Below, in pieces: positions 1-64,000 of a stretch of DNA of 64,000 nt. A program made the position numbers and the translations under genes. How positions within the stretch are numbered: position 1 is the stretch's first letter; each line of letters begins with the position of its first letter. The notes beneath the pieces were generated by a model, which saw only the letters and a list, made by a program, of their open reading frames with translations, was not told the origin of the DNA and did not search any database. Source of the DNA: Crossiella sp. SN42 (GTDB lineage Bacteria; Actinomycetota; Actinomycetes; Mycobacteriales; Pseudonocardiaceae); the NCBI RefSeq assembly GCF_023897065.1, contig NZ_JAMHIV010000001.1:434001-498000 (forward strand). Reading direction: 5' to 3'.

Positions 1-716
1 TGGGACAGGACCTGGGCCTGGTGGCCGAAGAACAGGTTGAGGCTGGCGGCGTTCCAGGCCGGGTAGACGGAGATGACGCCGTCGAAGTCGGCGGGCCAGC
101 GCTGGGCGACGGCCAGGGCTTCCCGGCCGCCGGTGGAGCCGCCCGCGAAGTAGCTGTGCACGGGCCTGGCTCCGCGGTAGTGGCGGGTGATGATGTGCAG
201 GGCGGCGTCGCGGGTCTTCTTCAGTGCCTCGCCCGCGAAGTTGCGCACGGCCTCGTCGTTGACACCGAAGGAGCCGTCCAGGGACCGGGCGGGCCGGAAG
301 TCCGGGGCCGCTTGGTGTCCGGAGTCGCTGGCGAAGGTGGCGTAGCCCTGGGCGAGCGGGCCGGGCTTGTCGGCGGGGCCGAAGGGCACGGTGCCGGCGA
401 TGTCGGGGATGGTGCCGTTGTAGCCGCCACCGCCGAACATCATCGCCTTGCGGTTCCAGCGGGCCGGCAGGCCGACCTGGAAGCGGATCTCCGGCGCGGC
501 GGGGTCGACCGGGCGGATCGCGGCCGTCACCCGGCAGTGCCCGGCCGCCTGGTCGGCTGCCGTGACCACGCCGCCTGAGCTGGGCAGGCCGATAACGGCG
601 GCCGGGATCCGCAAGCCGGTCAGGCCGATGCAGGGCGCGGTGGCCGATCGGCCGGTCGCCGGGGGCGCGGCGGTGGTCAGCAGGAGCGTGAGCAGGCCAA
701 TGGTGAGTGTTCTCAT
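1..716 (-). CDS. Tannase/feruloyl esterase family protein, C-terminus outside window
   Basis: Read on the minus strand this gives at least 238 residues and runs off the left edge, so only the N-terminal part is present. It starts MRTLTIGLL with a Sec-type signal peptide, so the product is secreted. The segment GGSTGGREAL (around residues 191-200) matches the Ser-nucleophile loop of the tannase/feruloyl esterase alpha/beta-hydrolase family (usually GCSTGGR), and SDSGH (about 131-135) matches the conserved D-x-GH element. The start at 716 is supported by a GGGAGG ribosome site five bases upstream. The family hydrolyses ester bonds of gallate or hydroxycinnamates on plant phenolics and cell walls; the exact substrate cannot be told. 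The catalytic Asp and His lie beyond the window. Confidence 0.85.
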   Translation of the reverse strand, partial: MRTLTIGLLTLLLTTAAPPATGRSATAPCIGLTGLRIPAAVIGLPSSGGVVTAADQAAGHCRVTAAIRPVDPAAPEIRFQVGLPARWNRKAMMFGGGGYNGTIPDIAGTVPFGPADKPGPLAQGYATFASDSGHQAAPDFRPARSLDGSFGVNDEAVRNFAGEALKKTRDAALHIITRHYRGARPVHSYFAGGSTGGREALAVAQRWPADFDGVISVYPAWNAASLNLFFGHQAQVLS

Positions 717-941
717 CGCCACCTCCCTCGGGGTCCTCACGGTAGGCAGCCGGATCCGCGCCGCACCATGTGGTCGCGGCACCGAATCGCGGTCGCCGAG
801 GTGTGGCCGGGCGCCATCTGGGCGGACCCGCGGCCGCACACGATCGACAACTGGCATCCGCTGCCAGGTTTTCCCTAGCTCTCCTCGCCTTTTACTGTCC
901 TAAACCGGACAACCTGACTGATTGATCAGCAAGGGGATGCG

Positions 942-2282
942 ATGACCCGACCGATCCTGTTCTGCTGCACCCAGTCGACCGGGCTGATCAACTCTAGCCT
1001 CGCGGTGGCGGGTGAGCTGGCCAGGCGGGGCGTGCCCGACCTGTGGTTCGCCTCGGATGAGAACCGCAGGGTCGAGGTCGAGAAGCTGGCCGCGCGTTCG
1101 TCTGTCCAGTTCGTCTCACTCGGTGCGGTCAACCCCGCCTTCGCCGCGACCATGTGGGACGACCGGACCTACCGGGCGGTCACCGGCCGGTCCCGGTTCG
1201 CCGCCTACCGGGCCCGGATCGCGCAGTCGATGGACCCGGAGTACTTCCGCGACCGCTACCGCCGCCTCGACGAAGCGGTGGCCGACATCCAGCCCGCGCT
1301 GATGGTGATCAACAGCCTGTGCCACCACGCCCTGCTGGTGGCGATGACCCGCAAGATCCCGTTTGTGCTCACCGCGCCGTTCCTGCCCAGCGACATCTGC
1401 CAGGGCAGCCTGCCGCCGGGTTTCCCGGTGCCGCAGTCCGGGCTGCCGAGGGTGATGACCAGGGCGCAGAAGCTGGCGCACTGGTGGTTCCGCTGGCGAA
1501 TGCGGACCCTGTTCCTGCGGCCCTCACTGCTGGGCCAAGCGGTCAAGTACGACAAGGTGATGCGGGAGTTCGGCGTGGACCGGTCCTGCTACCAGCCGCA
1601 GACCGCGGTGGACGCCGCCGAGCTGATCCTGTGCTTCTCCTTGCTGGAGCTGGACTATCCGTTCCCGGTGCCGGACAAGCTCAAGCCGCTGGGCACCCTG
1701 GTGCCGCCGCTGCCGGAGACCGACGGGACCGATCCGGTGATGCGCTGGCTGGACGAGCACGACTCGGTGGTCTACGTCGCCTTCGGCACCATCACCCGGC
1801 TGACCGAGGCCGAGGTCGGCGCGATGGTCGAGGTGGCGCGCAGACTCGACGGCAAGCGCCAGGTGCTGTGGAAGCTGCCCGCCGACCAGCAGCGTTTCCT
1901 GCCGGCGAACCTGCCCGGCAACCTGCGGATCGAGGACTGGCTGCCCTCGCAGTACGACGTGCTGGCCCATCCCAGCGTCCGGGTGTTCTTCAACCACGCG
2001 GGCAGCAACAGCTTCCACGAGGGCCTGTACTTCGGCAAACCGCTGCTGACCCGGCCGCTGTGGCTGGACTGCTACGACCACGCGGTCCGCGCGGTGGACA
2101 GCGGCGCCGGTCTCACGGTGGACCGGCCGGAGACCCTCGATGCGGACGACGTGCACCGGAAACTGTTGCGACTGCTGGAAGAACGGTCCTTCCGGGAGCG
2201 CGCGGAGCTGTTCGCGGAGTTGCAGCGCCGGACCGGCGGGGTGCGCACGGCCGCGGACCTGGTCCTGGAACTGGTGCGCTAG
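942..2282 (+). CDS. GT1-family glycosyltransferase
   Basis: This 446-residue protein is a UGT/macrolide-type glycosyltransferase (GT-B fold) that would transfer a sugar from an NDP-sugar to a small acceptor. The N-terminal half begins with an ILFCCTQSTGLINSSLA segment typical of the acceptor domain. The C-terminal half carries the donor loop: VVYVAFGTITRL, then WLPSQYDVL, then a FFNHAGSNSFHEGL motif equivalent to the HxGxxS/T-E signature, followed by PLWLDCYDHA. The start is supported by AAGGGG five bases upstream. It lies next to the SARP gene and cyclase cluster and is convergent with the SARP gene. It may glycosylate the cluster's product, but it could equally be a separate xenobiotic- or lipid-acting enzyme. 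Confidence 0.87.
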   Translation: MTRPILFCCTQSTGLINSSLAVAGELARRGVPDLWFASDENRRVEVEKLAARSSVQFVSLGAVNPAFAATMWDDRTYRAVTGRSRFAAYRARIAQSMDPEYFRDRYRRLDEAVADIQPALMVINSLCHHALLVAMTRKIPFVLTAPFLPSDICQGSLPPGFPVPQSGLPRVMTRAQKLAHWWFRWRMRTLFLRPSLLGQAVKYDKVMREFGVDRSCYQPQTAVDAAELILCFSLLELDYPFPVPDKLKPLGTLVPPLPETDGTDPVMRWLDEHDSVVYVAFGTITRLTEAEVGAMVEVARRLDGKRQVLWKLPADQQRFLPANLPGNLRIEDWLPSQYDVLAHPSVRVFFNHAGSNSFHEGLYFGKPLLTRPLWLDCYDHAVRAVDSGAGLTVDRPETLDADDVHRKLLRLLEERSFRERAELFAELQRRTGGVRTAADLVLELVR

Positions 2283-2314
2283 CCCGGACCGCGGCCGGTT
2301 GGCCACGGTCCGGG
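2283..2314. terminator. Hairpin between convergent glycosyltransferase and SARP genes
   Basis: Arms CCCGGACCG (2283-2291) and CGGTCCGGG (2306-2314) are perfect inverted repeats in the gap between two converging genes. They probably act as a bidirectional terminator; there is no T-tract, which is common in high-GC actinomycetes. Confidence 0.6.
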
Positions 2315-2327
2315 ATCGCTTGCGGCA

Positions 2328-4253
2328 TCAGGGGTCTTCGGCCTGAGCCCGTTCGGTGGCGTACAGGCGGATCAGGTCGTCCAGGGTGTAGAAGCCCGCG
2401 GAGGCGCGGATGAGGTGCTGGGCGGCCAGGCGGTCGAGCATGTGGTCGGCGTCGTGGGAGGTGCCGTCGATCAGGGCGGCCACCGTCTCGCCGGAGAAGC
2501 CGCCGCGGATGACGCTGAGGCGGCGGAACAGGCGTTGGGTGGCCAGGTCGAGACTGGCGTAGGACAGGTCGATGGCGGCGCGCACGGAGAGCTGGTCGTC
2601 GCTGTCAACCTCCAGTGCGGCCAGCCGGTTTCCGTTGTGCAGGGCCACCACGTAGTCGGCGATCCGCTGGTGCGGGTGGTTGACCAGGTTGGCCGCGGCC
2701 GCGCTGAGTGCCAGTGGCAGGTGCGCGCACAGCCTGGTCAGCTCGGCGGCGGCCGCGGGTTCGGCGTGCACCCGCTCCGGGCCGAGCATCCGGGCCAGCG
2801 CGCGTAGCGAGTCCACCGGGCTGAGCACGTCCAGGTCGAGCAGGTGCGCGCCGTCGCTGGCGGCCAGGCTGCCCAGCCGGTGCCTGCTGGTGATCACCAC
2901 GAAGCAGCCCGGACTGCCCGGCAGCAGCGGGCGGATCTGCGCGGCGTGCACCGCGTTGTCCAGTAGCACCAGCACTTTCCGGTTGGCCAGCACGGTCCGG
3001 TACATCGCGGCGGCCTCGTCCAGCTCCACCGGGACCTCGTCGGCGGGCACGCCGAGCGCGCGCAGGAACCTGGCCAGCACCCGGTTCGGCTGCACCGCGC
3101 CGTGCAAGTTCACGAAGAGCTGACCGTCGGGGAACCTGCTGCTGACCCGGTGCGCCCAGTGCACGGCCAGGGTCGTCTTGCCCACCCCCGCCGCGCCCAC
3201 CACGGCGGTGGTCATCACCGTGCCCGCTTCCTCGGCGCCGGCCAGAATCGCGTCCAGCTGGGCCAGGTAGCGGTCCCGCCCGGCCAGGCCGGGGGTGTCG
3301 CCGGGCAGCTGGGTGGGGACCTGGGCGCTGGTCTCCCGTGGCGCGCTGCGCGGCACGACCACCGCGGCCATCGGCAGTTCGCCGCGCAGCACCCGCAGGT
3401 GCGCCTCCTGGATCTCCGCGCCAGGGGTCACACCGAGGTCCTCGGCCAGGCGGCGGCGCAGCTCGGTGAACAGCCGCAGCGCCTCGGCCTGCTGTCCGCA
3501 GCCGGCCAGCGCCAGCATCAACCTGGCGTGCAGGCCCTCGTGCAGCGACTCCTCGTGCGCCAGTGGGCGCAGCCGCTCCAGCGCGGGTTCCGGGCGCCCC
3601 AGCGCGATGGACAGGTCGGCGTAGGTGAGCACCGCGTTGAGCCTGCGCTGGGACAGCGCGATCGCGGCCGGGTGCTGGCGCAGCCTGCCGACCAGGTCGC
3701 TGAGCACCGGGCCGCGCCAGCGGTGCAGCGCGGAGTCGAACAGCTCCAGCGCCGCGCCGGAGTCCTCGGCCGCGCGTTCGGCGTGGTGCACCAGCTCGTC
3801 GAACTCCAGCAGGTCCAGCTGCCCGGCCTCCACCGGCATCCGGTAGCCGTCGCGCACGGCGGTGATGATCTGTCCCTTGACCCGGCTCTCGCGGCCGGGT
3901 TGCAGGCCGCGGCGCAGCCGGGAGACATAGGAGTGCACCAGGCCCGCGCAGGTGCGCGGCGGGTTGACGCCCCAGAGCACGTCGATGATCTCGTCCCTGG
4001 TGACCACCCGATCAGGTTGCAGGGCCAGCAGGCCCAACAGACATCGTTGCTTCAGCGGGCCGATGTCCACCGGGCGGTGCGAGTGGTAGACGGTCAGCGG
4101 CCCGAGGATGTTCAGCCGCAGTCCTTTTCGTCCGCGCGGCGGACCACCCCCGCCCGGCCGGACCGGTTCCCGTTGCCCGAGTCCCGACGCGGCTCGGCGC
4201 TGCCGCGGCAACTCACCGGCAGCACTCGTTAACGAACCATGCTCTAAAGTCAC
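2328..4253 (-). CDS. SARP (AfsR/DnrI-type) regulator with NB-ARC domain
   Basis: This 641-residue pathway-specific activator has an OmpR-type winged-helix DNA-binding domain (about 47-130, from RLNILGPLTV), a bacterial transcriptional activation domain (about 140-290), and an NB-ARC ATPase domain with P-loop VGAAGVGKTTL (Lys359) and Walker B KVLVLLDN. It ends after the winged-helix region of the STAND domain and lacks the TPR tail of full AfsR. It is divergent from the terpene cyclase gene across 369 bp, so it is the likely activator of this cluster. The called GTG start adds about 45 residues before the DNA-binding domain and places two TTA codons at positions 3 and 8. No in-frame ATG or GTG exists between that start and the domain, though a TTG near residue 15 is possible. 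Confidence 0.88.
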   Translation of the reverse strand: MTLEHGSLTSAAGELPRQRRAASGLGQREPVRPGGGGPPRGRKGLRLNILGPLTVYHSHRPVDIGPLKQRCLLGLLALQPDRVVTRDEIIDVLWGVNPPRTCAGLVHSYVSRLRRGLQPGRESRVKGQIITAVRDGYRMPVEAGQLDLLEFDELVHHAERAAEDSGAALELFDSALHRWRGPVLSDLVGRLRQHPAAIALSQRRLNAVLTYADLSIALGRPEPALERLRPLAHEESLHEGLHARLMLALAGCGQQAEALRLFTELRRRLAEDLGVTPGAEIQEAHLRVLRGELPMAAVVVPRSAPRETSAQVPTQLPGDTPGLAGRDRYLAQLDAILAGAEEAGTVMTTAVVGAAGVGKTTLAVHWAHRVSSRFPDGQLFVNLHGAVQPNRVLARFLRALGVPADEVPVELDEAAAMYRTVLANRKVLVLLDNAVHAAQIRPLLPGSPGCFVVITSRHRLGSLAASDGAHLLDLDVLSPVDSLRALARMLGPERVHAEPAAAAELTRLCAHLPLALSAAAANLVNHPHQRIADYVVALHNGNRLAALEVDSDDQLSVRAAIDLSYASLDLATQRLFRRLSVIRGGFSGETVAALIDGTSHDADHMLDRLAAQHLIRASAGFYTLDDLIRLYATERAQAEDP

Positions 4254-4381
4254 GCCCCAGCCCCCAGACCTGGCGTTATGCCTCCGAACACCGTATGCGC
4301 TTACCTAGGTCGCCGATACTGCCAGAACTCGGCCACATTGACCACAGAATGCCCGGATCTCATTGCGGTGATAGTGACGAA

Positions 4382-4394
4382 ATAACCGCGTTAT
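4382..4394. promoter_or_regulatory. AT-rich palindrome in SARP/cyclase intergenic region
   Basis: ATAAC-CGC-GTTAT is a perfect inverted repeat in the 369-bp divergent region 4254-4622. This region is noticeably richer in A+T than its surroundings and must hold both promoters. It may be a protein-binding site; the function is unproven. Confidence 0.35.
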
Positions 4395-4440
4395 CTTGAT
4401 CTTACTCGGTACAGGCTTCCGCACTGCCGACCTTTGTGCC

Positions 4441-4470
4441 GGTGCAGCCGGATGCAGCCCGATGCAGGAC
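4441..4470. promoter_or_regulatory. Three tandem 10-bp TGCAGSC repeats upstream of cyclase
   Basis: GGTGCAGCCG, GATGCAGCCC and GATGCAGGAC follow each other in exact 10-bp register, one helical turn each. The first decamer occurs again at 17175-17184 in the other divergent promoter region of this cluster, and in inverted orientation at 17130-17139. This looks like a cluster-specific regulator site. Confidence 0.45.
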
Positions 4471-4524
4471 GTCCGACATCCGCGCAGCTCAGCAGGGCTG
4501 TCGCAAGCCCGTCAACGGCGGGGC

Positions 4525-4545
4525 TCGACTCCAGTTCGAGTCCAG
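4525..4545. promoter_or_regulatory. Candidate SARP-binding direct repeat
   Basis: TCGACTCCAG (4525-4534) and TCGAGTCCAG (4536-4545) are direct repeats spaced 11 bp apart, centre to centre, 78 bp upstream of the cyclase start. SARP proteins classically bind TCGAG-like heptamer direct repeats at 11- or 22-bp spacing upstream of the -10 element, so this is a good candidate target of the divergent SARP. Confidence 0.55.
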
Positions 4546-4622
4546 CCGCACGGCCAGGAGATCTCGCTACGGTTTTGAGCGGGGCCCTTACCCGATACAC
4601 CGGCAAATAGGGGTGGCTGCGC

Positions 4623-6350
4623 ATGGTTTTTGTGAACGAACCAGTTGTGAATTCCCCTGAGCTGACCGGGCGGACCGCTGAGGTGGTGCGCAAGGCGGTG
4701 GATCACCTGTTTGCGCGGCAACGGCCGGACGGCGCGTGGACCGATCGGCTTTCCTCGTCCACGGTTTCCACCGCACTCGGCCTGCTGGCCCTGGCCACCG
4801 CGGATGAGCAGCGCTACCGGGACCGCATCGAGCTGGGCATGGACTGGCTGCGCGCGCACCAGCGCGAGGACGGCGGCTGGAGCATGGCCGACAAGTTCGC
4901 GCCGAGCAGCCCCGGCATGACCGCCTTCGCCATCGCCGCCTGCCACCGGCTGGACCGGGAGGGCTCCGCCGAGCGGATCGCCAGGGGCCACAAGTTCATC
5001 GAAGCCAACGGTTCCTTCGACGTCATCCCCGGAATGCGTGGCCCAGGGCCGAAAACCTGGCCTGCCGCGGCGCCGGTGGCCTGGTCGCTGGTGGGGCTGC
5101 GCGATATCAAGGACCAGCCCACGCTGCCGATTGAGATCATGTTGCTGCCGCCCAAGCTGCGCAACAAGGTCTCCATCGGCATGCCCGCGGTGCTCGCCCT
5201 GGGACTGATGCAGGCCAAGGTGATCCCGGCCAGCGCGCCCCGGCGTTTCCTGCGCTGGCTGGCCCGGCCGAGGGCGCTGGCCTGGCTGCGTTCGGTGCTG
5301 GGGCCCAACGGGGGCGTGGAAGAGTGCCCGATGATCTCCGCGCTGATGTACCTCGGACTGCACGCCGCCGAGCTCGGCCCGGACATCCAGCAGGCCTCGC
5401 TGGACTACCTGCTGGACACCCAGCGGCCGGACGGGTCCTGGGCGATCGACCGCGACCTGGAGATCGCGGTGACCTGCTACGCGGTGCACGCGCTGGCCGA
5501 GCACATCGACGTGGCCACCGACTCCCGGCTGCGGCGCACCCGCGACTGGCTGCTCTCCACCCAGTGGACCGAACCGTTCAAGCCGTTGAACATCCCGGCC
5601 GGCGCCTGGTCCTGGAACGTGCCGTCCGGTTGGCCGGAGTCCGAGGACACCGCGGTCGCGCTGTCCACGCTCGGGCTGCTCGGCCTGTCCAGGGAGCACC
5701 CCAAGGTGGCCGACGGGCTGCGCTGGCTGCGGGTGCGGCAGAACCGCAACGGCTCCTGGTCGGAGTGGGTGCGCAACTCCTTCATCCTCAACGACCGGCC
5801 GTGCACCGGGGTCACCGCGCACGTGGTGATGGCCCTGCACCAGCACGGTGAGCCGCGCGGCACCAGGGCGGCCATCGACCGCGCGCTGCGCTGGTACCAC
5901 GGCGACCAGCTGCCGGACGGATCGCTGCCCTCGCTGTGGTTCCGGGACGGCACGCACGGCACCGCCAAGGTGCTGGAGACCTACGCCGAGCTGGGCACGC
6001 CGAACCACCCGGTGGCGGTGCGGGCCCGGAAGTGGTTGTGGGACAACCAGGCTCCCTCGGGCGCGTGGCCGGTCAGCGTGCAGACCAGCCAGCCAGGCGA
6101 GACCGTGGAGGAGACGGCCTGGGCGGTGTACTCGCTGCTGCGGGCGGGCACCTCGCCGTGGGACCCGCGGCTGGTGCGCGCGGTGGACTGGCTGGTGGCC
6201 CGGCAGAACGAGGCGGGCAGCTGGCCGGAGGCGCCGGTGGGCCTGTACTTCGAGGACCTCTGCTACAGCGACGACCTGATCGCGCACACCTACACGCTGC
6301 GGGCGCTGGCGTGCTGGCTGCGCCTGGCCGGCCAGTCCCAGCGCCCGTGA
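4623..6350 (+). CDS. Squalene-hopene-cyclase-like class II terpene cyclase with ESED motif
   Basis: This 575-residue protein is built from prenyltransferase/squalene-oxidase (QW-type) repeats such as RPDGAWTD, REDGGWS, RPDGSWAID and RNGSWSEW, the alpha-barrel architecture of squalene-hopene and class II diterpene cyclases. At the position of the proton-donating DxDDTA motif it reads E339-S-E-D342-TAV, followed by the expected downstream VTAHVVMAL block. The length is a little under squalene-hopene cyclase (about 630), and no signal peptide is present. It would cyclise a linear prenyl chain, or its epoxide, by protonation, probably at the membrane. Neighbouring prenyl diphosphate synthase, UbiA protein and FAD monooxygenase fit a meroterpenoid or higher-terpenoid pathway. 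The P450 gene begins inside its stop codon. The altered acid motif makes the substrate uncertain. Confidence 0.85.
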   Translation: MVFVNEPVVNSPELTGRTAEVVRKAVDHLFARQRPDGAWTDRLSSSTVSTALGLLALATADEQRYRDRIELGMDWLRAHQREDGGWSMADKFAPSSPGMTAFAIAACHRLDREGSAERIARGHKFIEANGSFDVIPGMRGPGPKTWPAAAPVAWSLVGLRDIKDQPTLPIEIMLLPPKLRNKVSIGMPAVLALGLMQAKVIPASAPRRFLRWLARPRALAWLRSVLGPNGGVEECPMISALMYLGLHAAELGPDIQQASLDYLLDTQRPDGSWAIDRDLEIAVTCYAVHALAEHIDVATDSRLRRTRDWLLSTQWTEPFKPLNIPAGAWSWNVPSGWPESEDTAVALSTLGLLGLSREHPKVADGLRWLRVRQNRNGSWSEWVRNSFILNDRPCTGVTAHVVMALHQHGEPRGTRAAIDRALRWYHGDQLPDGSLPSLWFRDGTHGTAKVLETYAELGTPNHPVAVRARKWLWDNQAPSGAWPVSVQTSQPGETVEETAWAVYSLLRAGTSPWDPRLVRAVDWLVARQNEAGSWPEAPVGLYFEDLCYSDDLIAHTYTLRALACWLRLAGQSQRP

Positions 6351-7666
6351 ACCCGGCCACCTCGCTGCCGCCGGGTCCGCGGATGCCGGTGCTGGCCCAG
6401 ACCGTGCTCTCCGCGATCCAGCCGCTGGAGTTCGCCAAGGACTGCCGGCGCAAGTACGGGAACCTGTTCACCATCAAGGTCTTCCCGGTGGGCACCGTGG
6501 TGTGCGCGGCCGATCCGGCGGTGATCCGGCGCGCGGTCACCGCGGAGTCCTCGACGCTGCTGGCCGGGGACGCGAACCGGGTGATGGACTTCGTGGTCGG
6601 GCCGCGGTCGGTGCTGCTGCTGGACGGGCCGGAGCACGTGCGCAGCCGCCAGGTGCTGTTGCCGCCCTTCCGGGGGCCGAGTGTGCAGCGCTACCAGGAC
6701 ACCATCGCCGAGGTCACCGCCGAGGCGGTGCGCCGCTGGCCTGCCGGGACTCCGGTGCCGCTGCTGCCCAGGATGCAGCACGTGACGCTGGAGATCATGA
6801 TGCGGGTGGTCTTCGGCATCACCGACCTCCAGCGGCTGGCCGGGCTGCGCGCGCTGGTGCCGAAGCTGCTGCACATGAACCCGGCGGTGGTGCTGTTCCC
6901 GTTGCTGCGCAAGGACTGGGGCCGCTACAGCCCCGGCGGCCGGTTCGCCAGGGTGAAGGCCGCGGTGGACGAGATCCTCTACAGCGAGATCGCCCGCCGA
7001 CGCTCCGAAGTGGACAGTGAGCGCTCCGACGTGCTCTCGCTGCTGCTGCGGATGCGGCACGCCGACGGGCAGCCGGCCAGCGACGAGGACTTGCGGGACA
7101 ACCTGATCACCGTGCTCGCGGTCGGCCACGAGACCACCGCGACCACGCTGTCCTGGGCCTTCGAACGGCTGGTGCGGCACCCGGAAGCGCTGGCCCGCCT
7201 GGAAAGCGAGCTGGCCGACGGGCAGCACGAGTACCTGGACGCGGTGATCAACGAGACGCTGCGGGTGCGGCCGGTGGTGGGCGACATCGCCCGCATCCTG
7301 GCCGCACCGGCCACCATCGACGGCTACCGGCTGCCCGCCGGGATCATGCTCGCGCTCTCCCTCGGGCTGCTGCACTCCTGCCCCCGGCGCTATCCCGAAC
7401 CGGAGGAGTTCCGGCCGGAGCGCTTCCTCGGCGAGGCGCCGGGACCGGAACTGTTCCTGCCCTTCGGCGGCGGCCCGCACCGGTGTCTCGGCGCGGCCTT
7501 CGCCATGACCACCATGCGCACGGTGATCAGCACCGTGCTGGCACACACCCGGCTCCGGGCCGCGGCCCCGGAACCGGAGCGCCAACGAGCCATGGGCCCG
7601 GTGCTCACGCCCGCCCGTGGGGCGGAGGTGGTTCTCCAGCGCCGCAAGGCTTTCCGAACCAGCTGA
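6347..7666 (+). CDS. Cytochrome P450, canonical oxygen-activation motif
   Basis: The 439-residue P450 starts with GTG overlapping the cyclase stop (GTGA), so it is translationally coupled to the cyclase. It has I-helix GHE262TT, the K-helix ExxR as ETLR, and heme loop FGGGPHRC380LG. A proline-rich start (SLPPGPRMP) without a membrane anchor makes it resemble CYP110-like and other eukaryote-style soluble bacterial P450s more than the other four P450s here. The likely role is hydroxylation or further oxidation of the cyclised terpene skeleton. It needs external ferredoxin and reductase, which are not encoded in this window. Confidence 0.9.
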   Translation: MNPATSLPPGPRMPVLAQTVLSAIQPLEFAKDCRRKYGNLFTIKVFPVGTVVCAADPAVIRRAVTAESSTLLAGDANRVMDFVVGPRSVLLLDGPEHVRSRQVLLPPFRGPSVQRYQDTIAEVTAEAVRRWPAGTPVPLLPRMQHVTLEIMMRVVFGITDLQRLAGLRALVPKLLHMNPAVVLFPLLRKDWGRYSPGGRFARVKAAVDEILYSEIARRRSEVDSERSDVLSLLLRMRHADGQPASDEDLRDNLITVLAVGHETTATTLSWAFERLVRHPEALARLESELADGQHEYLDAVINETLRVRPVVGDIARILAAPATIDGYRLPAGIMLALSLGLLHSCPRRYPEPEEFRPERFLGEAPGPELFLPFGGGPHRCLGAAFAMTTMRTVISTVLAHTRLRAAAPEPERQRAMGPVLTPARGAEVVLQRRKAFRTS

Positions 7667-7676
7667 GGAGAACAAC

Positions 7677-8681
7677 ATGCAGTCCGCTGACCCCCGCCCC
7701 GAGCTCGCCCTGTCCGCGCTCACCGAACTGGCCGAGAGCAAGCTGCGCACCCGCTGGTCCCGCACCTCCAGCCTGCTGAGCACCATGTGCCACTACGCGC
7801 TGGTGCCCAGCGGCAAGCTGTTCCGGCCCATCCTGCTGCTGGAGTCCGCCTGCGCGGTGGGCGGCTCGGCGGAGATGGTGCTGCCCGCCGCGGTGGGCGC
7901 GGAGTGCGGCCACGTGGCCAGCCTGATCCACGACGACATCATCGACGGCGACGAGCTGCGCCGCGGCAGGCGTTCGGTGCACAGCCGATTTGGCGTGGGC
8001 AACGCGATCGTGGCCGGGGACGCGCTGATCTTCGACCTGTTCGCCGGGCTCGCCGAGTGCCGCTGGACCGGTGTGCCGGACAGCAGGGTGGCCGCCGCGC
8101 TGGAGGCGGTGGCCCGCTGCGGCCTGGACCTGTGCCGGGGCCAGAGCATGGAGGAGGAGCTGTGCCGGGGCCTGCGCTTCGACCTGGACGGCTACCTGAC
8201 CATGATCAGCCTGAAGACCGCGGCGTTCTTCCAGGGCGCCTGCGAGAGCGGCGCGATCCTGGCCGGTGGCACCCCGGAGCAGGTGGAGGCGCTGTCCCGG
8301 TACGCGCTGGCGCTGGGCACCGCCTTCCAGATCCAGGACGACATCCTGGGCTACACCGGCGAGGCCGACACCATGGGCAAGGAGAACACCAGTGACAGCC
8401 GCAACGGCAGGCTCACCCTGCCGGTCCTGCTGGCCTACCGCGCCGGTGGCCACCCGGAGCGCCGGTTGCTGCGCCAGGCACTCACCGGCGAGGAGAACCT
8501 CGGGCACCGCCACGAGCAGATCCTGGACGTGCTCGACCGCACCGGCGCGCTGGAGTCCGCGGCCAAGATGGCCTGGACCTACGCGGAGAACTCCGGCTCG
8601 GCGCTGGTGAAGCTGCCACCCTCGCCGAGCCGGGACCGGCTCGCCTTCTTCGCCGAACTGGCCATCGACCGGGACCGCTAG
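7677..8681 (+). CDS. Polyprenyl diphosphate synthase, probably C20 or longer
   Basis: This 334-residue all-trans isoprenyl diphosphate synthase condenses IPP with allylic diphosphates. The first aspartate-rich motif is D86-D-I-I-D90 and the second is QD221-D222-ILGY, where the last Asp is replaced by Gly. The GKENTSDSRNGRLTLPV element matches the region after the second motif. Residues -4 and -5 before the first motif are Ser and Ala, not the aromatic residues that limit chain length to C15, so GGPP, GFPP or longer is expected. The start at 7677 was chosen because GAGGAG lies six bases upstream, just after the P450 stop; the open frame continues upstream to 7617. The 3' end overlaps the convergent UbiA gene by four bases. 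Confidence 0.9.
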   Translation: MQSADPRPELALSALTELAESKLRTRWSRTSSLLSTMCHYALVPSGKLFRPILLLESACAVGGSAEMVLPAAVGAECGHVASLIHDDIIDGDELRRGRRSVHSRFGVGNAIVAGDALIFDLFAGLAECRWTGVPDSRVAAALEAVARCGLDLCRGQSMEEELCRGLRFDLDGYLTMISLKTAAFFQGACESGAILAGGTPEQVEALSRYALALGTAFQIQDDILGYTGEADTMGKENTSDSRNGRLTLPVLLAYRAGGHPERRLLRQALTGEENLGHRHEQILDVLDRTGALESAAKMAWTYAENSGSALVKLPPSPSRDRLAFFAELAIDRDR

Positions 8682-9658
8682 CGGGCCAGGCTGGGGTGGT
8701 CCCGCCTGCGCATCACCGACCTGGCCGCGGCGGTCAGGACCGCGGCCGGGACCAGCACGGCCAAGGCCAGCGCCAGGCCACCGCCCAGCGCGATGAACCC
8801 GCAGGCCAGCACCAGGCGCTCGCCCACCAGCACCTCGTGGGCGCGCAGGGCGGCCAGCCGGGGGATCGGGCGGGCGGCGCGGGCCAGCATCAGGAAGCAG
8901 GTCCAGCACAGCGGCAGGGCCACCAGCAGGAAGGGCCACAACAGGGACAGCTCCAGCGCCTCGGTGTCCAGGACCAGTGGCCAGCCGACCGCCAACGCGA
9001 TCCACACTCCATTGAGGACAGTCAGCATGCGCAGCGTCGAGCCGTCCCCGTACCGCACCGGATACGTCCGGTAGCCACCCTCCCGGTCGCTGTCCCGATC
9101 ACACAGCGCCCCCACCAGATTGGACGCGGAGTCGTGCACCCAGAACGCCAGTGCCAGCGGCAGCAGTTCCCACGGCGGCACCGGACCGCTCGCCGTGGTC
9201 CCCACCAGGAAGGCCAGCGCTGTCGGGACGCCGCGCATGAGGTTGCCCGCCAGGCCGCGGGCCTTGAACGTCCGGCTGTAGGAAACCCCGGTGACCACGG
9301 CGACCACCCCCAGCGCCAGGTTCAGCGGGGTCAGCGCCACCGCGAACACCAGTCCGAGCCCGATCGTGAGCACCATGCCGGTGAACGCGGTCCGGGCACT
9401 CATCCGGCCGGACGGGATGGGGCGATGGGGTTTCGCGGTGGCGTCGAGCTCCCGGTCGAAGTAGTCGCCGCCGTAGAGGGAGGCGATCCAGCCGAAGGTG
9501 GGGGCGGCCCAGGCGGCGAACAGCCGCCAGGTCTCCGGGTCGGTCTGGTTGAGCCGGGCGGCCAGCACCGCGCCGGCCAGGCCGACCAGGCCCGCGTAGA
9601 ACATCGAGTCCGGGCGGCAGATCTCCAGGTGGGCGAGCAGGGTTCGTCGGGCGTTCAC
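8678..9658 (-). CDS. UbiA-family prenyltransferase (or UbiA-type terpene cyclase)
   Basis: This 326-residue polytopic membrane protein has about eight to nine hydrophobic segments. The first Mg-diphosphate motif reads GGD65YFD68RELD72, with Gly in place of the usual Asn of NDxxDxxxD. The second is CD187RD189SD191REGGYRTYPV, the standard DxxxD-type loop. UbiA enzymes transfer a prenyl chain to an aromatic or other acceptor at the membrane; a subgroup instead cyclises prenyl diphosphates. With a prenyl synthase beside it and no obvious aromatic-acid gene in the cluster, both roles are open. The GTG start has GGGAGG four bases upstream. It is divergent from the FAD monooxygenase with only 23 bp between starts, so the two promoters must overlap or lie within coding sequence. 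Confidence 0.88.
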   Translation of the reverse strand: MNARRTLLAHLEICRPDSMFYAGLVGLAGAVLAARLNQTDPETWRLFAAWAAPTFGWIASLYGGDYFDRELDATAKPHRPIPSGRMSARTAFTGMVLTIGLGLVFAVALTPLNLALGVVAVVTGVSYSRTFKARGLAGNLMRGVPTALAFLVGTTASGPVPPWELLPLALAFWVHDSASNLVGALCDRDSDREGGYRTYPVRYGDGSTLRMLTVLNGVWIALAVGWPLVLDTEALELSLLWPFLLVALPLCWTCFLMLARAARPIPRLAALRAHEVLVGERLVLACGFIALGGGLALALAVLVPAAVLTAAARSVMRRRDHPSLAR

Positions 9659-9681
9659 AATGCCTCCCTCGGGGACGGGTC

Positions 9682-10857
9682 ATGACCCCGCACGCGGTGA
9701 TCGCCGGGGCGGGGGTGGCGGGGCTGACCAGTGCGGTGGCCCTGCACCAGAACGGCTGGCGGGTGAGCGTGTTCGACCGGGCGCCGGTGCTGGAACCGCT
9801 CGGCGCGGGTCTGGGCCTGACGCCGAACGCCTTGCGCGCCTTGGACGTGCTCGGTCTCGGCGACGCGGTGCGCGAGCGCGGGGCGGTGCAGGAGACCGGG
9901 GGCATCCGGCGGCCGGACGGGCGCTGGCTGGCCCGCTCCGACCTGGCCTTCATCCGGGCCCGCTTCGGCGATCCGGTGGTGGGCCTGCACCGCAGGGACA
10001 TCATCACCATGCTGGCCGCAGCGCTGCCCGCCGGGTCGCTGCGCACCGGGGTCACGGTGACCTCGGCGACCCGGGACGGGGTGGTGCGCACCAGCGAGGG
10101 TGAGCTGGGCGCGGACCTGGTGGTGGCCGCGGACGGGATCGGCTCCAGGCTGCGGGCCGCGCTGTTCCCGGCGCATCCAGGGCCGGTCTACGCCGGGTAC
10201 ACCAGCTGGCGGATGGTGGTGCCGGTGCCGGACTACCTGGTCGAGGCCACCGAGACCTGGGGCCGGGGCACCCGCTTCGGCCTGATGCACCTGCCGGACG
10301 GGTTGCTGCACCTGTCCGCGAACTCCGTTGCCCCGCCACGGCAACGGGAGCGGGATGAGCGCCAGGCGGTGCTGCGGCGGTTCGGGCACTGGCACGCGCC
10401 GATCCCCGACCTGCTGGCCGCGGTGGAGCCGGGACAGGTGCTGCACCACGACGTGGCCGAGCTGGCCACCCCGCTGCCCACCTTCCACAGTGGACGGATC
10501 GTGCTGGTCGGTGACGCCGCGCATGCCATGACCCCCAACATCGGACCGGCCTGCCTGGCCATGGAGGACGCGGTCACCCTCGGCCTGCTGCTGCCCGCCG
10601 ACCGGGTGGCCGCTCTGGACAGCGCGCTGGCCGAGTACACCGCGCTGCGGCTGCCCAGGGCGGTGGTGCTGGCCCGGCGGGCCCGGCGGGTCGGCCTGGC
10701 CGGGCAGTGGACCTGGCCGCCCGCGGTGGCCGCGCGGAACCTGGGCATCCGGTTCGGCGGGCTGCTGCCCGCCTCGGTCACCGCGCGGGCGCTGGACGGC
10801 TCGGTGGACTGGTGGCCGCCGTCCAGGTCACCGGCAGCGCCGTCAGCCCGCGGATGA
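9682..10857 (+). CDS. FAD-dependent monooxygenase (PHBH fold), candidate prenyl epoxidase
   Basis: This 391-residue group A flavoprotein monooxygenase has the dinucleotide-binding start VIAGAGVAGL, the DG motif VVAADGIGSRLR and the GD motif LVGDAAHAMTPNIGPA. It needs NAD(P)H and O2. In meroterpenoid pathways related flavoenzymes epoxidise the terminal double bond of a prenyl chain before cyclisation. The neighbouring class II cyclase with a weakened acid motif makes that role attractive, but hydroxylation of an aromatic ring is equally possible from the sequence. Its last 80 bases overlap the convergent P450 gene. Confidence 0.85.
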   Translation: MTPHAVIAGAGVAGLTSAVALHQNGWRVSVFDRAPVLEPLGAGLGLTPNALRALDVLGLGDAVRERGAVQETGGIRRPDGRWLARSDLAFIRARFGDPVVGLHRRDIITMLAAALPAGSLRTGVTVTSATRDGVVRTSEGELGADLVVAADGIGSRLRAALFPAHPGPVYAGYTSWRMVVPVPDYLVEATETWGRGTRFGLMHLPDGLLHLSANSVAPPRQRERDERQAVLRRFGHWHAPIPDLLAAVEPGQVLHHDVAELATPLPTFHSGRIVLVGDAAHAMTPNIGPACLAMEDAVTLGLLLPADRVAALDSALAEYTALRLPRAVVLARRARRVGLAGQWTWPPAVAARNLGIRFGGLLPASVTARALDGSVDWWPPSRSPAAPSARG

Positions 10858-12010
10858 GCATCTGCGACTTCCAGGCCAGCTGGTCCTCCGGCACCGCCAG
10901 CCGGAGGTCCGGCAGCCGCAGCAGCAGCCGGTCCAGCGCGACCTGCAGCACCATCCTGGCCACCGAGGCGCCGAGGCAGTGGTGCGGGCCGTGGCTGAAG
11001 GCCAGGTGCGGGTTGTCCACCCGGTGGAAGTCCACCTTCTCCGGGCAGGCGAACACGGCCGGATCGTGGTTGGCCGCGGCCGGATCCACCAGCACCGGCT
11101 CCCCCGCCCTGATCAGCACGCCGCCGATCTCGATGTCCTCGGTGGCGTACCGGGGCAACCCGGCGCCCGCCTCCAGCGGCACCCAGCGCAGCAGCTCCTC
11201 CACCGCGGCCGGGATCAGCTCCCGGTCCGCGCGCAGGGACTCCAGCAGCGGCGGGTCGGTCAGCAGCACGTAGGCGAAGTTGGGGATGTGCGAGGCGGTG
11301 GTCTCGTACCCGGCCACCAGCACGGTCATCGCCAGCATGATCAGCTCGTGCTCGGGCAGCTCGGCCTCGCCCTTGGTGACCATGGCGCCGAGCACGTCGT
11401 CGGTCCGCTCGCTGCGGCGGCGGCGCAGGAAGGTCTCCAGGTAGTCCCACATCTGCCCGGCCACCCGCTCGGACTCCTCCGGGCTGACCGCGGCCGAGAG
11501 CGCCATGTCCGACCACTCGCGGAACTGGTCCTGGTCCTCCCGGGGGATGCCCAGCACCTCCGAGATCAGCGTGTTGGTCAGCGGAAGTGAGTACCTGGCA
11601 ACAAGATCCTGCGCCGGTCCGGCCGCCAGCATCTCGTCCAGCAGTTCCTCGGCGACCTCGATCGCCCTGGGGCGCAAGGCTTCCGCGCGGCGCTGGGTGA
11701 AGGCACGGGCCACCAGCGTGCGCACCCGGCTGTGCTGCGGCGGGTCCATGGTGACGATGCCGGTGGTGGAGTTGTAGGGCATCGAGCGCGGCACGTCGCG
11801 GCCGTGCATGGCGGCCCTGGAGAACCGCGGGTCCACCAGCACCAGCTTGGCGTCCTGGTAGCGGGTGACCAGCCAGGCCTGCTCGCCGAAGGGCAGCCGC
11901 ACCTTCAGCACCGGCTCCTCCTGGCGCAGGCGCTGGTAGAGCGGATCCAGGCGCAGGCCCTCCGCACTGAACGGGAAGGCCCGCGCCTCGGTCGCGGGAT
12001 CGGCGGTCAT
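10778..12010 (-). CDS. Cytochrome P450 with canonical I-helix
   Basis: This 410-residue soluble actinomycete P450 of the CYP105/107 style has I-helix AGYE236TTAS, K-helix EELLR and heme loop FSHGPHHC345LGAS. It is the last gene of a five-gene minus-strand operon (P450, P450, radical SAM, methyltransferase, P450), and its ATG overlaps the methyltransferase stop as ATGA. It probably oxidises the terpenoid after earlier tailoring. The 3' end runs 80 bp into the convergent monooxygenase gene, which is unusually long for an overlap. No ferredoxin gene is nearby. Confidence 0.9.
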   Translation of the reverse strand: MTADPATEARAFPFSAEGLRLDPLYQRLRQEEPVLKVRLPFGEQAWLVTRYQDAKLVLVDPRFSRAAMHGRDVPRSMPYNSTTGIVTMDPPQHSRVRTLVARAFTQRRAEALRPRAIEVAEELLDEMLAAGPAQDLVARYSLPLTNTLISEVLGIPREDQDQFREWSDMALSAAVSPEESERVAGQMWDYLETFLRRRRSERTDDVLGAMVTKGEAELPEHELIMLAMTVLVAGYETTASHIPNFAYVLLTDPPLLESLRADRELIPAAVEELLRWVPLEAGAGLPRYATEDIEIGGVLIRAGEPVLVDPAAANHDPAVFACPEKVDFHRVDNPHLAFSHGPHHCLGASVARMVLQVALDRLLLRLPDLRLAVPEDQLAWKSQMLIRGLTALPVTWTAATSPPSRPAPAR

Positions 12011-12711
12011 CGCAGGCGCCAGCCGAGCAGCCCGTCGGGGGCGTCGGCGCGCTCGAACCCGGCCTCGTCCAGCTCGGCGTTGAGCTCCTCCTCGCTGATC
12101 GGGTAGGCGTCGATCTCCTCCCGCTCCTCGATGCCCTCCTCATCGCACACGGTGATCCGGTAGGACCAGCTCAGCCGCAGCACGCCGTCACCGGCGGGCA
12201 CGCCCGCGTACTCGATGTCGTAGCGGGCCCGGCCGACCTGGAGGCTGCCCGCGGCGGGCGGGATCGGGTCCGCGGTGGCGGGTTCGGGCCGGTCCTGCAC
12301 CAGCAGGCCGCCGGGGTTGAGCGACTCGCGGCAGACCCGCCACAGCTGGGCGCGGCGTTCCGGGGAGAAGCAGAGCAGCATGCTGATCAGCACCACCGCG
12401 TCCACCTTCACCGGCAGTTTCACCGTCACCGCGTCCTGCGGCAGCACGGTGACCCGCCGTTGCAGGTCGGGCCGCCGGGCCAGCCGGGACATCAGCACCG
12501 CGCGCATCGGCGCGGCCGGTTCCACCGCGAAGATCTCACCGGGGCAGGCATCGGCGATGGTCTCGGTGACCAGACCGGTGCCCGCGCCCATCTCCAGCAC
12601 GCCGTTGGCGCAGTCGGCCACCGCCTTGGCCACCGCGCGCTGGGTGGGTTCCTTGTACGGCAAGGCGAAGAGCTCGTGGTACTGGGCCATGTAGGAATAG
12701 CGGTCAGTCAT
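12007..12711 (-). CDS. Class I SAM-dependent methyltransferase
   Basis: This 234-residue protein has a Rossmann-type methyltransferase core with the SAM-binding loop VLEMGAGTGLVT (about 38-49) and the acidic residue after strand 2 in IFAVEPAAP. Downstream, LLVQDRPEP ends the core and a substrate-capping C-terminus follows. The start at 12711 (MTDRYSYMAQ) is preferred over an upstream in-frame extension to 12909, because the extension overlaps the radical SAM gene; the chosen start overlaps that gene by only eight bases. It would methylate an oxygen, nitrogen or activated carbon of the pathway intermediate. Confidence 0.85.
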   Translation of the reverse strand: MTDRYSYMAQYHELFALPYKEPTQRAVAKAVADCANGVLEMGAGTGLVTETIADACPGEIFAVEPAAPMRAVLMSRLARRPDLQRRVTVLPQDAVTVKLPVKVDAVVLISMLLCFSPERRAQLWRVCRESLNPGGLLVQDRPEPATADPIPPAAGSLQVGRARYDIEYAGVPAGDGVLRLSWSYRITVCDEEGIEEREEIDAYPISEEELNAELDEAGFERADAPDGLLGWRLR

Positions 12712-14653
12712 GGGACACCACGCCTCTCCGGTTGTCACTGAACATCTCTCGCGCCAGCCTGCCCATGTAGTAGACGATCTCCTCGTGGTTGGTGGAGGTG
12801 ACGAAGTTGCGGGCGCCGGCCTTGTAGTACAGGGAGGTCTCCTGCTCCCCCACGGTGTGCGCGTAGGACTCCCCGCGCCGCAGCGCCAGGCACATCGCGG
12901 GCACGTCACAGGCGATGGTCACGTTGTGCCGCACGTGGAACATGTCGCCCTCGACCTCCACCAGCGGCAGGGTCTCGTTGGCGTACAACGGGGATGGCTC
13001 CCGGCCGGGGCTGGAGTAGGCGGGCAGGGTGAGCAGGTCGTACTCGAAGGCGTTGTCCAGCAGGGCCACGTGCTCGCTGGGCACCCTGGGCAGCATCGAC
13101 TCGCGCCACCAGCGCCGCAGCTCTTCCTTGGCCTCCACGGTGCCGTAGACGTACTCCACCACCGGGCCCAGCACGTCGGAGTCGGTGAAGGAGCTGTTCA
13201 GCCCGTTCTGGAACGGCTCGGCCGCCGGGTGGGTGCTGCGCTCGAACCAGTCGATCAGCGAGCGGATCGTCTCGGACTGGGTGAGGCCGCCGAGCTCGCG
13301 CAGCGGGCCCCAGAGGAACCGGAACACCGGGTTCTCCGCGACCAGCCTGGAGAAGAAGATGAACCGGTGCATGTACCGGTTGTCCTGCGGGGTCATCGTG
13401 TTGTGCGCGATCAGGTACATGAAGTCGTCGTTGTTGCCGCGCACCGTGACCAGCCCGTGCTTGGCCCGGTCCTCGGCGTAGGCGGTGTTGGGCAGGATCA
13501 GCATCGGGTAGACCGCGACCCTGGAGACGTGGTTGGCCAGCCGGTCGTAGCCCTCCATGAAGGACTCCACGGTCTCCCCCGGCGCGCCCCAGATCAGCTC
13601 GGCGTAGCAGGCCATGCCCTCCTTGCCGAGCCATTCGGCCAGGCTCTCCCAGTCGTTGACCTTCATGTTGCGCCGCTGCATGCCCTCCAGAGCGTCCGGG
13701 TTGAGGGTCTGGAGAGCCAGGGTGAACGAGCTGTGCAGTCCGGCTTCCTTCATCGCGCTGACGATCTGGTAGAACAGCTTGGACTTGTTCTTGGCCCAGG
13801 AGGTCTCGATGCTCTTGGGGAAGCCGAGCCGCTGCCGGATCTCGATGACGTCCTGGACGAACTCCAGGTCGATGGGCAGCATGCCGAAGTTGGCGTCGCA
13901 CATGACGATGGTGTGCACCTTGTGCTTGGCGAACAGCTCCACCTCCTGGCGCAGCCGCTCCCTGGAGAAGGCCCGCACCCGCTGTCCGACCGCGCCGCCC
14001 CAGTAGCAGAAGGAGCAGCGGTAGGGGCAGCCGCGGTTGGTCTCCATCAGCGCCACGTCGTAGCGGAAGTTGCCCTCGTCGTCGGTGAGCTCCAGGGTGC
14101 CGGTGAGCACCGGGGAGGCGATGGTGTCCAGGTCGTCGATCCGCGGGCGTTCCTCGGTGGTGACGAAACCGCCGTGGCCGCTCTGGAAGGAGATGCCCAG
14201 GATGCCGCCGAGCTCGTTGCGGGCCTTGCCGTCCAGGTGCGCGTGCAGCAGGTCGCAGAAGGTGAACTCGCCTTCGCCGTTGACCACGATGTCCACGTCG
14301 GGGAACATGCCGAAGACCCGTTTGGCCTGGTTGGCCACGTGGTTGCCGCCGAAGACCACCCAGCCGTCCGGCTTGAGCTGCTTGTAGGTCTCGGCCAGCG
14401 CGGCGAAGGAGCGGAAGTTCCAGCCCAGCACCGAGAAGGCGATGATGTCCGGCGCCTCGCCGGCGAACAGCTCGCTGGCCATGCCGAACAGCGTCTTGCC
14501 ACCGTCAAAGTTGATGATCTTGATGTCGAAGTTCGCGGCCAGCTTCTCGTCCTGCAGCGCGGTCGCCTTGAGATAGCCGGCAGCCAGCGGCATGGACTCC
14601 AGGGCCATCTCCCAGATGCCCTGCTGGATCAACCACACCTGTCTCCGCGTCAT
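12704..14653 (-). CDS. Cobalamin-type radical SAM enzyme (B12-binding domain plus radical SAM)
   Basis: This 649-residue protein has an N-terminal Rossmann-like domain of the B12-binding class (to about residue 160, with GGNHVAN and VVNGEGEFTF) and then a radical SAM barrel with the [4Fe-4S] cysteines C209-PYR-C213-SF-C216-YWG. The B12 domain lacks an obvious DxHxxG, as in class B radical SAM methyltransferases, where cobalamin binds base-off without His. Such enzymes methylate unactivated carbons, or occasionally rearrange skeletons without methyl transfer. It is a paralogue of the gene at 17262. Its place in an operon between P450s and a methyltransferase suggests carbon methylation or another radical step on the terpenoid. 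Confidence 0.87.
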   Translation of the reverse strand: MTRRQVWLIQQGIWEMALESMPLAAGYLKATALQDEKLAANFDIKIINFDGGKTLFGMASELFAGEAPDIIAFSVLGWNFRSFAALAETYKQLKPDGWVVFGGNHVANQAKRVFGMFPDVDIVVNGEGEFTFCDLLHAHLDGKARNELGGILGISFQSGHGGFVTTEERPRIDDLDTIASPVLTGTLELTDDEGNFRYDVALMETNRGCPYRCSFCYWGGAVGQRVRAFSRERLRQEVELFAKHKVHTIVMCDANFGMLPIDLEFVQDVIEIRQRLGFPKSIETSWAKNKSKLFYQIVSAMKEAGLHSSFTLALQTLNPDALEGMQRRNMKVNDWESLAEWLGKEGMACYAELIWGAPGETVESFMEGYDRLANHVSRVAVYPMLILPNTAYAEDRAKHGLVTVRGNNDDFMYLIAHNTMTPQDNRYMHRFIFFSRLVAENPVFRFLWGPLRELGGLTQSETIRSLIDWFERSTHPAAEPFQNGLNSSFTDSDVLGPVVEYVYGTVEAKEELRRWWRESMLPRVPSEHVALLDNAFEYDLLTLPAYSSPGREPSPLYANETLPLVEVEGDMFHVRHNVTIACDVPAMCLALRRGESYAHTVGEQETSLYYKAGARNFVTSTNHEEIVYYMGRLAREMFSDNRRGVVSHD

Positions 14654-14695
14654 CGGCTCGTCCTCACCTGTGTGTCCGAAGTAGACAGTGCGTGG

Positions 14696-15853
14696 TCACC
14701 AGGCCACCGGCAGCGCGCTGGGTCCCTGGTCGAGCAGCCCGGCCCGCTGCGGCAGCTCATCCACCGGCACGGCCAGGCGCAGCCCCGGGAAGCTCGTGGC
14801 GAGCTCGGTGAAGGCGACCTGGAGCTCCAGCCGGCCCACCGCGGCGCCGAGGCAGTGGTGCACACCGTGCCCGAAGGCCAGGTGCAGGTTGCCGGGGCGG
14901 GTGCGGTCGAACCGGCCGGGGTTGGGGAAGCGGCGCTCGTCCCGGTTGGCGCAGGCCGGTGGCGCGATCACCATGTCCCCGGCCTTGATCAGCACCTCGC
15001 CGATGCGCACGTCGTCCTGCGCGATCCGGACCAGGCCGCCGATTTCCGAGGCGTAGCGCAGGATCTCCTCGATCGCGCCCGGCACCAGCTCCGGATCGTC
15101 CACCAGGGCCTGGTAGTCCTCGGGGTGGGTGAGCAGGGTGAGCGCGCCCAGTCCGATGGTGTTGCCCGCGGTGACGTAACCGGCGATCAGGATGCTCTCC
15201 GCCATGGTGAGCAGCTCCCGGTCGTTGAGCCGGTCGTTGTCCTCCTCGCGCACCGCGATCAGGTCGCTGAGCAGGTCCTGGCCCGGGTTGCGCTGCTTGT
15301 CCGCGATCAGCCCGGCGCAGTACTCGTCCAGGCTCTTGCCCGCGGCCATCACCTCCTCCTGGCTGAAGGCGTCCAGCGACAGGATCGCCTCCGACCAGCG
15401 CCGGAAGTCGGCCTGGTCCACCACGGGCACGCCGAGCAGCTCGGTGATCACCCCGATGGACATGGGGAAGGCGAAGATCTCCACCAGGTCAGCGGGCGGA
15501 CCGGCCGCGCGCAGGTCGCCTGCCAGCTGCTTGGCCAGGGCCTGCACCTTGGGGCGCAAGGTTTCCACCCCGCGCACGGTGAAGGCCTTGGACACCAGGC
15601 GGCGCAGCCGGGTGTGCCCCGGCGGGTCCTGGAACAGCGAGTCCTCGGTGGCCGCGGCCGCGCCCGGGGCGCGCACGCCGAAGCGCAGGTCGGAGAGCAC
15701 GAACCGGACGTCCTCGTAGCGGGTGACCAGCCAGGCCGGTTCCCCGGAGTTGGTGGTGACCCGGCTGACCGGCTCCTGCGCGCGCAGCCGCGCGTACTCC
15801 ACCGGCGGTTCGGTGACGGACGGGCGGGCGAACGGGAAGGGCGGTGCCCCCAT
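14696..15853 (-). CDS. Cytochrome P450 lacking the I-helix acid/alcohol pair
   Basis: This 385-residue soluble P450 has K-helix EEILR and heme loop FGHGVHHC334LGAA. In the I-helix, where A-G-x-E/D-T-T is expected, it reads AGYV227-T228-A229, so the acid is Val and the second Thr is Ala. Loss of this pair is known in P450s with non-standard proton delivery or substrate-assisted chemistry. The ATG has GAAGGAG six bases upstream. It is closely related to the next upstream P450, with shared ITEPPAEYARL-like and RYEDVRFVL segments, and lies 14 bp from it, so the pair probably arose by tandem duplication. Confidence 0.9.
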   Translation of the reverse strand: MGAPPFPFARPSVTEPPVEYARLRAQEPVSRVTTNSGEPAWLVTRYEDVRFVLSDLRFGVRAPGAAAATEDSLFQDPPGHTRLRRLVSKAFTVRGVETLRPKVQALAKQLAGDLRAAGPPADLVEIFAFPMSIGVITELLGVPVVDQADFRRWSEAILSLDAFSQEEVMAAGKSLDEYCAGLIADKQRNPGQDLLSDLIAVREEDNDRLNDRELLTMAESILIAGYVTAGNTIGLGALTLLTHPEDYQALVDDPELVPGAIEEILRYASEIGGLVRIAQDDVRIGEVLIKAGDMVIAPPACANRDERRFPNPGRFDRTRPGNLHLAFGHGVHHCLGAAVGRLELQVAFTELATSFPGLRLAVPVDELPQRAGLLDQGPSALPVAW

Positions 15854-15867
15854 CGGCGTCTCCTTCG

Positions 15868-17058
15868 TTACCAGGTCACGAGCAGGGCGGCGGGGCTCTG
15901 GTCGAGCAGGCCGGTGCGCAGTGGGATCCGCTCCACCGGCAGCACGGTGCGCATCAGCGGGAAGGCCGAGCTGAGCACTTCCAGCGTCACGTGCAGTTCC
16001 ATCCGCCCCAGCGCGGCGCCGAGGCAGTGGTGGATGCCGTGGCCGAAAGCCAGGTGCGGGTTCTCCGGCCGGGTGATGTCGAACCGGGCCGGTTCGGGGA
16101 ACAGGCTGGCGTCGACGTTGGCCGCGCCCAGCTCGGCGAAGACGGTGTCGCCCTTGCGGATCAGCGCCTCGCCGACCTGGACGTCGTCCTTGGCGATGCG
16201 CATCAGGCCGCGTTTGCCGAACTGGCAGCGCAGGATCTCCTCCACCGCGCCCTCGATCAGCCCGGGATCGGCCACCAGGCGGTCGTACTGGGCGCGGTTG
16301 GTGAGCAGGGTGAGCATGCCCATGGTGATCGCGTTGACCGTGCTGACGTGCCCGGCCACCAGCAGGGTGACCGCCATGGTGCGCAGCTCGCCGGTGCTGA
16401 GCTTGTCGTCCTCGTTGTCCCGCACCGCGATCAGCGCGCTCATCAGGTCGCTGCCGGGGTCGCGGCGCTTCGCCTCGATCAGCTCGGCCACGTAGCCCTG
16501 CAGGTTGTTCCAGGCCGCGCCGATCTGCTCGGGGGTGTGCGCGGTCAGGCTGATCACCGCCTCGGACCAGGCGCGGAAGTCCGCCCGGTCCGGGGTGGGC
16601 ACGCCGAGCAGCTCGCTGATCACGTTGATGGACAACGGGAAGGCGAAGTCGCTGACCAGCTCGGCAGGCGGGTAGTCATCGGCCATCTCGGCGGCCAGCC
16701 GTTCGGCGGTGCGCCGCACCGCGGGGCGCAGCTCGGCCATCCGGCGGGCGGTGAACGCCCGGCCGACCAGGCGGCGCAACCGGCTGTGCCCTGGCGGATC
16801 CTGGAACAGCGACTCCTCGGGAGCGTCCTCGGCGTTGTCGCTGGCCGCGCCGGCGAAGCGGATGCTGAACCGGGGGTCGGCGAGCACGAAGCGGACGTCC
16901 TCGTACCGGGTCACCATCCAGGCGTGCGTGCCGTTCTCGGTGACCACCCTGGCCACCGGGCACTCCGCCTGCAGCCGGGCGTACTCCGCTGGTGGCTCGG
17001 TGATCGAGGGCTGGGCCAGGGGCAGGGACACAGCGGGGGCCCGCTCGGGTGCGCTCAT
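15868..17058 (-). CDS. Cytochrome P450 lacking the I-helix acid, first gene of minus operon
   Basis: This 396-residue P450 has K-helix EEILR, heme loop FGHGIHHC345LGAA and an I-helix reading AGHV238-S239-T240, with Val at the usual acid position. The start at 17058 has GAGGAG six bases upstream. It heads the five-gene minus-strand operon and faces the radical SAM gene at 17262 across a 203-bp divergent region carrying inverted repeats. It is a tandem paralogue of the following P450. The role is probably oxidation, or an unusual P450 reaction, on the cluster product. Confidence 0.9.
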   Translation of the reverse strand: MSAPERAPAVSLPLAQPSITEPPAEYARLQAECPVARVVTENGTHAWMVTRYEDVRFVLADPRFSIRFAGAASDNAEDAPEESLFQDPPGHSRLRRLVGRAFTARRMAELRPAVRRTAERLAAEMADDYPPAELVSDFAFPLSINVISELLGVPTPDRADFRAWSEAVISLTAHTPEQIGAAWNNLQGYVAELIEAKRRDPGSDLMSALIAVRDNEDDKLSTGELRTMAVTLLVAGHVSTVNAITMGMLTLLTNRAQYDRLVADPGLIEGAVEEILRCQFGKRGLMRIAKDDVQVGEALIRKGDTVFAELGAANVDASLFPEPARFDITRPENPHLAFGHGIHHCLGAALGRMELHVTLEVLSSAFPLMRTVLPVERIPLRTGLLDQSPAALLVTW

Positions 17059-17129
17059 GCACGTCTCCTCACACCGCCGTCGCCGGATCCGGATTCGAGT
17101 GCTGACGCTAGAGAACGGCGCTGGTCATG

Positions 17130-17184
17130 CGGCTGCACCCGCACTGGAGCGGACCGGGGCCCGCGTCCAGCTCTGGTGCAGCCG
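17130..17184. promoter_or_regulatory. Inverted repeat in divergent P450/radical SAM promoter region
   Basis: CGGCTGCACC (17130-17139) and GGTGCAGCCG (17175-17184) are perfect 10-bp inverted arms 35 bp apart, in the 203-bp region between two diverging operons. The right arm is identical to the decamer at 4441-4450 upstream of the cyclase. TCCAG-containing elements also lie here, at 17166-17170 and 17238-17242. This is a candidate shared operator for the cluster. Confidence 0.5.
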
Positions 17185-17261
17185 GGCGCCAAGCGGGCGT
17201 CCGTAGGCTCCGGGCCGACATCGCCTTGGGCTGCAAGTCCAGTGGACGGAGGCACACCGAG

Positions 17262-19169
17262 ATGACAACCGTGGCGCTAGTGGAGATCCACTCCTGGCAC
17301 AGCTTCCTCCCGCTGGTATCCGGATACCTCCAGAGTTACGCCCGACAGGACGAGGTGGTCGCGCAGAAGTACGAGTTCGAGATCCTTTCCCGGCACACCT
17401 CGGACGGCCGGGTGGCGCTGGTGGCCGAGCTGGCCGAGCTGGACTGCGACATCTACGCGTTCAGCTGCTACATCTGGAACGGCAAGCTGGTGCGCGAGGT
17501 GCTGGAGGACCTGGTGCGCCTGCGGCCGAACGCGCAGTACCTGCTGGGCGGCCCGCAGGTGATGAACCACGGCGAGGACTACATTCCGCCGGGCGCGGAC
17601 AACGTGGCGGTGTGCAACGGCGAAGGCGAGATCACCTTCCTGGAGTACCTGCGCGAGCTGGCCAACGAGTCGCCGGACCTGGGCAAGGTGCCGGGGCTGA
17701 GCTTCCGCCGGGACGGCCGGGTGACCACCACCCTGCCGGCCGCGCGGATCAAGGAGCTCACCGAGGTGCCGAGCCCGTTCGTGGCCAACCTGTTCACCGA
17801 CTCGACCTACCACGTGGCGGTGCTGGAAACGAACCGCGGCTGCCCGTTCCGCTGCGGGTTCTGCTACTGGGGCGCGGCCACCAACGACAAGGTGCACCGC
17901 TTCGAGATGGACCGGGTCAAGGCCGACATCGAGTGGATCGCGAAGAACAACATCTACGCGGTCATGATCGCCGATGCCAACTGGGGCCTGTCCGCCCGCG
18001 ATGTGGAGCTGACCGAGTACATCGTGGAGTGCAAGGAGAAGTACGGGTTCCCGTACTGGGTGACCATCCAGTCGGCCAAGAACAGCCCGGAGCGGGTGTC
18101 CAAGATCGTGGACATCCTGTTGCGCGGTGGGCTGATCACCCGGCAGCCGATCTCCCTGCAAAGCGTCAGCGACGAGGCGCTCACCCTGATCGAGCGCAAG
18201 AACATCAAGCGGGAGACCTACTCCGAGCTCCAGCGCGACCTGCGGGCCAGGAACATCCCTTCCTTCATCGAGCTGATCTGGCCGCTGCCCGGGGAGACCC
18301 TGGGGTCCTATGTGGACGGAATCGTGCAGCTCTGCCGCACCGGCGCGGACATGATCAACGTGTACCCGCAGCTGTTGCTGCACAACACCCCGATCTACGA
18401 GCAGCGCGAGCTCTTCGGCGTGCACACCGAGCGGGTGCCCAACCCGGTCGGCGAGGCCGAGCTGGTGGTGCGCACCAAGTGGGTCAACCGGGAGCAGTAC
18501 GACGAGGGCGTGTGGTTCTGGTACGCGCTGCTGTCGGTCTACGACTCGCGCGGGCTGTACTTCGTCTCCAGCTACCTGGACCGCAAGGGCATCATGTCCT
18601 TCGACGAGCTGTTCTGGGCGGTGATCGCCTTCTACCGGGAACACCAGGAGTACGAGCTCGCCCGCTACATCAAACGCTCGGTGGAGACCCTGGACCACTA
18701 CGAGTACAGCAACGGCGGCATGGTCGCCCACCAGATCCAGCACAGCCACCGGCAGGAGGCGGACCGGCTGATGCACGAGTTCGCCTCGGCCCAGCCCTGG
18801 TGGTCGGACCCGACCGTGCGCGCGCTGTTCGAGCTGGACATGGTGGCCCGGCCCTACCCCTACATCGAACCGGTGCAGGAACCCGGGGTTCCGTTGAAGG
18901 AGATGAACATCTTCGAGATGGGCGAGCACCACGTGACCGTGGACCTGCCGCCGCACCTGGTCGCCGAGCTGGTCGAGCGCCAGCTGCTGGACGATCCCTC
19001 GGCACACCGGGTGCGCCTGGACTTCACCGGGAAGAACAAGCAGGTCTGCGCGGATGAGAACGACTCGCTCGCCAACGGCCTGTACTGCGCCAACTTGCTG
19101 GAGCAGATGCTGGACATGCTGCCCGAGTACCAGGTCTGTGACACCGCACTGACGGGAGACGCCCGATGA
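17262..19169 (+). CDS. Second cobalamin-type radical SAM enzyme
   Basis: This 635-residue paralogue of the 12704-14653 gene has an N-terminal B12-binding-like domain with LLGGPQVMNHGEDY and NGEGEITF, and radical SAM cysteines C194-PFR-C198-GF-C201-YWG. The barrel then shows ADANWGL and ELIWPLPGET blocks shared with the paralogue (ELIWGAPGET there). The start MTTVALVEIH at 17262 was chosen over an open upstream extension because GGAGG lies about nine bases upstream and the protein aligns with its paralogue from here. Its stop overlaps the P450 start (ATGA). It would catalyse a second radical carbon methylation or rearrangement. Confidence 0.87.
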   Translation: MTTVALVEIHSWHSFLPLVSGYLQSYARQDEVVAQKYEFEILSRHTSDGRVALVAELAELDCDIYAFSCYIWNGKLVREVLEDLVRLRPNAQYLLGGPQVMNHGEDYIPPGADNVAVCNGEGEITFLEYLRELANESPDLGKVPGLSFRRDGRVTTTLPAARIKELTEVPSPFVANLFTDSTYHVAVLETNRGCPFRCGFCYWGAATNDKVHRFEMDRVKADIEWIAKNNIYAVMIADANWGLSARDVELTEYIVECKEKYGFPYWVTIQSAKNSPERVSKIVDILLRGGLITRQPISLQSVSDEALTLIERKNIKRETYSELQRDLRARNIPSFIELIWPLPGETLGSYVDGIVQLCRTGADMINVYPQLLLHNTPIYEQRELFGVHTERVPNPVGEAELVVRTKWVNREQYDEGVWFWYALLSVYDSRGLYFVSSYLDRKGIMSFDELFWAVIAFYREHQEYELARYIKRSVETLDHYEYSNGGMVAHQIQHSHRQEADRLMHEFASAQPWWSDPTVRALFELDMVARPYPYIEPVQEPGVPLKEMNIFEMGEHHVTVDLPPHLVAELVERQLLDDPSAHRVRLDFTGKNKQVCADENDSLANGLYCANLLEQMLDMLPEYQVCDTALTGDAR

Positions 19170-20356
19170 CCACCCAGGACATGCCCGCCCTCCCCTTCGA
19201 CCGCCCCACCATCCTGGACATCCCGCCGATGCTGCGGCAGCTCCAGGCCGAGCGCCCGATCACCAAGGTGCGCACCATGATGGGCGACGAGGCCTGGCTG
19301 GTCACCCGCTACGAAGAGGCCAAGTCGCTGTTCACCGACCACCGCCTGATCCGCTCGCACCCGGACCCGGAGAACGCGGCGAAGGTCAGCGAGTCGGCCA
19401 TGATGGGCGGCCCGGTCGGCACCTACGAGACCGAGGACTACGACCACACCCTGATGCGCTCCCTGCTCGGCGGTTCCTTCTCCGCCAAGCGGATGCGCAT
19501 GCTGCGGCCGCGCATCGGCGGCCTGGTCGACGACCTGCTCGACGAGATGGCCAAGAAGACGCCGCCGGCCGACCTGCACCAGGAGCTGGCGTTCCCGTTG
19601 CCGGTGCTGGTGATCTGCGAGCTGCTCGGCGTGCCGTATGAGGACCGCGACCAGTTCCGCATCTGGTCCGAGGGCGCGGCCGACATGTTCAACGGCGAGC
19701 ACTCCCTTGAGCAGCTCACCGAGCTGCGCGCCTACACCGGTTCCCTCATCGAGGCGCGCCGCACCAACCCGGGCGAGGACGTGATCTCCGACATCGCCCG
19801 CGCCTACAACGAGGGCAAGCTGAACATGGACTACGCGGTCGGTCTGGCCACCGGCCTGCTCTTCGCCGGGCACATGACCACCGTGGTGCTGGTGGAGTTC
19901 GGCACCCTGCACATGCTCACCTATCCCGAGCAGCGCAAGCGCCTGGTGGAGGACCCCTCGCTGGTGGAGTCCGCGGTGGAGGAGATGCTGCGCTTCACCG
20001 ACGCCGGCGGCGGCAACTTCGTCCGCTACGCCCGGGATGAGATCAAGATGGGCGATGTCACCATCAACTTCGGCGACGCGGTGCTGATCAGCGGCATCGC
20101 GGCCAACCGGGACCCGCGCTTCTTCACCGACCCGGACACCTTCGACGTCACCCGCGAACCCAACTCGCACCTGTCCTTCGGCAGCGGACGGCACCTGTGC
20201 ATCGGCGCCACGCTGGCGCGGGTGGAGCTGGAGGCGGTGTTCAGCCGGTTGTTCCAGCGCTTCCCGAACCTGGAGCTGGCGGTGCCGGTTGAGGAGCTGG
20301 AGCTGCTGGACAACCTGCTGCCCGGCGGCCTGGTGAGCCTGCCGGTGAAGTGGTGA
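19166..20356 (+). CDS. Cytochrome P450 with Met at the I-helix acid position
   Basis: This 396-residue P450 is coupled to the radical SAM gene by an ATGA overlap. It has K-helix EEMLR and heme loop FGSGRHLC345IGAT. The I-helix reads AGHM237-T238-T239, so the conserved acid is Met while both Thr residues remain. It is not closely related to the tandem P450 pair on the other strand, since the C-helix and substrate-recognition regions differ. The tight coupling suggests it acts directly before or after the second radical SAM step. Confidence 0.9.
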   Translation: MTTQDMPALPFDRPTILDIPPMLRQLQAERPITKVRTMMGDEAWLVTRYEEAKSLFTDHRLIRSHPDPENAAKVSESAMMGGPVGTYETEDYDHTLMRSLLGGSFSAKRMRMLRPRIGGLVDDLLDEMAKKTPPADLHQELAFPLPVLVICELLGVPYEDRDQFRIWSEGAADMFNGEHSLEQLTELRAYTGSLIEARRTNPGEDVISDIARAYNEGKLNMDYAVGLATGLLFAGHMTTVVLVEFGTLHMLTYPEQRKRLVEDPSLVESAVEEMLRFTDAGGGNFVRYARDEIKMGDVTINFGDAVLISGIAANRDPRFFTDPDTFDVTREPNSHLSFGSGRHLCIGATLARVELEAVFSRLFQRFPNLELAVPVEELELLDNLLPGGLVSLPVKW

Positions 20357-20376
20357 CGCGGCAAGGCTAGTTGACG

Positions 20377-20422
20377 GCGCGAAACCTGGCCGGGACACCG
20401 GAGTCCTGGCCAGGTTTCGCGC
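20377..20422. terminator. Strong bidirectional hairpin at right end of terpenoid cluster
   Basis: Perfect 15-nt arms GCGCGAAACCTGGCC (20377-20391) and GGCCAGGTTTCGCGC (20408-20422), with a 16-nt loop, lie between the converging P450 and maleylpyruvate-isomerase-family genes. They mark a natural transcriptional end of the cluster. Confidence 0.75.
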
Positions 20423-20425
20423 TGC

Positions 20426-21076
20426 TCAGGTTCGCGGCGAACGCTCGCGCAGTGCGGAAACCCCGTCCCCGTGCAGCTCAGCGCAGGACGTGGCGCGACC
20501 GGTCATGGCCATGATCAGCGCGAGGGTGCGGCCGGACACCAGCGGCCCCTCCCCCGCGGTGAAGGGGCCGTCGGTGGCGACCAGCCGCAGTCCCTCGACC
20601 CGTTTCCTGGCCACGACTACCTGGTCGGTGCTCCGGTAGTACTCGGCGACCCGGGTGAGCGTCGTGATCGGGGATTCGTGGTGGATGCCCAGCGGCTGGC
20701 GGATGTCCTCGCCGTGCACGATCGTCTCGCCGAGCATCGCGAGGACCGGCAGTGGCGGCTTGGTCGTGCTGGTGACCGCGCGGCGAAACCGTTGCAGTGT
20801 CTCGGCGGGTGAGTCGCCGAGCTGTTCGGCCAGGCGCATGGCCACCTGCTTGTCGAAGTCGAAGCGGCAGCGCACCACCCCGGCGAACCAGCGCAGGCCG
20901 GTCAGGTTCGCCGCGGAGGTCAGGTGGGCCAGCACCTCCCGCACGGACAGTTCGCTGCACAGCGAACGGGTGGACCACTGCTCGTCGGTGAGGTGGGTCA
21001 GGTCGGTTGCCAGGGCGGCGCGTTCGGCGTGCACCAGCGGCCAGAGCTCGGCGGGGCGGTTGCGGGGGTCGGCCAT
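20426..21076 (-). CDS. Maleylpyruvate isomerase family (DinB-like, mycothiol-dependent) protein
   Basis: This 216-residue protein has the four-helix DinB/MDMPI fold signature: an N-terminal WPLVHAERAALATDL helix, LCSELSVREVLAHLT with the metal-ligand His, and VHGEDIRQPLG with the second His cluster. Family members are mycothiol-dependent metalloenzymes or orphan actinomycete proteins. The start at 21076 has an AAGGA site about eight bases upstream. It is divergent from a sigma factor gene 72 bp away, so the two may be co-regulated. The exact substrate is unknown. Confidence 0.82.
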   Translation of the reverse strand: MADPRNRPAELWPLVHAERAALATDLTHLTDEQWSTRSLCSELSVREVLAHLTSAANLTGLRWFAGVVRCRFDFDKQVAMRLAEQLGDSPAETLQRFRRAVTSTTKPPLPVLAMLGETIVHGEDIRQPLGIHHESPITTLTRVAEYYRSTDQVVVARKRVEGLRLVATDGPFTAGEGPLVSGRTLALIMAMTGRATSCAELHGDGVSALRERSPRT

Positions 21077-21148
21077 CGTGGTGGTCCTTCCTCGGTGATC
21101 AGTGCTGTCACGGGGTGGGACCGCGGCCGTCGGGCAGAATCGTCGGTG

Positions 21149-22150
21149 ATGGACGACACTCTTTCCGCGCAGGCCACCGACGTCGAGCGCGCCCGCGCCG
21201 GTGACGAGGCCGCGTTCACCCGCCTGGTGACGCCGTTGCACCCCGAGCTGCGCGCGTACTGCTACCGCATCCTCGGCTCGATCCACGACGCCGACGACGC
21301 CCTGCAGGACGCCCTGTTGCGGGCCTGGCGGGCGTTCGGGCGGTTCGAGGGCCGCAGCTCGCTGCGCACCTGGCTCTACACCGTGGCCACCCGCACCAGC
21401 CTCGACCTGGCCGAGGCGCGCGGCAGGCGGGCCCTGCCGGTGGACCTCGGCCCGGCCAGCGAACGGGCGGTGGTGGAGGGCAACGACCCGGTCACCGACG
21501 TGGCCTGGCTCGGCCCCTATCCCGGAAACGCCGCCGACGACCGGTACCTGCGCCGTGATTCGGTGGAGCTGGCGTTCGTGGCCGCGCTGCAACACCTGCC
21601 CGGCAACCAGCGCGCGGCACTGGTGCTGGCCGAGGTGCTCGGCTTCTCCGCGGCCGAGATCGCCGGGATCATGAAGACCTCCGCCACGTCGGTGAGCTCC
21701 GCCATCGCCCGCGCCAGGCGAACGCTCGACGCGAAGGCGCCCCGCTGCTCGCCGCCCTCGGCCGACGACGCCCGGCTGCGCCACCTGGCCACCGGTTTCG
21801 CCGACGCCCTGATCAACGGCGACCCCGACGCCCTGCTCGCGCTGCTGTGCGCGGACGTCACCTGGACCATGCCGCCGCTGCCGCACTGGTACCGCGGCCG
21901 CGCCGCCGTCGTGGACTTCGCCGTCGAGGTCCCGATGACCCGCTGCCCCAGCTGGCGCTACCTGCTCACCACCGCCAATGGGCTGCCCGCCATCGCCTTC
22001 TACCTCGGCGAGCACCCGCGGGCGAGCCACCAGCCGTGGTCCATCACCGCCTTCACCGCCCGGCACGGCCTGATCGCCACCATCACGTCCTTCCTCGGTG
22101 CCGGCCACTTCCCGCCGTTCGGACTGCCCGCCGCACTACCGGGACACTAG
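21149..22150 (+). CDS. ECF-type RNA polymerase sigma factor with C-terminal SnoaL-like domain
   Basis: This 333-residue protein has sigma-70 region 2 (about 25-95, with DADDALQDALLRAWR and SLRTWLYTVATR) and region 4 (about 150-200, with LPGNQRAALVLAEVLGFSA), followed by a SnoaL/NTF2-like C-terminal domain (about 210-325). The WLGPYPG linker resembles the TIGR02960 SigX5-like group. In such sigmas the C-terminal domain can regulate activity in cis, replacing a separate anti-sigma factor. ATG 21149 was chosen; an in-frame GTG three bases upstream is possible. It overlaps the convergent GNAT gene by four bases. Confidence 0.86.
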   Translation: MDDTLSAQATDVERARAGDEAAFTRLVTPLHPELRAYCYRILGSIHDADDALQDALLRAWRAFGRFEGRSSLRTWLYTVATRTSLDLAEARGRRALPVDLGPASERAVVEGNDPVTDVAWLGPYPGNAADDRYLRRDSVELAFVAALQHLPGNQRAALVLAEVLGFSAAEIAGIMKTSATSVSSAIARARRTLDAKAPRCSPPSADDARLRHLATGFADALINGDPDALLALLCADVTWTMPPLPHWYRGRAAVVDFAVEVPMTRCPSWRYLLTTANGLPAIAFYLGEHPRASHQPWSITAFTARHGLIATITSFLGAGHFPPFGLPAALPGH

Positions 22151-22620
22151 TCAAGGCGCAGCACGGTTTCCTCGATCTCGGCGTCTCTGGCGGCGGCGTA
22201 GGCGACCTCCGTGCCGATGGCCACAAAACCCGCCTTGTGCAGCACCCGCAACGAGCCCAGGTTGTCGCTGGCCGCCCGCGCGTACACCGGCCGCACCGGC
22301 AGCCCGGCCAGCAGCAGGGCCAGCGCCCGGCTGGCGATGCCCTGTCCCCATGCCGAGCGGTCGATCCAGTAGGTGACCTCGGTGTCGCCGTCCAGCACGA
22401 AGTTGCCGATGGTGCCGACCAGCCGGCCGTCGCTGGTCACCGCGCGCAGGGTGACCTCCGGCGAGGTGCGCAGCTTGTGCACGTGCGCGTCGAAGGCGGC
22501 GCGGTCGTTGGGATCCCTGGCGGTGAAGGCGGCCATCCGCACCGCCTCGGGGTCGCGCATCTGCTCGAACAGCGCGTCCAGGTCGGTGTCCTGGACCGGG
22601 CGCAGGGCCACGGTGCTCAC
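22147..22620 (-). CDS. GNAT family N-acetyltransferase
   Basis: This 157-residue GNAT-fold acetyltransferase of the RimJ-like group has VTYWIDRSAWGQGIASRAL as the acetyl-CoA pyrophosphate-binding motif A and ASDNLGSLRVLHKAGF as the following motif B. The start is GTG at 22620 with GGAG six bases upstream; the open frame further upstream belongs to an unrelated reading of the HxlR gene. It lies 11 bp downstream of the HxlR gene and is probably cotranscribed with it. The acceptor substrate is unknown. Confidence 0.85.
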   Translation of the reverse strand: MSTVALRPVQDTDLDALFEQMRDPEAVRMAAFTARDPNDRAAFDAHVHKLRTSPEVTLRAVTSDGRLVGTIGNFVLDGDTEVTYWIDRSAWGQGIASRALALLLAGLPVRPVYARAASDNLGSLRVLHKAGFVAIGTEVAYAAARDAEIEETVLRLD

Positions 22621-22631
22621 AGCGTTCTCCT

Positions 22632-23015
22632 TCAGGCGTCGAAGCGGCGGCGGGACTGCTCGATGTGGCCGAGGAACCGGCGGGTCCAGTCGCACATGCC
22701 GTCCACCGTCCTGCGCAGCCCGTGCCCGGCCTCGGTGAGGGTGTACTCGACCTTCGGCGGCACGGTGGGGTGCACGAACCGCTCGACCAACCCGTTGCGC
22801 TCCAACAGGCGCAGGTTTTGGGTGAGCATCTTGTGGCTGATGCCCTGCACCCGGTCCCGCACCTCGCCGAAGCGCAGCGTGCCGTCCCCGATCACCTCGA
22901 TGATCAGCAGCGCCCACTTGTTCGCGATGTCGGAGAAGATCTCCCTGGCCAGCGAGTCCGCGCGCATCAGGTCCGCCTGCTGCTCGGGCGTGCCCGCGTA
23001 TTGCTTGGTCACCAC
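22632..23015 (-). CDS. HxlR-family transcriptional regulator
   Basis: This 127-residue winged-helix regulator has the HxlR signature: ANKWALLIIEVI, then LRFGEVRDRVQGISHKMLT as recognition helices, LRLLERNGLVER, and a VEYTLTEAG wing. It is divergent from a RidA-family gene across 95 bp, the classical arrangement for a redox or small-molecule-responsive regulator controlling its neighbour. It is probably cotranscribed with the GNAT gene downstream. Confidence 0.9.
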   Translation of the reverse strand: MVTKQYAGTPEQQADLMRADSLAREIFSDIANKWALLIIEVIGDGTLRFGEVRDRVQGISHKMLTQNLRLLERNGLVERFVHPTVPPKVEYTLTEAGHGLRRTVDGMCDWTRRFLGHIEQSRRRFDA

Positions 23016-23026
23016 AAAGTTCCCCA

Positions 23027-23066
23027 GTCACTCTAAAGTGCGTTCTTCCAGGTCAGCGGTCACTCT
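23027..23066. promoter_or_regulatory. Direct repeat in HxlR/RidA intergenic region
   Basis: GTCACTCT occurs at 23027-23034 and again at 23059-23066, 32 bp apart (about three helical turns), in the divergent promoter region. It is a plausible HxlR operator. Confidence 0.4.
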
Positions 23067-23110
23067 CCTACGGTTCTCCAGTAACCGCAAGAGAGCACGG
23101 AGGAGCAAGC

Positions 23111-23518
23111 ATGGCCATCACCCTGGTCAACCCCAGTGGACTGCCCGAGGTCGGCGCCTACCACCAGGTCGCCGTCGCGAGCGGGTCCCGGCTGGTCTTC
23201 CTGGCGGGCCAGGTCGCCTGGGACGCCGACGGGGTCACCGTCGGTCCTGGTGACCTGGCCGCGCAGGTCGAGCAGTGCTACCGCAACGTCGCCGCCGCGC
23301 TGGCCGGGGTGGGCGGCACGTTCGCCGACGTGGCGAAGCTGACCATCTACGTCGTGGACTGGACCCCGGAGAAGATGCCGCAGCTCATGGACGGCATCGG
23401 CCGGGCCGCCGCGGCCCTTGGCGTGACGCCGGTGCCGCCGGGCACGTTGATCGGCGTGGCCGCGCTGGACGTGCCCGAACACCTGGTCGAGGTGGAAGCC
23501 ACCGCGGTACTGGACTAG
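23111..23518 (+). CDS. RidA/YjgF family protein
   Basis: This 135-residue RidA-superfamily protein has the AGQVAWDADG and EQCYRNVAAALA blocks and ends with VPEHLVEVEATAVL. Canonical RidA deaminates reactive enamine/imine intermediates such as 2-aminoacrylate. Here the conserved Arg of RidA (in xxIExxAxR) is not evident, because the C-terminal block reads LVEVEATAV, so it may belong to a Rid subfamily with another role. The start has GGAGGA six to seven bases upstream. It is divergent from the HxlR gene, which probably controls it. Confidence 0.85.
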   Translation: MAITLVNPSGLPEVGAYHQVAVASGSRLVFLAGQVAWDADGVTVGPGDLAAQVEQCYRNVAAALAGVGGTFADVAKLTIYVVDWTPEKMPQLMDGIGRAAAALGVTPVPPGTLIGVAALDVPEHLVEVEATAVLD

Positions 23519-23843
23519 ACAGATCCCATGGCAACCCCACCGCACGCCGCCCCGGTCTCGGTGGTTATCTCCAGCTCGATGGGTGGTGTTCGTGATGTAG
23601 TACGCACCCAGTCGTCCTGAGTTAACGGTCCTTCACCCGGCCCCACAAAATGATCAGACACCGGCATGGCATCCCAGATGGTGCGGTAGCCAACCTGATC
23701 TACTACCCGGCGCTGTCGATGACTGCCGGGCGTCGCACGACACAAATGTACGCTCATGCTTGATATGCGGACGAAAACGGATGAGTGTGACCCGTTGCCT
23801 TGCGGTGGCGCGGCACTCTGCTGCGATTGATCGCCGCCGTGGG
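23519..23843. other. Gene-poor stretch between convergent genes
   Basis: These 325 bases have a lower GC content than the flanks. A short minus-strand open frame (23515-23757, 80 codons) has no ribosome site and no recognisable family. I see no clear gene, hairpin or repeat, and the stretch may be a decayed remnant. Confidence 0.4.
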
Positions 23844-24464
23844 CTATTGGACGGTCTGTGGGTCCTTACGAAGGATTCGCCAGCACAGGTAGACGCACAC
23901 GCCAGCCGCGGGCGCACCTCCCAGGAACGTGGCGGCAATCCCGAGCGGGATCACTGCTCCGGCCAGGTACAGCGGCACCAGTACTGCCGTGGCGATGGTG
24001 AACTTTGCCAGGAATACCGCCGTGCACACGTAATAGCGCCGCAGTTGCCGGCGATCGCGTCGCCAGGCGAGGCGTTCGCCGCGCACTGTGCCCATCACCA
24101 ATCCGATGACCGGCCATCGCACCAGCATGGACACCAGGAACAGCACGCCACCGCCTGCCTGCAACAGGACGGCGCTGAGGTAGAAGTCGACCGCGTGCCC
24201 AGTGCTCCCGGCCAGCAGCGCGGACACTCCAACCACGATCAACCCGATCGCCGGCTGCCAGACCTTACCGCCGGTGCACAGCCGCACCACGGCCAACACG
24301 AACACGCCGCCGACCGCGACCAGCGCGGACGCCAGCACCTGCCCAGTCAGCAGATACGCGACAAGGAACAGCGCTCGCGACACGACGCCCTCGGCGACCG
24401 TGCGCCAACCGCCGACCGCGCTGAACAACGACAGCGATTTCTGCGTCAGCATGCTGAGGCTCAT
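23844..24464 (-). CDS. DUF3159-family integral membrane protein
   Basis: This 206-residue membrane protein has about six hydrophobic helices: ALFLVAYLLTGQVLASALVA and FVLAVVRL near the start, then GLIVVGVSALLAG, VLFLVSMLVRWPVIGLVMG, and a C-terminal pair. The VRWPVIGLVMG and AVFLAKFTIATAVLVP segments match the DUF3159 family, whose function is unknown. The start at 24464 overlaps the upstream monooxygenase stop (ATGA), so the two are translationally coupled and under the same TetR control. Confidence 0.83.
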   Translation of the reverse strand: MSLSMLTQKSLSLFSAVGGWRTVAEGVVSRALFLVAYLLTGQVLASALVAVGGVFVLAVVRLCTGGKVWQPAIGLIVVGVSALLAGSTGHAVDFYLSAVLLQAGGGVLFLVSMLVRWPVIGLVMGTVRGERLAWRRDRRQLRRYYVCTAVFLAKFTIATAVLVPLYLAGAVIPLGIAATFLGGAPAAGVCVYLCWRILRKDPQTVQ

Positions 24465-25591
24465 GTGTTCGCCTTCGCCGCGGCAGGCGTGAAACTGTTG
24501 CGGCGCATCGTGTCCTCGTAGGCGCCGATAGCGTCGAGCAAGTCGAACCGACCACGGTACGCCTCGACCAGTGCCTCGCAGAGATGGCGCGCGTCCTGCA
24601 TCGCCAGGTTGCCGCCGAAACCCGGGGCCAGGTGGATCGCGTCGCCGATGACCGTCACCGGACTGGCGGGCCAGGCAGGCATCGGCGGGATCACTCCGAC
24701 ACGGAGCGGGACCGTGACGTCCGGCCACGCCTCGGCGACGACCAACCGCAGGGCCGAAGGCAGATCCATGGTCAACTCCTTGGCCAGGCGCCACACCGCA
24801 GCCGAACCGAGCCGCTCCTGTGTGGTGGGCACGGCCCACATCACGTAGTCCTCGATCTCGGCGACCGCGCTGCGATGCAAGGCGGACAGCCACTGCCGTC
24901 GCGCGGCCACCGGCGGCTGGGTGAACCGCAGCACTCCCAACGCCATCATCGTGCCGCGCACGTGTGCACTGGCCGGGCTGTCGCCGATCAGGCCGGGCAA
25001 CCCGGTACCGGCCACAGCACGAAGTGGAGTCGCGCCCATGATCATGCGTCGTCCGACATCCACCACCCGCACATCCGGCAAGTACTGGCGGCGAACCGCC
25101 GAACCGACTCCGTCCGCACCGACCAGTACATCCGCCGTGTCCGTGCGGCCGTCGGCGAACCACACCCGGACTGTGCCGTCGGCGCGCTGCTCGAACCGCG
25201 TGAACTCCGCCCCGAATCGGACCACGTCGTCCAGTTCCGTCAGCAACACCGCCCGCAGCAGCGGCCGGTGGACCTGCCGACCAGGCCGTGCCCGGCCCGC
25301 CATGCCGTCGGACGACCGAGTGCCCGTGACGGTGAGCTCGCCGTCCCTGTCGGACAGCGTCAAGGTCTGCTCACGCGGTCCTCCCATGGTGGCCTCCACC
25401 ATCGCGGCATGCGCCGGAGGCAGACACGCACGCAGCGCCGATGCGCCGCGGTCGTCGATGTGCAGGCTGACGCCCTGCTGACGCCCCAACGCGCCGTCTC
25501 GCTCGTACACCACGACGTCGACCCCTGCCCGACGTAACCCGTGAGCGAGCGTCAACCCGCCCAGACCAGCGCCGACCACAACCACCCTCAT
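24461..25591 (-). CDS. FAD-dependent monooxygenase, TetR-controlled
   Basis: This 376-residue PHBH-fold flavoprotein has MRVVVVGAGLGGLTLA at the N-terminus, the DG motif VLVGADGVGSAVRR and the GD motif VTVIGDAIHLAPGFGGNLA. Related actinomycete and Bacteroides proteins include tetracycline- and rifamycin-modifying monooxygenases, so a role in inactivating an aromatic compound is possible. It is transcribed away from a TetR gene across 101 bp that contain paired GATGAAGAA elements, so it is probably induced by its substrate. The FAD motif is intact. Confidence 0.87.
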   Translation of the reverse strand: MRVVVVGAGLGGLTLAHGLRRAGVDVVVYERDGALGRQQGVSLHIDDRGASALRACLPPAHAAMVEATMGGPREQTLTLSDRDGELTVTGTRSSDGMAGRARPGRQVHRPLLRAVLLTELDDVVRFGAEFTRFEQRADGTVRVWFADGRTDTADVLVGADGVGSAVRRQYLPDVRVVDVGRRMIMGATPLRAVAGTGLPGLIGDSPASAHVRGTMMALGVLRFTQPPVAARRQWLSALHRSAVAEIEDYVMWAVPTTQERLGSAAVWRLAKELTMDLPSALRLVVAEAWPDVTVPLRVGVIPPMPAWPASPVTVIGDAIHLAPGFGGNLAMQDARHLCEALVEAYRGRFDLLDAIGAYEDTMRRNSFTPAAAKANT

Positions 25592-25603
25592 CCCCGCACC
25601 CCA

Positions 25604-25678
25604 TTCTTCATCGCCTGATGAAGAACACTCTAGGGCGAGCCTCGACCAAACTCCACCGAGCGATGAAGAAAGAGTGTT
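25604..25678. promoter_or_regulatory. TetR operator region with nested inverted repeats
   Basis: TTCTTCATC (25604-25612) and GATGAAGAA (25617-25625) form a palindrome with a 4-bp spacer, and GATGAAGAA recurs at 25662-25670. Next to these, AACACTCT (25624-25631) and AGAGTGTT (25671-25678) form a second inverted pair. The elements lie between the divergent monooxygenase and TetR starts, where TetR would repress both genes. Confidence 0.65.
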
Positions 25679-25692
25679 AGGCTGCAGCGGTC

Positions 25693-26301
25693 ATGACAGA
25701 ACACAACAACCACCGTCGTCCCGGACGCTGGCGGTCCGGCGCGGAGAGCAAGCAGCGAGTCCTGCAGGTCGCCCGCGAACTGTTCGACCACAACGGCTAC
25801 AGCGGCACGACCGTGCGCGCGATCGCCACCGCGGCGGGAGTCGACCCGGCGATGGTGTTCTACTTCTTCGGCACCAAACAAGGCCTGTTCAGCGCCGCGA
25901 TCGACATGTCCGACACCGTCCCGCCGGCCATCGAGTCGATCTTCGCCGGCAGCCTCGACACCATCGGCGAGCGCATCGTCCGGACACTCGTGGAGAACCT
26001 CGACAGGTCCAACCGCACGCCGCTGGTCATGCTGACCAGGTCGGCGCCCACCGACCCGAAGTCCGAAGCACTGCTGCGCGAATTCATCGACCGGGAGATC
26101 ACCGACCGGCTCGCGGCACTGCTCGACACGCCGGACGCCGCGCTGCGGGCGGGCATGGTCAACGTCCAGATCCTGGGTCTCGCGGTAGCCCGGTACATCG
26201 TACGCATCGAGCCGATCGCATCATCATCCGTCGACGAGCTGGCCACCATGTTCGGTCCGCTCGTGCAGCATTGCCTGACCGGACGAACAACACCATCGTG
26301 A
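25693..26301 (+). CDS. TetR-family transcriptional regulator
   Basis: This 202-residue regulator has a TetR N-terminal helix-turn-helix (about 22-65: RVLQVARELFDHNGYSGTT, then VRAIATAAGVDPAMVFYFF) and a C-terminal ligand domain of the TetR_C type with an LMLTRSAPTDPKSEALLREF segment. It faces the FAD monooxygenase/DUF3159 operon, and the palindromes between the genes make it the likely local repressor. The inducer is unknown, and may be a substrate of the monooxygenase. Confidence 0.9.
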   Translation: MTEHNNHRRPGRWRSGAESKQRVLQVARELFDHNGYSGTTVRAIATAAGVDPAMVFYFFGTKQGLFSAAIDMSDTVPPAIESIFAGSLDTIGERIVRTLVENLDRSNRTPLVMLTRSAPTDPKSEALLREFIDREITDRLAALLDTPDAALRAGMVNVQILGLAVARYIVRIEPIASSSVDELATMFGPLVQHCLTGRTTPS

Positions 26302-26548
26302 GTGTGGTTTCTCTGGCCAGTCAGGGATTTCCAGGTCGTCGAATCTCGCCAACGCACTTCTCTCATCCCGCCAAGCGGTCGAGGAGCCCTGACGAACATG
26401 ATCAACTACTGGCCGTCACGCTCTGACGAATACGGAGCCGTGCCTGGGCACTGCTACATCCCCAACCGCTCGCCGGGGACGGCACTGTCGAGGACATGTC
26501 TACGACGTAGATGCCCTGTTCAAGCGACTATTCTGCGGCGAGCTGGAG
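26302..26548. other. Non-coding or decayed stretch upstream of SDR remnant
   Basis: No gene could be assigned in this stretch. Read in the same frame as the SDR remnant, the last part gives [17 protein letters not shown] running into the SDR glycine motif, which looks like a join between unrelated sequences and not a native start. Confidence 0.4.
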
Positions 26549-26874
26549 ATAAGGGCGATCACCGGCGCGGGCTCGGGCATCGGCCGCGCGGTGGCCCGCG
26601 AACTGCTCGCCGCCGGGCACCGGGTCGCGCTGGCCGGGCGGCGATCCGAGGCGCTGCGGGAGACCGCGGCGGAGTCGGACTCGGTGCTGGTGGCCCCGGT
26701 CGACGTCACCGATGCCGACTGCTCCAGGCCGACGGCTCGGTGGCGCCGGAGCCGACCATGGACGTGGCGCACGTGGCCGAGGCGGTGCGCTACATGGCCG
26801 GACTGCCGTTGTCGGCCAACGTGCAGACCATCACCGTGATGGCCACGACCATGCCGCTGATCGGCCGCGGCTGA
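26549..26874 (+). pseudogene. Short-chain dehydrogenase remnant with internal deletion
   Basis: The first half reads [18 protein letters not shown] through APVDVTDAD, the cofactor-binding GxxxGxG start and the acidic loop of an NADP-type SDR. At about 26720 the sequence jumps to a different frame that reads [17 protein letters not shown] and ends MATTMPLIGRG, the usual C-terminal end of an SDR. Roughly half of the protein, including the catalytic Ser-Tyr-Lys, is missing, so the gene is dead. No proper start codon or ribosome site remains. Confidence 0.8.
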
Positions 26875-26896
26875 CCCCAGACCACCCGGGGTCAGC
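26870..26896. terminator. Hairpin after SDR remnant
   Basis: GCTGACCCC (26870-26878) and GGGGTCAGC (26888-26896), followed by CTTTCG, form a short terminator-like stem overlapping the remnant's stop codon and facing the end of the aldo/keto reductase gene. Confidence 0.6.
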
Positions 26897-26908
26897 CTTT
26901 CGCCTGTG

Positions 26909-27892
26909 TTACCAGCGGTCCGCGATCTGCGGCGCGATCAGCTCGTCGTAGACCGCCCGCACGGTGGCCAGCGCGTCCTCCTCCAGCGGGGCCAGCGCCG
27001 CCGCGGCCGCGTTGCCCTTGGCCTGCCCGGGGTTGCGCGCACCGGGGATCACCACGCTCACCCCCGGCTGGTCGATGATCCAGCGCAGCGCGAACTGGGC
27101 CATGGTCGCGCCCTCGGGCACCAGCGGGGCCAACCGGCGGACCGCTTGCAGGCCAACGGAGAAGTCCACGCCGGAGAAGGTCTCGCCGACGTCGAAGGCC
27201 TCGCCGTGCCGGTTGTAGGTGCGGTGGTCGTTCTCGGCGAAGGTGGTGTTCTCGTTGTACCGCCCGGAAAGCAGGCCACTGGCCAGCGGCACCCTGGCCA
27301 GGATGCCGACCCCGGCCGCCGCGGCGGCGGGCAGCACCTCGGCGAGCGGACCCAGCCGGAGCATGTTGAGGATGATCTGCACGCTGGCCACGCCGGGGTG
27401 GGCGATCGCGGTCAGCGCCTCGGCGCGGGTCTCCACGCTGACGCCGTAGGCGGCGATCCGCTTCTCCGCGACCAGGGTGTCCAGGTTGTCGAAGACCTCG
27501 TCGGAGGAGAAGACCGGGGTGGGCGGGCAGTGCAGCTGGACCAGGTCCAGGGTGTCCACGCCGAGGTTGGCCCGGGAGCGGTCGGTCCAGGCGCGGAAGT
27601 TGTCCAGGGTGTAGTTGGCCGGCACCTGCTCGACCCGGCGGCCCATCTTGGTGGCCACGGTGATCCCGTCGGCGCCGCGGGCCTTCAGGAACTGGCCGAT
27701 CAGGCGTTCGCTGCGGCCGTCACCGTAGACGTCGGCGGTGTCGATCAGGGTCACCCCGGACTCGACCGCGGCGGCCAGCACCGCGAGGGCCTGGTCCTCG
27801 TCCACCTCGCCCCAGTCCGCGCCCAGCTGCCACGCGCCCAGTCCGACCACGCCGACCTGCCTGCCGGTGCGGCCCAGTACTCGCTGCTCCAC
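26909..27892 (-). CDS. Aldo/keto reductase
   Basis: This 327-residue NADPH-dependent oxidoreductase has a TIM-barrel fold. The catalytic set is visible: Asp and Tyr in DTADVYGDGRSERLIG, Lys in ATKMGRR and His in LVQLHCPP. The late IPGARNPGQAKGNA block is the NADPH phosphate-binding loop. The start is GTG 27892 with AAGGAG about eight bases upstream; the long open frame extending to 29197 is an artefact. A perfect TGTTTA-GG-TAAACA repeat lies 56 bp upstream. The substrate is probably a small aldehyde or ketone. Confidence 0.88.
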   Translation of the reverse strand: MEQRVLGRTGRQVGVVGLGAWQLGADWGEVDEDQALAVLAAAVESGVTLIDTADVYGDGRSERLIGQFLKARGADGITVATKMGRRVEQVPANYTLDNFRAWTDRSRANLGVDTLDLVQLHCPPTPVFSSDEVFDNLDTLVAEKRIAAYGVSVETRAEALTAIAHPGVASVQIILNMLRLGPLAEVLPAAAAAGVGILARVPLASGLLSGRYNENTTFAENDHRTYNRHGEAFDVGETFSGVDFSVGLQAVRRLAPLVPEGATMAQFALRWIIDQPGVSVVIPGARNPGQAKGNAAAAALAPLEEDALATVRAVYDELIAPQIADRW

Positions 27893-27947
27893 CGTGTGTG
27901 CTCCTTCGTCCGCCCGGATGCGGCCCTCATTATCGGGGACGCCGAGA

Positions 27948-27961
27948 TGTTTAGGTAAACA
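27948..27961. promoter_or_regulatory. Perfect 14-bp inverted repeat upstream of aldo/keto reductase
   Basis: TGTTTA-GG-TAAACA is an AT-rich palindrome standing out in high-GC DNA, 56 bp upstream of the aldo/keto reductase start. It is probably the operator of an unlinked repressor. The rest of 27893-28189 shows no gene. Confidence 0.5.
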
Positions 27962-28189
27962 ACACCACGGTGCGGACTCAGGGTGGGCAATCGGCGGCGA
28001 AGCGCCACGGGATGCCTCCCCCAGGTCAACACAGTCGCCGTAGGCCGGACGAGCGAGGCCATCCGGATGGACCCGCCGCCGCATTCGCGCAACCGAGCTG
28101 ATCCGAAACCGATATTCGCGATCTTGTGATTCCCCCGCGTCCGGCGCGCTAGGCTCCCCCGTTCCGGGTGGGCGGCACGGGAGGCAGTG

Positions 28190-29155
28190 GTGGAACCGGA
28201 AGGCACAGCAGGCCGGGAACAGACGTTGCCCGCGCGCCGCGAGCTCGCCGACGCGCTGGGCCGTGGCGGACAGGCCGGGGAGGCGGCCTCCGCCTTGCAC
28301 CGGCTGGTCGCCGAGTGCGAGGACCGCTTCGGCGCCGGGCACCAGCAGAGCCTGCTGACCAGGGATCTTTCCGCGCGCTGGGCCGGTGAGGCCGGTGATC
28401 CGGTGCTGGCCAGCACGGAGTTCGACGAGCTGCTGCCCCGCTTCCGCGCCTGTTTCGGCCCCGAGCACCCGCACACCCTGCGCAGCTGGCACAGCCTCGG
28501 CTACTGGAGCGGCGAGGCCGGCGACGTGCACCGGGCCGCGGAGCTGTGCCGCACCCTGCTGCCGGTGCGCGCCAAGGTGCTCGGCGAGCAGCACCCGGCC
28601 ACCCTGCGCACCCGGCACCGCCTGGCCTACTGGCTCGCCGAGACCGGCCACGACGGCCAAGCCCAGGAGATGCTGGCCGGACTGCTCACGCTGCGCACCG
28701 AACTGTTCGGCCCGGACCACCCCGACACCCTGGTCACCGCGCGCGAACTGGCCAAACTCCAAGGCAGGCTGGGCGATCCCCGGTCCGCGGCGGCCCGGCT
28801 GCAACGAATCTGCCGGGCGCAGGGCCGGGCACTGGGCACCGAACACCCGACCACGCTGGGCAGCTGGCACGAGCTGGCCCGCTGCCTCGGCCTGGCCGGC
28901 AGCGCGGACCGGGCCGCCGCGATGCTCACCGATCTGCTGGCGCGCCGCCGCAAGTCGCAGGGCCCATGGCATCCGCGGACCTTGCTCAGCTGGCACGAGC
29001 TGGCCTACTGGGAGGCCGCCTGCGGCCGGACCGGCCTGGCGGTGGACCGGCTGCGCGAGCTGCTGCCGATGCGCCGTCGGGTGCTGGGCGAGCGGCACCG
29101 GCACTGCCGGGCCAGTGAGGAGCTGCTCGCCGAGCTGGGCGCGCGCCGCGGCTGA
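28190..29155 (+). CDS. Tetratricopeptide-repeat protein
   Basis: This protein of about 321 residues is made of about six repeats of roughly 42 residues with the motif F/LGxxHPxTLxxxxxLA, for example LGEQHPATLRTRHRLAYWL and FGPDHPDTLVTARELAK. These are TPR_10/12-type repeats found in actinomycete NB-ARC-TPR and stand-alone scaffold proteins. No signal, membrane segment or catalytic domain is seen. Two adjacent GTG codons (28187 and 28190) can serve as start; 28190 gives better spacing (five bases) from GGGAGG. It is a likely protein-interaction scaffold with no identified partner. Confidence 0.8.
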   Translation: MEPEGTAGREQTLPARRELADALGRGGQAGEAASALHRLVAECEDRFGAGHQQSLLTRDLSARWAGEAGDPVLASTEFDELLPRFRACFGPEHPHTLRSWHSLGYWSGEAGDVHRAAELCRTLLPVRAKVLGEQHPATLRTRHRLAYWLAETGHDGQAQEMLAGLLTLRTELFGPDHPDTLVTARELAKLQGRLGDPRSAAARLQRICRAQGRALGTEHPTTLGSWHELARCLGLAGSADRAAAMLTDLLARRRKSQGPWHPRTLLSWHELAYWEAACGRTGLAVDRLRELLPMRRRVLGERHRHCRASEELLAELGARRG

Positions 29156-29157
29156 GC

Positions 29158-29343
29158 TCAGGCGTTGTGGTCGGCCACCATCCGGACCCTGGCGCACAGC
29201 TCGATCATCAGGTGCTCGGCGGCGGCCATCCCGCCCTCGGCCTTGGCGTGCGCCACCAACTGCCCGGCGCGGGCGGCGTCCCCGCGCTCGACGGCGGCGA
29301 CCAGCTCCTCCGCTCGGCCGTGCAACCAGGCGAAGTCCGCCAC
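29158..29343 (-). CDS. Small hypothetical helical protein
   Basis: This 61-residue protein is rich in Ala and charged residues (HGRAEELVAAVERGDAARAG) and is predicted helical. The GTG start at 29343 was chosen because GGGAGAG lies five bases upstream; an ATG at 29376 has no ribosome site. It is tail-to-tail with the TPR gene, two bases apart. The repeat-like helix pairs could be ankyrin- or TPR-like, but the protein is too short to assign. Confidence 0.6.
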   Translation of the reverse strand: MADFAWLHGRAEELVAAVERGDAARAGQLVAHAKAEGGMAAAEHLMIELCARVRMVADHNA

Positions 29344-29446
29344 TTCCGCTCTCCCCAGGGTCGATGGTCTGACCATTGTGGGACAGCGCGGACCTGGAAA
29401 GCCCTACCGTAGTGACTTCATCGTCCGCCTAAGCAGGGGGGTTGTC

Positions 29447-30028
29447 ATGGCTGAGGTAGTCCTGTTCCACCACGCCCTGGGCCTTACCCAGGGGATCACC
29501 GGTTTCGCCGACCAGCTGCGCCAGGCCGGGCACACCGTGCACACGCCAGACCTGTTCGAGGGACACACCTTCGCCACCCTGGACGAGGGCATGGCGCACG
29601 TGCGGCAGATCGGCTTCGGCGAGGCGGTCAACCGCGGCGCGGCGGCGGTGGCCGACCTGCCCGCCGAGCTGGTCTACGCCGGGTTCTCCCTGGGCGTGCT
29701 GCCCGCGCAGATGCTGGCCCAGACCCGGCCGGGCGCCCGCGGTGCGCTGCTCTACTACTCGTGCGTGCCGGTCACCGAGTTCAGCCCGACCTGGCCGGCC
29801 GAGGTGCCGGTGCAGGTGCACGGCATGGACGCGGACCCGTTCTTCGCCGGTGACGGCGACCTGGACGCGGCCCGGGACCTGGTCGCCTCCGCGGTGGCTC
29901 CGGCCGAGCTGTTCCTCTACCCGGGCGACCAGCACTACTTCGCCGACGCCACCCTGGACTCCTACGACCCGGCCGCCGCCGCGCTGCTGCTGGAACGCAC
30001 GCTGGCCTTCCTGCGCTCGGTGTCCTGA
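29447..30028 (+). CDS. Dienelactone-hydrolase-family alpha/beta hydrolase
   Basis: This 193-residue hydrolase has nucleophile elbow GFSLG, with Ser instead of the Cys of true dienelactone hydrolase. The acid loop is near GDGDLDAARDLV and the catalytic His sits in GDQHYFAD near the C-terminus. The N-terminus VVLFHHALGLTQGI is typical of the DLH superfamily. The start at 29447 follows an AGGGGGG site. It probably hydrolyses a small ester or lactone. It converges with the NACHT gene with one base between the stops. Confidence 0.84.
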   Translation: MAEVVLFHHALGLTQGITGFADQLRQAGHTVHTPDLFEGHTFATLDEGMAHVRQIGFGEAVNRGAAAVADLPAELVYAGFSLGVLPAQMLAQTRPGARGALLYYSCVPVTEFSPTWPAEVPVQVHGMDADPFFAGDGDLDAARDLVASAVAPAELFLYPGDQHYFADATLDSYDPAAAALLLERTLAFLRSVS

Positions 30029-30029
30029 C

Positions 30030-31592
30030 TCACCAGGGGGTGCCCCGGTCCGACTGCGGCAGTTCGGATCGGGGCCTGCCATCGGCATGCCTGTGCCAGC
30101 GCAGGCCCTCGGGTGCCACCCTGGGCCCCGTCCCGAGGGCACCCAGCCACAGGTGGTCCTCCGGTCCCGGTGACTGCACCTGGATGAGGAAGCCCGTCCA
30201 AGAGATCCTCTGCCACCACAGCGCCTCGGTGTAGAACCGGCTGGAGACCACCAGCGTCACCGGCCAGTCCATCCGGCCGTACGGCAACTGCCGGTGCACC
30301 ACCGGACTGTCGGCCAGCACGGACAGCCGCTCCAGCTCCGGACCGACGGCCAGCACCACTCGCAGCCTCGGCCCAAGCAGCGGCTGTGTCAGCACGTCGT
30401 ACAGGCTTTCCAGGAATCGGGCCAATCGCGCTGACAACGGCGGCAGGGCGAGCTGAACGCGCGCGTCGTGGACCACGACCTCGCCCGGCGGCCAGTCCAG
30501 TCCGGCCCGCGTGGTCACCTGCGCCAGCAGCTCATCCAGCACGCCGACGGGCGCTCGCTGACCACCGGACGCGATCGGGAACTCCAGCCGGAGGGTCAGT
30601 TCACCGCCCAGTTCGCACGGACCCCCGGCGGCCAGGTACTCCTGGAAAGTGTTGTGCGCGAACCACAACCGGCCGGGCTCGACGTCCCGCAGCAGCTGCC
30701 CGTCACCGGAGATCTGGCTGACCACTTCGGTCTCCGGTTGCCGCACCCTGGGCATGGTCGCCAGCGTCTCGGACAGCCCGGCACCCTTGGCATAGCCGCT
30801 CAGCAACGTCAGCTTTTCCGTGCGGGACAACGGCTCCGGGCACCGCGCCGGGGTTGGGGTCGGCGGTGGTTCGAGCCATTGGTCCAGCAGCGCGGCGCGT
30901 ATGTCGCCGTCAGCGGGCAGCCGTCCGCCCCTCCGCTGGTACAGGGCGCACAGTGCGGCGCACAGCATCCGGTCCGTCACCAGCGAGGTCAGTCGTGGGC
31001 TCGCCTGGATCGCCGACAACAGCGACGCACCCGGATCCGATTCTCCGGCAACGGGTTTCCACGGCCACGACCGCACGAACCGGGCGAGTTCCGCCGCTGC
31101 CATGGGCTGCAACCGGGCCACCGTTGGTTTGGCGAGAGGTAGGTCCGCTGGGTAGTTCCTGACCGCGAGCACACATCGGGTGTCCGGATGGTCAGTCATG
31201 ACTCGCCTGAGCCGGTCGAGGATCTGGGGCCGGGTGCCGGGCTCCTCGTCCAGGCCGTCCAGCAACAGCAAGGCCCGATCCGTTCCGCGCGCACCGGCCA
31301 GCCACCGCAGCGCCGCGGTCTTCCCGGCCCCCGGCGCACCCAGCAACACCACCACCCGGTGCCGATCGACCACCTCGCCCAGCGGCACCGTCTCGTTGCG
31401 CACGAACACAAACGGCTCGACCAGGTGATCCTGATCTATATCGTCATCGATCAAGGCCGGAAGTGGCTCACCGCCGCGCAACGCGTTGACCACCGAGGAG
31501 ACCGCGGCCTCGAACTCCGCCGCCCCTGGCGACGGACCAGCCCACGCGCGCATCCCGAAAACCTCGGCGGTCTCCTCCAGCTCCCGGCACAA
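30030..31592 (-). CDS. NACHT-type STAND NTPase, N-terminally truncated
   Basis: This 520-residue protein as called has P-loop LLGAPGAGKTAALRWL, Walker B ALLLLDGLDE, and the NACHT-typical FAHNTFQEYLAA near residue 320. NACHT proteins act in bacterial signalling or anti-phage defence. Coding-like sequence in the same frame (DPHLNHLATGDRII) continues upstream to about 31740, where it meets a stop inside the alcohol dehydrogenase remnant, and no ATG or GTG is available; the only start codon is an unsupported TTG at 31592. The N-terminal effector or leader domain has therefore been lost at a rearrangement joint, and the gene may be non-functional. Confidence 0.75.
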   Translation of the reverse strand: MCRELEETAEVFGMRAWAGPSPGAAEFEAAVSSVVNALRGGEPLPALIDDDIDQDHLVEPFVFVRNETVPLGEVVDRHRVVVLLGAPGAGKTAALRWLAGARGTDRALLLLDGLDEEPGTRPQILDRLRRVMTDHPDTRCVLAVRNYPADLPLAKPTVARLQPMAAAELARFVRSWPWKPVAGESDPGASLLSAIQASPRLTSLVTDRMLCAALCALYQRRGGRLPADGDIRAALLDQWLEPPPTPTPARCPEPLSRTEKLTLLSGYAKGAGLSETLATMPRVRQPETEVVSQISGDGQLLRDVEPGRLWFAHNTFQEYLAAGGPCELGGELTLRLEFPIASGGQRAPVGVLDELLAQVTTRAGLDWPPGEVVVHDARVQLALPPLSARLARFLESLYDVLTQPLLGPRLRVVLAVGPELERLSVLADSPVVHRQLPYGRMDWPVTLVVSSRFYTEALWWQRISWTGFLIQVQSPGPEDHLWLGALGTGPRVAPEGLRWHRHADGRPRSELPQSDRGTPW

Positions 31593-31737
31593 CCGCCGTC
31601 GGGCAAGGGGATCCGCGATGTGCCCGGCCAGCCCGTCCGCCAGATCCTCGGTCCACTCCAGTGCCTCGTCGCCGAGCCAGCGGGCCAGGGCGGTGCGGAT
31701 GATCCGGTCGCCGGTCGCCAGGTGGTTGAGGTGCGGG

Positions 31738-32215
31738 TCAGCAGAAGGTCAGGACCGGCTTGATGGTCGCGCCGCTCCGGACGTCCTCGACCACCTGCTG
31801 GATGTCGGCGAAGTCGTAGGTGGTGATCAGCTCCGAGACCGGTAGCCGCCCGTCGGCGACCATCGCCGCCAGCGTGGGAATGAACGTCTGGGTCTCGCTG
31901 TCGCCGAGGGTGATGCCGACGATGTGCTTGCCGCCGAGGAGACCATTGACCTCGAGCCCGACCTCGGTGCCGAACGGCGGGGCGCCCACCACCACCGCGG
32001 TGCCGCGGGCGGCGAGGCTCTCCACGGCCTGCCGAAGCACCCGCACGTTGCCGGTCGTCTCGATGACGCCTGCGCAACCGGCGCCTCCGGTGATCTCGGC
32101 GATGCGCTCGGGGTAGTCCTCCTTCGCGGCATCGATCACGTGGGTCGCGCCCAGATCGAGATCCTGCGCACCTACCTCGTGCGTTGCCGCCACGCGCTGA
32201 GCGGCGGCACTCCAC
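31738..32215 (-). pseudogene. Zinc-type alcohol dehydrogenase remnant, C-terminal part only
   Basis: The frame reads LGATHVIDAAKEDY, GVIETTGNVRVLR, VVVGAPPFGTE and ends IKPVLTFC, which is the Rossmann half and C-terminus of a medium-chain NAD(P)-dependent alcohol dehydrogenase. The first 200 or so residues, including the zinc ligands and the glycine motif, are missing; upstream of about 32215 the frame is unrelated. The stop codon sits exactly where the NACHT gene loses its N-terminus, so this marks a recombination joint at the edge of the polysaccharide island. Confidence 0.8.
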
Positions 32216-32382
32216 GCTGAGCGCCGGGTCTCACCCGCCGTCGCCGGGCGCAAGGAGATCGGCGAGCAGATCGGCCGATACCGCCACGCCACGCTCGTGT
32301 GGTGCCACCGCAGCGACGGCGTTCGTGACCTAGCGACTGCGCCGCGAGCTGTTGGCGGCCGACTCGGATCGGCGATCCTAGT

Positions 32383-32391
32383 AAATAAAGT
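32383..32391. promoter_or_regulatory. AAATAAAGT element upstream of first ROK gene
   Basis: AAATAAAGT, within GTAAATAAAGTAG (32381-32393), lies 35 bp upstream of the ROK start. The same nonamer occurs in the beta-mannosidase promoter (51339-51347) and the oligosaccharide-binding protein promoter (57899-57907). It is a candidate ROK operator giving autoregulation. Confidence 0.55.
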
Positions 32392-32425
32392 AGCCTGGCA
32401 AAGGGGTGGAACGGAGGAGGGATCT

Positions 32426-33685
32426 GTGGCGAGAAGCCCGGTCGGGGCAAGCCGGTCGAAGACGCGCGGCTTGGTCCTGGACCTGATCCGGGCTGCGCGC
32501 ACGATCAGCCGGGTGGAGCTCGCGGCGGCGACCGGTCTGACCGGCGCGACGATTTCCGAGGTTGTCCGGGAGCTGCTGGGCGATGGCCTGGTCGTCGAGG
32601 TCGGCCGGGGCGCGCCGACGGGTGGCAAGCCGCGCACGCTGGTCCAGCTCAACCCGCTGGCTCGCTATGCCGTAGGCGTCCTGCTGGAGCGCAACACGTG
32701 CGTCATCGTGGTCGTCGATCTGGCTGGACGACCGGTGGCCCGGACCTCGTTCCAAGGCATGGCCTCGACGCCGCCGGAGCGAGGGCTGCCACTGGTGGCG
32801 GCACAGGTGGACGCCCTGCTGGCGACGGCCGCGGTGGACCGCGAGAAGGTGCTGGGGGTCGGCCTGGTCAGTTACGGCCCGCAGGACCGGGACGCGGGTG
32901 TGCTGCTGACGCCGCAGCCCACCGAGGAGTGGTGCGACTACCCCGTCGCGCGGCGCCTGGCGGAGAGTCTCGGCCTGCCCGTGCTGCTCGACAACGACGC
33001 CGCGGCGGCCGCCATCGGCGAGTACTGGCTGGGTGCGGTGGACCCGCGGAGCACCTATGGCTGTATCTACATGGCCACCGGCATCGGCGGCGGGGTGGTG
33101 GTCGCCGGTGAGGTGTACCGGGGCAGCTCGTCGAACGGTGCGGAGATCGGTCACATCTCGATCGACGTCCACGGCGAGGAATGCCCGTGCGGCAACGTCG
33201 GGTGCCTGGAGAACTACGCAGGCCCGTCGGCGCTGGTCAAGCAGGCGCTGGCGACACCGGGACTCGTGCGGCGGCTGGCGCTTGATCCGGCCGGCGACGA
33301 CTTGCTGACCGAGTTCGCGCGGATCGCGGCAGCCGCGAACACCGGCGATCCCGAGGCCCGTGAGCTCGTCGAGCGGTCGGCGCGTTACCTCGGTCATGCC
33401 GCGGTCACCCTGGCGTGCCTGTTCGACCTGGACGCGATCGTGCTGGCCGGGCCGAGCTTCGTGGTGGCGGGTTCGATCTACCAGGCGGTGATCCAGCAGG
33501 AGGTGGACCGCCGGTTGTTCGCCCGGCGGGCACATCCGGTGCGGGTGGTGCCGTCGGTCAACGGGTCAGACGCGGCAGCGATCGGCGGGGCGGTTCTCGT
33601 GCTGCAGAGCGAGCTGACACTCGGCCACGGCCGCTCCGCGAACGGGACGCGGCCGGTGCCCGCCGGCGCGGGCGGGACGTCCTGA
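32426..33685 (+). CDS. ROK-family transcriptional repressor (copy 1)
   Basis: This 419-residue NagC/XylR-type regulator has an N-terminal winged helix-turn-helix (about 10-75; helix ATGLTGATISEVVRELL) and a sugar-kinase-fold ROK domain. LLDNDAAAAAIGEYW and YMATGIGGGVVVAGE are the sugar/phosphate-binding segments, and CPCGNVGCLE is the zinc-binding motif. The start is GTG 32426, five bases after GGAGGAGGG. It is paralogous to the ROK gene at 58006, with an almost identical recognition helix. It probably represses the island's mannan genes and is released by a sugar ligand. Confidence 0.9.
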   Translation: MARSPVGASRSKTRGLVLDLIRAARTISRVELAAATGLTGATISEVVRELLGDGLVVEVGRGAPTGGKPRTLVQLNPLARYAVGVLLERNTCVIVVVDLAGRPVARTSFQGMASTPPERGLPLVAAQVDALLATAAVDREKVLGVGLVSYGPQDRDAGVLLTPQPTEEWCDYPVARRLAESLGLPVLLDNDAAAAAIGEYWLGAVDPRSTYGCIYMATGIGGGVVVAGEVYRGSSSNGAEIGHISIDVHGEECPCGNVGCLENYAGPSALVKQALATPGLVRRLALDPAGDDLLTEFARIAAAANTGDPEARELVERSARYLGHAAVTLACLFDLDAIVLAGPSFVVAGSIYQAVIQQEVDRRLFARRAHPVRVVPSVNGSDAAAIGGAVLVLQSELTLGHGRSANGTRPVPAGAGGTS

Positions 33686-33806
33686 CCATTCGCGCAGGTA
33701 TGGCAACGCCCCATCAAGTTGGCTGAATAGCCCGGTCGACAGGGACGGTTAGGCCGGATCGACCAGCGCCGGCACAGCCGCCGTCGGCAGTCATCAGCGC
33801 AGCGTG

Positions 33807-33835
33807 TTGACTTACTTCGGCTACCTGCGTAACCA
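33807..33835 (+). promoter_or_regulatory. Upstream promoter-like element of cellulase
   Basis: TTGACT-N17-TAACCA. The first 11 bases, TTGACTTACTT, are identical to the -35 side of the beta-mannosidase promoter (51344-51354, other strand). It may be an extra promoter with a long leader to the cellulase, or a copied regulatory segment. Confidence 0.4.
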
Positions 33836-33888
33836 TCTTCATGGTCTTCAATCCTGCGTCGGCCAACGCGGTTGATTCAACTCCGGGT

Positions 33889-33931
33889 TTGACATCCGGC
33901 TTTCGCCACGATTCATCTGGGAGCGCTCCCA
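33889..33931 (+). promoter_or_regulatory. Cellulase promoter with perfect CebR-type box
   Basis: TTGACA (33889-33894), 17 bp, TTCATC (33912-33917), immediately followed by TGGGAGCGCTCCCA (33918-33931). That 14-bp palindrome is the well-known operator of CebR, the LacI-family cellobiose repressor of streptomycetes and relatives. It would cover the transcription start and repress until cellobiose appears. No cebR gene is in the window. Confidence 0.85.
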
Positions 33932-33965
33932 GACTGACAAACCTCCCCTGCACGAAGGAGTGCTG

Positions 33966-35483
33966 ATGTCGGGAACAGTCAGAAAACATCGCACCGCGCT
34001 CGCCGCGCTGGCTGCCGCGGTATCCCTCGCGTGCACGGCCCTGATCGCAGTGGCGGGCGGGTCGTGGGCGAACGAGGCGAGGACGGCGGGCGCGTTCGCG
34101 TGCCGGGTCGACTACACGACCAGCGACTGGGGCAACGGGTTCGGCGCCACTGTGACCATTGCCAATCTCGGTTCATCGGCGGTCGACGGCTGGACGCTCA
34201 CCTACACCTACGCGGGCAACCAGTCCCTGCAACACGGCTGGAACGGGACCTGGTCCCAGTCGGGCAAGAAGGTCACCGTCACCGGCACCAGCTGGAACAG
34301 CACCATCCCGGCGGGCGGCAGCGTCAGCGCGGGAGCCAACTTCTCCTACAGCGGCAGCAATGCCAAGCCGACTGACTTCGCCGTCAACGGCGCCGCGTGC
34401 ACCGGCACCCCACCGCCGACCACCACCACGACCACGACGAGCACTCCGCCGGTCGACGTTCCCGCGCCGGCACTGCGCGTGGCCGGCAACAAGCTCGTCA
34501 CCGCGAAGGGCGAGCCGTACCGGCTGCTCGGGGTGAGCCGCTCCAGCGGCGAGTACGCCTGCGTGCAGGGCAAGGGCATGTGGGATGGCGGTCCGGTGGA
34601 CCAGGCGTCGGTGAACGCGATGAAGACCTGGAACATCCACGCGGTGCGCGTCCCGTTGAACGAGGAGTGCTGGCTGGGTGTCCACGGCTCGCCCGGCGGC
34701 GCCGCCTACCAGCAGGCCGTCAAGGACTACGTGGACCTGCTGGTGAAGAACGGTATCAACGTGATCCTCGACCTGCACTGGACCTGGGGCGCCTACACGA
34801 GCGGGCCGGAGTGGCACTGCAAGGACGAGCACGCGGTGTGCCAGAAACCGATGCCGGACGCGCGGTACGCCCCGCAGTTCTGGGCCGGTGTCGCCACCGC
34901 GTTCAAGGGCAACGACGCCGTCGTCTTCGACCTGTTCAACGAGCCGTACCCGGAGATCGGCAGCGACAAGAACCTGGGCTGGAAGTGCTGGCGGGACGGC
35001 GGCACTTGCGCCGGTCTCCCCTATGAGACCGCCGGTATGCAGGACCTGGTCGACGCGGTGCGGGCCACCGGCGCGACCAACGTCCTCATGCTGGGCGGCC
35101 TCGAGTGGGCCAACGACATGCGGGAATGGCTGGCCCACAAGCCGATCGACCCGTTGCGCAACATCGCGGCGTCCTGGCACGCCTACAGCTTCAACGCCTG
35201 CGCCAACGAATCCTGCTGGGACAGCCAGATCGCCCCGCTCGCCCAGCAGGTCCCGGTCGTGCTCGGCGAGTTCGGCCAGGACAACTGCGGCTTCGACTAC
35301 ATGCGGCGGTTGGTGAACTGGGCCGACGCGCACGGCATCGGCTACCTCGCGTGGACCTGGAACCCGTGGGGGTGCAGCACGGGGGCCGTGCTCATCAAGG
35401 ACTGGACCGGCACGCCGGAGCCCGGCCTCGGCGAGGGCTTCAAGGCCCACCTGCTCAGCCAGGACCCCTACGACGTCCGGTAG
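33966..35483 (+). CDS. Secreted GH5 endo-beta-1,4-glucanase with N-terminal CBM2
   Basis: This 505-residue cellulase has a Sec signal peptide (cleaved near AVAGGSWA), an N-terminal CBM2 cellulose-binding module (about 35-135, Trp-rich, NLGSSAVDGWTLTY), a Thr/Pro linker (TPPPTTTTTTTSTPP) and a GH5 catalytic domain. The acid/base is E326 in FNEPYPE and the nucleophile is E435 in LGEFGQ. It cuts cellulose or glucomannan outside the cell. The start at 33966 has GAAGGAG five bases upstream. A CebR-type box controls it, and the GH27 gene follows 33 bp downstream. Confidence 0.92.
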   Translation: MSGTVRKHRTALAALAAAVSLACTALIAVAGGSWANEARTAGAFACRVDYTTSDWGNGFGATVTIANLGSSAVDGWTLTYTYAGNQSLQHGWNGTWSQSGKKVTVTGTSWNSTIPAGGSVSAGANFSYSGSNAKPTDFAVNGAACTGTPPPTTTTTTTSTPPVDVPAPALRVAGNKLVTAKGEPYRLLGVSRSSGEYACVQGKGMWDGGPVDQASVNAMKTWNIHAVRVPLNEECWLGVHGSPGGAAYQQAVKDYVDLLVKNGINVILDLHWTWGAYTSGPEWHCKDEHAVCQKPMPDARYAPQFWAGVATAFKGNDAVVFDLFNEPYPEIGSDKNLGWKCWRDGGTCAGLPYETAGMQDLVDAVRATGATNVLMLGGLEWANDMREWLAHKPIDPLRNIAASWHAYSFNACANESCWDSQIAPLAQQVPVVLGEFGQDNCGFDYMRRLVNWADAHGIGYLAWTWNPWGCSTGAVLIKDWTGTPEPGLGEGFKAHLLSQDPYDVR

Positions 35484-35516
35484 CTCCGCTGCCCCCGAGT
35501 ACCAAGGAGAGCGTTC

Positions 35517-37490
35517 ATGCGTCGCGAGATCGCGCTGATCGTCTCGGCACTGCTCCCCCTTTCCCTCCCCTTCCTCACCCCGACCGCGGCCGGCGCCGAG
35601 CCTTCCAGGGCAACGGCCGCGGTGTTGTCCACTCCCCCGTTGGGCTGGAACTCCTGGAACGAGTTCGGCTGTGACATCGACGAGACCCTCATCCGGCAGA
35701 CCGCGGACGCCATCGTGTCCTCGGGAATGCGGGACGCCGGGTACACCTACGTCAACATCGACGACTGCTGGATGGCCCGCGAACGTGACGCCGAGGGCAG
35801 GCTGCAAGCGGACCCGGCGCGCTTTCCGAGCGGTATCAAGGCGTTGGCGGACCACGTGCACGGCAAGGGCCTGAAGCTGGGCATCTACTCCTCGGCGGGC
35901 ACCCACACGTGCGCGGGTTTCCCCGCCAGCCTCGACCACGAGGAGGTGGACGCGCGGACGTGGGCGGACTGGGGCGTCGACTACCTCAAGTACGACAACT
36001 GTCACAACGAGAACCGCCCGGCGCTGGAGCGGTACCGCGCGATGGGTGAGGCGTTGCGCAAGACCGGCCGGAACATCGTCTACAGCCTGTGCGAGTGGGG
36101 TCAGAACCGGCCGTGGGAAGGACTCGGCCGGGCGGTCGGCGGGCACCTGTGGCGGACCACCGGCGACATCTCCGACAACTGGACCTCGGTGATGGGCATC
36201 CTCGACCAGCAGGTCGGCCTGGAGCGGTACGCGGGGCCGGACAGCTGGAACGACCCGGACATGCTGGAGGTCGGCAACGGCGGCATGACCGACGCCGAGT
36301 ACCGCGCGCACTTCGCACTGTGGTCGGTGCTCAACGCGCCACTCATCGCGGGCAACGACGTCCGCTCGATGGACGAGGCGACCAGGCGCATCCTGCTCAA
36401 CCGTGACCTGCTGGCGGTGAACCAGGACTGGTCGGGCAGCCAGGGTCGCAAGGTGCGTGACGACGGCGAGCAGGAGGTCTGGGCCAAGCCCATGTCGGAC
36501 GGCTCGGTCGCGGTCGTCCTGCTCAACCGCGGTAAGAGCAACGCCGCCATCGGCGCGACCGCCGCCGAGCTCGGCCTGCCGAAGGGAAAGTCCTACCGCG
36601 TCAAGGACCTGTGGACCAAGGAGCAGCACGCGAGTTCCGGCATGATCCGCGGCGGCGTCCCGCCCCACGGCGCGGCGGCGTACCGGGTGTGGCCGGGCGG
36701 CACCGCGAAACTCGCCCCACTGACCTCGTTCACCCTCACCGGACCGGAGCTGGTCGAGGGCTCCAAGCCGTTCGCGGTGACGGCCGGCCTGGTCAATGAC
36801 GGCACGTCCGCGCTGATCGGCGCCAGGGTGCAGCTCCAGGTGCCGGACGGCTGGGTGCTCAACGGCCCGTCGGTGCGCGAGACGCCGTTCGTGCGGCCCG
36901 GCGGCAGCTTCACCGCCACCTGGACGGTGACGGCCAGACCCATCACCCCGGCCGCGACCGTGAAGTTGACCGCGGCGGCGGGCTATCACACGGCGGCGGG
37001 CGCGCAGTCACGCTGGAGCGAGCTCGCGCCGCCCCTGGTGACCGCACCACCCCAGGGCGCGCACCGCGTTTCCGGCCTGCCGTTCGTCTCGGAGGTCAAC
37101 AGCTGGGGCCCGGTGGAACGCGACCGCAGCAACGGTGAGCAGGCAGCCGCCGACGGCAGGCCGATCAGCATCGGCGGTGTCCGGTACCAGACCGGCCTTG
37201 GCGTGCACGCCGCCTCGTCCGTGCGGGTCTACCTCGGCACCGGCTGCTCCGCGTTCTCCGCGCAGGCCGGCGTGGACGACGAGACGAACGGCAGCGGCAG
37301 CGTGCTGTTCCGGGTGCTGGGCGACGGCCGCGAACTCGCCGTCACCCCGGTGCTGCGGGGCGGTGCGGCGGCGGTGCCGGTCCAGGCCGACGTGACCGGT
37401 GTGCGGATGCTCGAACTCCAGGTCACCGACGGCGGTGACGGCAACACCTCCGACCACGCGGACTGGGCCGCGGCCACCATCACCTGCTGA
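35517..37490 (+). CDS. Secreted GH27 alpha-galactosidase with NPCBM domain
   Basis: This 657-residue enzyme has a Sec signal (to about residue 27) and a GH27 barrel starting at TPPLGWNSWNEFGCD. The nucleophile is D160 in YLKYDNC, and GPDSWNDPDML carries the acid/base Asp. It continues with an all-beta C-terminal domain, a NEW3/alpha-galactosidase-associated domain (about 400-480) and a C-terminal NPCBM (about 520-657, LGVHAASSVRVYLG). It removes alpha-1,6-galactose branches from galactomannan, which fits the mannan genes of this island. It lies 33 bp after the cellulase and is probably cotranscribed; a strong hairpin follows. Confidence 0.9.
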   Translation: MRREIALIVSALLPLSLPFLTPTAAGAEPSRATAAVLSTPPLGWNSWNEFGCDIDETLIRQTADAIVSSGMRDAGYTYVNIDDCWMARERDAEGRLQADPARFPSGIKALADHVHGKGLKLGIYSSAGTHTCAGFPASLDHEEVDARTWADWGVDYLKYDNCHNENRPALERYRAMGEALRKTGRNIVYSLCEWGQNRPWEGLGRAVGGHLWRTTGDISDNWTSVMGILDQQVGLERYAGPDSWNDPDMLEVGNGGMTDAEYRAHFALWSVLNAPLIAGNDVRSMDEATRRILLNRDLLAVNQDWSGSQGRKVRDDGEQEVWAKPMSDGSVAVVLLNRGKSNAAIGATAAELGLPKGKSYRVKDLWTKEQHASSGMIRGGVPPHGAAAYRVWPGGTAKLAPLTSFTLTGPELVEGSKPFAVTAGLVNDGTSALIGARVQLQVPDGWVLNGPSVRETPFVRPGGSFTATWTVTARPITPAATVKLTAAAGYHTAAGAQSRWSELAPPLVTAPPQGAHRVSGLPFVSEVNSWGPVERDRSNGEQAAADGRPISIGGVRYQTGLGVHAASSVRVYLGTGCSAFSAQAGVDDETNGSGSVLFRVLGDGRELAVTPVLRGGAAAVPVQADVTGVRMLELQVTDGGDGNTSDHADWAAATITC

Positions 37491-37502
37491 CCACCTGGCA
37501 CA

Positions 37503-37542
37503 CGAGGGCGGTGGCCCGGCGCGCTGCCGGCCACCGCCCTCG
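37503..37542. terminator. Hairpin terminator after GH27 gene
   Basis: CGAGGGCGGTGGCC (37503-37516) and GGCCACCGCCCTCG (37529-37542) are perfect 14-nt arms with a 12-nt loop, 12 bases after the alpha-galactosidase stop. Confidence 0.75.
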
Positions 37543-37704
37543 CGCGGCACGCACACCTACCTCAACGACCGCGGTCCGCTGACGTCGCTGTTCAACGGGA
37601 GCGGGCTGGTGGTCGACGTGTACGGTGATTCGACCGCAGACAGCGTGACGGGGGGCGGATCTGCTCGGCCGGTCGCACTCCGGCAGGAGCAGAAGGAGAT
37701 TCGC

Positions 37705-38061
37705 ATGGACAAGAACGCCGTTGTCGAACTGGTCGAAAAGTACATCGCGATGTGGAACGAACCGGACAACCGGGTTCGACGGGCAATGATCGACGAGGTT
37801 TTCACGCCGAATGCCACGTACACCGACCCGACCGTCGCCGCCGACGGCACCGCGGCCATCGACGAGTACGTTGGCACCGCGCAGAAGAACTTCACCGGAA
37901 TGCTCTTCACCTATGACTCGGTGTTGACCCACCACGACGCCGTCCACTTCTCCTGGCAGGTCGGCCCCGCCAGTGCCCCGCCAGTGGCGAGCGGCTTCGA
38001 CGTCGCGTGGTTCGAGGGCGGCCGGATCAGCCGGCTGTTCGGCTTCTTCAACGGCTTCTGA
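37705..38061 (+). CDS. SnoaL-like/NTF2-fold protein
   Basis: This 118-residue protein has the SnoaL-like fold: an N-terminal helix VVELVEKYIAMWNEPDNRVRRAMIDEVF, ATYTDPTV, then strands ending DVAWFEGGRISRLFGFFNGF. Family members include polyketide cyclases, ketosteroid-isomerase-like enzymes and many orphan proteins. The start has AGAAGGAG seven bases upstream. It stands alone between two strong terminators. No catalytic residue set identifies the reaction. Confidence 0.82.
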   Translation: MDKNAVVELVEKYIAMWNEPDNRVRRAMIDEVFTPNATYTDPTVAADGTAAIDEYVGTAQKNFTGMLFTYDSVLTHHDAVHFSWQVGPASAPPVASGFDVAWFEGGRISRLFGFFNGF

Positions 38062-38098
38062 CGCCCTCGATCGCAGCGTCCGCCCTCGCCTTGGTGCT

Positions 38099-38135
38099 GC
38101 TGGTCACGGCGGCAGTTGTCGCCGCCGTGACCAGC
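38099..38135. terminator. Strong hairpin after SnoaL-like gene
   Basis: GCTGGTCACGGCGGC (38099-38113), a 7-nt loop, and GCCGCCGTGACCAGC (38121-38135) form a perfect 15-bp stem between the converging SnoaL-like and GH78 genes. Confidence 0.78.
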
Positions 38136-38168
38136 GCTGCACTCCAGTGATCTGGCGACCGATGAGGA

Positions 38169-40238
38169 TCAGCCGCGGGCGGCCACCCGGTAGTCGCCCG
38201 CGGCGCTGACCGACAGGTGGACATAGGACCCGTCGCTGTGCCCGCCGGTGACGCCGGCGCCGGCGGAGAACGTCCCCCGGTGCCAGACGGTCTTTCCGTT
38301 CACGGTGATCGTCGTGTCCGGACCGGAGGCCGGGACGGCGATGGTGCCGCTGGTGCCGCCCGGGGCGGTGACGTTCATGTCGAACCCGCCGCTCGCGCGG
38401 CCCCATTTGACCGCCAGCGGCCCGTGCGGGGTGGGCACCTGCCCCACGCTCCAGCTCAGCGATCCGGGCTGCGGCTGGACGATCCAGGTGGCGTACCCGG
38501 CGCGGACCGGCCGGATACCGAGCACGTAGTTGGTCAGGGCCGAGGTGGGGGCGGACGACCAGCCGTGGGCCAGGCTCGTGCTGCCCTTGGGGATGGTGCC
38601 GTCGGGGTTCAGGTTCTCCCACAGGGCGCCGGTGTAGTTCGGGCCGGGCCGGACCATCTGGCTCCAGACATCGTTGAGCAGCTGCATCCCGCCGGTGGTG
38701 TCACCAGAGGCCAGCCGGGCGCGCAGCTCGAAGCCGGAGACGAACGGGCTGACCAGTGGGGAGAAACCGGGGCCGGAGAAGGGCCGCGGGCCGTGCGGGC
38801 CCCACAGCGTGGACTTCAGCTTGGCCAGGATGCCGGGGACGGCACTGGCGGGCGCGACGCCGAACTGGATCGCGTCGGCGTTGGCGTCCTGGGCGACGGT
38901 GCCGCGGACTGTGTCGCTGAGGTCGTAGACACCGGTGCGGGAGTTGAACAGGTGGGTGTTGATCGCGGTGCGCAGCGCCGCCGCCTTGTTCGTGTACTGC
39001 GTGGCGAGCTCGGCCTGGCCGGTCTCCCGCGCCAGGTAGGCGCTCTCCGTCAGGTTCAGGTAGTACAGCACGTTGTACCTGGTCACCGCGCCGGTCTTGG
39101 TGGCGTCGTACCAGTCCCAGTCCTTGCCGTCGCTGGCGTCGGTGACCAGCAGTCCCAGCGAGTTGAGCCGTGAGGCGTTCCAGCCGAGCTGCCGCTGCAC
39201 GATCGGGAACTGCGACCGGACGAAGGCGAGGTCGCCGGTGGCGCGGTAGTAGTCGGCCAGGCTGGGGGTGAAGTACAGGGAGTAGCTCGTGGAGTAGCAC
39301 GCGGTCGTGCCCGGCTTGGGCGGGCCGGTGTGCACCGGTGTCTGCGGTGGCAGGCATCCGGTGACGAACCCGCTGCTGAGCTGGTGGCTGCCGAGCAGCC
39401 GGAGGGACTGCTTGAGGTACTCGTTACCGTTGGCGCCCAGGCTGACGTAGTTCGTCGGTCCCTGGATGTAGATGTCGCCGATCCAGACGTTGCGATCCCG
39501 CTTGGCCCCGTCCAGGATCAGCGGCAGCTGGTTGCCCGCCAGTCCCGCGGGCAGCATGGCGAGCTCGTTGGTGTAGGTCCCGGCGTACCAGATCTTGTTC
39601 AGCTCCTCGGAGCTGGACATGAAGTGCCCCTGGTACTTGTCCGCCGTGGCGCGGTAGGCGCTGAACCGGATGCCGACCGCGCTGAGCGTGACCGAGCCCG
39701 GGGAGGTCAGCGTGATCTCCTGGAACCGCTGGCCGCCCTGGATCAAGCGGTGGTTGATCGTGCCGGCCCCCCGGATGGTGTAGCTGTTGACCCTGGACGG
39801 ATCGCCCGCGTTGAAGGCGCCGCCGCCGTCGCCCTTGGCGCTCATGAACTGCCTGGCCTCGCTGTAGGCGGCGCGCAGGACCGGGTTGCCGCTGTGCGCG
39901 GTCACCGTGAAGTACGGGAAGCCACCGACGTTCTTGCCGTAGTCCAGCAGGATCACCGGGGCGGGCCCGCCGGGCGCCATGGTCAGCTTGGCGGTGCCGC
40001 GCCCGCCTGGGGCCAGCGCGGCCGCGTTGGTGACATTTCCCGAGGTGCGCGCCACGGCGACCGGGGTCACGTTCGGCGTGGCCGGTGCCGCGACGTACTG
40101 CTGCCAGTTGGGGTTGGCCGGCCAGGGCGTGGTGTCCGCGGCGGCGGGCGGGCCGCCGCTCACCATCGTCGCGGCCAGTGTCACCACCGCGAGTGCGACC
40201 AGCCTTGGGCTTCGATGGCGACTCGATTGTCTGCGCAT
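38169..40238 (-). CDS. Secreted GH78-type alpha-L-rhamnosidase
   Basis: This 689-residue protein has a Sec signal peptide (cleaved near GGPPAAADT). It has an N-terminal beta domain and an (alpha/alpha)6 barrel in which LILDGAKRDRNVWIGDIYIQ is the GH78 signature carrying the acidic residues (the usual form is DGxxRDRxxWxGD). The C-terminal beta-sandwich of GH78 follows. It probably releases L-rhamnose from pectic rhamnogalacturonan or glycosides. It lies 30 bp downstream of the GH2 gene and is most likely in one operon with it. GH78 is the best call, but the catalytic pair was not verified by alignment. Confidence 0.82.
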   Translation of the reverse strand: MRRQSSRHRSPRLVALAVVTLAATMVSGGPPAAADTTPWPANPNWQQYVAAPATPNVTPVAVARTSGNVTNAAALAPGGRGTAKLTMAPGGPAPVILLDYGKNVGGFPYFTVTAHSGNPVLRAAYSEARQFMSAKGDGGGAFNAGDPSRVNSYTIRGAGTINHRLIQGGQRFQEITLTSPGSVTLSAVGIRFSAYRATADKYQGHFMSSSEELNKIWYAGTYTNELAMLPAGLAGNQLPLILDGAKRDRNVWIGDIYIQGPTNYVSLGANGNEYLKQSLRLLGSHQLSSGFVTGCLPPQTPVHTGPPKPGTTACYSTSYSLYFTPSLADYYRATGDLAFVRSQFPIVQRQLGWNASRLNSLGLLVTDASDGKDWDWYDATKTGAVTRYNVLYYLNLTESAYLARETGQAELATQYTNKAAALRTAINTHLFNSRTGVYDLSDTVRGTVAQDANADAIQFGVAPASAVPGILAKLKSTLWGPHGPRPFSGPGFSPLVSPFVSGFELRARLASGDTTGGMQLLNDVWSQMVRPGPNYTGALWENLNPDGTIPKGSTSLAHGWSSAPTSALTNYVLGIRPVRAGYATWIVQPQPGSLSWSVGQVPTPHGPLAVKWGRASGGFDMNVTAPGGTSGTIAVPASGPDTTITVNGKTVWHRGTFSAGAGVTGGHSDGSYVHLSVSAAGDYRVAARG

Positions 40239-40268
40239 CGTCAGTCCTCTCCTAGTGATAGCGCTTGC

Positions 40269-43088
40269 TCAGGCACCGAAGCGGAAGTGGATGGTCCGCC
40301 GGTAGTCACCTGTGGCGAGGTTGGGCCCGCTCTCCGGCCCGAGGGCGTCCGTGGCGTGGAACTTGTTCCCGATGGCGGGTATCCCGTCGAGGAACGAGAG
40401 GTCGCCCGAGGGGAACGGAGCGGTCGCGAATCGCGGATCGGGGCCGACCCTCGGCGTGAACAGGTGCAGGAACAGGCCCTCCTGCTCGGCCACCATGGTG
40501 ATGTCGCCGGATGTCGTGTGCAGGACGGCCCAGCGGGTGTTCGCGTGGTACCCCTTGAACTCCGGGTACTTCCAGCCCTCCGCCCCGGTCGCGGTGTCGT
40601 TGTGCTCCTTGGTCCACACACCGGGCGTCACACCGCGCCTGCGGTTCTTCCACACCCGATGTGGCCCGTCGCCGAGCCAGGTGACACCAGTGGCCTGCGA
40701 CTGGGGAAAGGCGAAGGTGACGCCGAGGAAGTCGTGGGGCCCGGTGCGGTGGTAGTGGTAGTCCAGGCGCAGCCATCCGCTGGTGTCCAGGCGCCAGCGC
40801 ACGGACCGGAGGTCGCCGGTGTAGTCGGCCTGCACCACGTGCGCCGTGCCGTCGCGGAAGTGCGTCAGCTTGCGCAACGCCGAGGTTCCCACGGCCAGCG
40901 CCGGGCCGTTCGCCAGCGGCACCGGCTTGCCGCCACGCTTGACCGCGGCGAGTCTGCCGGTGTCCTTCGCGATGGTGACACTCGTGGCGCCCGCGGTCAT
41001 GGTCACGCCTGCCGGGTCCTCGGTCACCGTGACGCGGTCGATTGTGGGGCGTGGCAGCACGATCCGCTCACGGAAGTCGGCGGCTTTCTTGATCATCCAC
41101 ACCCAGTCGGCGATCGGCTTGCCACCGGGGTCCGTTGTGGTGACGCGCAGGGCATCCGCCTGGTTCCAGTTCTCCGGCAGGCCGAGCACAAGCGCGCCGG
41201 TGGCCCTGGGGGCGATGTCCGGGCTCCGCACCGCGCCTTGCGCCACCACCCTGGACGCGGTGCCCGAGGCGCCGGGCAGGCGGAGCTGGAGCAGCTGCCA
41301 CTCGAACGAGCACCGGTTCAGGTTGTGGAAGTCGTACCTGTTGACGATCCGCACCGTGCCGTCAAAACCGGACGGGAACGAGGTCGCGTAGTAGCCGGGA
41401 TCGGCGAGCTGAACCGGGGACCAGATGTCCTGGACCGTGAAGAAGCTGCCTTCCTTTTCCCGGTAGGGGCCGAGGATGCCGTCCGGGGCCAGGTTTCCCC
41501 TGACGTCGATCGCACCACCCCGGTCTCCGCGCGCGACCCCCTCGTCGCAGAACGCCCAGATGAAGCCGCCCGCCGAACGCGGTGCGGTGCCCAGCAAGGC
41601 CCAGTAGTCGTTCAGTCCCGCCCCGCCGCCACCGTCGTACAGGCCGTGCAGGAACTCGGTGGGCATGAAGATGTCGGGCTTCGCGAGAATCGCGCGCGTG
41701 CTGTCGTAGGACTCGTAGTGGTCGGTGTTGATGCCGCCGAAGTTCGCCCACGGGTGCAGCACCGCGCGGCCCTGCGGGTCGTACCTGGCGAAGTGCGCGT
41801 CCAGCGCGGGGTTCCAGCCACCCTCGTTCCCGTTGGCCCAGAACAGGATGGACGGATGGTTGACGTCGCGGGTCACCGTCTCGGCGACCAGCGGGGCGCC
41901 CGCTCGTTCGCTGTAGGGCTTCTGCCAGCCCGCGAGCTCGTCCATCACGTAGAGGCCGAGCTCGTCGCACAGGTCGAGGAAGAACGTGTCCGGCGGGTAG
42001 TGCGACATCCGCACGGCGTTCATGTTCATCTCCTTCATCAGGAGAATGTCCTGCCGGGCCAGCCGCGGGCTCGACGCCCGGCCCAGGGTCGGCCAGATCG
42101 TGTGCCGGTTGCTGCCCTTGAGGATGATCTTCTTGCCGTTGACGTAGACGCCGTCACCCCGGCGCACTTCCACTGTGCGGAAACCGAATCGCTCCGACAC
42201 GCTGTGCACCGTCGCGCCCGTACGGTCGACCAGCCGGATGTCCAGCCGGTAGAGGTCAGGTGTCTCGGCCGTCCACAACTTCGGCCCGCTGACCGAGGTG
42301 GCGAGCCTCGTCCTCGTCGCCCCAGCCTGCACGCCCACCTCGAACGCACTGCCCACCGCCTCACCCCGCGGCGTGCGCACCTGCCCGACGACGCGGTGAC
42401 CGGCGCCGGCTCCGGCGAGGTACACCTCCGCGGCCAGGGTGCCGTTCGCCCGCGCGTCGACCGCGATCCGGTCCACGTGCGCGGCGGGGAAGGCTTGCAG
42501 CGACACCGGCCGGTAGATGCCGCCGAAGTTCCAGTAGTCGCCCCTGCGTTCGGCGTTGTTGACCGAGTCGTCGGCGGACTCCTTGCTGACGGTCACCTCG
42601 AGCAGGTTCGGCACGCCCGGTCGCAGCAGGGCCGTGACGTCGTAGCGGAAGCGGTAGAAGCCACCTCGGTGCACCGGGCCGACCGAGCTGCCGTTGAGCC
42701 AGGCCTCCGTGTCCGTCATGGAACCGTCGAAGACGAGGTAGACCCGGCGGCCCGACCAGCTCGCGGGTGGGGTGAAGCGGTGCCGGTACCTGCCTTTCTC
42801 CGCCGGCACCAGGTTCGAGCCGTAGTTGTAGCTGCCGTAACCCTCGCACTCCCAGTTCGACGGGGTGGCGATCCGGCTCCAGACCCCGCTCCGCCGTCCG
42901 CTCGTGCACAGGAAGTCCCAGTCGACCGGGTGGTCGGCGTCCAGGCCGGTCAGGTAGAGCGTCTCGGTTTCAGCGCCGGTGGCGGCGGAGGCGGCCCTGC
43001 CACCCGCCACCGCCCCCACGCCCGGCAACGCGATGGCCCCCGCTCCCACGGCGCCGATCTTGAGCAGCTCCCGACGTCCGATGTCCAT
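40269..43088 (-). CDS. Tat-exported GH2 beta-galactosidase-like enzyme
   Basis: This 939-residue enzyme has a Tat signal (DIGRRELLKIG) and the GH2 architecture of jelly-roll, immunoglobulin-like domain, TIM barrel, and a C-terminal beta-galactosidase small-chain-like domain. The acid/base is E422 in WANGNEGGW and the nucleophile is E478 in MPTEFLHG. The likely substrate is beta-galactosides of pectin side chains or another beta-glycoside, acting outside the cell. GH78 follows 30 bp downstream and the polyester-hydrolase-like gene lies 52 bp upstream, so the three probably form an operon for pectin and cuticle breakdown. Confidence 0.85.
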   Translation of the reverse strand: MDIGRRELLKIGAVGAGAIALPGVGAVAGGRAASAATGAETETLYLTGLDADHPVDWDFLCTSGRRSGVWSRIATPSNWECEGYGSYNYGSNLVPAEKGRYRHRFTPPASWSGRRVYLVFDGSMTDTEAWLNGSSVGPVHRGGFYRFRYDVTALLRPGVPNLLEVTVSKESADDSVNNAERRGDYWNFGGIYRPVSLQAFPAAHVDRIAVDARANGTLAAEVYLAGAGAGHRVVGQVRTPRGEAVGSAFEVGVQAGATRTRLATSVSGPKLWTAETPDLYRLDIRLVDRTGATVHSVSERFGFRTVEVRRGDGVYVNGKKIILKGSNRHTIWPTLGRASSPRLARQDILLMKEMNMNAVRMSHYPPDTFFLDLCDELGLYVMDELAGWQKPYSERAGAPLVAETVTRDVNHPSILFWANGNEGGWNPALDAHFARYDPQGRAVLHPWANFGGINTDHYESYDSTRAILAKPDIFMPTEFLHGLYDGGGGAGLNDYWALLGTAPRSAGGFIWAFCDEGVARGDRGGAIDVRGNLAPDGILGPYREKEGSFFTVQDIWSPVQLADPGYYATSFPSGFDGTVRIVNRYDFHNLNRCSFEWQLLQLRLPGASGTASRVVAQGAVRSPDIAPRATGALVLGLPENWNQADALRVTTTDPGGKPIADWVWMIKKAADFRERIVLPRPTIDRVTVTEDPAGVTMTAGATSVTIAKDTGRLAAVKRGGKPVPLANGPALAVGTSALRKLTHFRDGTAHVVQADYTGDLRSVRWRLDTSGWLRLDYHYHRTGPHDFLGVTFAFPQSQATGVTWLGDGPHRVWKNRRRGVTPGVWTKEHNDTATGAEGWKYPEFKGYHANTRWAVLHTTSGDITMVAEQEGLFLHLFTPRVGPDPRFATAPFPSGDLSFLDGIPAIGNKFHATDALGPESGPNLATGDYRRTIHFRFGA

Positions 43089-43140
43089 AGTGGACTCCAG
43101 TGGTTGGCGTGTGGATGACTGAGGTTGACGGCTCCCTGCC

Positions 43141-44094
43141 TTAGCCCCGGGTGCCGGGCACCACGAGCGGGCAGGTGTTGCGGTAAGCGGTGATGCCGTT
43201 CGGGTCCTTCAACGGGCACAGGAACTGGTGGTACCGGGTGTCGTGATCGACGAAGCTCTTCAGCCACGGGATCACCACCCGCATCTGCAGCTGGTTCGGA
43301 CGAGTCGGAAAGCCGTGGCCGGCACCGGCGAAGACCAGGTAGGCCTTCTCCGTGGTGGCCGGGATCGCGCGGTACAGACCGTCCACAGAGGACGGAGTGA
43401 CCGTGCCGTCGTGCTGACCGGCGATGACCATCGTCGGCACCCGGTCGTTGCTCGGCGCGCCGGAGGGCTTGAACGGCGCCAGGCCGACCGAGGCCTTCAG
43501 CGACGGGCGCTGCTGCGCCGCGACGAGCGCTCCGCCACCACCCATGGAATGGCCCATCACCGCCAGCCGCTTGGCATCGACCCGGTCGCGGACCGGGCTG
43601 CGCTGCGTGAGGTAGTCCAGCGCGGCCAGCAGCTGCGTACCCCGCGCGGTGTCGAAGTCGTTGCGGCCGTTGGTGTCGATCCCGATCACGACGAACCCGA
43701 ACGAGGCCAGCCAGGGTCCCATCCAGGCGCCTTCGGCCGCCCAGGTCGCGGTGTACCCGGGCACGATCGCGATGGCGCCGAACGTGCCCTGTCTGGTGTC
43801 GGTGGGGTAGTAGATCCGCCCGCCGCCGAAGCCGTTCCCGCGCGGCACGCCGATCTCCGCGGTCGCGAAGGTGCCCCGGGAGGCGGCCACGCTGGCCGAG
43901 GTCGGATTTGGGCCCCGCTGGTAGGGGTTGTCCGCGGCCGATGCGGGAACCGCCGCCACGCCGGAGGTGACGACGCCGAGCACAACAGCGAAGACGGGCA
44001 CGGTCCGCCGAAGCAGTCGCAGCAGGGAGGCGCGCCCGCGCCTGGCGGGCACGGCCTCGCCGGGTCGCAGGGTGTCAGAACCGTTCAGGGACAT
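43141..44094 (-). CDS. Secreted cutinase/polyester-hydrolase-like enzyme (PET hydrolase family)
   Basis: This 317-residue protein has a long signal peptide (about 1-52) and matches the actinomycete cutinase/polyester hydrolase family. It begins NPYQRGPNPTSASVAA, has VPGYTATW forming the aromatic/oxyanion region, GHS183MGGGG as nucleophile elbow, D229 in AGQHDGTV, and H260 in GAGHGFPT. The Ser-Asp-His spacing (46 and 31 residues) is close to that of known leaf-compost-type cutinases. Two C-terminal Cys (FLC and TCP) probably form the family disulfide. It would degrade cutin or synthetic polyesters. The start at 44094 follows GAGG. It probably leads the GH2-GH78 operon. Confidence 0.88.
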   Translation of the reverse strand: MSLNGSDTLRPGEAVPARRGRASLLRLLRRTVPVFAVVLGVVTSGVAAVPASAADNPYQRGPNPTSASVAASRGTFATAEIGVPRGNGFGGGRIYYPTDTRQGTFGAIAIVPGYTATWAAEGAWMGPWLASFGFVVIGIDTNGRNDFDTARGTQLLAALDYLTQRSPVRDRVDAKRLAVMGHSMGGGGALVAAQQRPSLKASVGLAPFKPSGAPSNDRVPTMVIAGQHDGTVTPSSVDGLYRAIPATTEKAYLVFAGAGHGFPTRPNQLQMRVVIPWLKSFVDHDTRYHQFLCPLKDPNGITAYRNTCPLVVPGTRG

Positions 44095-44756
44095 GGGATT
44101 TACCTCTTTCGCGGAGGGATCGCGAGCAGGTTGCAGGGTGGTGTCGCAGGAGCCGCCAACGGTGAGTGGGCAGCGAGCCGTGCGAGGCACGGTCCTCAAT
44201 GGACGGTCGTGACCCGTGCCCAGCGAAGCGGGACACAGCGGTGACAGCGATCTGTGAACGTGCACAACACTTCTGTGTCGCCCACCACACCAATGTAACC
44301 GTATTCATTGGCTGGTTTCAAGGGCCGGACGACCGGATTCTGGGAACGTGCACAGACCACTCCCTGACCACCGGGGACTTGTCCATCGTGGACGACTCGC
44401 TGGGTGCCACCGCGCCGGGTACGGCCGGTGCGCCGATGTCGAATCTTTCGTCGAACTCGCGGTCGATTCGACGAAACCACTGCACCGCAACAGGTTCTTC
44501 ATTGCTCACGTCGCGGAACCGCCGAGGGCGAATGCCCTGTTCACGGTGCGGGTCGATACCGTGAGAGCGACTTGCCGGAAACGTTGACGGCGCACGGACC
44601 ATGGTCTTGACGTCTTCCCCGAAGCCGGAAGCCCAAGTATGGTAACGCGAACATCCCCCCTGAGGTGGATTTTCCCTGCGCTGCCAACAACTACTGGGCA
44701 TTCGGCGTGCCTCCTGCCGCACCGCCCGGGAGAACAAACCCTGACGAATGGACCCT
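44095..44756. other. Intergenic region, no confident gene
   Basis: This is the upstream region of the polyester-hydrolase-like gene (minus) and of the broken lyase (plus). One 63-codon minus-strand frame (44318-44509, GTG start, VSNEEPVAVQWFRRIDREFD) looks somewhat protein-like but lacks a ribosome site and a recognisable family. An AT-richer segment around 44270-44320 (CAATGTAACCGTATTCATTGG) may hold the promoter. Confidence 0.4.
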
Positions 44757-45830
44757 GCCATGCACAGCCCTGGTCGCCACCGCCGCGGCCTACCCCGCCA
44801 CCGCCGCCGCACCAGCCCCCGCACAGGCCGAGCAGCTCAACCGCGGCCTGATCAGCGTGCACACCGGCACCGGCAACTTCCCCGCCCGAGCATCATCATG
44901 GCGCGCGGCTACTACACCCGCGCGGTGGTCTCCGCCTGGGACTTCCGCAACGGACAGCTCACCCGACGCTGGACCTATGACTCCGGTCGCAGCGGCGGGG
45001 CGTTCGGGCAGGGCAACCACAACCTGTCAGTGTCCGATGTCGACGGTGACGGCCGCGATGAGATCATCTACGGCTCGGCCACCATCGATGACAACGGCGC
45101 GTTGATGTATCGCACCGGGTTCGGCCACGGCGACGCCCTGCACGTCAGCGACCTGGTCCCGAACCGACCGGGTCAGGAAGTGTTCACCGTGCACGAGTCG
45201 GGCAACCAGCCCGCGATGGACGTCCACGACGCCCGCACCGGCCAGGTCATCTACCGGGCACCGGCCTGCAACTGCGGCAACGGCCGCGGGGTCGCCGCGG
45301 ATGTGTGGGCGGGTAGTCCTGGTGCGGAGATCTGGTCGGGTGCGGTGGGCGGGTTGCGCAGCGCGGCCAACGGCAACCAGGTCGCCGCGCGCAAACCCGG
45401 CTCGCAGAACTTCGTGATCTGGTGGGACGGCGACGCCCAGCGCGAACTGCTGGATGGCACGCAGATCAGCAAGTACGGCACCGGCGGCGACACCCGCCTG
45501 CTGACCGGTTCGGGGGTCTCCTCCCACAACGGCACCAAGTCCACTCCGGTGTTGCAGGCCGACATCCTGGGTGACTGGCGGGAAGAGGTCATCTGGCGCA
45601 CCAGCGACAACCGGGCGCTGCGGATCTACTCCACCACCACGCCGACCTCGATCAGCCGGGCCTCGTTGATGCAGGACCGGCAGTACCGGCTGGCGGTGGC
45701 GTGGCAGAACACCGCCTACAACCAGCCGCCGCACGCCAGCTTCCTCACCCCTGACCCTACCCCGCACAACCATCCGCGCACGCAAGGAGCCCTGCCATGT
45801 CCATGCAACGACGTCAATTCCTCGGCCTGA
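44757..45830 (+). pseudogene. Broken PL11 rhamnogalacturonan lyase
   Basis: The N-terminal end reads ALVATAAAYPATAAAPAPAQ then AEQLNRGLISVHTGTGNF, the signal end and start of a PL11 rhamnogalacturonan endolyase. Immediately after GNF (about 44884) the frame shifts, and the sequence continues as SIIMARGYYTRAVVSAWDF, a segment normally far downstream. The calcium-binding blade sequence DVDGDGRDEI and the rest of the propeller follow, up to AYNQPPHASFL. The part between, probably well over 100 residues, is deleted, and the end runs past the normal terminus into the next gene. The gene is therefore inactive, although the rest has few other defects, suggesting recent decay. Confidence 0.85.
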
Positions 45831-46681
45831 GCGCCGCCGGAGCGGCGGGCCTCGGCCTCGGCCTGCTCGGCGCCGGACCGGCACTCGCCGCGGTCAACCC
45901 GCTGGGCGCGCCGACCACACCATTCGCCGTCGGCGTGCGCCAGTACAACTGGATGCGCGGCAGCCGCCGGATCACCACCTACGTCTACTACCCAGCCAAA
46001 GGCACCCCCGGCGGCCGCCCCGTCACCAACGCGCCCGTGGCCGACGGCGTCTTCCCGGTCTGCGAGTACACCCACGGCCTCGGCGGCAGCCCGCAGACCT
46101 CCGACAACCGCATCCGGCCGCTGGCCGAAGCGGGCTTCATCGTCCCGGCGCCGCACTTCGCCGCGGCCGGCATCGGCGATGCCAGGAACGGCAACCTGGC
46201 CAGGGACGTCTCCGAGGTCATCACCCGGACCTTGGCGCTCAACACCGGCAACGACCCGCTGCGGGGCCACATCAACGCCGCACCCGGCGTCGGCGTCTCC
46301 GGTCACTCCATGGGCGGTATGACCACGCACAGCCTGCTCACCATCGCTCCTGACCCGCGGATCACCGCCGCGGTCGCACTGGCCTGTGTGGACATGGGCA
46401 ACCCGAGCAGCAGTGTCAAGGCCAAGGTCCTGTTCATCCACGGTGACCGGGACAGCACCTGTCCGATCTCCTCCGCCCGCCAGGCCTACCGGGAACTGCC
46501 ACGCCCCAAGGCCTTCCTCACCTTCCGCGGCGGGAGTCACAGCAGCTACTACGGCGACTCGCGGATGCGCGACACCTTCGTGGACTGGATGCGCTGGAGC
46601 CTCTACGCCGACACGGTGGCCCGCGACCGGCTCCACTCCGACGCCACCTCCAGCGGCACCATCTGGGAGGCGCAGCTGTAA
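45797..46681 (+). CDS. Tat-exported alpha/beta hydrolase (chlorophyllase/PAF-hydrolase-like)
   Basis: This 294-residue enzyme has a Tat signal (MQRRQFLGLSAAG) ending near GPALA. YEYTHGLGGSP-type sequence forms the oxyanion region, GHS171MGGM is the nucleophile elbow, IHGDRDSTCP carries the Asp and GGSHSSYYGD the His. The fold is the same superfamily as the polyester-hydrolase-like gene upstream, but the elbow and lid differ. The substrate is probably a plant ester. It starts within the 3' end of the broken lyase and is followed by GGAAAGCGCTTCC and a hairpin. Confidence 0.84.
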   Translation: MSMQRRQFLGLSAAGAAGLGLGLLGAGPALAAVNPLGAPTTPFAVGVRQYNWMRGSRRITTYVYYPAKGTPGGRPVTNAPVADGVFPVCEYTHGLGGSPQTSDNRIRPLAEAGFIVPAPHFAAAGIGDARNGNLARDVSEVITRTLALNTGNDPLRGHINAAPGVGVSGHSMGGMTTHSLLTIAPDPRITAAVALACVDMGNPSSSVKAKVLFIHGDRDSTCPISSARQAYRELPRPKAFLTFRGGSHSSYYGDSRMRDTFVDWMRWSLYADTVARDRLHSDATSSGTIWEAQL

Positions 46682-46709
46682 GAGGAAAGCGCTTCCACTC
46701 ACCGGTGTG

Positions 46710-46749
46710 GCTGCGGCCAGGACGACGAACTCGTTGTCCTGGCCGCAGC
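46710..46749. terminator. Hairpin between convergent hydrolase and SGNH esterase genes
   Basis: GCTGCGGCCAGGAC (46710-46723) and GTCCTGGCCGCAGC (46736-46749) form a perfect 14-bp stem with a 12-nt loop. Confidence 0.75.
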
Positions 46750-46793
46750 ACGCGCGCACAGCCACCGAGAATCCGTCACGCTCGCGACAAGCC

Positions 46794-47972
<1,179 letters not shown>

Positions 47973-48827
47973 TCAACGTTGGACGGCGAAGGAGGAACTT
48001 TCCCGGATGACGAGGGTGGCGGTGGGCGACCACCGTTCGGCGACCGGGTCTCCCCCGATCAGTTCGAGCACCGACTCGGCAACCGAGACGCCGAACTGGT
48101 GCACGTCCACGCTCATCGTGGTCAGCGCGGGCGAGGCCAGCCGGCACAAGGTCGAGTCGTCCCAGGCGACCAGGCTGAGCTCGCCGGGCACCGGGACACC
48201 GAGTTCCTTCGCCACGCCCAGTCCGGCAACCGCCATCACGTCGTTGTCGTAGAGGATCGCGGTCGGCGGCTCGGGCCTGCCGAGCAGCGCGGCGGTCAGC
48301 TTCGCGCCGGACTCCTCGGAGTAGTCGCCTTCCAGGACCATCGGATCCGCACCGGCCGCACGGCAGCCGTCAAGCATGGCCGCGGTCCTCGCCGCGGTGT
48401 GCAGCAGGCCGGCCGGGCCGGTGATCCGGGCGATGCGGGAATGACCGAGTTCGAGCAGGTGGTGCAGTGCCTCCCTGATCGGTCCGGCGTCGTCGGTGCG
48501 CACGGCGGGCGCGCTGAGCTCGGCGGCGGGTTCACCGACGACGACCACGGGCAGGCCGATCTCGCTGAGCACCGCGGGCCTCGGGTCCTCGACGGACCGG
48601 TTGACCAGCACGACCGCGTCGACCAGCCGATCGGCCGCCCAGCGCCGGTAGGCGGCGAGCTCCGCGTCGTGCGTGGCGACCACGTGCAGCAGGACGGACA
48701 GGTCCTCGCCGGTGAGGCGTTCCTCGATGCCGGCGATGAACTCCATGAAGAACGGCTCGGCGCCGAGCAGCCGGGCCGGGCGGGCCAGCACCAGCCCGAC
48801 GGCGCCCGTGGAATCCGCGGTGGCCAC
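47973..48827 (-). CDS. LacI-type sugar-binding domain without DNA-binding domain
   Basis: This 284-residue protein begins VATADSTGAVGLVLARPARL, which aligns with the start of the effector domain of LacI/GalR regulators. The core blocks are typical: ADRLVDAVVLVNR, LLELGHSRIARITGP, AILYDNDVMAVAGLG, LSLVAWDDS and ESSSF at the end. The usual N-terminal helix-turn-helix and hinge of about 60 residues are absent. The GTG start follows the beta-mannosidase stop directly (TGAGTG), so translation is coupled. It may be a decayed regulator, or a cytoplasmic sugar sensor acting without DNA binding. No export signal is present. Confidence 0.83.
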   Translation of the reverse strand: MATADSTGAVGLVLARPARLLGAEPFFMEFIAGIEERLTGEDLSVLLHVVATHDAELAAYRRWAADRLVDAVVLVNRSVEDPRPAVLSEIGLPVVVVGEPAAELSAPAVRTDDAGPIREALHHLLELGHSRIARITGPAGLLHTAARTAAMLDGCRAAGADPMVLEGDYSEESGAKLTAALLGRPEPPTAILYDNDVMAVAGLGVAKELGVPVPGELSLVAWDDSTLCRLASPALTTMSVDVHQFGVSVAESVLELIGGDPVAERWSPTATLVIRESSSFAVQR

Positions 48828-51284
48828 TCAGGACCTCGCCCTCGGCGCGCAGAGCCCGTTGGCACTGCGCAGGACCAGCGGCCCGGCGAGCACCGCGGGA
48901 TCGGCGAGCCGGGTTCCGGTCCGCACGAGGAACGAGCGGGACTCACCGGCGAGCATCGGCACCAGCATCTCCTCGACCACAGCATCCGGGGCGACCCGGT
49001 CGGCCAGCACCGCGACATCCCGGGCGAAGGAGGTGGCGCGCACGTCGACACGGTAGCCGCCCTCGACCGCCGCCACCTGCGCGGTCAGCGGCGCGGGGTC
49101 ATAGGCCAGGTCGAGATCCTCGCCGAAGGTGTGCACGACCCGGGCCTGGTCCGTGGTCGCGACGAGCACCTCCCCCGCCGGAGCGGACGGGCTGAGCAGG
49201 GCCGCCGGCAGCTCGACACCGGCGACGGATCGCGCGTTCACCGAGAACGGGAGCACGGTCTCTTCCAGCACCGCTCCGGCGAAGGACTGCCGCTGGACCC
49301 GCAGGTCACCGCTCCACTGCTGGTCGTGATCGTTCACCACGAACAGGACGGACCTGTCCTCCCTCGGCTGCACCGTCAGCAGGCGGGGCGCGAACGCGTG
49401 CCGCAGCGCGTACCAGAGCGGCTTGCGCCGCCCCTCGCTGTCGACGGCCGCCCACGAGGTGGCGGGCCAGCAGTCGTTGAGCTGCCAGACCAGCGCACCC
49501 GCCGTACGCGGCCACCACGACCGGAAGTGCTCGATGCCGAAGGCCACCGCACGTGCCTGGTTGAGCTGGGTCGCCCAGTGCCAGTCAGCGAAGTCCGCCG
49601 GCACCGGCAGGTGGGCGGCCAGCCCGCGTTCGAGCTTTCCGTTGCCGTCGTCGGCCTTCTGGTGCAGGAGGAACCCCGGCGAGGTCGGGGTCAGTGGTTC
49701 GTCGTGCACCCAGCTCGACAGCGTCGCCCAGGTGGGCGGGCCCTGGAACCCGAACTCCGAGCAGAAGCGCGGCACGTGGTCGCGGTAGCGCGTGTAGTCG
49801 ATGTGGTTCCACACCTGCCAGTCGTGGCGGGTGCCGTGGTCCGCGTCGTTGGGATGCCGGTCGCCGGGGCTGTACGGGCTGCCCGGTGCGTAGTGCCGGG
49901 TCGGATCCAGCTCGGCGACGATCGCGGGCAGCAGTTCCGTGTAGTACCGCAGGCCCCAGGTCTTCCCGCCCAGCGTCTCCGGCCAGCCCCAGTCGGCGAA
50001 GCCCCACAGGTTCTCGTTGTTGCCGTTCCACAGCGCGAGCGACGGGTGGCCGGTCAACCGGGCCACGTTCTCCCGCGCCTCGGCCGCCACCTCGCTCCAC
50101 AACGGTTCTTCCTCCGGGTAGGCGGCGCAGGCGAACGGGAAGTCCTGCCACACCAGGATTCCGCGTTCGTCGCAGACGTCGTAGAAGTCCTCGGTCTCGT
50201 AGATGCCGCCGCCCCACACCCGCAGCATGGTGAAGTTGGCCTCGACGGCCTGGTCGACCCGGCAGGCCAGGCGGTCCCGGGTGACGCGGGTGAGGAAGTG
50301 GTCGTCCGGGATCCAGTTCGCACCCTTGGCGAAGATCGGCCTGCCGTTGACCACGAAGGTGAACGGGGTGCCGATCTCGTCTGGTTCGGTGTCCACCGTG
50401 ATCGTGCGGAACCCGATGCGGTGCTCGGTCGCGTCGATCGTCTCGCCGTCGGCCTCCAGCGACACGGCAAGCTCGTACCGGGGTTGCTCGCCATATCCGG
50501 CAGGCCACCACAGCCGCGCACCCGGGACCAGCGCGGTCGCCACGGCCTGGTCACCGCTGAACGGAACCCGTGCCGTGCGTCCGTCCACCGTGACCACCAG
50601 CCACAGCGGCCCCGTCCCGGACTCGCCGCGCTCGAGGTCGGCGTGCACCTCGACCCGGCCGGTGCCGTCGGGGTCGACGGTGACCAGCGGGCGGACCGAG
50701 GCCAGGCGGCCGGTGTGCCAGCGCTCCAGGCGCACCGGCCGCCAGATGCCCGCGGTCTGCAGGTCGGGACCCCAGTCCCAGCCGAAGGAACAGGCCATCT
50801 TGCGGATCATGTTGAACGGGTGCGGGTAGGCGTGGTCCCGCCGGCCCAGCTCCCGCTCAAGCTGTTCGGCGTGGGTCAGCGCGGCGGAGAAGGTGACGGT
50901 CAGCTCGTTGGCGCCGTCGCGGAGCAGGTGCCGCACGTCGAACCGGTGCGTGCGGTGCATGTTCACCGCGGTGCCGACCGGCAGGCCGTTCAGCTCGACG
51001 GCGGCCACCGTGTCCAGTCCCTCGAACACCAGGTCGATCCGCTCGTTCCCGGCCGGCGCCCTGGTCTCGAAGGTCAGCTCGTAGCGCCAGTCCGTGCGGT
51101 GCATCCAGGTGAGCGACTCCTCGTTGCGGTCGAGGAAGGGATCCGGGATCAGCCCCGCGGCCAGCAGGTCGAGGTGGGTGCTGCCGGGCACCGCGGCAGG
51201 CACGCGGGCCGCCCGCACACCGTCGGGCGCCGGGCCCGCCGCGACGCTCAGCTGCCACCCGTCGTGCAACGTCTGGCGCTCCAT
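48828..51284 (-). CDS. Cytoplasmic GH2 beta-mannosidase
   Basis: This 818-residue enzyme has the five-domain beta-mannosidase organisation and no signal peptide, so it acts inside the cell on imported manno-oligosaccharides. SFGWDWGPDLQTAGIWRPV is the typical beta-mannosidase segment; the acid/base is E424 in NGNNEN and the nucleophile is E510 in FCSEFGFQ. A promoter with TTGACT and TAACAA lies 42-70 bp upstream of the start and contains an AAATAAAGT element. It complements the GH26 mannanase and ABC transporter encoded just upstream on the same strand. Confidence 0.92.
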   Translation of the reverse strand: MERQTLHDGWQLSVAAGPAPDGVRAARVPAAVPGSTHLDLLAAGLIPDPFLDRNEESLTWMHRTDWRYELTFETRAPAGNERIDLVFEGLDTVAAVELNGLPVGTAVNMHRTHRFDVRHLLRDGANELTVTFSAALTHAEQLERELGRRDHAYPHPFNMIRKMACSFGWDWGPDLQTAGIWRPVRLERWHTGRLASVRPLVTVDPDGTGRVEVHADLERGESGTGPLWLVVTVDGRTARVPFSGDQAVATALVPGARLWWPAGYGEQPRYELAVSLEADGETIDATEHRIGFRTITVDTEPDEIGTPFTFVVNGRPIFAKGANWIPDDHFLTRVTRDRLACRVDQAVEANFTMLRVWGGGIYETEDFYDVCDERGILVWQDFPFACAAYPEEEPLWSEVAAEARENVARLTGHPSLALWNGNNENLWGFADWGWPETLGGKTWGLRYYTELLPAIVAELDPTRHYAPGSPYSPGDRHPNDADHGTRHDWQVWNHIDYTRYRDHVPRFCSEFGFQGPPTWATLSSWVHDEPLTPTSPGFLLHQKADDGNGKLERGLAAHLPVPADFADWHWATQLNQARAVAFGIEHFRSWWPRTAGALVWQLNDCWPATSWAAVDSEGRRKPLWYALRHAFAPRLLTVQPREDRSVLFVVNDHDQQWSGDLRVQRQSFAGAVLEETVLPFSVNARSVAGVELPAALLSPSAPAGEVLVATTDQARVVHTFGEDLDLAYDPAPLTAQVAAVEGGYRVDVRATSFARDVAVLADRVAPDAVVEEMLVPMLAGESRSFLVRTGTRLADPAVLAGPLVLRSANGLCAPRARS

Positions 51285-51325
51285 CGTTTTCCTCGCTCCC
51301 CGATGCGACGGTAAACCCGTGGCAA

Positions 51326-51354
51326 TTGTTACGTTGGCAAATAAAGTAAGTCAA
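51326..51354 (-). promoter_or_regulatory. Beta-mannosidase promoter with embedded ROK-type element
   Basis: Read on the minus strand: TTGACT (51354-51349), 17-bp spacer, TAACAA (51331-51326). The spacer contains ACTTTATTT, the complement of AAATAAAGT (51339-51347). A protein bound there would block RNA polymerase. ACGTTG/CAACGT arms (51331-51336 and 51352-51357) flank the element. Confidence 0.7.
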
Positions 51355-51370
51355 CGTCTTTCATGACCGG

Positions 51371-52396
51371 CTACCTCAGGTTCGGCAGCTCGTCGCGGGT
51401 GATCACATAGCGGTGGCCGTACACCTTGCGCAGGTGGCTCAGCGAGTTGCTCTGCGTCAGGTGGTTGCCGTGCCAGGTGCCGAAGAGCACCCAGCGCGCG
51501 CCTGCGGACTGCAGGCGGTCCGGGTCCGGGATGGGACCGTTCTCGTGCAACGCGATCGGGATAGTGCCGCCCACAATGTTGCGCACGGAGTCGTACATCG
51601 GCTTGAGCGGGTCGTAGTTGCCGTCACCGGCGTAGGTGTCCGCGCCACCGACGTCCACAAAGGACTTCCCGGGGTAGAACGAGGACTGCGGAGCGCCGTT
51701 GTACCCGTGCAGCCACACCAGGTTGTTCAGCCCCTTGACCCTGGTGAAGTAGTCGAACATGAAGCGCCACAGCCGGTTGTACTGGGCGCCGCCCTCCTTG
51801 CTCCACCAGAACCAGGTGCCGCCCGCCTCGTGGAACGGGCGCCAGATCACCGCCGCGCCCGCGTTCTTCAGCTGCCGCAACATGCCGGCGGCGCCGTCCA
51901 GGCGCTGGATGAACGAGGTGTGCTCGGCCGTGCCCGGCGTCAGCACGGCGTTGATCGACACCGTCATCTGGCTGCCCTGGTAGGTGTCCGGCTTGGTCGG
52001 TGCGCCCATGTGGTAGCCGATCATCGGGATGCCGCCCGCCTGCCACCACGCGATCGCCCTGGGCGCGAGGTCCTTGGAGTCGCCGTAGTCGAGTCCGCGG
52101 ATGGCGGGCAGCTTGCCCGTGTGGTTGCGGATGTGGTTCATCTCGTACTCCGGGCCGCCGATCCAGGTCGACTCCTGCTGCCCGGAGAGGATGTGGTTGC
52201 CGTACTGGCTGTACAGGTAGCACAGCAGCTTGCGGGCCTGGGGCGTGGAGTTCGGGCCGACCGGGGTGGCCGCGCACTCCGGGGCGAGGGCGGAGGCCGG
52301 TGCCGCGGCCGCGACGGCCGGGTTCGCCAGTGCGAGCAGGGGTGCTGTCAGGACGAGCGCGGACAGGGCCGCGCCCACCCGGTTGAGGTACCGCAT
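51371..52396 (-). CDS. Secreted GH26 endo-beta-1,4-mannanase
   Basis: This 341-residue enzyme has a Sec signal (to about residue 32) and a GH26 TIM barrel. The acid/base is E190 in WRPFHEAGG and the nucleophile is E285 in ALHENGPIP; HILSGQQEST and WFWWSKEG are also family-typical. It cuts beta-mannan chains outside the cell to oligosaccharides that the transporter encoded upstream can import. It is the fifth gene of the minus-strand operon, 49 bp after the ATPase gene. No carbohydrate-binding module is attached. Confidence 0.92.
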   Translation of the reverse strand: MRYLNRVGAALSALVLTAPLLALANPAVAAAAPASALAPECAATPVGPNSTPQARKLLCYLYSQYGNHILSGQQESTWIGGPEYEMNHIRNHTGKLPAIRGLDYGDSKDLAPRAIAWWQAGGIPMIGYHMGAPTKPDTYQGSQMTVSINAVLTPGTAEHTSFIQRLDGAAGMLRQLKNAGAAVIWRPFHEAGGTWFWWSKEGGAQYNRLWRFMFDYFTRVKGLNNLVWLHGYNGAPQSSFYPGKSFVDVGGADTYAGDGNYDPLKPMYDSVRNIVGGTIPIALHENGPIPDPDRLQSAGARWVLFGTWHGNHLTQSNSLSHLRKVYGHRYVITRDELPNLR

Positions 52397-52445
52397 GAGA
52401 TCTCCTTTGATCGCTTGCAGGGGAGCTGGCTGGCAGGGGACCGGA

Positions 52446-53321
52446 TCACGCGGCGCCCTCCCACTGTCCGGTGTGGTGGTCGTAGGCCGCGCCGGTGCCC
52501 GCTGCGACCACGAGGTCGCGCCCGGCCTCGACCGTGCGGCCGCGGGCCTCCGGGTCCGGCGAGGCCGCCGCGAGCAGCTTGGTGTAGGGATGGCGGGGAT
52601 CGAGGATCACCGCGTCGGCCGGGCCGCGTTCGACCACCCGGCCCCGGTACAGCACCAGGATCTCGTCGGAGAAGTGGCGGGCCGTGGCCAGGTCGTGCGT
52701 GATGTAGAGGACGGCGAGGTTCTCCTCGCGCTGCAACCGGGCGAGCAGCTTGAGCACACCGAGCCGGATCGAGACGTCCAGCATGGACACCGGCTCGTCG
52801 GCGATGACGATCTCCGCGCCCGGGGCGAGCGCACGGGCGATGGCGACCCGCTGGCGCTGGCCGCCGGAGAGCTCGTGCGGCCGCCGCTGGAGGAAGTCGC
52901 GGGGCGGCAGCAGGGTCACCCGCGCCAGCAGCTCCTCCACCCGCTGGGCCGTCTCCGCACGTCCGCTCGCCCTGTTGTGCAGGCGCAGCGGGCGGGCCAG
53001 GTGGTGTTCGACCGTGTGGAAGGGGTTGAGCGAGGCGAACGGGTCCTGGAACACCATCTGCACGCGGTGCCGGTAGTCGCGGTCCCGCACCGGGACACCC
53101 GCCGGGCCGGTGACCACGATCTCGCCCGCGGTGGGCCGCTCCAGGCGGGCGATCATCCGCGCGATGGTCGACTTGCCCGAGCCGGACTCGCCGACGAGCG
53201 CCACGGTCCGGCCGGGTTCCAGGGTGAAGGAGACGCCGTCGACCGCGCGCAGGGTGCTGCGGCGCAGGCCGCCGCGGACGGTGAAGTCCTTGACCAGATC
53301 GCGGGCCCGCAGCGTGGTCAT
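52446..53321 (-). CDS. ABC transporter ATPase, OppF-type
   Basis: This 291-residue nucleotide-binding subunit of an oligopeptide/oligosaccharide importer has Walker A GESGSGKS, Q-loop QMVFQDPFASLNP, signature LSGGQRQR, Walker B IVIADEP and H-loop YITHD. The C-terminal HPYTKLLAA extension is typical of OppF/DppF. It overlaps the fused permease-ATPase gene by four bases (ATGA) and would form the heterodimeric ATPase pair with that protein's C-terminal half. Gene context points to manno-oligosaccharides as substrate. Confidence 0.9.
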   Translation of the reverse strand: MTTLRARDLVKDFTVRGGLRRSTLRAVDGVSFTLEPGRTVALVGESGSGKSTIARMIARLERPTAGEIVVTGPAGVPVRDRDYRHRVQMVFQDPFASLNPFHTVEHHLARPLRLHNRASGRAETAQRVEELLARVTLLPPRDFLQRRPHELSGGQRQRVAIARALAPGAEIVIADEPVSMLDVSIRLGVLKLLARLQREENLAVLYITHDLATARHFSDEILVLYRGRVVERGPADAVILDPRHPYTKLLAAASPDPEARGRTVEAGRDLVVAAGTGAAYDHHTGQWEGAA

Positions 53322-55126
53322 CGCAGTCCTCCTTCGGGCGGCACCGGCTCGGCGTCGCGGATGAACCCGCCGCGTTCCCCGGTGAGGCTGGGGAAAGCGG
53401 CGAGCAGCTCACGGGTGTAGGGGTGCTCGGCGGCGCGGTGGATCTGCTCCGCCGTGCCGAGCTCGATGATCTGCCCCTCGCGCATGACCGCGATCCGGTC
53501 GGCGATCTCCAGCAGCAGCGGCAGGTCATGGGTGATGAAGACGACCGCGAAGCCCAGGTCGTCGCGGAACCGCAGGATCTCCTGCAGGATGCCGCGCTGC
53601 ACCACCACGTCCAGCGCCGTGGTCGGCTCGTCCATGATCATGACCTGCGGGTCGAGCAGCAGCGCCATCGCGATCATGACCCGTTGCCGCATGCCGCCAG
53701 AGAGCTCGTGGGCGAAGGAGCCGAGCCGCCGCGGGTCGACACCGACCAGTTCCAGCACCTCGGCGCACCGCTGCCGCCGATCGCCGCGGGACATCTCCGG
53801 CCGATGCGTGCTGAGCACGTCGTCCAGCTGCGCACCGATGGTCGTCACCGGGTTGAGCGCGTTCATCGCGCCCTGGAAGACCATGGACAGCTTCGACCAG
53901 CGGAACGCGCGCAGCTCTTCCGGCGCCAGTGCCAGCACGTCGATGTCGGCGCCGTCGCGGTCGTGAAAGGTCACGGACCCGGAGGTCACCTCAGCGGGCG
54001 GGCGGTGCAGCCGGTTGACCGCGTAGGCCAGGGTGGTCTTGCCGCACCCGGACTCCCCCGCCAAGCCGAGGATCTCGCCCCGGCGCAGCGTGAAGGAGAC
54101 CTCGCGCACCGCATGCACCGGCGAAGGTCCTTGGTACACCACGGAAAGGCGCTCGACGGTGAGCACCACCTCGTCGTTCGCGCGCGCGGCCGGTCGCGCA
54201 GGCGTCGCCACCGGAACCCGGTCCGCGCGCAGCGGCACCTCCCGCAGCTTCGGGTTGATGACCTCGTCGATGCTGAAGTTCACCAACGAGAGACCGCATC
54301 CGAACAACGCGATGATCAGTCCCGGCGGGACGAACCACCACCACGCGTCGAGTTGCAGGGCGAACCCGTTCTGGGCGAAGAAGAGCATCGTGCCCAGCGT
54401 CGAGGAGTTGGAGGCGCCCAGCCCGAGGAAGGACAGCCCGGCCTCGCCGAGGATCGCCGCGATCACCGCGAACACGAACTGGGAGGCCAGCAGCGGCAAC
54501 AGGTTCGGCAGGATCTCCACCGTGACCACCCGCCAGGGCCGCTCCCCCGCGACGCGCGCCGCGGCGACGTAGTCGCGGTTGCGCAACGACAGCGTCTGCG
54601 CCCGCAGCACCCGGGCCGACGCCGCCCAGCTGGTGATCGCCAGCACGATCGCGATCGTCCACGCGCCGCGCTGGTCGGCAGGCACGAACCCGGCGATGAC
54701 GATCACCAGCGGCAGGCCGGGGATCACCAGCATCACGTTGGAGAACAACGAGAAGAACTCGTCGGTGAAGCCACCTGCGTACGCGCCGATGATGCCGAAG
54801 AAGGCGGACAGGACGGTGGCCAGCACGCCCACCAGCAGGCCGATCTGCAACGAGCCCCTGGTGGCGTGGGCGAGCTGGGCCAGCACGTCCTGGCCGGTCT
54901 GGGTGGTGCCCACCGGGTGCTCGCCGCCCGGCGGGGTCAGGCCGATGTCGCGCACCGTGTCCGGATCGCCGGTGAACAACGGCCCGAGCACGCCGAACAG
55001 GGTGATCAGGAGGATCAGCCCCAATCCGACGCCGAGCCGCGGCGTCCAGCGCGGCAGCATCGACCGCCAGCCCGCCCTCGTCGCCGCGACGGCGGACGGG
55101 GTGGTGACTGTGCTGATGTTGGTCAC
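53318..55126 (-). CDS. Fused ABC permease-ATPase (OppC-OppD fusion)
   Basis: This single 602-residue protein combines an OppC-like permease (about 1-285, with six helices including an N-terminal one, and the EAA loop near AARVAGERPWRVVTVEILPN) and, after a short linker, an OppD-like ATPase (about 318-602). The ATPase has Walker A GESGCGKTT, signature LSGGMRQR and Walker B VMIMDEPTTALD. In most transporters these are separate polypeptides. It lies between OppB and OppF genes (12-bp gap and 4-bp overlap), so stoichiometry is fixed as one permease half per ATPase. Confidence 0.9.
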   Translation of the reverse strand: MTNISTVTTPSAVAATRAGWRSMLPRWTPRLGVGLGLILLITLFGVLGPLFTGDPDTVRDIGLTPPGGEHPVGTTQTGQDVLAQLAHATRGSLQIGLLVGVLATVLSAFFGIIGAYAGGFTDEFFSLFSNVMLVIPGLPLVIVIAGFVPADQRGAWTIAIVLAITSWAASARVLRAQTLSLRNRDYVAAARVAGERPWRVVTVEILPNLLPLLASQFVFAVIAAILGEAGLSFLGLGASNSSTLGTMLFFAQNGFALQLDAWWWFVPPGLIIALFGCGLSLVNFSIDEVINPKLREVPLRADRVPVATPARPAARANDEVVLTVERLSVVYQGPSPVHAVREVSFTLRRGEILGLAGESGCGKTTLAYAVNRLHRPPAEVTSGSVTFHDRDGADIDVLALAPEELRAFRWSKLSMVFQGAMNALNPVTTIGAQLDDVLSTHRPEMSRGDRRQRCAEVLELVGVDPRRLGSFAHELSGGMRQRVMIAMALLLDPQVMIMDEPTTALDVVVQRGILQEILRFRDDLGFAVVFITHDLPLLLEIADRIAVMREGQIIELGTAEQIHRAAEHPYTRELLAAFPSLTGERGGFIRDAEPVPPEGGLR

Positions 55127-55138
55127 GGCCCGCTCCTC

Positions 55139-56128
55139 TCAGCCGCTCACGCGGGTTCGGGGGTCGATCAGGGCGTAGAGCAGGTCGACCACGAGGTTGG
55201 CGCCGAGCACGGCGATGGTGATCACCAGGAAGATGCCCTGCATCAACGCGTAGTCGTTGTTCTGCACCGCTTGCAGCAATCGCCCGCCGATGCCGGGATA
55301 GGAGAAGACCTGCTCGGTGACGATCGAGCCCGCGACCACAAACCCCAGCGAGATCGCGAAACCGGCCACCGACGGCAGCACAGCGTTGCGCGCCGCGTAG
55401 CGGATCATGATCCGGCTCTCCCGCAGCCCTTTCGCGCGTGCGGTCAGCACGTAGTCCTCGGACATGGCCGACACCATCATGTTGCGCATGCCCAGCAGCC
55501 ACCCGCCGACCGAGGAGATGACGATGGTCAGGGCAGGCAGCGTCCCGTGGTAGAGCGCCGAGGAGATGAACTCGGCGTTCCACCCCGGCGACAGCACCAC
55601 GTCGTACCCGCCGAGCAACGGGAACCAGCCCAGTGCCGAGGACAGCAGCGCCACCAGCAGCAGCGCGAGCCAGAAGTACGGCACCGCCGCGAGCACGGTG
55701 GTGGCGGGCACCAGCGTGTCCAGCCAGGTGCCGCGCCGCCAGCCGACCACCGCGCCGAGCGCGACCCCCAGCACGAACGACAGCAGGGTCGCGATGCCGA
55801 CCAGCGCGATCGTCCACCACAGCGAGGCCGCGATGACCTCCGACACCGGCGCCGGGAAGACGCTCACCGAGATGCCGAGGTCGCCTTGGAGGAGCTTGCC
55901 CAGATAGGCGAAGTACTCGCTCACCACGGACTCGTCCCGGCCGGTGCCGAGCAACAGCTCGTAGGAGCGCCGCACGGACGGGTCGATCGAGCCGCCGCGC
56001 TGTTGCAGCCTCGCGATCAGGATGTCCACCGGGTTGCCCGGCATGAGTCTCGGGATGACGAAGTTCAGGGTCACCGCCGCCCAGAGGGCGACCAGGTAGA
56101 ACGTCAGCTTCCGGGCGTAGTACGCCAT
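55139..56128 (-). CDS. ABC transporter permease, OppB-type
   Basis: This 329-residue inner-membrane permease has six membrane segments. The N-terminal YLVALWAAVTLNFVIPRLMP is characteristic of OppB/DppB, a periplasmic/extracytoplasmic domain follows, and the EAA loop is near ARAKGLRESRIMIRYAARNA. It pairs with the OppC half of the fusion protein. The start at 56128 is seven bases after the binding-protein stop. It is part of the mannan operon. Confidence 0.9.
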   Translation of the reverse strand: MAYYARKLTFYLVALWAAVTLNFVIPRLMPGNPVDILIARLQQRGGSIDPSVRRSYELLLGTGRDESVVSEYFAYLGKLLQGDLGISVSVFPAPVSEVIAASLWWTIALVGIATLLSFVLGVALGAVVGWRRGTWLDTLVPATTVLAAVPYFWLALLLVALLSSALGWFPLLGGYDVVLSPGWNAEFISSALYHGTLPALTIVISSVGGWLLGMRNMMVSAMSEDYVLTARAKGLRESRIMIRYAARNAVLPSVAGFAISLGFVVAGSIVTEQVFSYPGIGGRLLQAVQNNDYALMQGIFLVITIAVLGANLVVDLLYALIDPRTRVSG

Positions 56129-56135
56129 CGGTTCG

Positions 56136-57821
56136 TCACTTGCCCGCGGGCTTGAGCTTGATGAAGATCTCGGAGTGCTCCGGCCGCGACCAGACCGCGG
56201 GGAAGGCGTAGAGATCGTCCTTGGTGGGCCAGCCGGTGAACTTCTTCGCGTTGTACTCGCTGGTCGTGCCGCCGGTGAGCACCGGGATGTAGGGCATGAC
56301 CTCCTCGATCCTGGTCTGAATCACGTCGAGGTGGGGCTGCCGGGCCGCCCGGTCCTTCAGGTCCACGCGCTTCAACGCGGCGAGCGCCTCGTCGACCCGC
56401 GCGTCCTTCATCCGGCCGAAGTTGGGGTTGGCGGACTCGCCCACCGGCGCCGTGCTGTGACCGGCGAAGAAGTAGCTGAACGTGTAGTACGGGTCGGCGG
56501 CGGGGCCCTGGTAGACCGAGTCGATCAGCAGCTCGAAACCGCCCTGGGCGCGCGCGTCGGACCACTCGTTCCAGGAGAGCTGTTGCGGGGTCACCTTGAT
56601 GCCCACCTGCTGCAGCTGCTGCCCGATGGTGTTGACGGCGGTGATGTAGTCGGTCCAGCCGGTCACCACCTTCACGGTCAGCGTCAGCGGCTTGCCGTCC
56701 TTGGCGTACACGCCATCGGCGCCCTTGGTGTAGCCGGCGCCCTCGAGCAGCTGGGTCGCCTTCGCCACCTCGGGGCTCATCGGCGCCGCCTTCTCCCGCA
56801 GCTTCCCGGAGATGTAGGGCTGGTCCCGTTCCAGCAGCGCGAACCCGGGCGAGATCTCACTCGAGGTGTCCTGGAAGGCGAGCGTGTTGAGCTGCGCGCG
56901 GTTCATGCCGTAGTAGATCGCCTTGCGGACGGCGGGGTCGGTCTGCGGGCCGGTGCAGCCGAGTTCGACGTTGGAGCAGGTGAACAGCGCCGTCTGGTTC
57001 TGCGGGATGGTGATGGCCCGGTAGCCGGGGTAGTTCTTCTCGACGTTCTTGATGTCCGGGACCGGGCCGGTCAGCCAGTCGACCTTGCCCGCCTTGAGCG
57101 CGTCGGTTCCGGCCTGGTTTCCGGACAGGGCCAGGTAGCGGATCTTCTTCACGGCGGGCTCGCCGCCGTAGTAGCCGGGGTTCGCCTTGAGCGTGATGGC
57201 CTGCGCCTTGAACTCCTCCAGCAGGAACGGGCCGGTGCCGACCGGGTTCTTGATCGGGTCGGTGGCCGGCGTGGCGATGCCCTTCCACAGGTGCTCGGGC
57301 ACCATCCAGAGCCTGCCGAGCACCTGCGGCCCCTCGGTGAAGGACGGCTGGCCGAACTTGATGACGACGTGGGTGTCGTCGATGGCGGTGGCCGTGCCCT
57401 GGTAGCCGGTCGCGTTCATGGTGCTGTTCTTGCGAACCATGTCGAGGGTGAACACGACGTCCTTCGCGGAGAACTTCTGCCCGTCCGACCACTTGACGTC
57501 CTCGCGCAAGGTCACCGACAGCTCGGTGCCGTCGGCGTTCCAGGAGAACTCCTTGCCCAGCCGCGGCCTCGGCTCCGCGTCCCGCTTCATGGCGTTGAAG
57601 AAGAACAGCGGTTCGAACAACGTGCCCCGTCCCTCGTTCTCACTCGGCGAGTACGGGTTGAAGTTGCCCTGGTAGTCCCCGGACTGGCCGTTGAACACGA
57701 CCAACGTCTCGGCCTCCGCCGAGCTGGTGCCCGGGGAGGGGCCGCCGCATCCGGTCGCCACCAGGCCGAGCACCGCCAAGCCGGCTGCGGCGACGCGCAC
57801 TCGCTGTGACTTCAGGGACAT
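56136..57821 (-). CDS. ABC transporter solute-binding lipoprotein (family 5)
   Basis: This 561-residue lipoprotein has a signal sequence ending in LVATGC, so it is anchored outside the membrane. The body is SBP_bac_5 (oligopeptide/nickel-type), with blocks such as WSDGQKFSAKDVVFTLDMV, GTGPFLLEEF and the late LSWNEWSDARAQGGFELLI. Family 5 binding proteins in polysaccharide loci, for example the mannan and cello-oligosaccharide importers of Thermotoga, bind oligosaccharides. ATG 57821 was chosen over 57836 because GAGAGG precedes it. It is the first gene of the operon, with promoter TTGACT-N17-TAAGAA 61 bases upstream. Confidence 0.88.
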   Translation of the reverse strand: MSLKSQRVRVAAAGLAVLGLVATGCGGPSPGTSSAEAETLVVFNGQSGDYQGNFNPYSPSENEGRGTLFEPLFFFNAMKRDAEPRPRLGKEFSWNADGTELSVTLREDVKWSDGQKFSAKDVVFTLDMVRKNSTMNATGYQGTATAIDDTHVVIKFGQPSFTEGPQVLGRLWMVPEHLWKGIATPATDPIKNPVGTGPFLLEEFKAQAITLKANPGYYGGEPAVKKIRYLALSGNQAGTDALKAGKVDWLTGPVPDIKNVEKNYPGYRAITIPQNQTALFTCSNVELGCTGPQTDPAVRKAIYYGMNRAQLNTLAFQDTSSEISPGFALLERDQPYISGKLREKAAPMSPEVAKATQLLEGAGYTKGADGVYAKDGKPLTLTVKVVTGWTDYITAVNTIGQQLQQVGIKVTPQQLSWNEWSDARAQGGFELLIDSVYQGPAADPYYTFSYFFAGHSTAPVGESANPNFGRMKDARVDEALAALKRVDLKDRAARQPHLDVIQTRIEEVMPYIPVLTGGTTSEYNAKKFTGWPTKDDLYAFPAVWSRPEHSEIFIKLKPAGK

Positions 57822-57881
57822 CGTGGATCCTCTCACTGACCGGGGGACCTCTGGGTGGGCTGCATCACACCATCGGGTAGA

Positions 57882-57910
57882 TTCTTAGGTAGATGAAGAA
57901 ATAAAGTCAA
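57882..57910 (-). promoter_or_regulatory. Mannan transporter promoter with ROK-type element
   Basis: Read on the minus strand: TTGACT (57910-57905), 17-bp spacer, TAAGAA (57887-57882). AAATAAAGT (57899-57907, plus strand) overlaps the -35 and spacer. The site lies in the divergent region between the binding-protein gene and the second ROK gene, as expected for a local operator. Confidence 0.7.
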
Positions 57911-58005
57911 TACCCGGCCGTTCACTGGCGTTAACGTGCGCGCCGCCCGCGGCCCCGGCTTGCTAGCCTTTGATCAGTACGCGAAGTAAGCCCGCGGAGG
58001 TCACC

Positions 58006-59274
58006 GTGAACGGCCCGGCCCGCAGCACCCCGCACGCGAGCAGCAAAGCCGCGGTGCTGGACATCATCCGAGCGGCGGGCACGATCAGCCGGGTCGGCCT
58101 GATCAACGCGACCGGACTGACCGGCGCGACGATCTCCCTCGCGGTCCGCAAGCTCCTCGACGAGGGCCTCGTGCTGGAGACCGGGCGCGCCGAGTCCACC
58201 GGCGGCAAACGCAGGGTGCTGCTCCAGCTGAACCACAACGCCCGCTACGCGGTCGGCGTGCACCTGGACCACGGAGGCATCACCTACGTGCTGACCAACC
58301 TCGGTGGTGCGGTGGTCGCCCGCATCACCAGACCCGGCGCCGGCGGCCAGGAACCGTCCGTGATCATTCAGCGCATGGCCGGGGAGGTCGCGGCGCTCAT
58401 CGCCAGGGTCGGCGTCGAGCCGAGCCGGGTGCTGGGCCTCGGGCTGGTCTCCCCCGGTCCGCTCTGCGCGAGCACCGGTATGACCCGCACACCGCCGCCG
58501 ATGCGCAAGTGGGAGGACTACCCCGTCGACCGGGAGCTCGCGGCCGCGACCGGCCTGCCGGTGGTGCTGGACAACGACGCCACCGCCGCGGCACTCGGCG
58601 AGCACTGGTCGGGCGGCATGGGCAGCGCCTCCACCTCCGCCGCGCTCTACATGGGCACCGGGATCGGCGCGGGCATCGTGATCGGCGGCATCACCTACCG
58701 CGGCAACAGCGGCAACGCAGGCGAGATCGGGCACGTGTGCGTCGAGGCCATGGGTCCCGAGTGCTGGTGCGGGGCGCGCGGTTGCGTCGAGGCACTGGCC
58801 GGACCCGCCGCGGTCGTCGCCGCAGCCCGCGCGGACCAGGCACTGGCCCGCCTGGTCGACGCCAAACGATCCCACCAGTCCCTGGCGGCGGACTTCGCGG
58901 CGGTGAGCCGCGCGGCCCGCCGAGGCGAACCACAGGCCACCGCGATCCTCGAACGCTCCGCGCGGTATGTCGCGGTGGCCGCCCGCACCCTGGCCAACAT
59001 CATGGACGTGGAGTTCCTCGTGCTCACCGGACCGAGCTTCGCCATCGCCGGATCGGTGTACCTGCCGATCGTGCGCGAAGAACTCGACCGGGGATTCTTC
59101 GCCCGCGGGGTGCACACGGTCGAGGTGCGGCTGTCCCACACGGCGGCGACCGCCCCCGCGATCGGTGCCGCCGCCATGGTGCTGCAGTCCGAGCTCGTGC
59201 CCCTGCACGCGGCGCAACGACTGCCGGAGAACCTCACCGTGGACGAACCCGCGCTGGCCGCACCCATCGTGTGA
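58006..59274 (+). CDS. ROK-family transcriptional repressor (copy 2)
   Basis: This 422-residue paralogue of the ROK gene at 32426 has an N-terminal helix-turn-helix with recognition helix ATGLTGATISLAVRKLL (ATGLTGATISEVVRELL in the other). The kinase-like ROK domain has VVLDNDATAAALGEHW and YMGTGIGAGIVIGG, and the zinc motif is CWCGARGCVE. GTG 58006 was chosen with GCGGAGG five bases upstream. It is divergent from the mannan transporter operon across 184 bp that contain the AAATAAAGT element. It probably represses that operon and senses a manno-oligosaccharide or a derived sugar. Confidence 0.9.
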   Translation: MNGPARSTPHASSKAAVLDIIRAAGTISRVGLINATGLTGATISLAVRKLLDEGLVLETGRAESTGGKRRVLLQLNHNARYAVGVHLDHGGITYVLTNLGGAVVARITRPGAGGQEPSVIIQRMAGEVAALIARVGVEPSRVLGLGLVSPGPLCASTGMTRTPPPMRKWEDYPVDRELAAATGLPVVLDNDATAAALGEHWSGGMGSASTSAALYMGTGIGAGIVIGGITYRGNSGNAGEIGHVCVEAMGPECWCGARGCVEALAGPAAVVAAARADQALARLVDAKRSHQSLAADFAAVSRAARRGEPQATAILERSARYVAVAARTLANIMDVEFLVLTGPSFAIAGSVYLPIVREELDRGFFARGVHTVEVRLSHTAATAPAIGAAAMVLQSELVPLHAAQRLPENLTVDEPALAAPIV

Positions 59275-59420
59275 CCGCCGCCAGACGCGGCGAAGAGACA
59301 GCTCGTGCTAACGCCCCATCACCAGACGTTCCGCGATCACCCGTGCGCACCGAGCGATTCGCGACCGCCGCCCAGCCCGAACCGCATCTCTTCCTTGGCG
59401 GCAAGCGCGAGGTCCATTAT

Positions 59421-59431
59421 CGAAAGTTTCG
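59421..59431. promoter_or_regulatory. CGAAA-N-TTTCG xylanase-type regulatory box
   Basis: CGAAAGTTTCG matches the inverted-repeat box known upstream of streptomycete xylanase genes, where it mediates repression without xylan. It lies 358 bp before the GH11 start, farther than usual. A degenerate half-copy, TCGAAACTATTG, lies at 59572-59583. Confidence 0.65.
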
Positions 59432-59475
59432 CACCCACCTTCGTCGATATTGATCTTTAGATCGAGACGGTTTTC

Positions 59476-59495
59476 GATCAACTCGAGAGTTGATC
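59476..59495. promoter_or_regulatory. GATCAACT inverted repeat
   Basis: GATCAACT-CGAG-AGTTGATC is a perfect inverted repeat with a 4-bp spacer upstream of the xylanase. It could be an operator for a second regulator; too small for a typical terminator. Confidence 0.45.
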
Positions 59496-59788
59496 AGTTA
59501 TCCCGAGCCGCTGACCTGGAGTGACACTCCCTCCGGAGATCATTCGGTTCAGGCAAGTTTTCGCGACTTTTTCGAAACTATTGACACTCCGCGAGCCCGG
59601 ATTGACACTGTGAGTCACCCGCGTGCCCTGGCTCTCCGATCGTCGACCCCCATGACGCCCGGCCAGACCCTGTCTCGTTGCGCGACGCCGAAGTCCGGTC
59701 GGCATCGCCCTGGCCGTCTACAGGTTTCGCGGGTCGGATCGCGTGTATCGCGTTGCCTGGCCTCCGCCAGCCTCAATGAGGAGGAAGC

Positions 59789-60475
59789 ATGTACGAGGAC
59801 CAAGCCCCTGCCCGCTCGATCAGTCGCAGAAGCTTCATCGGCGGCGCCGGCGCGCTGGCGCTCGCGACGTCCGGGTTGATACTGCCCGGCACCGCCCATG
59901 CCCAGACGATCACCACAAACCAGACCGGCACCCACAACGGCTATTACTATTCGTTCTGGACCGACGCCAACGGGACGGTCTCCATGACCCTCGGAGGCGG
60001 CGGCAACTACAGCACCTCATGGCGCAACACCGGGAACTTCGTGTGCGGCAAGGGCTGGAGCAACGGCGGGCGCAGGAGTGTCAACTACTCCGGCAGTTTC
60101 AATCCGTCCGGCAATGGCTATCTGTGCCTCTACGGCTGGACGTCGAACCCGCTCGTGGAGTACTACGTCGTCGACAACTGGGGCACCTACCGGCCCACAG
60201 GGACGCACCGGGGCACGGTCAGCAGTGACGGCGGCACGTACGACATCTACCACACGATGCGGTACAACGCCCCCTCTGTCGAAGGCACTCGCACTTTCCC
60301 CCAGTACTGGAGTGTCCGGCAGTCGAAGAAGACGGGCGGAACCATCACCACGGGCAACCACTTCGACGCGTGGGCCCGCGCCGGAATGAGCCTGGGAAGT
60401 TTCCGCTATTACATGATCCTTGCCACGGAAGGCTATCAGAGCAGCGGAAACTCCAATATCACGGTGAGCGGCTGA
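59789..60475 (+). CDS. Tat-exported GH11 endo-beta-1,4-xylanase
   Basis: This 228-residue enzyme has a Tat signal ([12 protein letters not shown]) and a single GH11 beta-jelly-roll. The nucleophile is E124 in [15 protein letters not shown] and the acid/base is E214 in [13 protein letters not shown]; the thumb region is near [17 protein letters not shown]. No carbohydrate-binding module follows. It cuts xylan outside the cell. The start is preceded by GAGGAAG. It is the last gene of the polysaccharide island, followed by a very stable hairpin. Confidence 0.93.
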
Positions 60476-60504
60476 ACATCCCAGCGCGAAGAGCCACCCG
60501 AATG

Positions 60505-60546
60505 GTCAAGGACATGATCGCCAAGAACGGTGATCATGTCCTTGAC
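60505..60546. terminator. Large hairpin after xylanase
   Basis: Perfect 15-nt arms GTCAAGGACATGATC (60505-60519) and GATCATGTCCTTGAC (60532-60546) with a 12-nt loop. Outside them CCACCCG and GGGTGG can add pairs across a small internal loop. It probably terminates the xylanase transcript; the remainder to 60700 shows no gene. Confidence 0.7.
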
Positions 60547-60700
60547 TCCCGGGTGGGGAAGGATCCGAATCCCGGGCAGGGCGGCGTGGCCGGTGGCGCC
60601 GGGGTGGCTGTCAATGGTGGTGACGCTGCCTGCCGGGGGACGATTGTTGTTCTGCGGCAGCACGTCTGGGCCAGCAGCCGCGGCCGGGCCGGCGTCAATC

Positions 60701-61171
60701 TCAGGTGGGGATACCGCCGCGGTTGATGGTGGGCACCTCGATGCCGAGCGCCCGCAACTGGTTGAACGGGTTCATGAACTCCCGCTGCCGGAGGATCCGC
60801 CCGTCGCGGAACTCGAAGGAGTGGATGAAGTGGTTGCGGTAGAAGCCCGGCTCGTAGCCGGGATAGCGGATCTCGCCCTCGCCGTCGCACTCGGCCCAGA
60901 ACCGGCCGGGGTCCTGGGTCTCAAAGACCTCGATGTTGAACCACTTCCAGTCCGGGAACATCCGCAGCGACCACTCGCCGTGGGCCTTCAGCTTCTCGTG
61001 CCCGGTCGAGACGATCGGATCGGTGGTGTCGGCCGTGTACAGACCCGCGCTACCGTCCTCGGTGAACAGCAGGTACCTGGTCAGCCGGTTCTCCCCGTAA
61101 CGGCTGAGGTAGTCCTCCACAACGGCCCGGTTGTGCGCGCGCTGTTCGGCTTCCGTCGTAGCGTTCGTCAT
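60701..61171 (-). CDS. phzB: PhzA/PhzB-family phenazine biosynthesis protein
   Basis: This 156-residue protein belongs to the PhzA/B family (ketosteroid-isomerase fold): EDYLSRYGENRLTRYLLFTEDGSAGL, then FPDWKWFNIEVFETQDP, then GYEPGFYRNHFIHSFEFRDGRI. In phenazine pathways it aids condensation of two aminoketone molecules made by PhzF to the tricyclic precursor. The start at 61171 was chosen from the alignment with the family start; the open frame extends further. It is divergent from phzF across 115 bp, and only one PhzA/B copy is present, as in most non-pseudomonad clusters. Confidence 0.92.
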   Translation of the reverse strand: MTNATTEAEQRAHNRAVVEDYLSRYGENRLTRYLLFTEDGSAGLYTADTTDPIVSTGHEKLKAHGEWSLRMFPDWKWFNIEVFETQDPGRFWAECDGEGEIRYPGYEPGFYRNHFIHSFEFRDGRILRQREFMNPFNQLRALGIEVPTINRGGIPT

Positions 61172-61273
61172 ACCGGCAATGCTCGGACAGCTCCCGCCCG
61201 CGCGGCAATGCGCCGTCCAGTTGCGACAGTCCGCGGTTGGACATCTCCTTGGTGGCAAACCGATGCGGGCACC

Positions 61274-61279
61274 TAGTGT
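61274..61279 (+). promoter_or_regulatory. TANNNT -10 element, possible leaderless start of phzF
   Basis: TAGTGT ends seven bases before the GTG at 61287 and no ribosome-binding site precedes that codon, which is the layout of leaderless transcripts common in actinomycetes. Confidence 0.4.
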
Positions 61280-61286
61280 GCGCCTC

Positions 61287-62123
61287 GTGCACAACTACCT
61301 GGTTGTCGACGTGTTCACCGGCACCCCGCTGCTGGGCAATCCGGTCGCGGTGTTCCTGGACGCCGCCGACATTCCCGGTGAGCGGATGCAGCGGATCGCC
61401 CGCGAGCTGAACCTGTCCGAGACGGTCTTCGTGTTGCCGCCTGCCAACGGCGGCGATGTGCGGGTGCGCATCTTCACCCCGGTCAACGAGCTGCCCTTCG
61501 CCGGGCATCCGACCCTCGGCACCGCGATCGCGCTGGGTGAGTCGATCCCGGGCGACCGGCTGCTGATGGAGACCCACATGGGCGCCATCCCGTTCGAGCT
61601 GCACCGCGCGGACGGCCGGGTCGTGTCCGCGCGCATGCGCCAGCCGAACCCGGAGTGGGAGCCCTACGAGCACACCGAGCACCTGCTCACCGCACTGGGC
61701 TTGGCGTCATCGACGCTGCCGGTCGAGGTGTACCGCAACGGGCCGCGGCACGTCTACGTCGGACTGCCCGGCATTCCGGCGTTGTCCGCTGTCCGTCCTG
61801 ATCTCCTTGCCCTGGAACGTCATCTCGACGTCGCGGCCAACTGCTTCGCGGGCTCCGGCACGCGGTGGCGGCTGCGGATGTTCTCCCCGGCCTACGGGGT
61901 CGCCGAGGACGCGGCGACCGGTTCCGCGGCGGGGCCGCTGGCGGTGCACCTGGTGCGGCACGGCCTGCTGGAGTCCGGTACGGAGATCGAGATCCAGCAG
62001 GGTGTGGAGATGGGCCGGACCTCGACCATGTACGCCACCGCGCATTTCGCGGAGGGCGGTGTGGACATGGTCGAGGTCGCGGGGTCCGCCGTGGTCGTCG
62101 CCAGGGGCGTGTTCCTCGTCTGA
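61287..62123 (+). CDS. phzF: Phenazine isomerase PhzF
   Basis: This 278-residue protein, exactly the length of pseudomonad PhzF, has the diaminopimelate-epimerase-like fold and isomerises trans-2,3-dihydro-3-hydroxyanthranilate to the aminoketone that dimerises to the phenazine core. Catalytic residues fall at the known positions: E45 in NLSETVFV, H74 in FAGHPTLG, and the Asp of EDAATGSAAG. The GTG start at 61287 gives VHNYLVVDVF, matching the family N-terminus; an ATG at 61263 would add eight residues. It is divergent from phzB and convergent with phzG. Confidence 0.94.
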   Translation: MHNYLVVDVFTGTPLLGNPVAVFLDAADIPGERMQRIARELNLSETVFVLPPANGGDVRVRIFTPVNELPFAGHPTLGTAIALGESIPGDRLLMETHMGAIPFELHRADGRVVSARMRQPNPEWEPYEHTEHLLTALGLASSTLPVEVYRNGPRHVYVGLPGIPALSAVRPDLLALERHLDVAANCFAGSGTRWRLRMFSPAYGVAEDAATGSAAGPLAVHLVRHGLLESGTEIEIQQGVEMGRTSTMYATAHFAEGGVDMVEVAGSAVVVARGVFLV

Positions 62124-62124
62124 G

Positions 62125-62736
62125 TTATGGCTGCAACCGGACCGTCGTCCAGCCCGGACCCGCCAGGTGGAAGCGCAGCCGCCGGTACAGCCCGTCGGGG
62201 CTGCTCTGCCAGAACTCGACCTCGGTGAGCACCAGCTCGTAGGCGACCCAGGTACCGGGCCGGGCCAGTGGTGAGCCCAATGACCGGGCCCGGGCCAGCA
62301 GCTCCTCCTCGTCGGCGAGCGGTTCGCTCTGCCGGGTGGCGACCGACATGGCGTTGGCCGCGGCGCTGCGCCGGGTCCACAGCGCGTCCGCCACGCTGTC
62401 ACCCGCGTCTTCGACGGTGCCGCCGAAGGTGATCTGCTGGTTCGTCTCCCGCCAGTAGAGCACCCCCGAGCACCGCGCGGTCGCCTCGATCTCCCGCCCC
62501 TTGCGGCTGCCCGCGTGCGTGGCGAAGACCAGGCCACGGTCGGTGATCCCGCTGAGCTGGATCATCCGGCTGGACGGGCGGCCGTCGGCGGCCACGGTGG
62601 CCAGCGCGATCGCGCCGGGTTCGCGGACGCCACGTTCGGCCGCCAGCTCGCTCCAGCGGCGCAGCAACGGGATCGGGTCCGCGGGCGGCGTGCTGAACTC
62701 GGGGCCGATCTCGGTGTGCACAACGTTCACTGCCAT
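62125..62736 (-). CDS. phzG: PhzG-type FMN-dependent oxidase
   Basis: This 203-residue PNPOx-fold flavoprotein has GAIALATVAADGRPSSRMIQL (FMN-binding strand), VFATHAGSRKGREIE, and a C-terminal YRRLRFHLAGPGWTTVRLQP typical of PNP oxidase and PhzG. It oxidises the dihydro-phenazine intermediates to aromatic phenazines. It overlaps the small YdhR-like gene by ten bases and ends one base after the phzF stop, facing it. Confidence 0.92.
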   Translation of the reverse strand: MAVNVVHTEIGPEFSTPPADPIPLLRRWSELAAERGVREPGAIALATVAADGRPSSRMIQLSGITDRGLVFATHAGSRKGREIEATARCSGVLYWRETNQQITFGGTVEDAGDSVADALWTRRSAAANAMSVATRQSEPLADEEELLARARSLGSPLARPGTWVAYELVLTEVEFWQSSPDGLYRRLRFHLAGPGWTTVRLQP

Positions 62737-63038
62737 GCTGGTTTCCCTTGTGGTGTCACGAAAGCCTCGACGTCGAAGGCGTGGCGGACGGTTGCCGGAT
62801 GGCCGATCAGCTCGGCCGCCCGGTTCGGCGGCAGGCTCTGCCGGGCGGCCTCCTCGGACTCGAACACCATGACCGCGCCCCACCTGGCGCCGTCGGAGAT
62901 CCAGAACTTGGTGACCAGGCCCGGCACCGCGGCCCAGGCACCGGTCCCCTCAGCCAGCAGTGACTCGCGGAGCGCGGGGATGTCGAGCGTGGGGACGGCG
63001 TCGCGGTCCCACCAGGCGATCACGGCCTTCACGGGCAT
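62727..63038 (-). CDS. YdhR-like small mono-oxygenase-fold protein in phenazine operon
   Basis: This 103-residue protein resembles the YdhR/putative mono-oxygenase family (dimeric alpha-beta barrel): VPGLVTKFWISDGARWGAVM, FESEEAARQSLPPNRAAELI, then a final strand HAFDVEAFVTP. It overlaps phzE and phzG by ten bases each, so it is translated with them and is an integral part of the phenazine operon. Related small proteins oxidise or dimerise phenolic or quinoid compounds without cofactor. Its exact role in phenazine formation is unknown. Confidence 0.75.
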   Translation of the reverse strand: MPVKAVIAWWDRDAVPTLDIPALRESLLAEGTGAWAAVPGLVTKFWISDGARWGAVMVFESEEAARQSLPPNRAAELIGHPATVRHAFDVEAFVTPQGKPAWQ

Positions 63039-64000
63039 TGCACCTCGGGCACGCGGAGCATGGTGTCGAGCAGCCGGTGCAGGATGGCCGGGCCGTTGAG
63101 GGTCAGCACGGACTCGGCGTGGAACTGCATCGAGGCGAACCTATTGCCGCGCAACGCGTTCACCTCGCCGGTCAGCGGGTCGCGGCTGATCTCGACCAGG
63201 CCCGCCTCCGGGTGCTCCAGGCGATCATCGTCGCTGCGCGCGGCGAAGGTGTTGTAGAACCCGACGACCTCGCGCTCCCCGAACAGCTCGACCTCGCGCT
63301 GCACACCCTGGTTCGGCACCTCGCGCTGGTGGAGTTCGAGCCCCAGCACGCCGCAGAGCACCTGGTGGCTCAGGCACACCGCGAGGAACGGCTGACCTCC
63401 GCGCAGCAGCGACCGCACCGCCTCGGACAGCCGCGCGATCTTCGGATTCGCGTGGTCCCCGGGGTTGCCCGGCCCCGGGCCGAGCACCACGACGTCGTAG
63501 TCCTCGCTCCGGCACTCCTCGTCGAAGCGGCGGAGCACCACCTCCAGCCCGAGCGAGCGCAACAGGTGCGCGATCATGGCGGTGAAGGTGTCCTCGGCGT
63601 CGATCACGAGCGCGCGCTTGCCGGAGAGCCAGTTGTCCGGGCACGGCCCTGGGTCACGTTCGGCCAGCCAGAACGCGCCGAGCCGCGTGTTGCGCCGGTC
63701 CAGCGCCGCCCGCACGTCGGGATGTTCCTGCCAGCACACCGCGCGTTCCTGCAAGGCCGACAGCAACGTGGCGAGTTTGACGCGGGTCTCGGCTGCCTCC
63801 GACATCGGGTCGGAGTGGCGCACCAGCGTCGCGCCGACACCGATCTCCGCCCGGCCTGCCCGGTCGATCTCGGCCGTGCGGATCACGATGGCCGAGTCCA
63901 TGGTCTGCTGCCCGGTGTCGTCGTGGCCGATGAGCGCCATCACGCCGCCGTAGTAGCCGCGGCCACGGGACTCGTGGCGGGCGATCACCCGGCAGGCGTT
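63029..64000 (-). CDS. phzE: PhzE anthranilate-synthase-like protein, 5' end outside window
   Basis: The last 323 residues of PhzE, which makes 2-amino-2-desoxyisochorismate from chorismate and glutamine, the first dedicated phenazine step. Seen are the end of the chorismate-binding domain (IARHESRGRGYYGGVMALIG), a linker, and a type I glutamine amidotransferase with VLGPGPGNPGD, nucleophile Cys in AVCLSHQVLCG, and the catalytic His/Glu in MQFHAES. The single-chain fusion is typical of PhzE. The reading frame is open through the right edge of the window. Confidence 0.95.
   Translation of the reverse strand, partial: NACRVIARHESRGRGYYGGVMALIGHDDTGQQTMDSAIVIRTAEIDRAGRAEIGVGATLVRHSDPMSEAAETRVKLATLLSALQERAVCWQEHPDVRAALDRRNTRLGAFWLAERDPGPCPDNWLSGKRALVIDAEDTFTAMIAHLLRSLGLEVVLRRFDEECRSEDYDVVVLGPGPGNPGDHANPKIARLSEAVRSLLRGGQPFLAVCLSHQVLCGVLGLELHQREVPNQGVQREVELFGEREVVGFYNTFAARSDDDRLEHPEAGLVEISRDPLTGEVNALRGNRFASMQFHAESVLTLNGPAILHRLLDTMLRVPEVQCP

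Follow-up and report, generated by a model that had tools for sequence, protein, structure and literature searches.

Terpenoid scaffolds are tailored mostly by cytochromes P450 and ordinary methyltransferases. The pathway to phenalinolactone, a glycoside, is served by the genes PlaT1–T4, and we know of no B12-dependent radical SAM (rSAM) enzyme in its cluster. The atolypene (ato) cluster of Amycolatopsis tolypomycina reportedly encodes a UbiA prenyltransferase, an FAD-dependent monooxygenase (FMO), the methyltransferase AtoD and the non-canonical class II cyclase AtoE—again, to our knowledge, with no rSAM gene. Atolypene itself is described as a tricyclic sesterterpenoid whose cluster was expressed in S. 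albus. Among the rSAM enzymes, KedN5 serves an enediyne. Published descriptions of CysS (cystobactamid) and TokK (carbapenem) include iterative methylation of an sp3 carbon and a Trp beneath the cobalt; in CysS, Trp188 and Trp271 are described as binding the substrate, and the enzyme was assayed and crystallised with pantetheinylated methoxybenzoate. Two titles cited in PMC13307353 report that phenalinolactone is made by successive prenylation, epoxidation and cyclization, and that a bacterial meroterpenoid pathway uses a class II cyclase of non-canonical type. Terminal epoxidation of GGPP by a squalene-monooxygenase homologue was proposed for phenalinolactone (PMC5618424).

Against this background, we analysed a window of 64,000 nucleotides from the genome of the soil actinomycete Crossiella sp. 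SN42. A Pfam scan recovered every enzyme class named in the first-pass annotation: cyclase, prenyl synthase, UbiA, FMO, five P450s, a methyltransferase (MT), a glycosyltransferase and two B12-type rSAM enzymes. We read these genes, with a probability of roughly two in three, as a Crossiella meroterpenoid biosynthetic cluster that follows a prenylate–epoxidise–cyclise route with C-methylation by the rSAM enzymes. The features are as follows:

942–2282, forward strand: UDPGT/MGT-like glycosyltransferase (Pfam UDPGT, 7.9e-24), outside the conserved block
2328–4253, reverse strand: SARP-type regulator (BTAD and NB-ARC, Pfam), left edge of the conserved block
4623–6350, forward strand: class II (squalene-hopene-like) cyclase (Pfam SQHop_cyclase_C, 1.6e-37)
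6347–7666, forward strand: P450a (Pfam, 1.3e-62 on the longer ORF 5936–7666), GTGA-coupled to the cyclase
7677–8681, forward strand: trans-polyprenyl diphosphate synthase (Pfam, 9.7e-57, and NCBIfam on 7617–8681), with an SD-like sequence before the start at 7677
8678–9658, reverse strand: UbiA prenyltransferase (Pfam, 1.2e-32)
9682–10857, forward strand: FMO (Pfam FAD_binding_3)
10778–12010, reverse strand: P450b (Pfam)
12007–12711, reverse strand: SAM methyltransferase MT (Pfam, scanned as 12007–12909), ATGA-coupled to P450b
12704–14653, reverse strand: rSAM1, B12-binding and Radical_SAM domains (Pfam; NCBIfam NF033712)
14696–15853, reverse strand: P450c (Pfam)
15868–17058, reverse strand: P450d (Pfam)
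17262–19169, forward strand: rSAM2, B12-binding and Radical_SAM domains (Pfam, scanned as 17127–19169)
19166–20356, forward strand: P450e (Pfam), coupled to rSAM2 through ATGA and closing the conserved block on the right (similarity ends at 20354)
20372–20428, no strand assigned: long hairpin 3' of P450e (−48.9 kcal/mol, z −9.59), likely transcription end

The tight operons with a SARP proposed in the first-pass annotation are borne out by three same-strand overlaps of 4 bp—GTGA between the cyclase and P450a, ATGA between P450b and MT and between rSAM2 and P450e—and by an 8-bp overlap of MT with rSAM1. The prenyl synthase/UbiA and FMO/P450b pairs are convergent, and the genes must therefore be distributed over several operons. 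At the DNA level, the region from 2289 (or 2324) to 20354, which spans the SARP through P450e, is similar in two other Crossiella genomes and defines a conserved block of about 18 kb (2.29–20.35 kb). Hairpins form its flanks, one at 2280–2326 (−30.2 kcal/mol, z −3.25) between the glycosyltransferase and the SARP, the other at 20372–20428. The SARP is likely the pathway activator. The glycosyltransferase had also been counted as part of the cluster, yet it lies behind the left hairpin, is missing from the block common to the two other Crossiella genomes and, beyond the window and the same-species genome, had no counterpart among 18 stretches searched with tblastn at E 1e-8; it is probably an optional neighbour and not a member of the conserved cluster. 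On the right, a sigma factor is the next scanned gene after P450e, and nine further scanned genes of this flank comprise a regulator, oxidoreductases, glycoside hydrolases and transport genes.

The core enzymes fit the proposed route one by one. Small residues precede the DDIID motif of the prenyl synthase, a feature associated with chains of C20 or longer; the enzyme is likely of the GGPP type and would supply GGPP (or a longer chain). Its earlier description as a "long-chain" prenyl synthase says more than these residues show. UbiA, which keeps both Asp-rich motifs (GDYFDRELD and DRDSD) and has digeranylgeranylglyceryl phosphate (DGGGP) synthase as its nearest solved structure by sequence (PDB search, 3.7e-13), would place the prenyl group on a small acceptor. 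The FMO is a candidate terminal epoxidase that would act at the distal double bond; its solved relatives in the PDB are named monooxygenases or hydroxylases, and none is named an epoxidase. The cyclase carries ESED (E339-S340-E341-D342) where DXDD is expected, aligned with the DVDD of squalene-hopene cyclase (SHC). ESED or ETED is present in all 15 clade members aligned, and E339 and D342 are invariant across 16 of 16 aligned sequences; a class II cyclase with such a non-DXDD acid motif is what prenylation–epoxidation–cyclization pathways call for. It would protonate the epoxide to give a fused polycycle, which the five P450s would oxidise and on which MT, a candidate O-methyltransferase, would methylate an oxygen.

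Compared by gene family, the cluster resembles that of phenalinolactone in its prenylation–epoxidation–cyclization logic and its several oxygenases; the epoxidase described there is a squalene-monooxygenase homologue, and the FMO here is of the FAD_binding_3 family. The core logic also appears like that of atolypene, as judged from gene content. The core can be seen as a variation on an established type of pathway, and what sets the cluster apart is its rSAM pair. The earlier statement that no pathway with this combination had been described is not supported for the core, given the phenalinolactone route and the non-canonical class II cyclase among the titles cited in PMC13307353.

We also considered a direct diterpene route, in which the cyclase would form a copalyl-type diphosphate, UbiA would act as a class I terpene cyclase of the platencin type and the FMO would serve as a late hydroxylase. 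Actinomycete UbiA-type diterpene synthases are known beside class II cyclases (platensimycin/platencin, PMC10301674), and one related locus, G751, has no FMO match in the 80 kb around its cyclase. The fold of the cyclase is compatible with either chemistry. Its AF2 model has squalene-hopene cyclases, which act on a neutral substrate, as its best Foldseek matches (TM 0.81 by query, 0.75–0.76 by target), and also matches drimenyl diphosphate synthase (SsDMS; 0.67–0.70 by query, 0.79–0.84 by target) and the diterpene diphosphate cyclases Rv3377c (0.62 and 0.73) and PtmT2 (0.58 and 0.63). Because SsDMS, whose substrate is a diphosphate, beats SHC by target length, the modelled fold leaves the choice between neutral and diphosphate substrates undecided and the SHC match is weak support; for the same reason we gave the meroterpenoid route less weight, and the diterpene route more. 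Against the latter stand the ESED/ETED motif found throughout the clade members aligned, the FMO retained in 16 of 17 related loci, and a UbiA with both prenyltransferase Asp motifs and a match to DGGGP synthase. On balance we consider the direct route rather unlikely. Under the meroterpenoid reading, the product is most likely a meroditerpenoid with a chain of C20 or longer; the "higher terpenoid" of the first-pass annotation is better described as a meroterpenoid on such a chain.

Sequence comparison places rSAM1 as a predicted KedN5-family B12-dependent radical SAM C-methyltransferase. It scores 994.8 bits against the KedN5 model NF033712 (cut-off 700), matches TokK (4.1e-64) and CysS (2.3e-58), and carries the CxxxCxxC motif (C209/C213/C216) and a lower axial Trp78. 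Whereas KedN5 belongs to an enediyne pathway, this member of the same family (NF033712) lies in a probable meroterpenoid cluster. The second enzyme, rSAM2, is predicted from its sequence and its modelled fold to be a CysS-like B12-dependent radical SAM methyltransferase. Its B12-binding domain scores 31.9, just below the Pfam cut-off of 32.1. The enzyme aligns with CysS over nearly its whole length (1.2e-149, 38% identity), also matches TokK, reaches only 304.8 bits against the KedN5 model (cut-off 700), and retains the lower axial Trp and the CxxxCxxC motif, as in CysS and TokK. Both features recur in all 42 rSAM rows aligned, the Trp being of the CysS/TokK type that lies under the cobalt. 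CysS combines a pantetheinylated substrate with Trp188 and Trp271; rSAM2, in contrast, has Val and Thr at these places, and the scanned genes of the cluster include neither a carrier protein nor an NRPS. A Trp at either place is absent from all 15 rSAM2-type rows, NRPS-linked relatives included, and its absence therefore does not point specifically to a terpenoid substrate. A region of this genome with paralogous rSAM sequence turned out to serve a different pathway and shed no light on the present cluster.

Cobalamin could instead be used as in OxsB or BchE, with the rSAM enzymes rearranging, contracting or desaturating the skeleton. Ring contraction and ring formation are known for B12-rSAM enzymes, and the BchE and HpnJ models match here weakly, far below their cut-offs. 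This we regard as improbable, since rSAM1 lies far above the KedN5 cut-off, the AF2 model of rSAM2 superposes on CysS (9n1b) with TM 0.92/0.93 and on OxsB with 0.47, and the axial Trp is that of TokK and CysS, where an Asn/water is described for OxsB and an Arg for TsrM. C-methylation is accordingly the likeliest part of the product predicted at first pass, "carbon-methylated or rearranged", with rearrangement kept as a minor rival. Acting as methyltransferases, rSAM1 and rSAM2 would draw on methylcobalamin and a 5'-deoxyadenosyl radical and methylate sp3 carbon one or more times. The target would be a carbon of the skeleton or that of the O-methyl group, which would then grow, possibly into a branched alkoxy group. 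We infer the order of all these steps, the acceptor, the site and number of methylations and the product. A precedent for B12-rSAM methylation of a terpenoid exists in HpnR (NCBIfam "hopanoid C-3 methylase"), but both enzymes fall outside that family, at 36.6 (rSAM1) and 24.2 bits (rSAM2) against a cut-off of 650. The first-pass annotation had called such enzymes rare in terpenoid clusters. They are indeed out of the ordinary in such a setting, and our search of openly licensed literature (CC0/CC BY/CC BY-SA) found, among the matches listed, no described product for a meroterpenoid core with two B12-rSAM enzymes, nor a like cluster; the claim is tempered by the hopanoid precedent, and the literature result is weak evidence of novelty.

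To place the cluster in a broader context, we defined related loci as those with a cyclase at least 54% identical to that of the window. At least 17 were found: at least 15 in 13 of 346 family genomes, plus two more among 80 genomes of the genus of G290. The tally includes loci from Amycolatopsis, as well as the window and a copy from the same species (G055), which are not independent of each other. In a class-wide sample of 394 genomes searched at E 1e-95 (this search and those of the family genomes scored the best three candidates per genome), the matches listed contained no cyclase relative beyond the window (only G000). UbiA and the prenyl synthase are present in all 17 related loci. A KedN5-type rSAM gene lies near the cyclase in 13 of the 17, the window included, across six genera, and is therefore not an accident of one strain; in the remaining four, no rSAM gene was found nearby (on the G065a contig, the sequence upstream of the cyclase is limited to 4 kb), which marks the rSAM enzymes as tailoring rather than core functions. 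KedN5-type genes occupy at least 43 places in the 346 family genomes, and a chance neighbour within 20 kb would be expected on the order of once in 1,700 per locus (our own arithmetic, at 8.5 Mb per genome).

These counts bear on whether the rSAM genes belong to another nearby pathway and sit here by chance. Elsewhere, 9 of 12 contexts of CysS-like relatives have genes of NRPS type nearby (a Pfam check was made for G019, G155 and G341), and KedN5-type relatives adjoin PEP mutase, ketosynthase, HpaB or aromatic lyase genes. The rSAM1 clade also has a member in Saccharothrix obliqua, where 40 kb of sequence gave no match to the cyclase, UbiA, prenyl synthase or FMO of the cluster; clade membership therefore does not fix the substrate. 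In Crossiella, however, both genes sit between P450s of the block and overlap MT and P450e, respectively, the block shared with the two other genomes stops at P450e, the right flank holds genes of the other kinds listed above, and the KedN5-type gene recurs as described. A stray origin is thus very improbable; the gathering of rSAM and cyclase genes is a real feature. The gene identities, the intact cofactor motifs, the conservation of the block and the KedN5-type recurrence were all obtained directly.

Both rSAM types also occur in one cluster on a Kutzneria chromosome. In Actinokineospora fastidiosa and Kibdelosporangium persicum, rSAM2 and the rSAM1 cluster are on separate contigs, each close to a contig end; the pairing there is putative, although one of our trees labels both species as pair-bearing. 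The trees suggest that CysS-like partners joined such clusters more than once. A single rSAM2 clade for all terpenoid-linked copies was disfavoured (p-AU 0.0156), a value to be read with the long branches and with the group having been named with an earlier tree in view; that tree lacked the rSAM2 rows of Kutzneria and G157, which were added for the topology test. Their matches probably began upstream of a stop, leaving a short frame that the length filter removed. Homology to MT or to a clade-2 methyltransferase was discarded as a marker of the rSAM partner. MT was found only in Crossiella, with no homologue in the related loci searched outside the genus at E 1e-8. The clade-2 methyltransferase goes with rSAM1 in all eight loci of the second type, as well as in Nonomuraea terrae, and is missing from G763 and G751, a pattern that is no more than suggestive. 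An open frame of 303 aa on the strand opposite P450a in G159, tried as a query, was dropped as a shadow frame.

A further, tentative possibility is that a CysS-type enzyme has lost its dependence on carrier-protein substrates and, together with a KedN5-type partner, modifies a meroterpenoid after cyclisation. The pair might build an O-methyl group up, one carbon at a time, to ethoxy, isopropoxy or tert-butoxy, methylate an unactivated ring carbon, or both. This would yield a branched-alkoxy or quaternary C-methyl class of products across Crossiella, Kutzneria and their relatives, in which the two rSAM types came together on more than one occasion. If true, this would present a CysS-like enzyme apparently without need of a carrier protein, which bears on how such enzymes choose their substrates. 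More generally, if B12-rSAM methylases do act on a meroterpenoid, they would offer a way to late-stage C(sp3)-methylation of complex terpenoids.

Pfam scans bore out every gene class that the first-pass annotation had named in this terpenoid cluster of the 9.72-Mb host genome, and the genes lie in the following order (window positions and strand):

942-2282, +, glycosyltransferase
2328-4253, -, SARP regulator
+, cyclase
+, P450a
+, prenyl synthase
-, UbiA
9682-10857, +, FAD monooxygenase
-, P450b
12007-12711, -, methyltransferase
12704-14653, -, rSAM1, a KedN5-family B12 radical SAM enzyme
-, P450c
-, P450d
17262-19169, +, rSAM2, a CysS-like B12 radical SAM enzyme
+, P450e

Three junctions (cyclase/P450a, P450b/methyltransferase and rSAM2/P450e) show 4-bp overlaps, the methyltransferase and rSAM1 genes overlap by 8 bp, and the SARP and cyclase genes diverge across a 369-bp gap. 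By blastn, similarity to two other Crossiella genomes (G108 and G086) spans 2289 or 2324 to 20354, with one extra short match at 26.7 kb in G086; the same-species genome G055 matches 1-20408, where 20408 is the end of the compared stretch. The glycosyltransferase is absent from the block common to the window, G108 and G086. A hairpin separates it from the SARP gene, and P450e is followed by another of very high stability (-48.9 kcal/mol, z -9.59). Because of this shared block and these hairpins, the cluster is taken as 2.3-20.4 kb, with the glycosyltransferase optional; of the earlier extent of 942-20356, the part from SARP to P450e holds. Among the genes scanned to the right (33960-57836) are those for a cellulase (GH5 and CBM2), an alpha-galactosidase, two GH2 enzymes, an ABC transporter and a solute-binding protein, a routine set for taking up and using carbohydrates or peptides.

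The cluster cyclase carries ESED at the position of the squalene-hopene cyclase DXDD motif. ESED or ETED occurs in all 15 aligned members of its clade (the window counted), and two outgroup cyclases (40-41% identity) have ETDD and EADD there. The top structural match of its AlphaFold2 model (mean pLDDT 86.6) was squalene-hopene cyclase (TM 0.81 by query, 0.75 by target), alongside oxidosqualene cyclase (0.77/0.62), drimenyl diphosphate synthase (about 0.69/0.80), Rv3377c (0.62/0.73) and PtmT2 (0.58/0.63). Since squalene-hopene, oxidosqualene and diphosphate cyclases all match, the fold alone cannot separate a neutral from a diphosphate substrate. The UbiA protein, with both Asp-rich motifs intact, matches digeranylgeranylglyceryl phosphate synthase; judged by sequence, UbiA, prenyl synthase, FAD monooxygenase and ESED cyclase are the genes that a prenylation-epoxidation-cyclization route would call for. 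Atolypene is a bacterial meroterpenoid reportedly made with a non-canonical class II cyclase. Titles cited in PMC13307353 report the prenylation-epoxidation-cyclization order for phenalinolactone and a non-canonical class II cyclase for a bacterial meroterpenoid. A second squalene-hopene-like cyclase in the same genome (G000:C4:54835-56448) shares 37% identity with the cluster enzyme. PMC5618424 contains an epoxidase proposal for phenalinolactone.

On the KedN5 model, rSAM1 scored 994.8 bits against a cut-off of 700; rSAM2 reached 304.8 and is therefore not a member by that model. The PDB matches of rSAM1 were TokK (4.1e-64) and CysS (2.3e-58), and rSAM2 matched CysS (1.2e-149), its predicted model (pLDDT 87.8) superposing at TM 0.92 with 38% identity. 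PMC12846815 places a Trp under the cobalt in CysS and TokK and has CysS Trp188 and Trp271 bind the substrate carbonyl. The axial Trp and the CxxxCxxC motif are kept in all 42 aligned rSAM rows, whereas rSAM2 has Val and Thr at the Trp188 and Trp271 sites; none of the aligned rSAM2-type rows has Trp there, so this loss is no mark of the terpenoid copies. Pfam detected no carrier protein or NRPS gene among the scanned cluster genes. An adenylation/condensation-group gene lies near the CysS-like gene in nine of 12 other contexts; the remaining three (Kutzneria, Actinokineospora fastidiosa and one Kibdelosporangium persicum copy) are those with an established or potential link to the present kind of cluster. 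With the CysS fold, axial Trp and CxxxCxxC motif kept but carrier protein and NRPS genes absent from the scanned set, rSAM2 has probably retained its chemistry and changed its substrate.

Both enzymes probably perform radical C-methylation of an sp3 carbon, and we put the probability that their reaction is methylation as such at about 0.8. In the most specific version, an O-methyl group could be lengthened by analogy with CysS, and the methyltransferase overlapping rSAM1 could supply the methoxy group.

Such enzymes also occur at other loci. K. persicum (G065:C51 and C49) has four CysS-like genes, two on stretch L110 (which also holds a class III aminotransferase gene) and one each on L111 and L112; those on L110 and L111 lie near genes grouping by blast with adenylation/condensation genes. 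The window's own genome holds a second cluster (G000:C1:167-185 kb; L006, L007) with a KedN5-like enzyme 50% identical to rSAM1, two B12-binding radical SAM genes, one further radical SAM gene, and carbamoyltransferase, ketosynthase, carrier protein, PIG-L deacetylase-like and aminotransferase genes. In Kibdelosporangium banguiense (L081), a KedN5-type gene adjoins phosphoenolpyruvate mutase and ketosynthase genes, suggesting a phosphonate pathway.

Of 346 family genomes, at least 13 hold cyclases at least 54% identical, in at least 15 places altogether, with two further cyclase loci among 80 genomes of one genus, probably Amycolatopsis. All 17 related loci (including the window and its G055 copy) carry UbiA and prenyl synthase, 16 carry the FAD monooxygenase, and 13, spread over six genera, carry a KedN5-type enzyme; the four without the latter are G065a (whose contig begins 4 kb upstream of the cyclase), G290, G763 and G751. 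Family-wide (E 1e-100), KedN5-type enzymes occupy at least 43 places in at least 34 of 346 genomes—so few that a chance neighbourhood with the cyclase is very unlikely. Named carriers include Kutzneria sp. CA-103260, A. fastidiosa, Kibdelosporangium aridum, K. persicum and Amycolatopsis coloradensis. The 12.4-Mb record of Rhodococcus rhodnii NRRL B-16535 (G093; JOAA01000033 and JOAA01000053; L076, L080) groups by genus with Kibdelosporangium (G065, G146), and its label looks wrong. G086 has a second cluster (C1:8839001-8899000; L119, L133, L134) with UbiA, prenyl synthase, P450, SARP and KedN5-type genes; its P450a match is partial, and no cyclase or FAD monooxygenase match was found in 60 kb.

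The 42-row rSAM tree unites the Crossiella rSAM1 genes with those from the second cluster type in one clade (14 rows, support 100/99), which also takes in Nonomuraea terrae, represented by an 11-kb contig that lacks the core genes, and Saccharothrix obliqua. The S. obliqua gene (L078, L117, L118; G254:C6:40001-80000) neighbours a SARP-like regulator, two EryCIII-like glycosyltransferases and an O-methyltransferase, and no core-gene matches were found in its 40 kb. The enzyme of locus G093a falls outside the clade, grouping with G043 (support 99/91), whose 20 kb yielded no match for any other gene of the cluster; this placement points to two or more separate acquisitions of a KedN5-type gene by this cluster type. 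On the Kutzneria chromosome, rSAM1 and a CysS-like gene lie within one cluster. The data disfavour (p-AU 0.0156) a single rSAM2 group uniting Crossiella with Kutzneria, A. fastidiosa and K. persicum, so the pairing may have more than one origin, its linkage in the last two species being putative. On the cyclase tree, the rSAM labels require 6 changes, compared with an average of 10.7 after shuffling, a count that takes those two putatively linked species as pair carriers.

Literature searches of an open-licence library brought up no recognised description of this combination. The first-pass statement that no described pathway has it may hold for the whole set but not for the prenylation-epoxidation-cyclization core, which is known. 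The core and enzyme families are familiar; their combination is unusual and recurrent.
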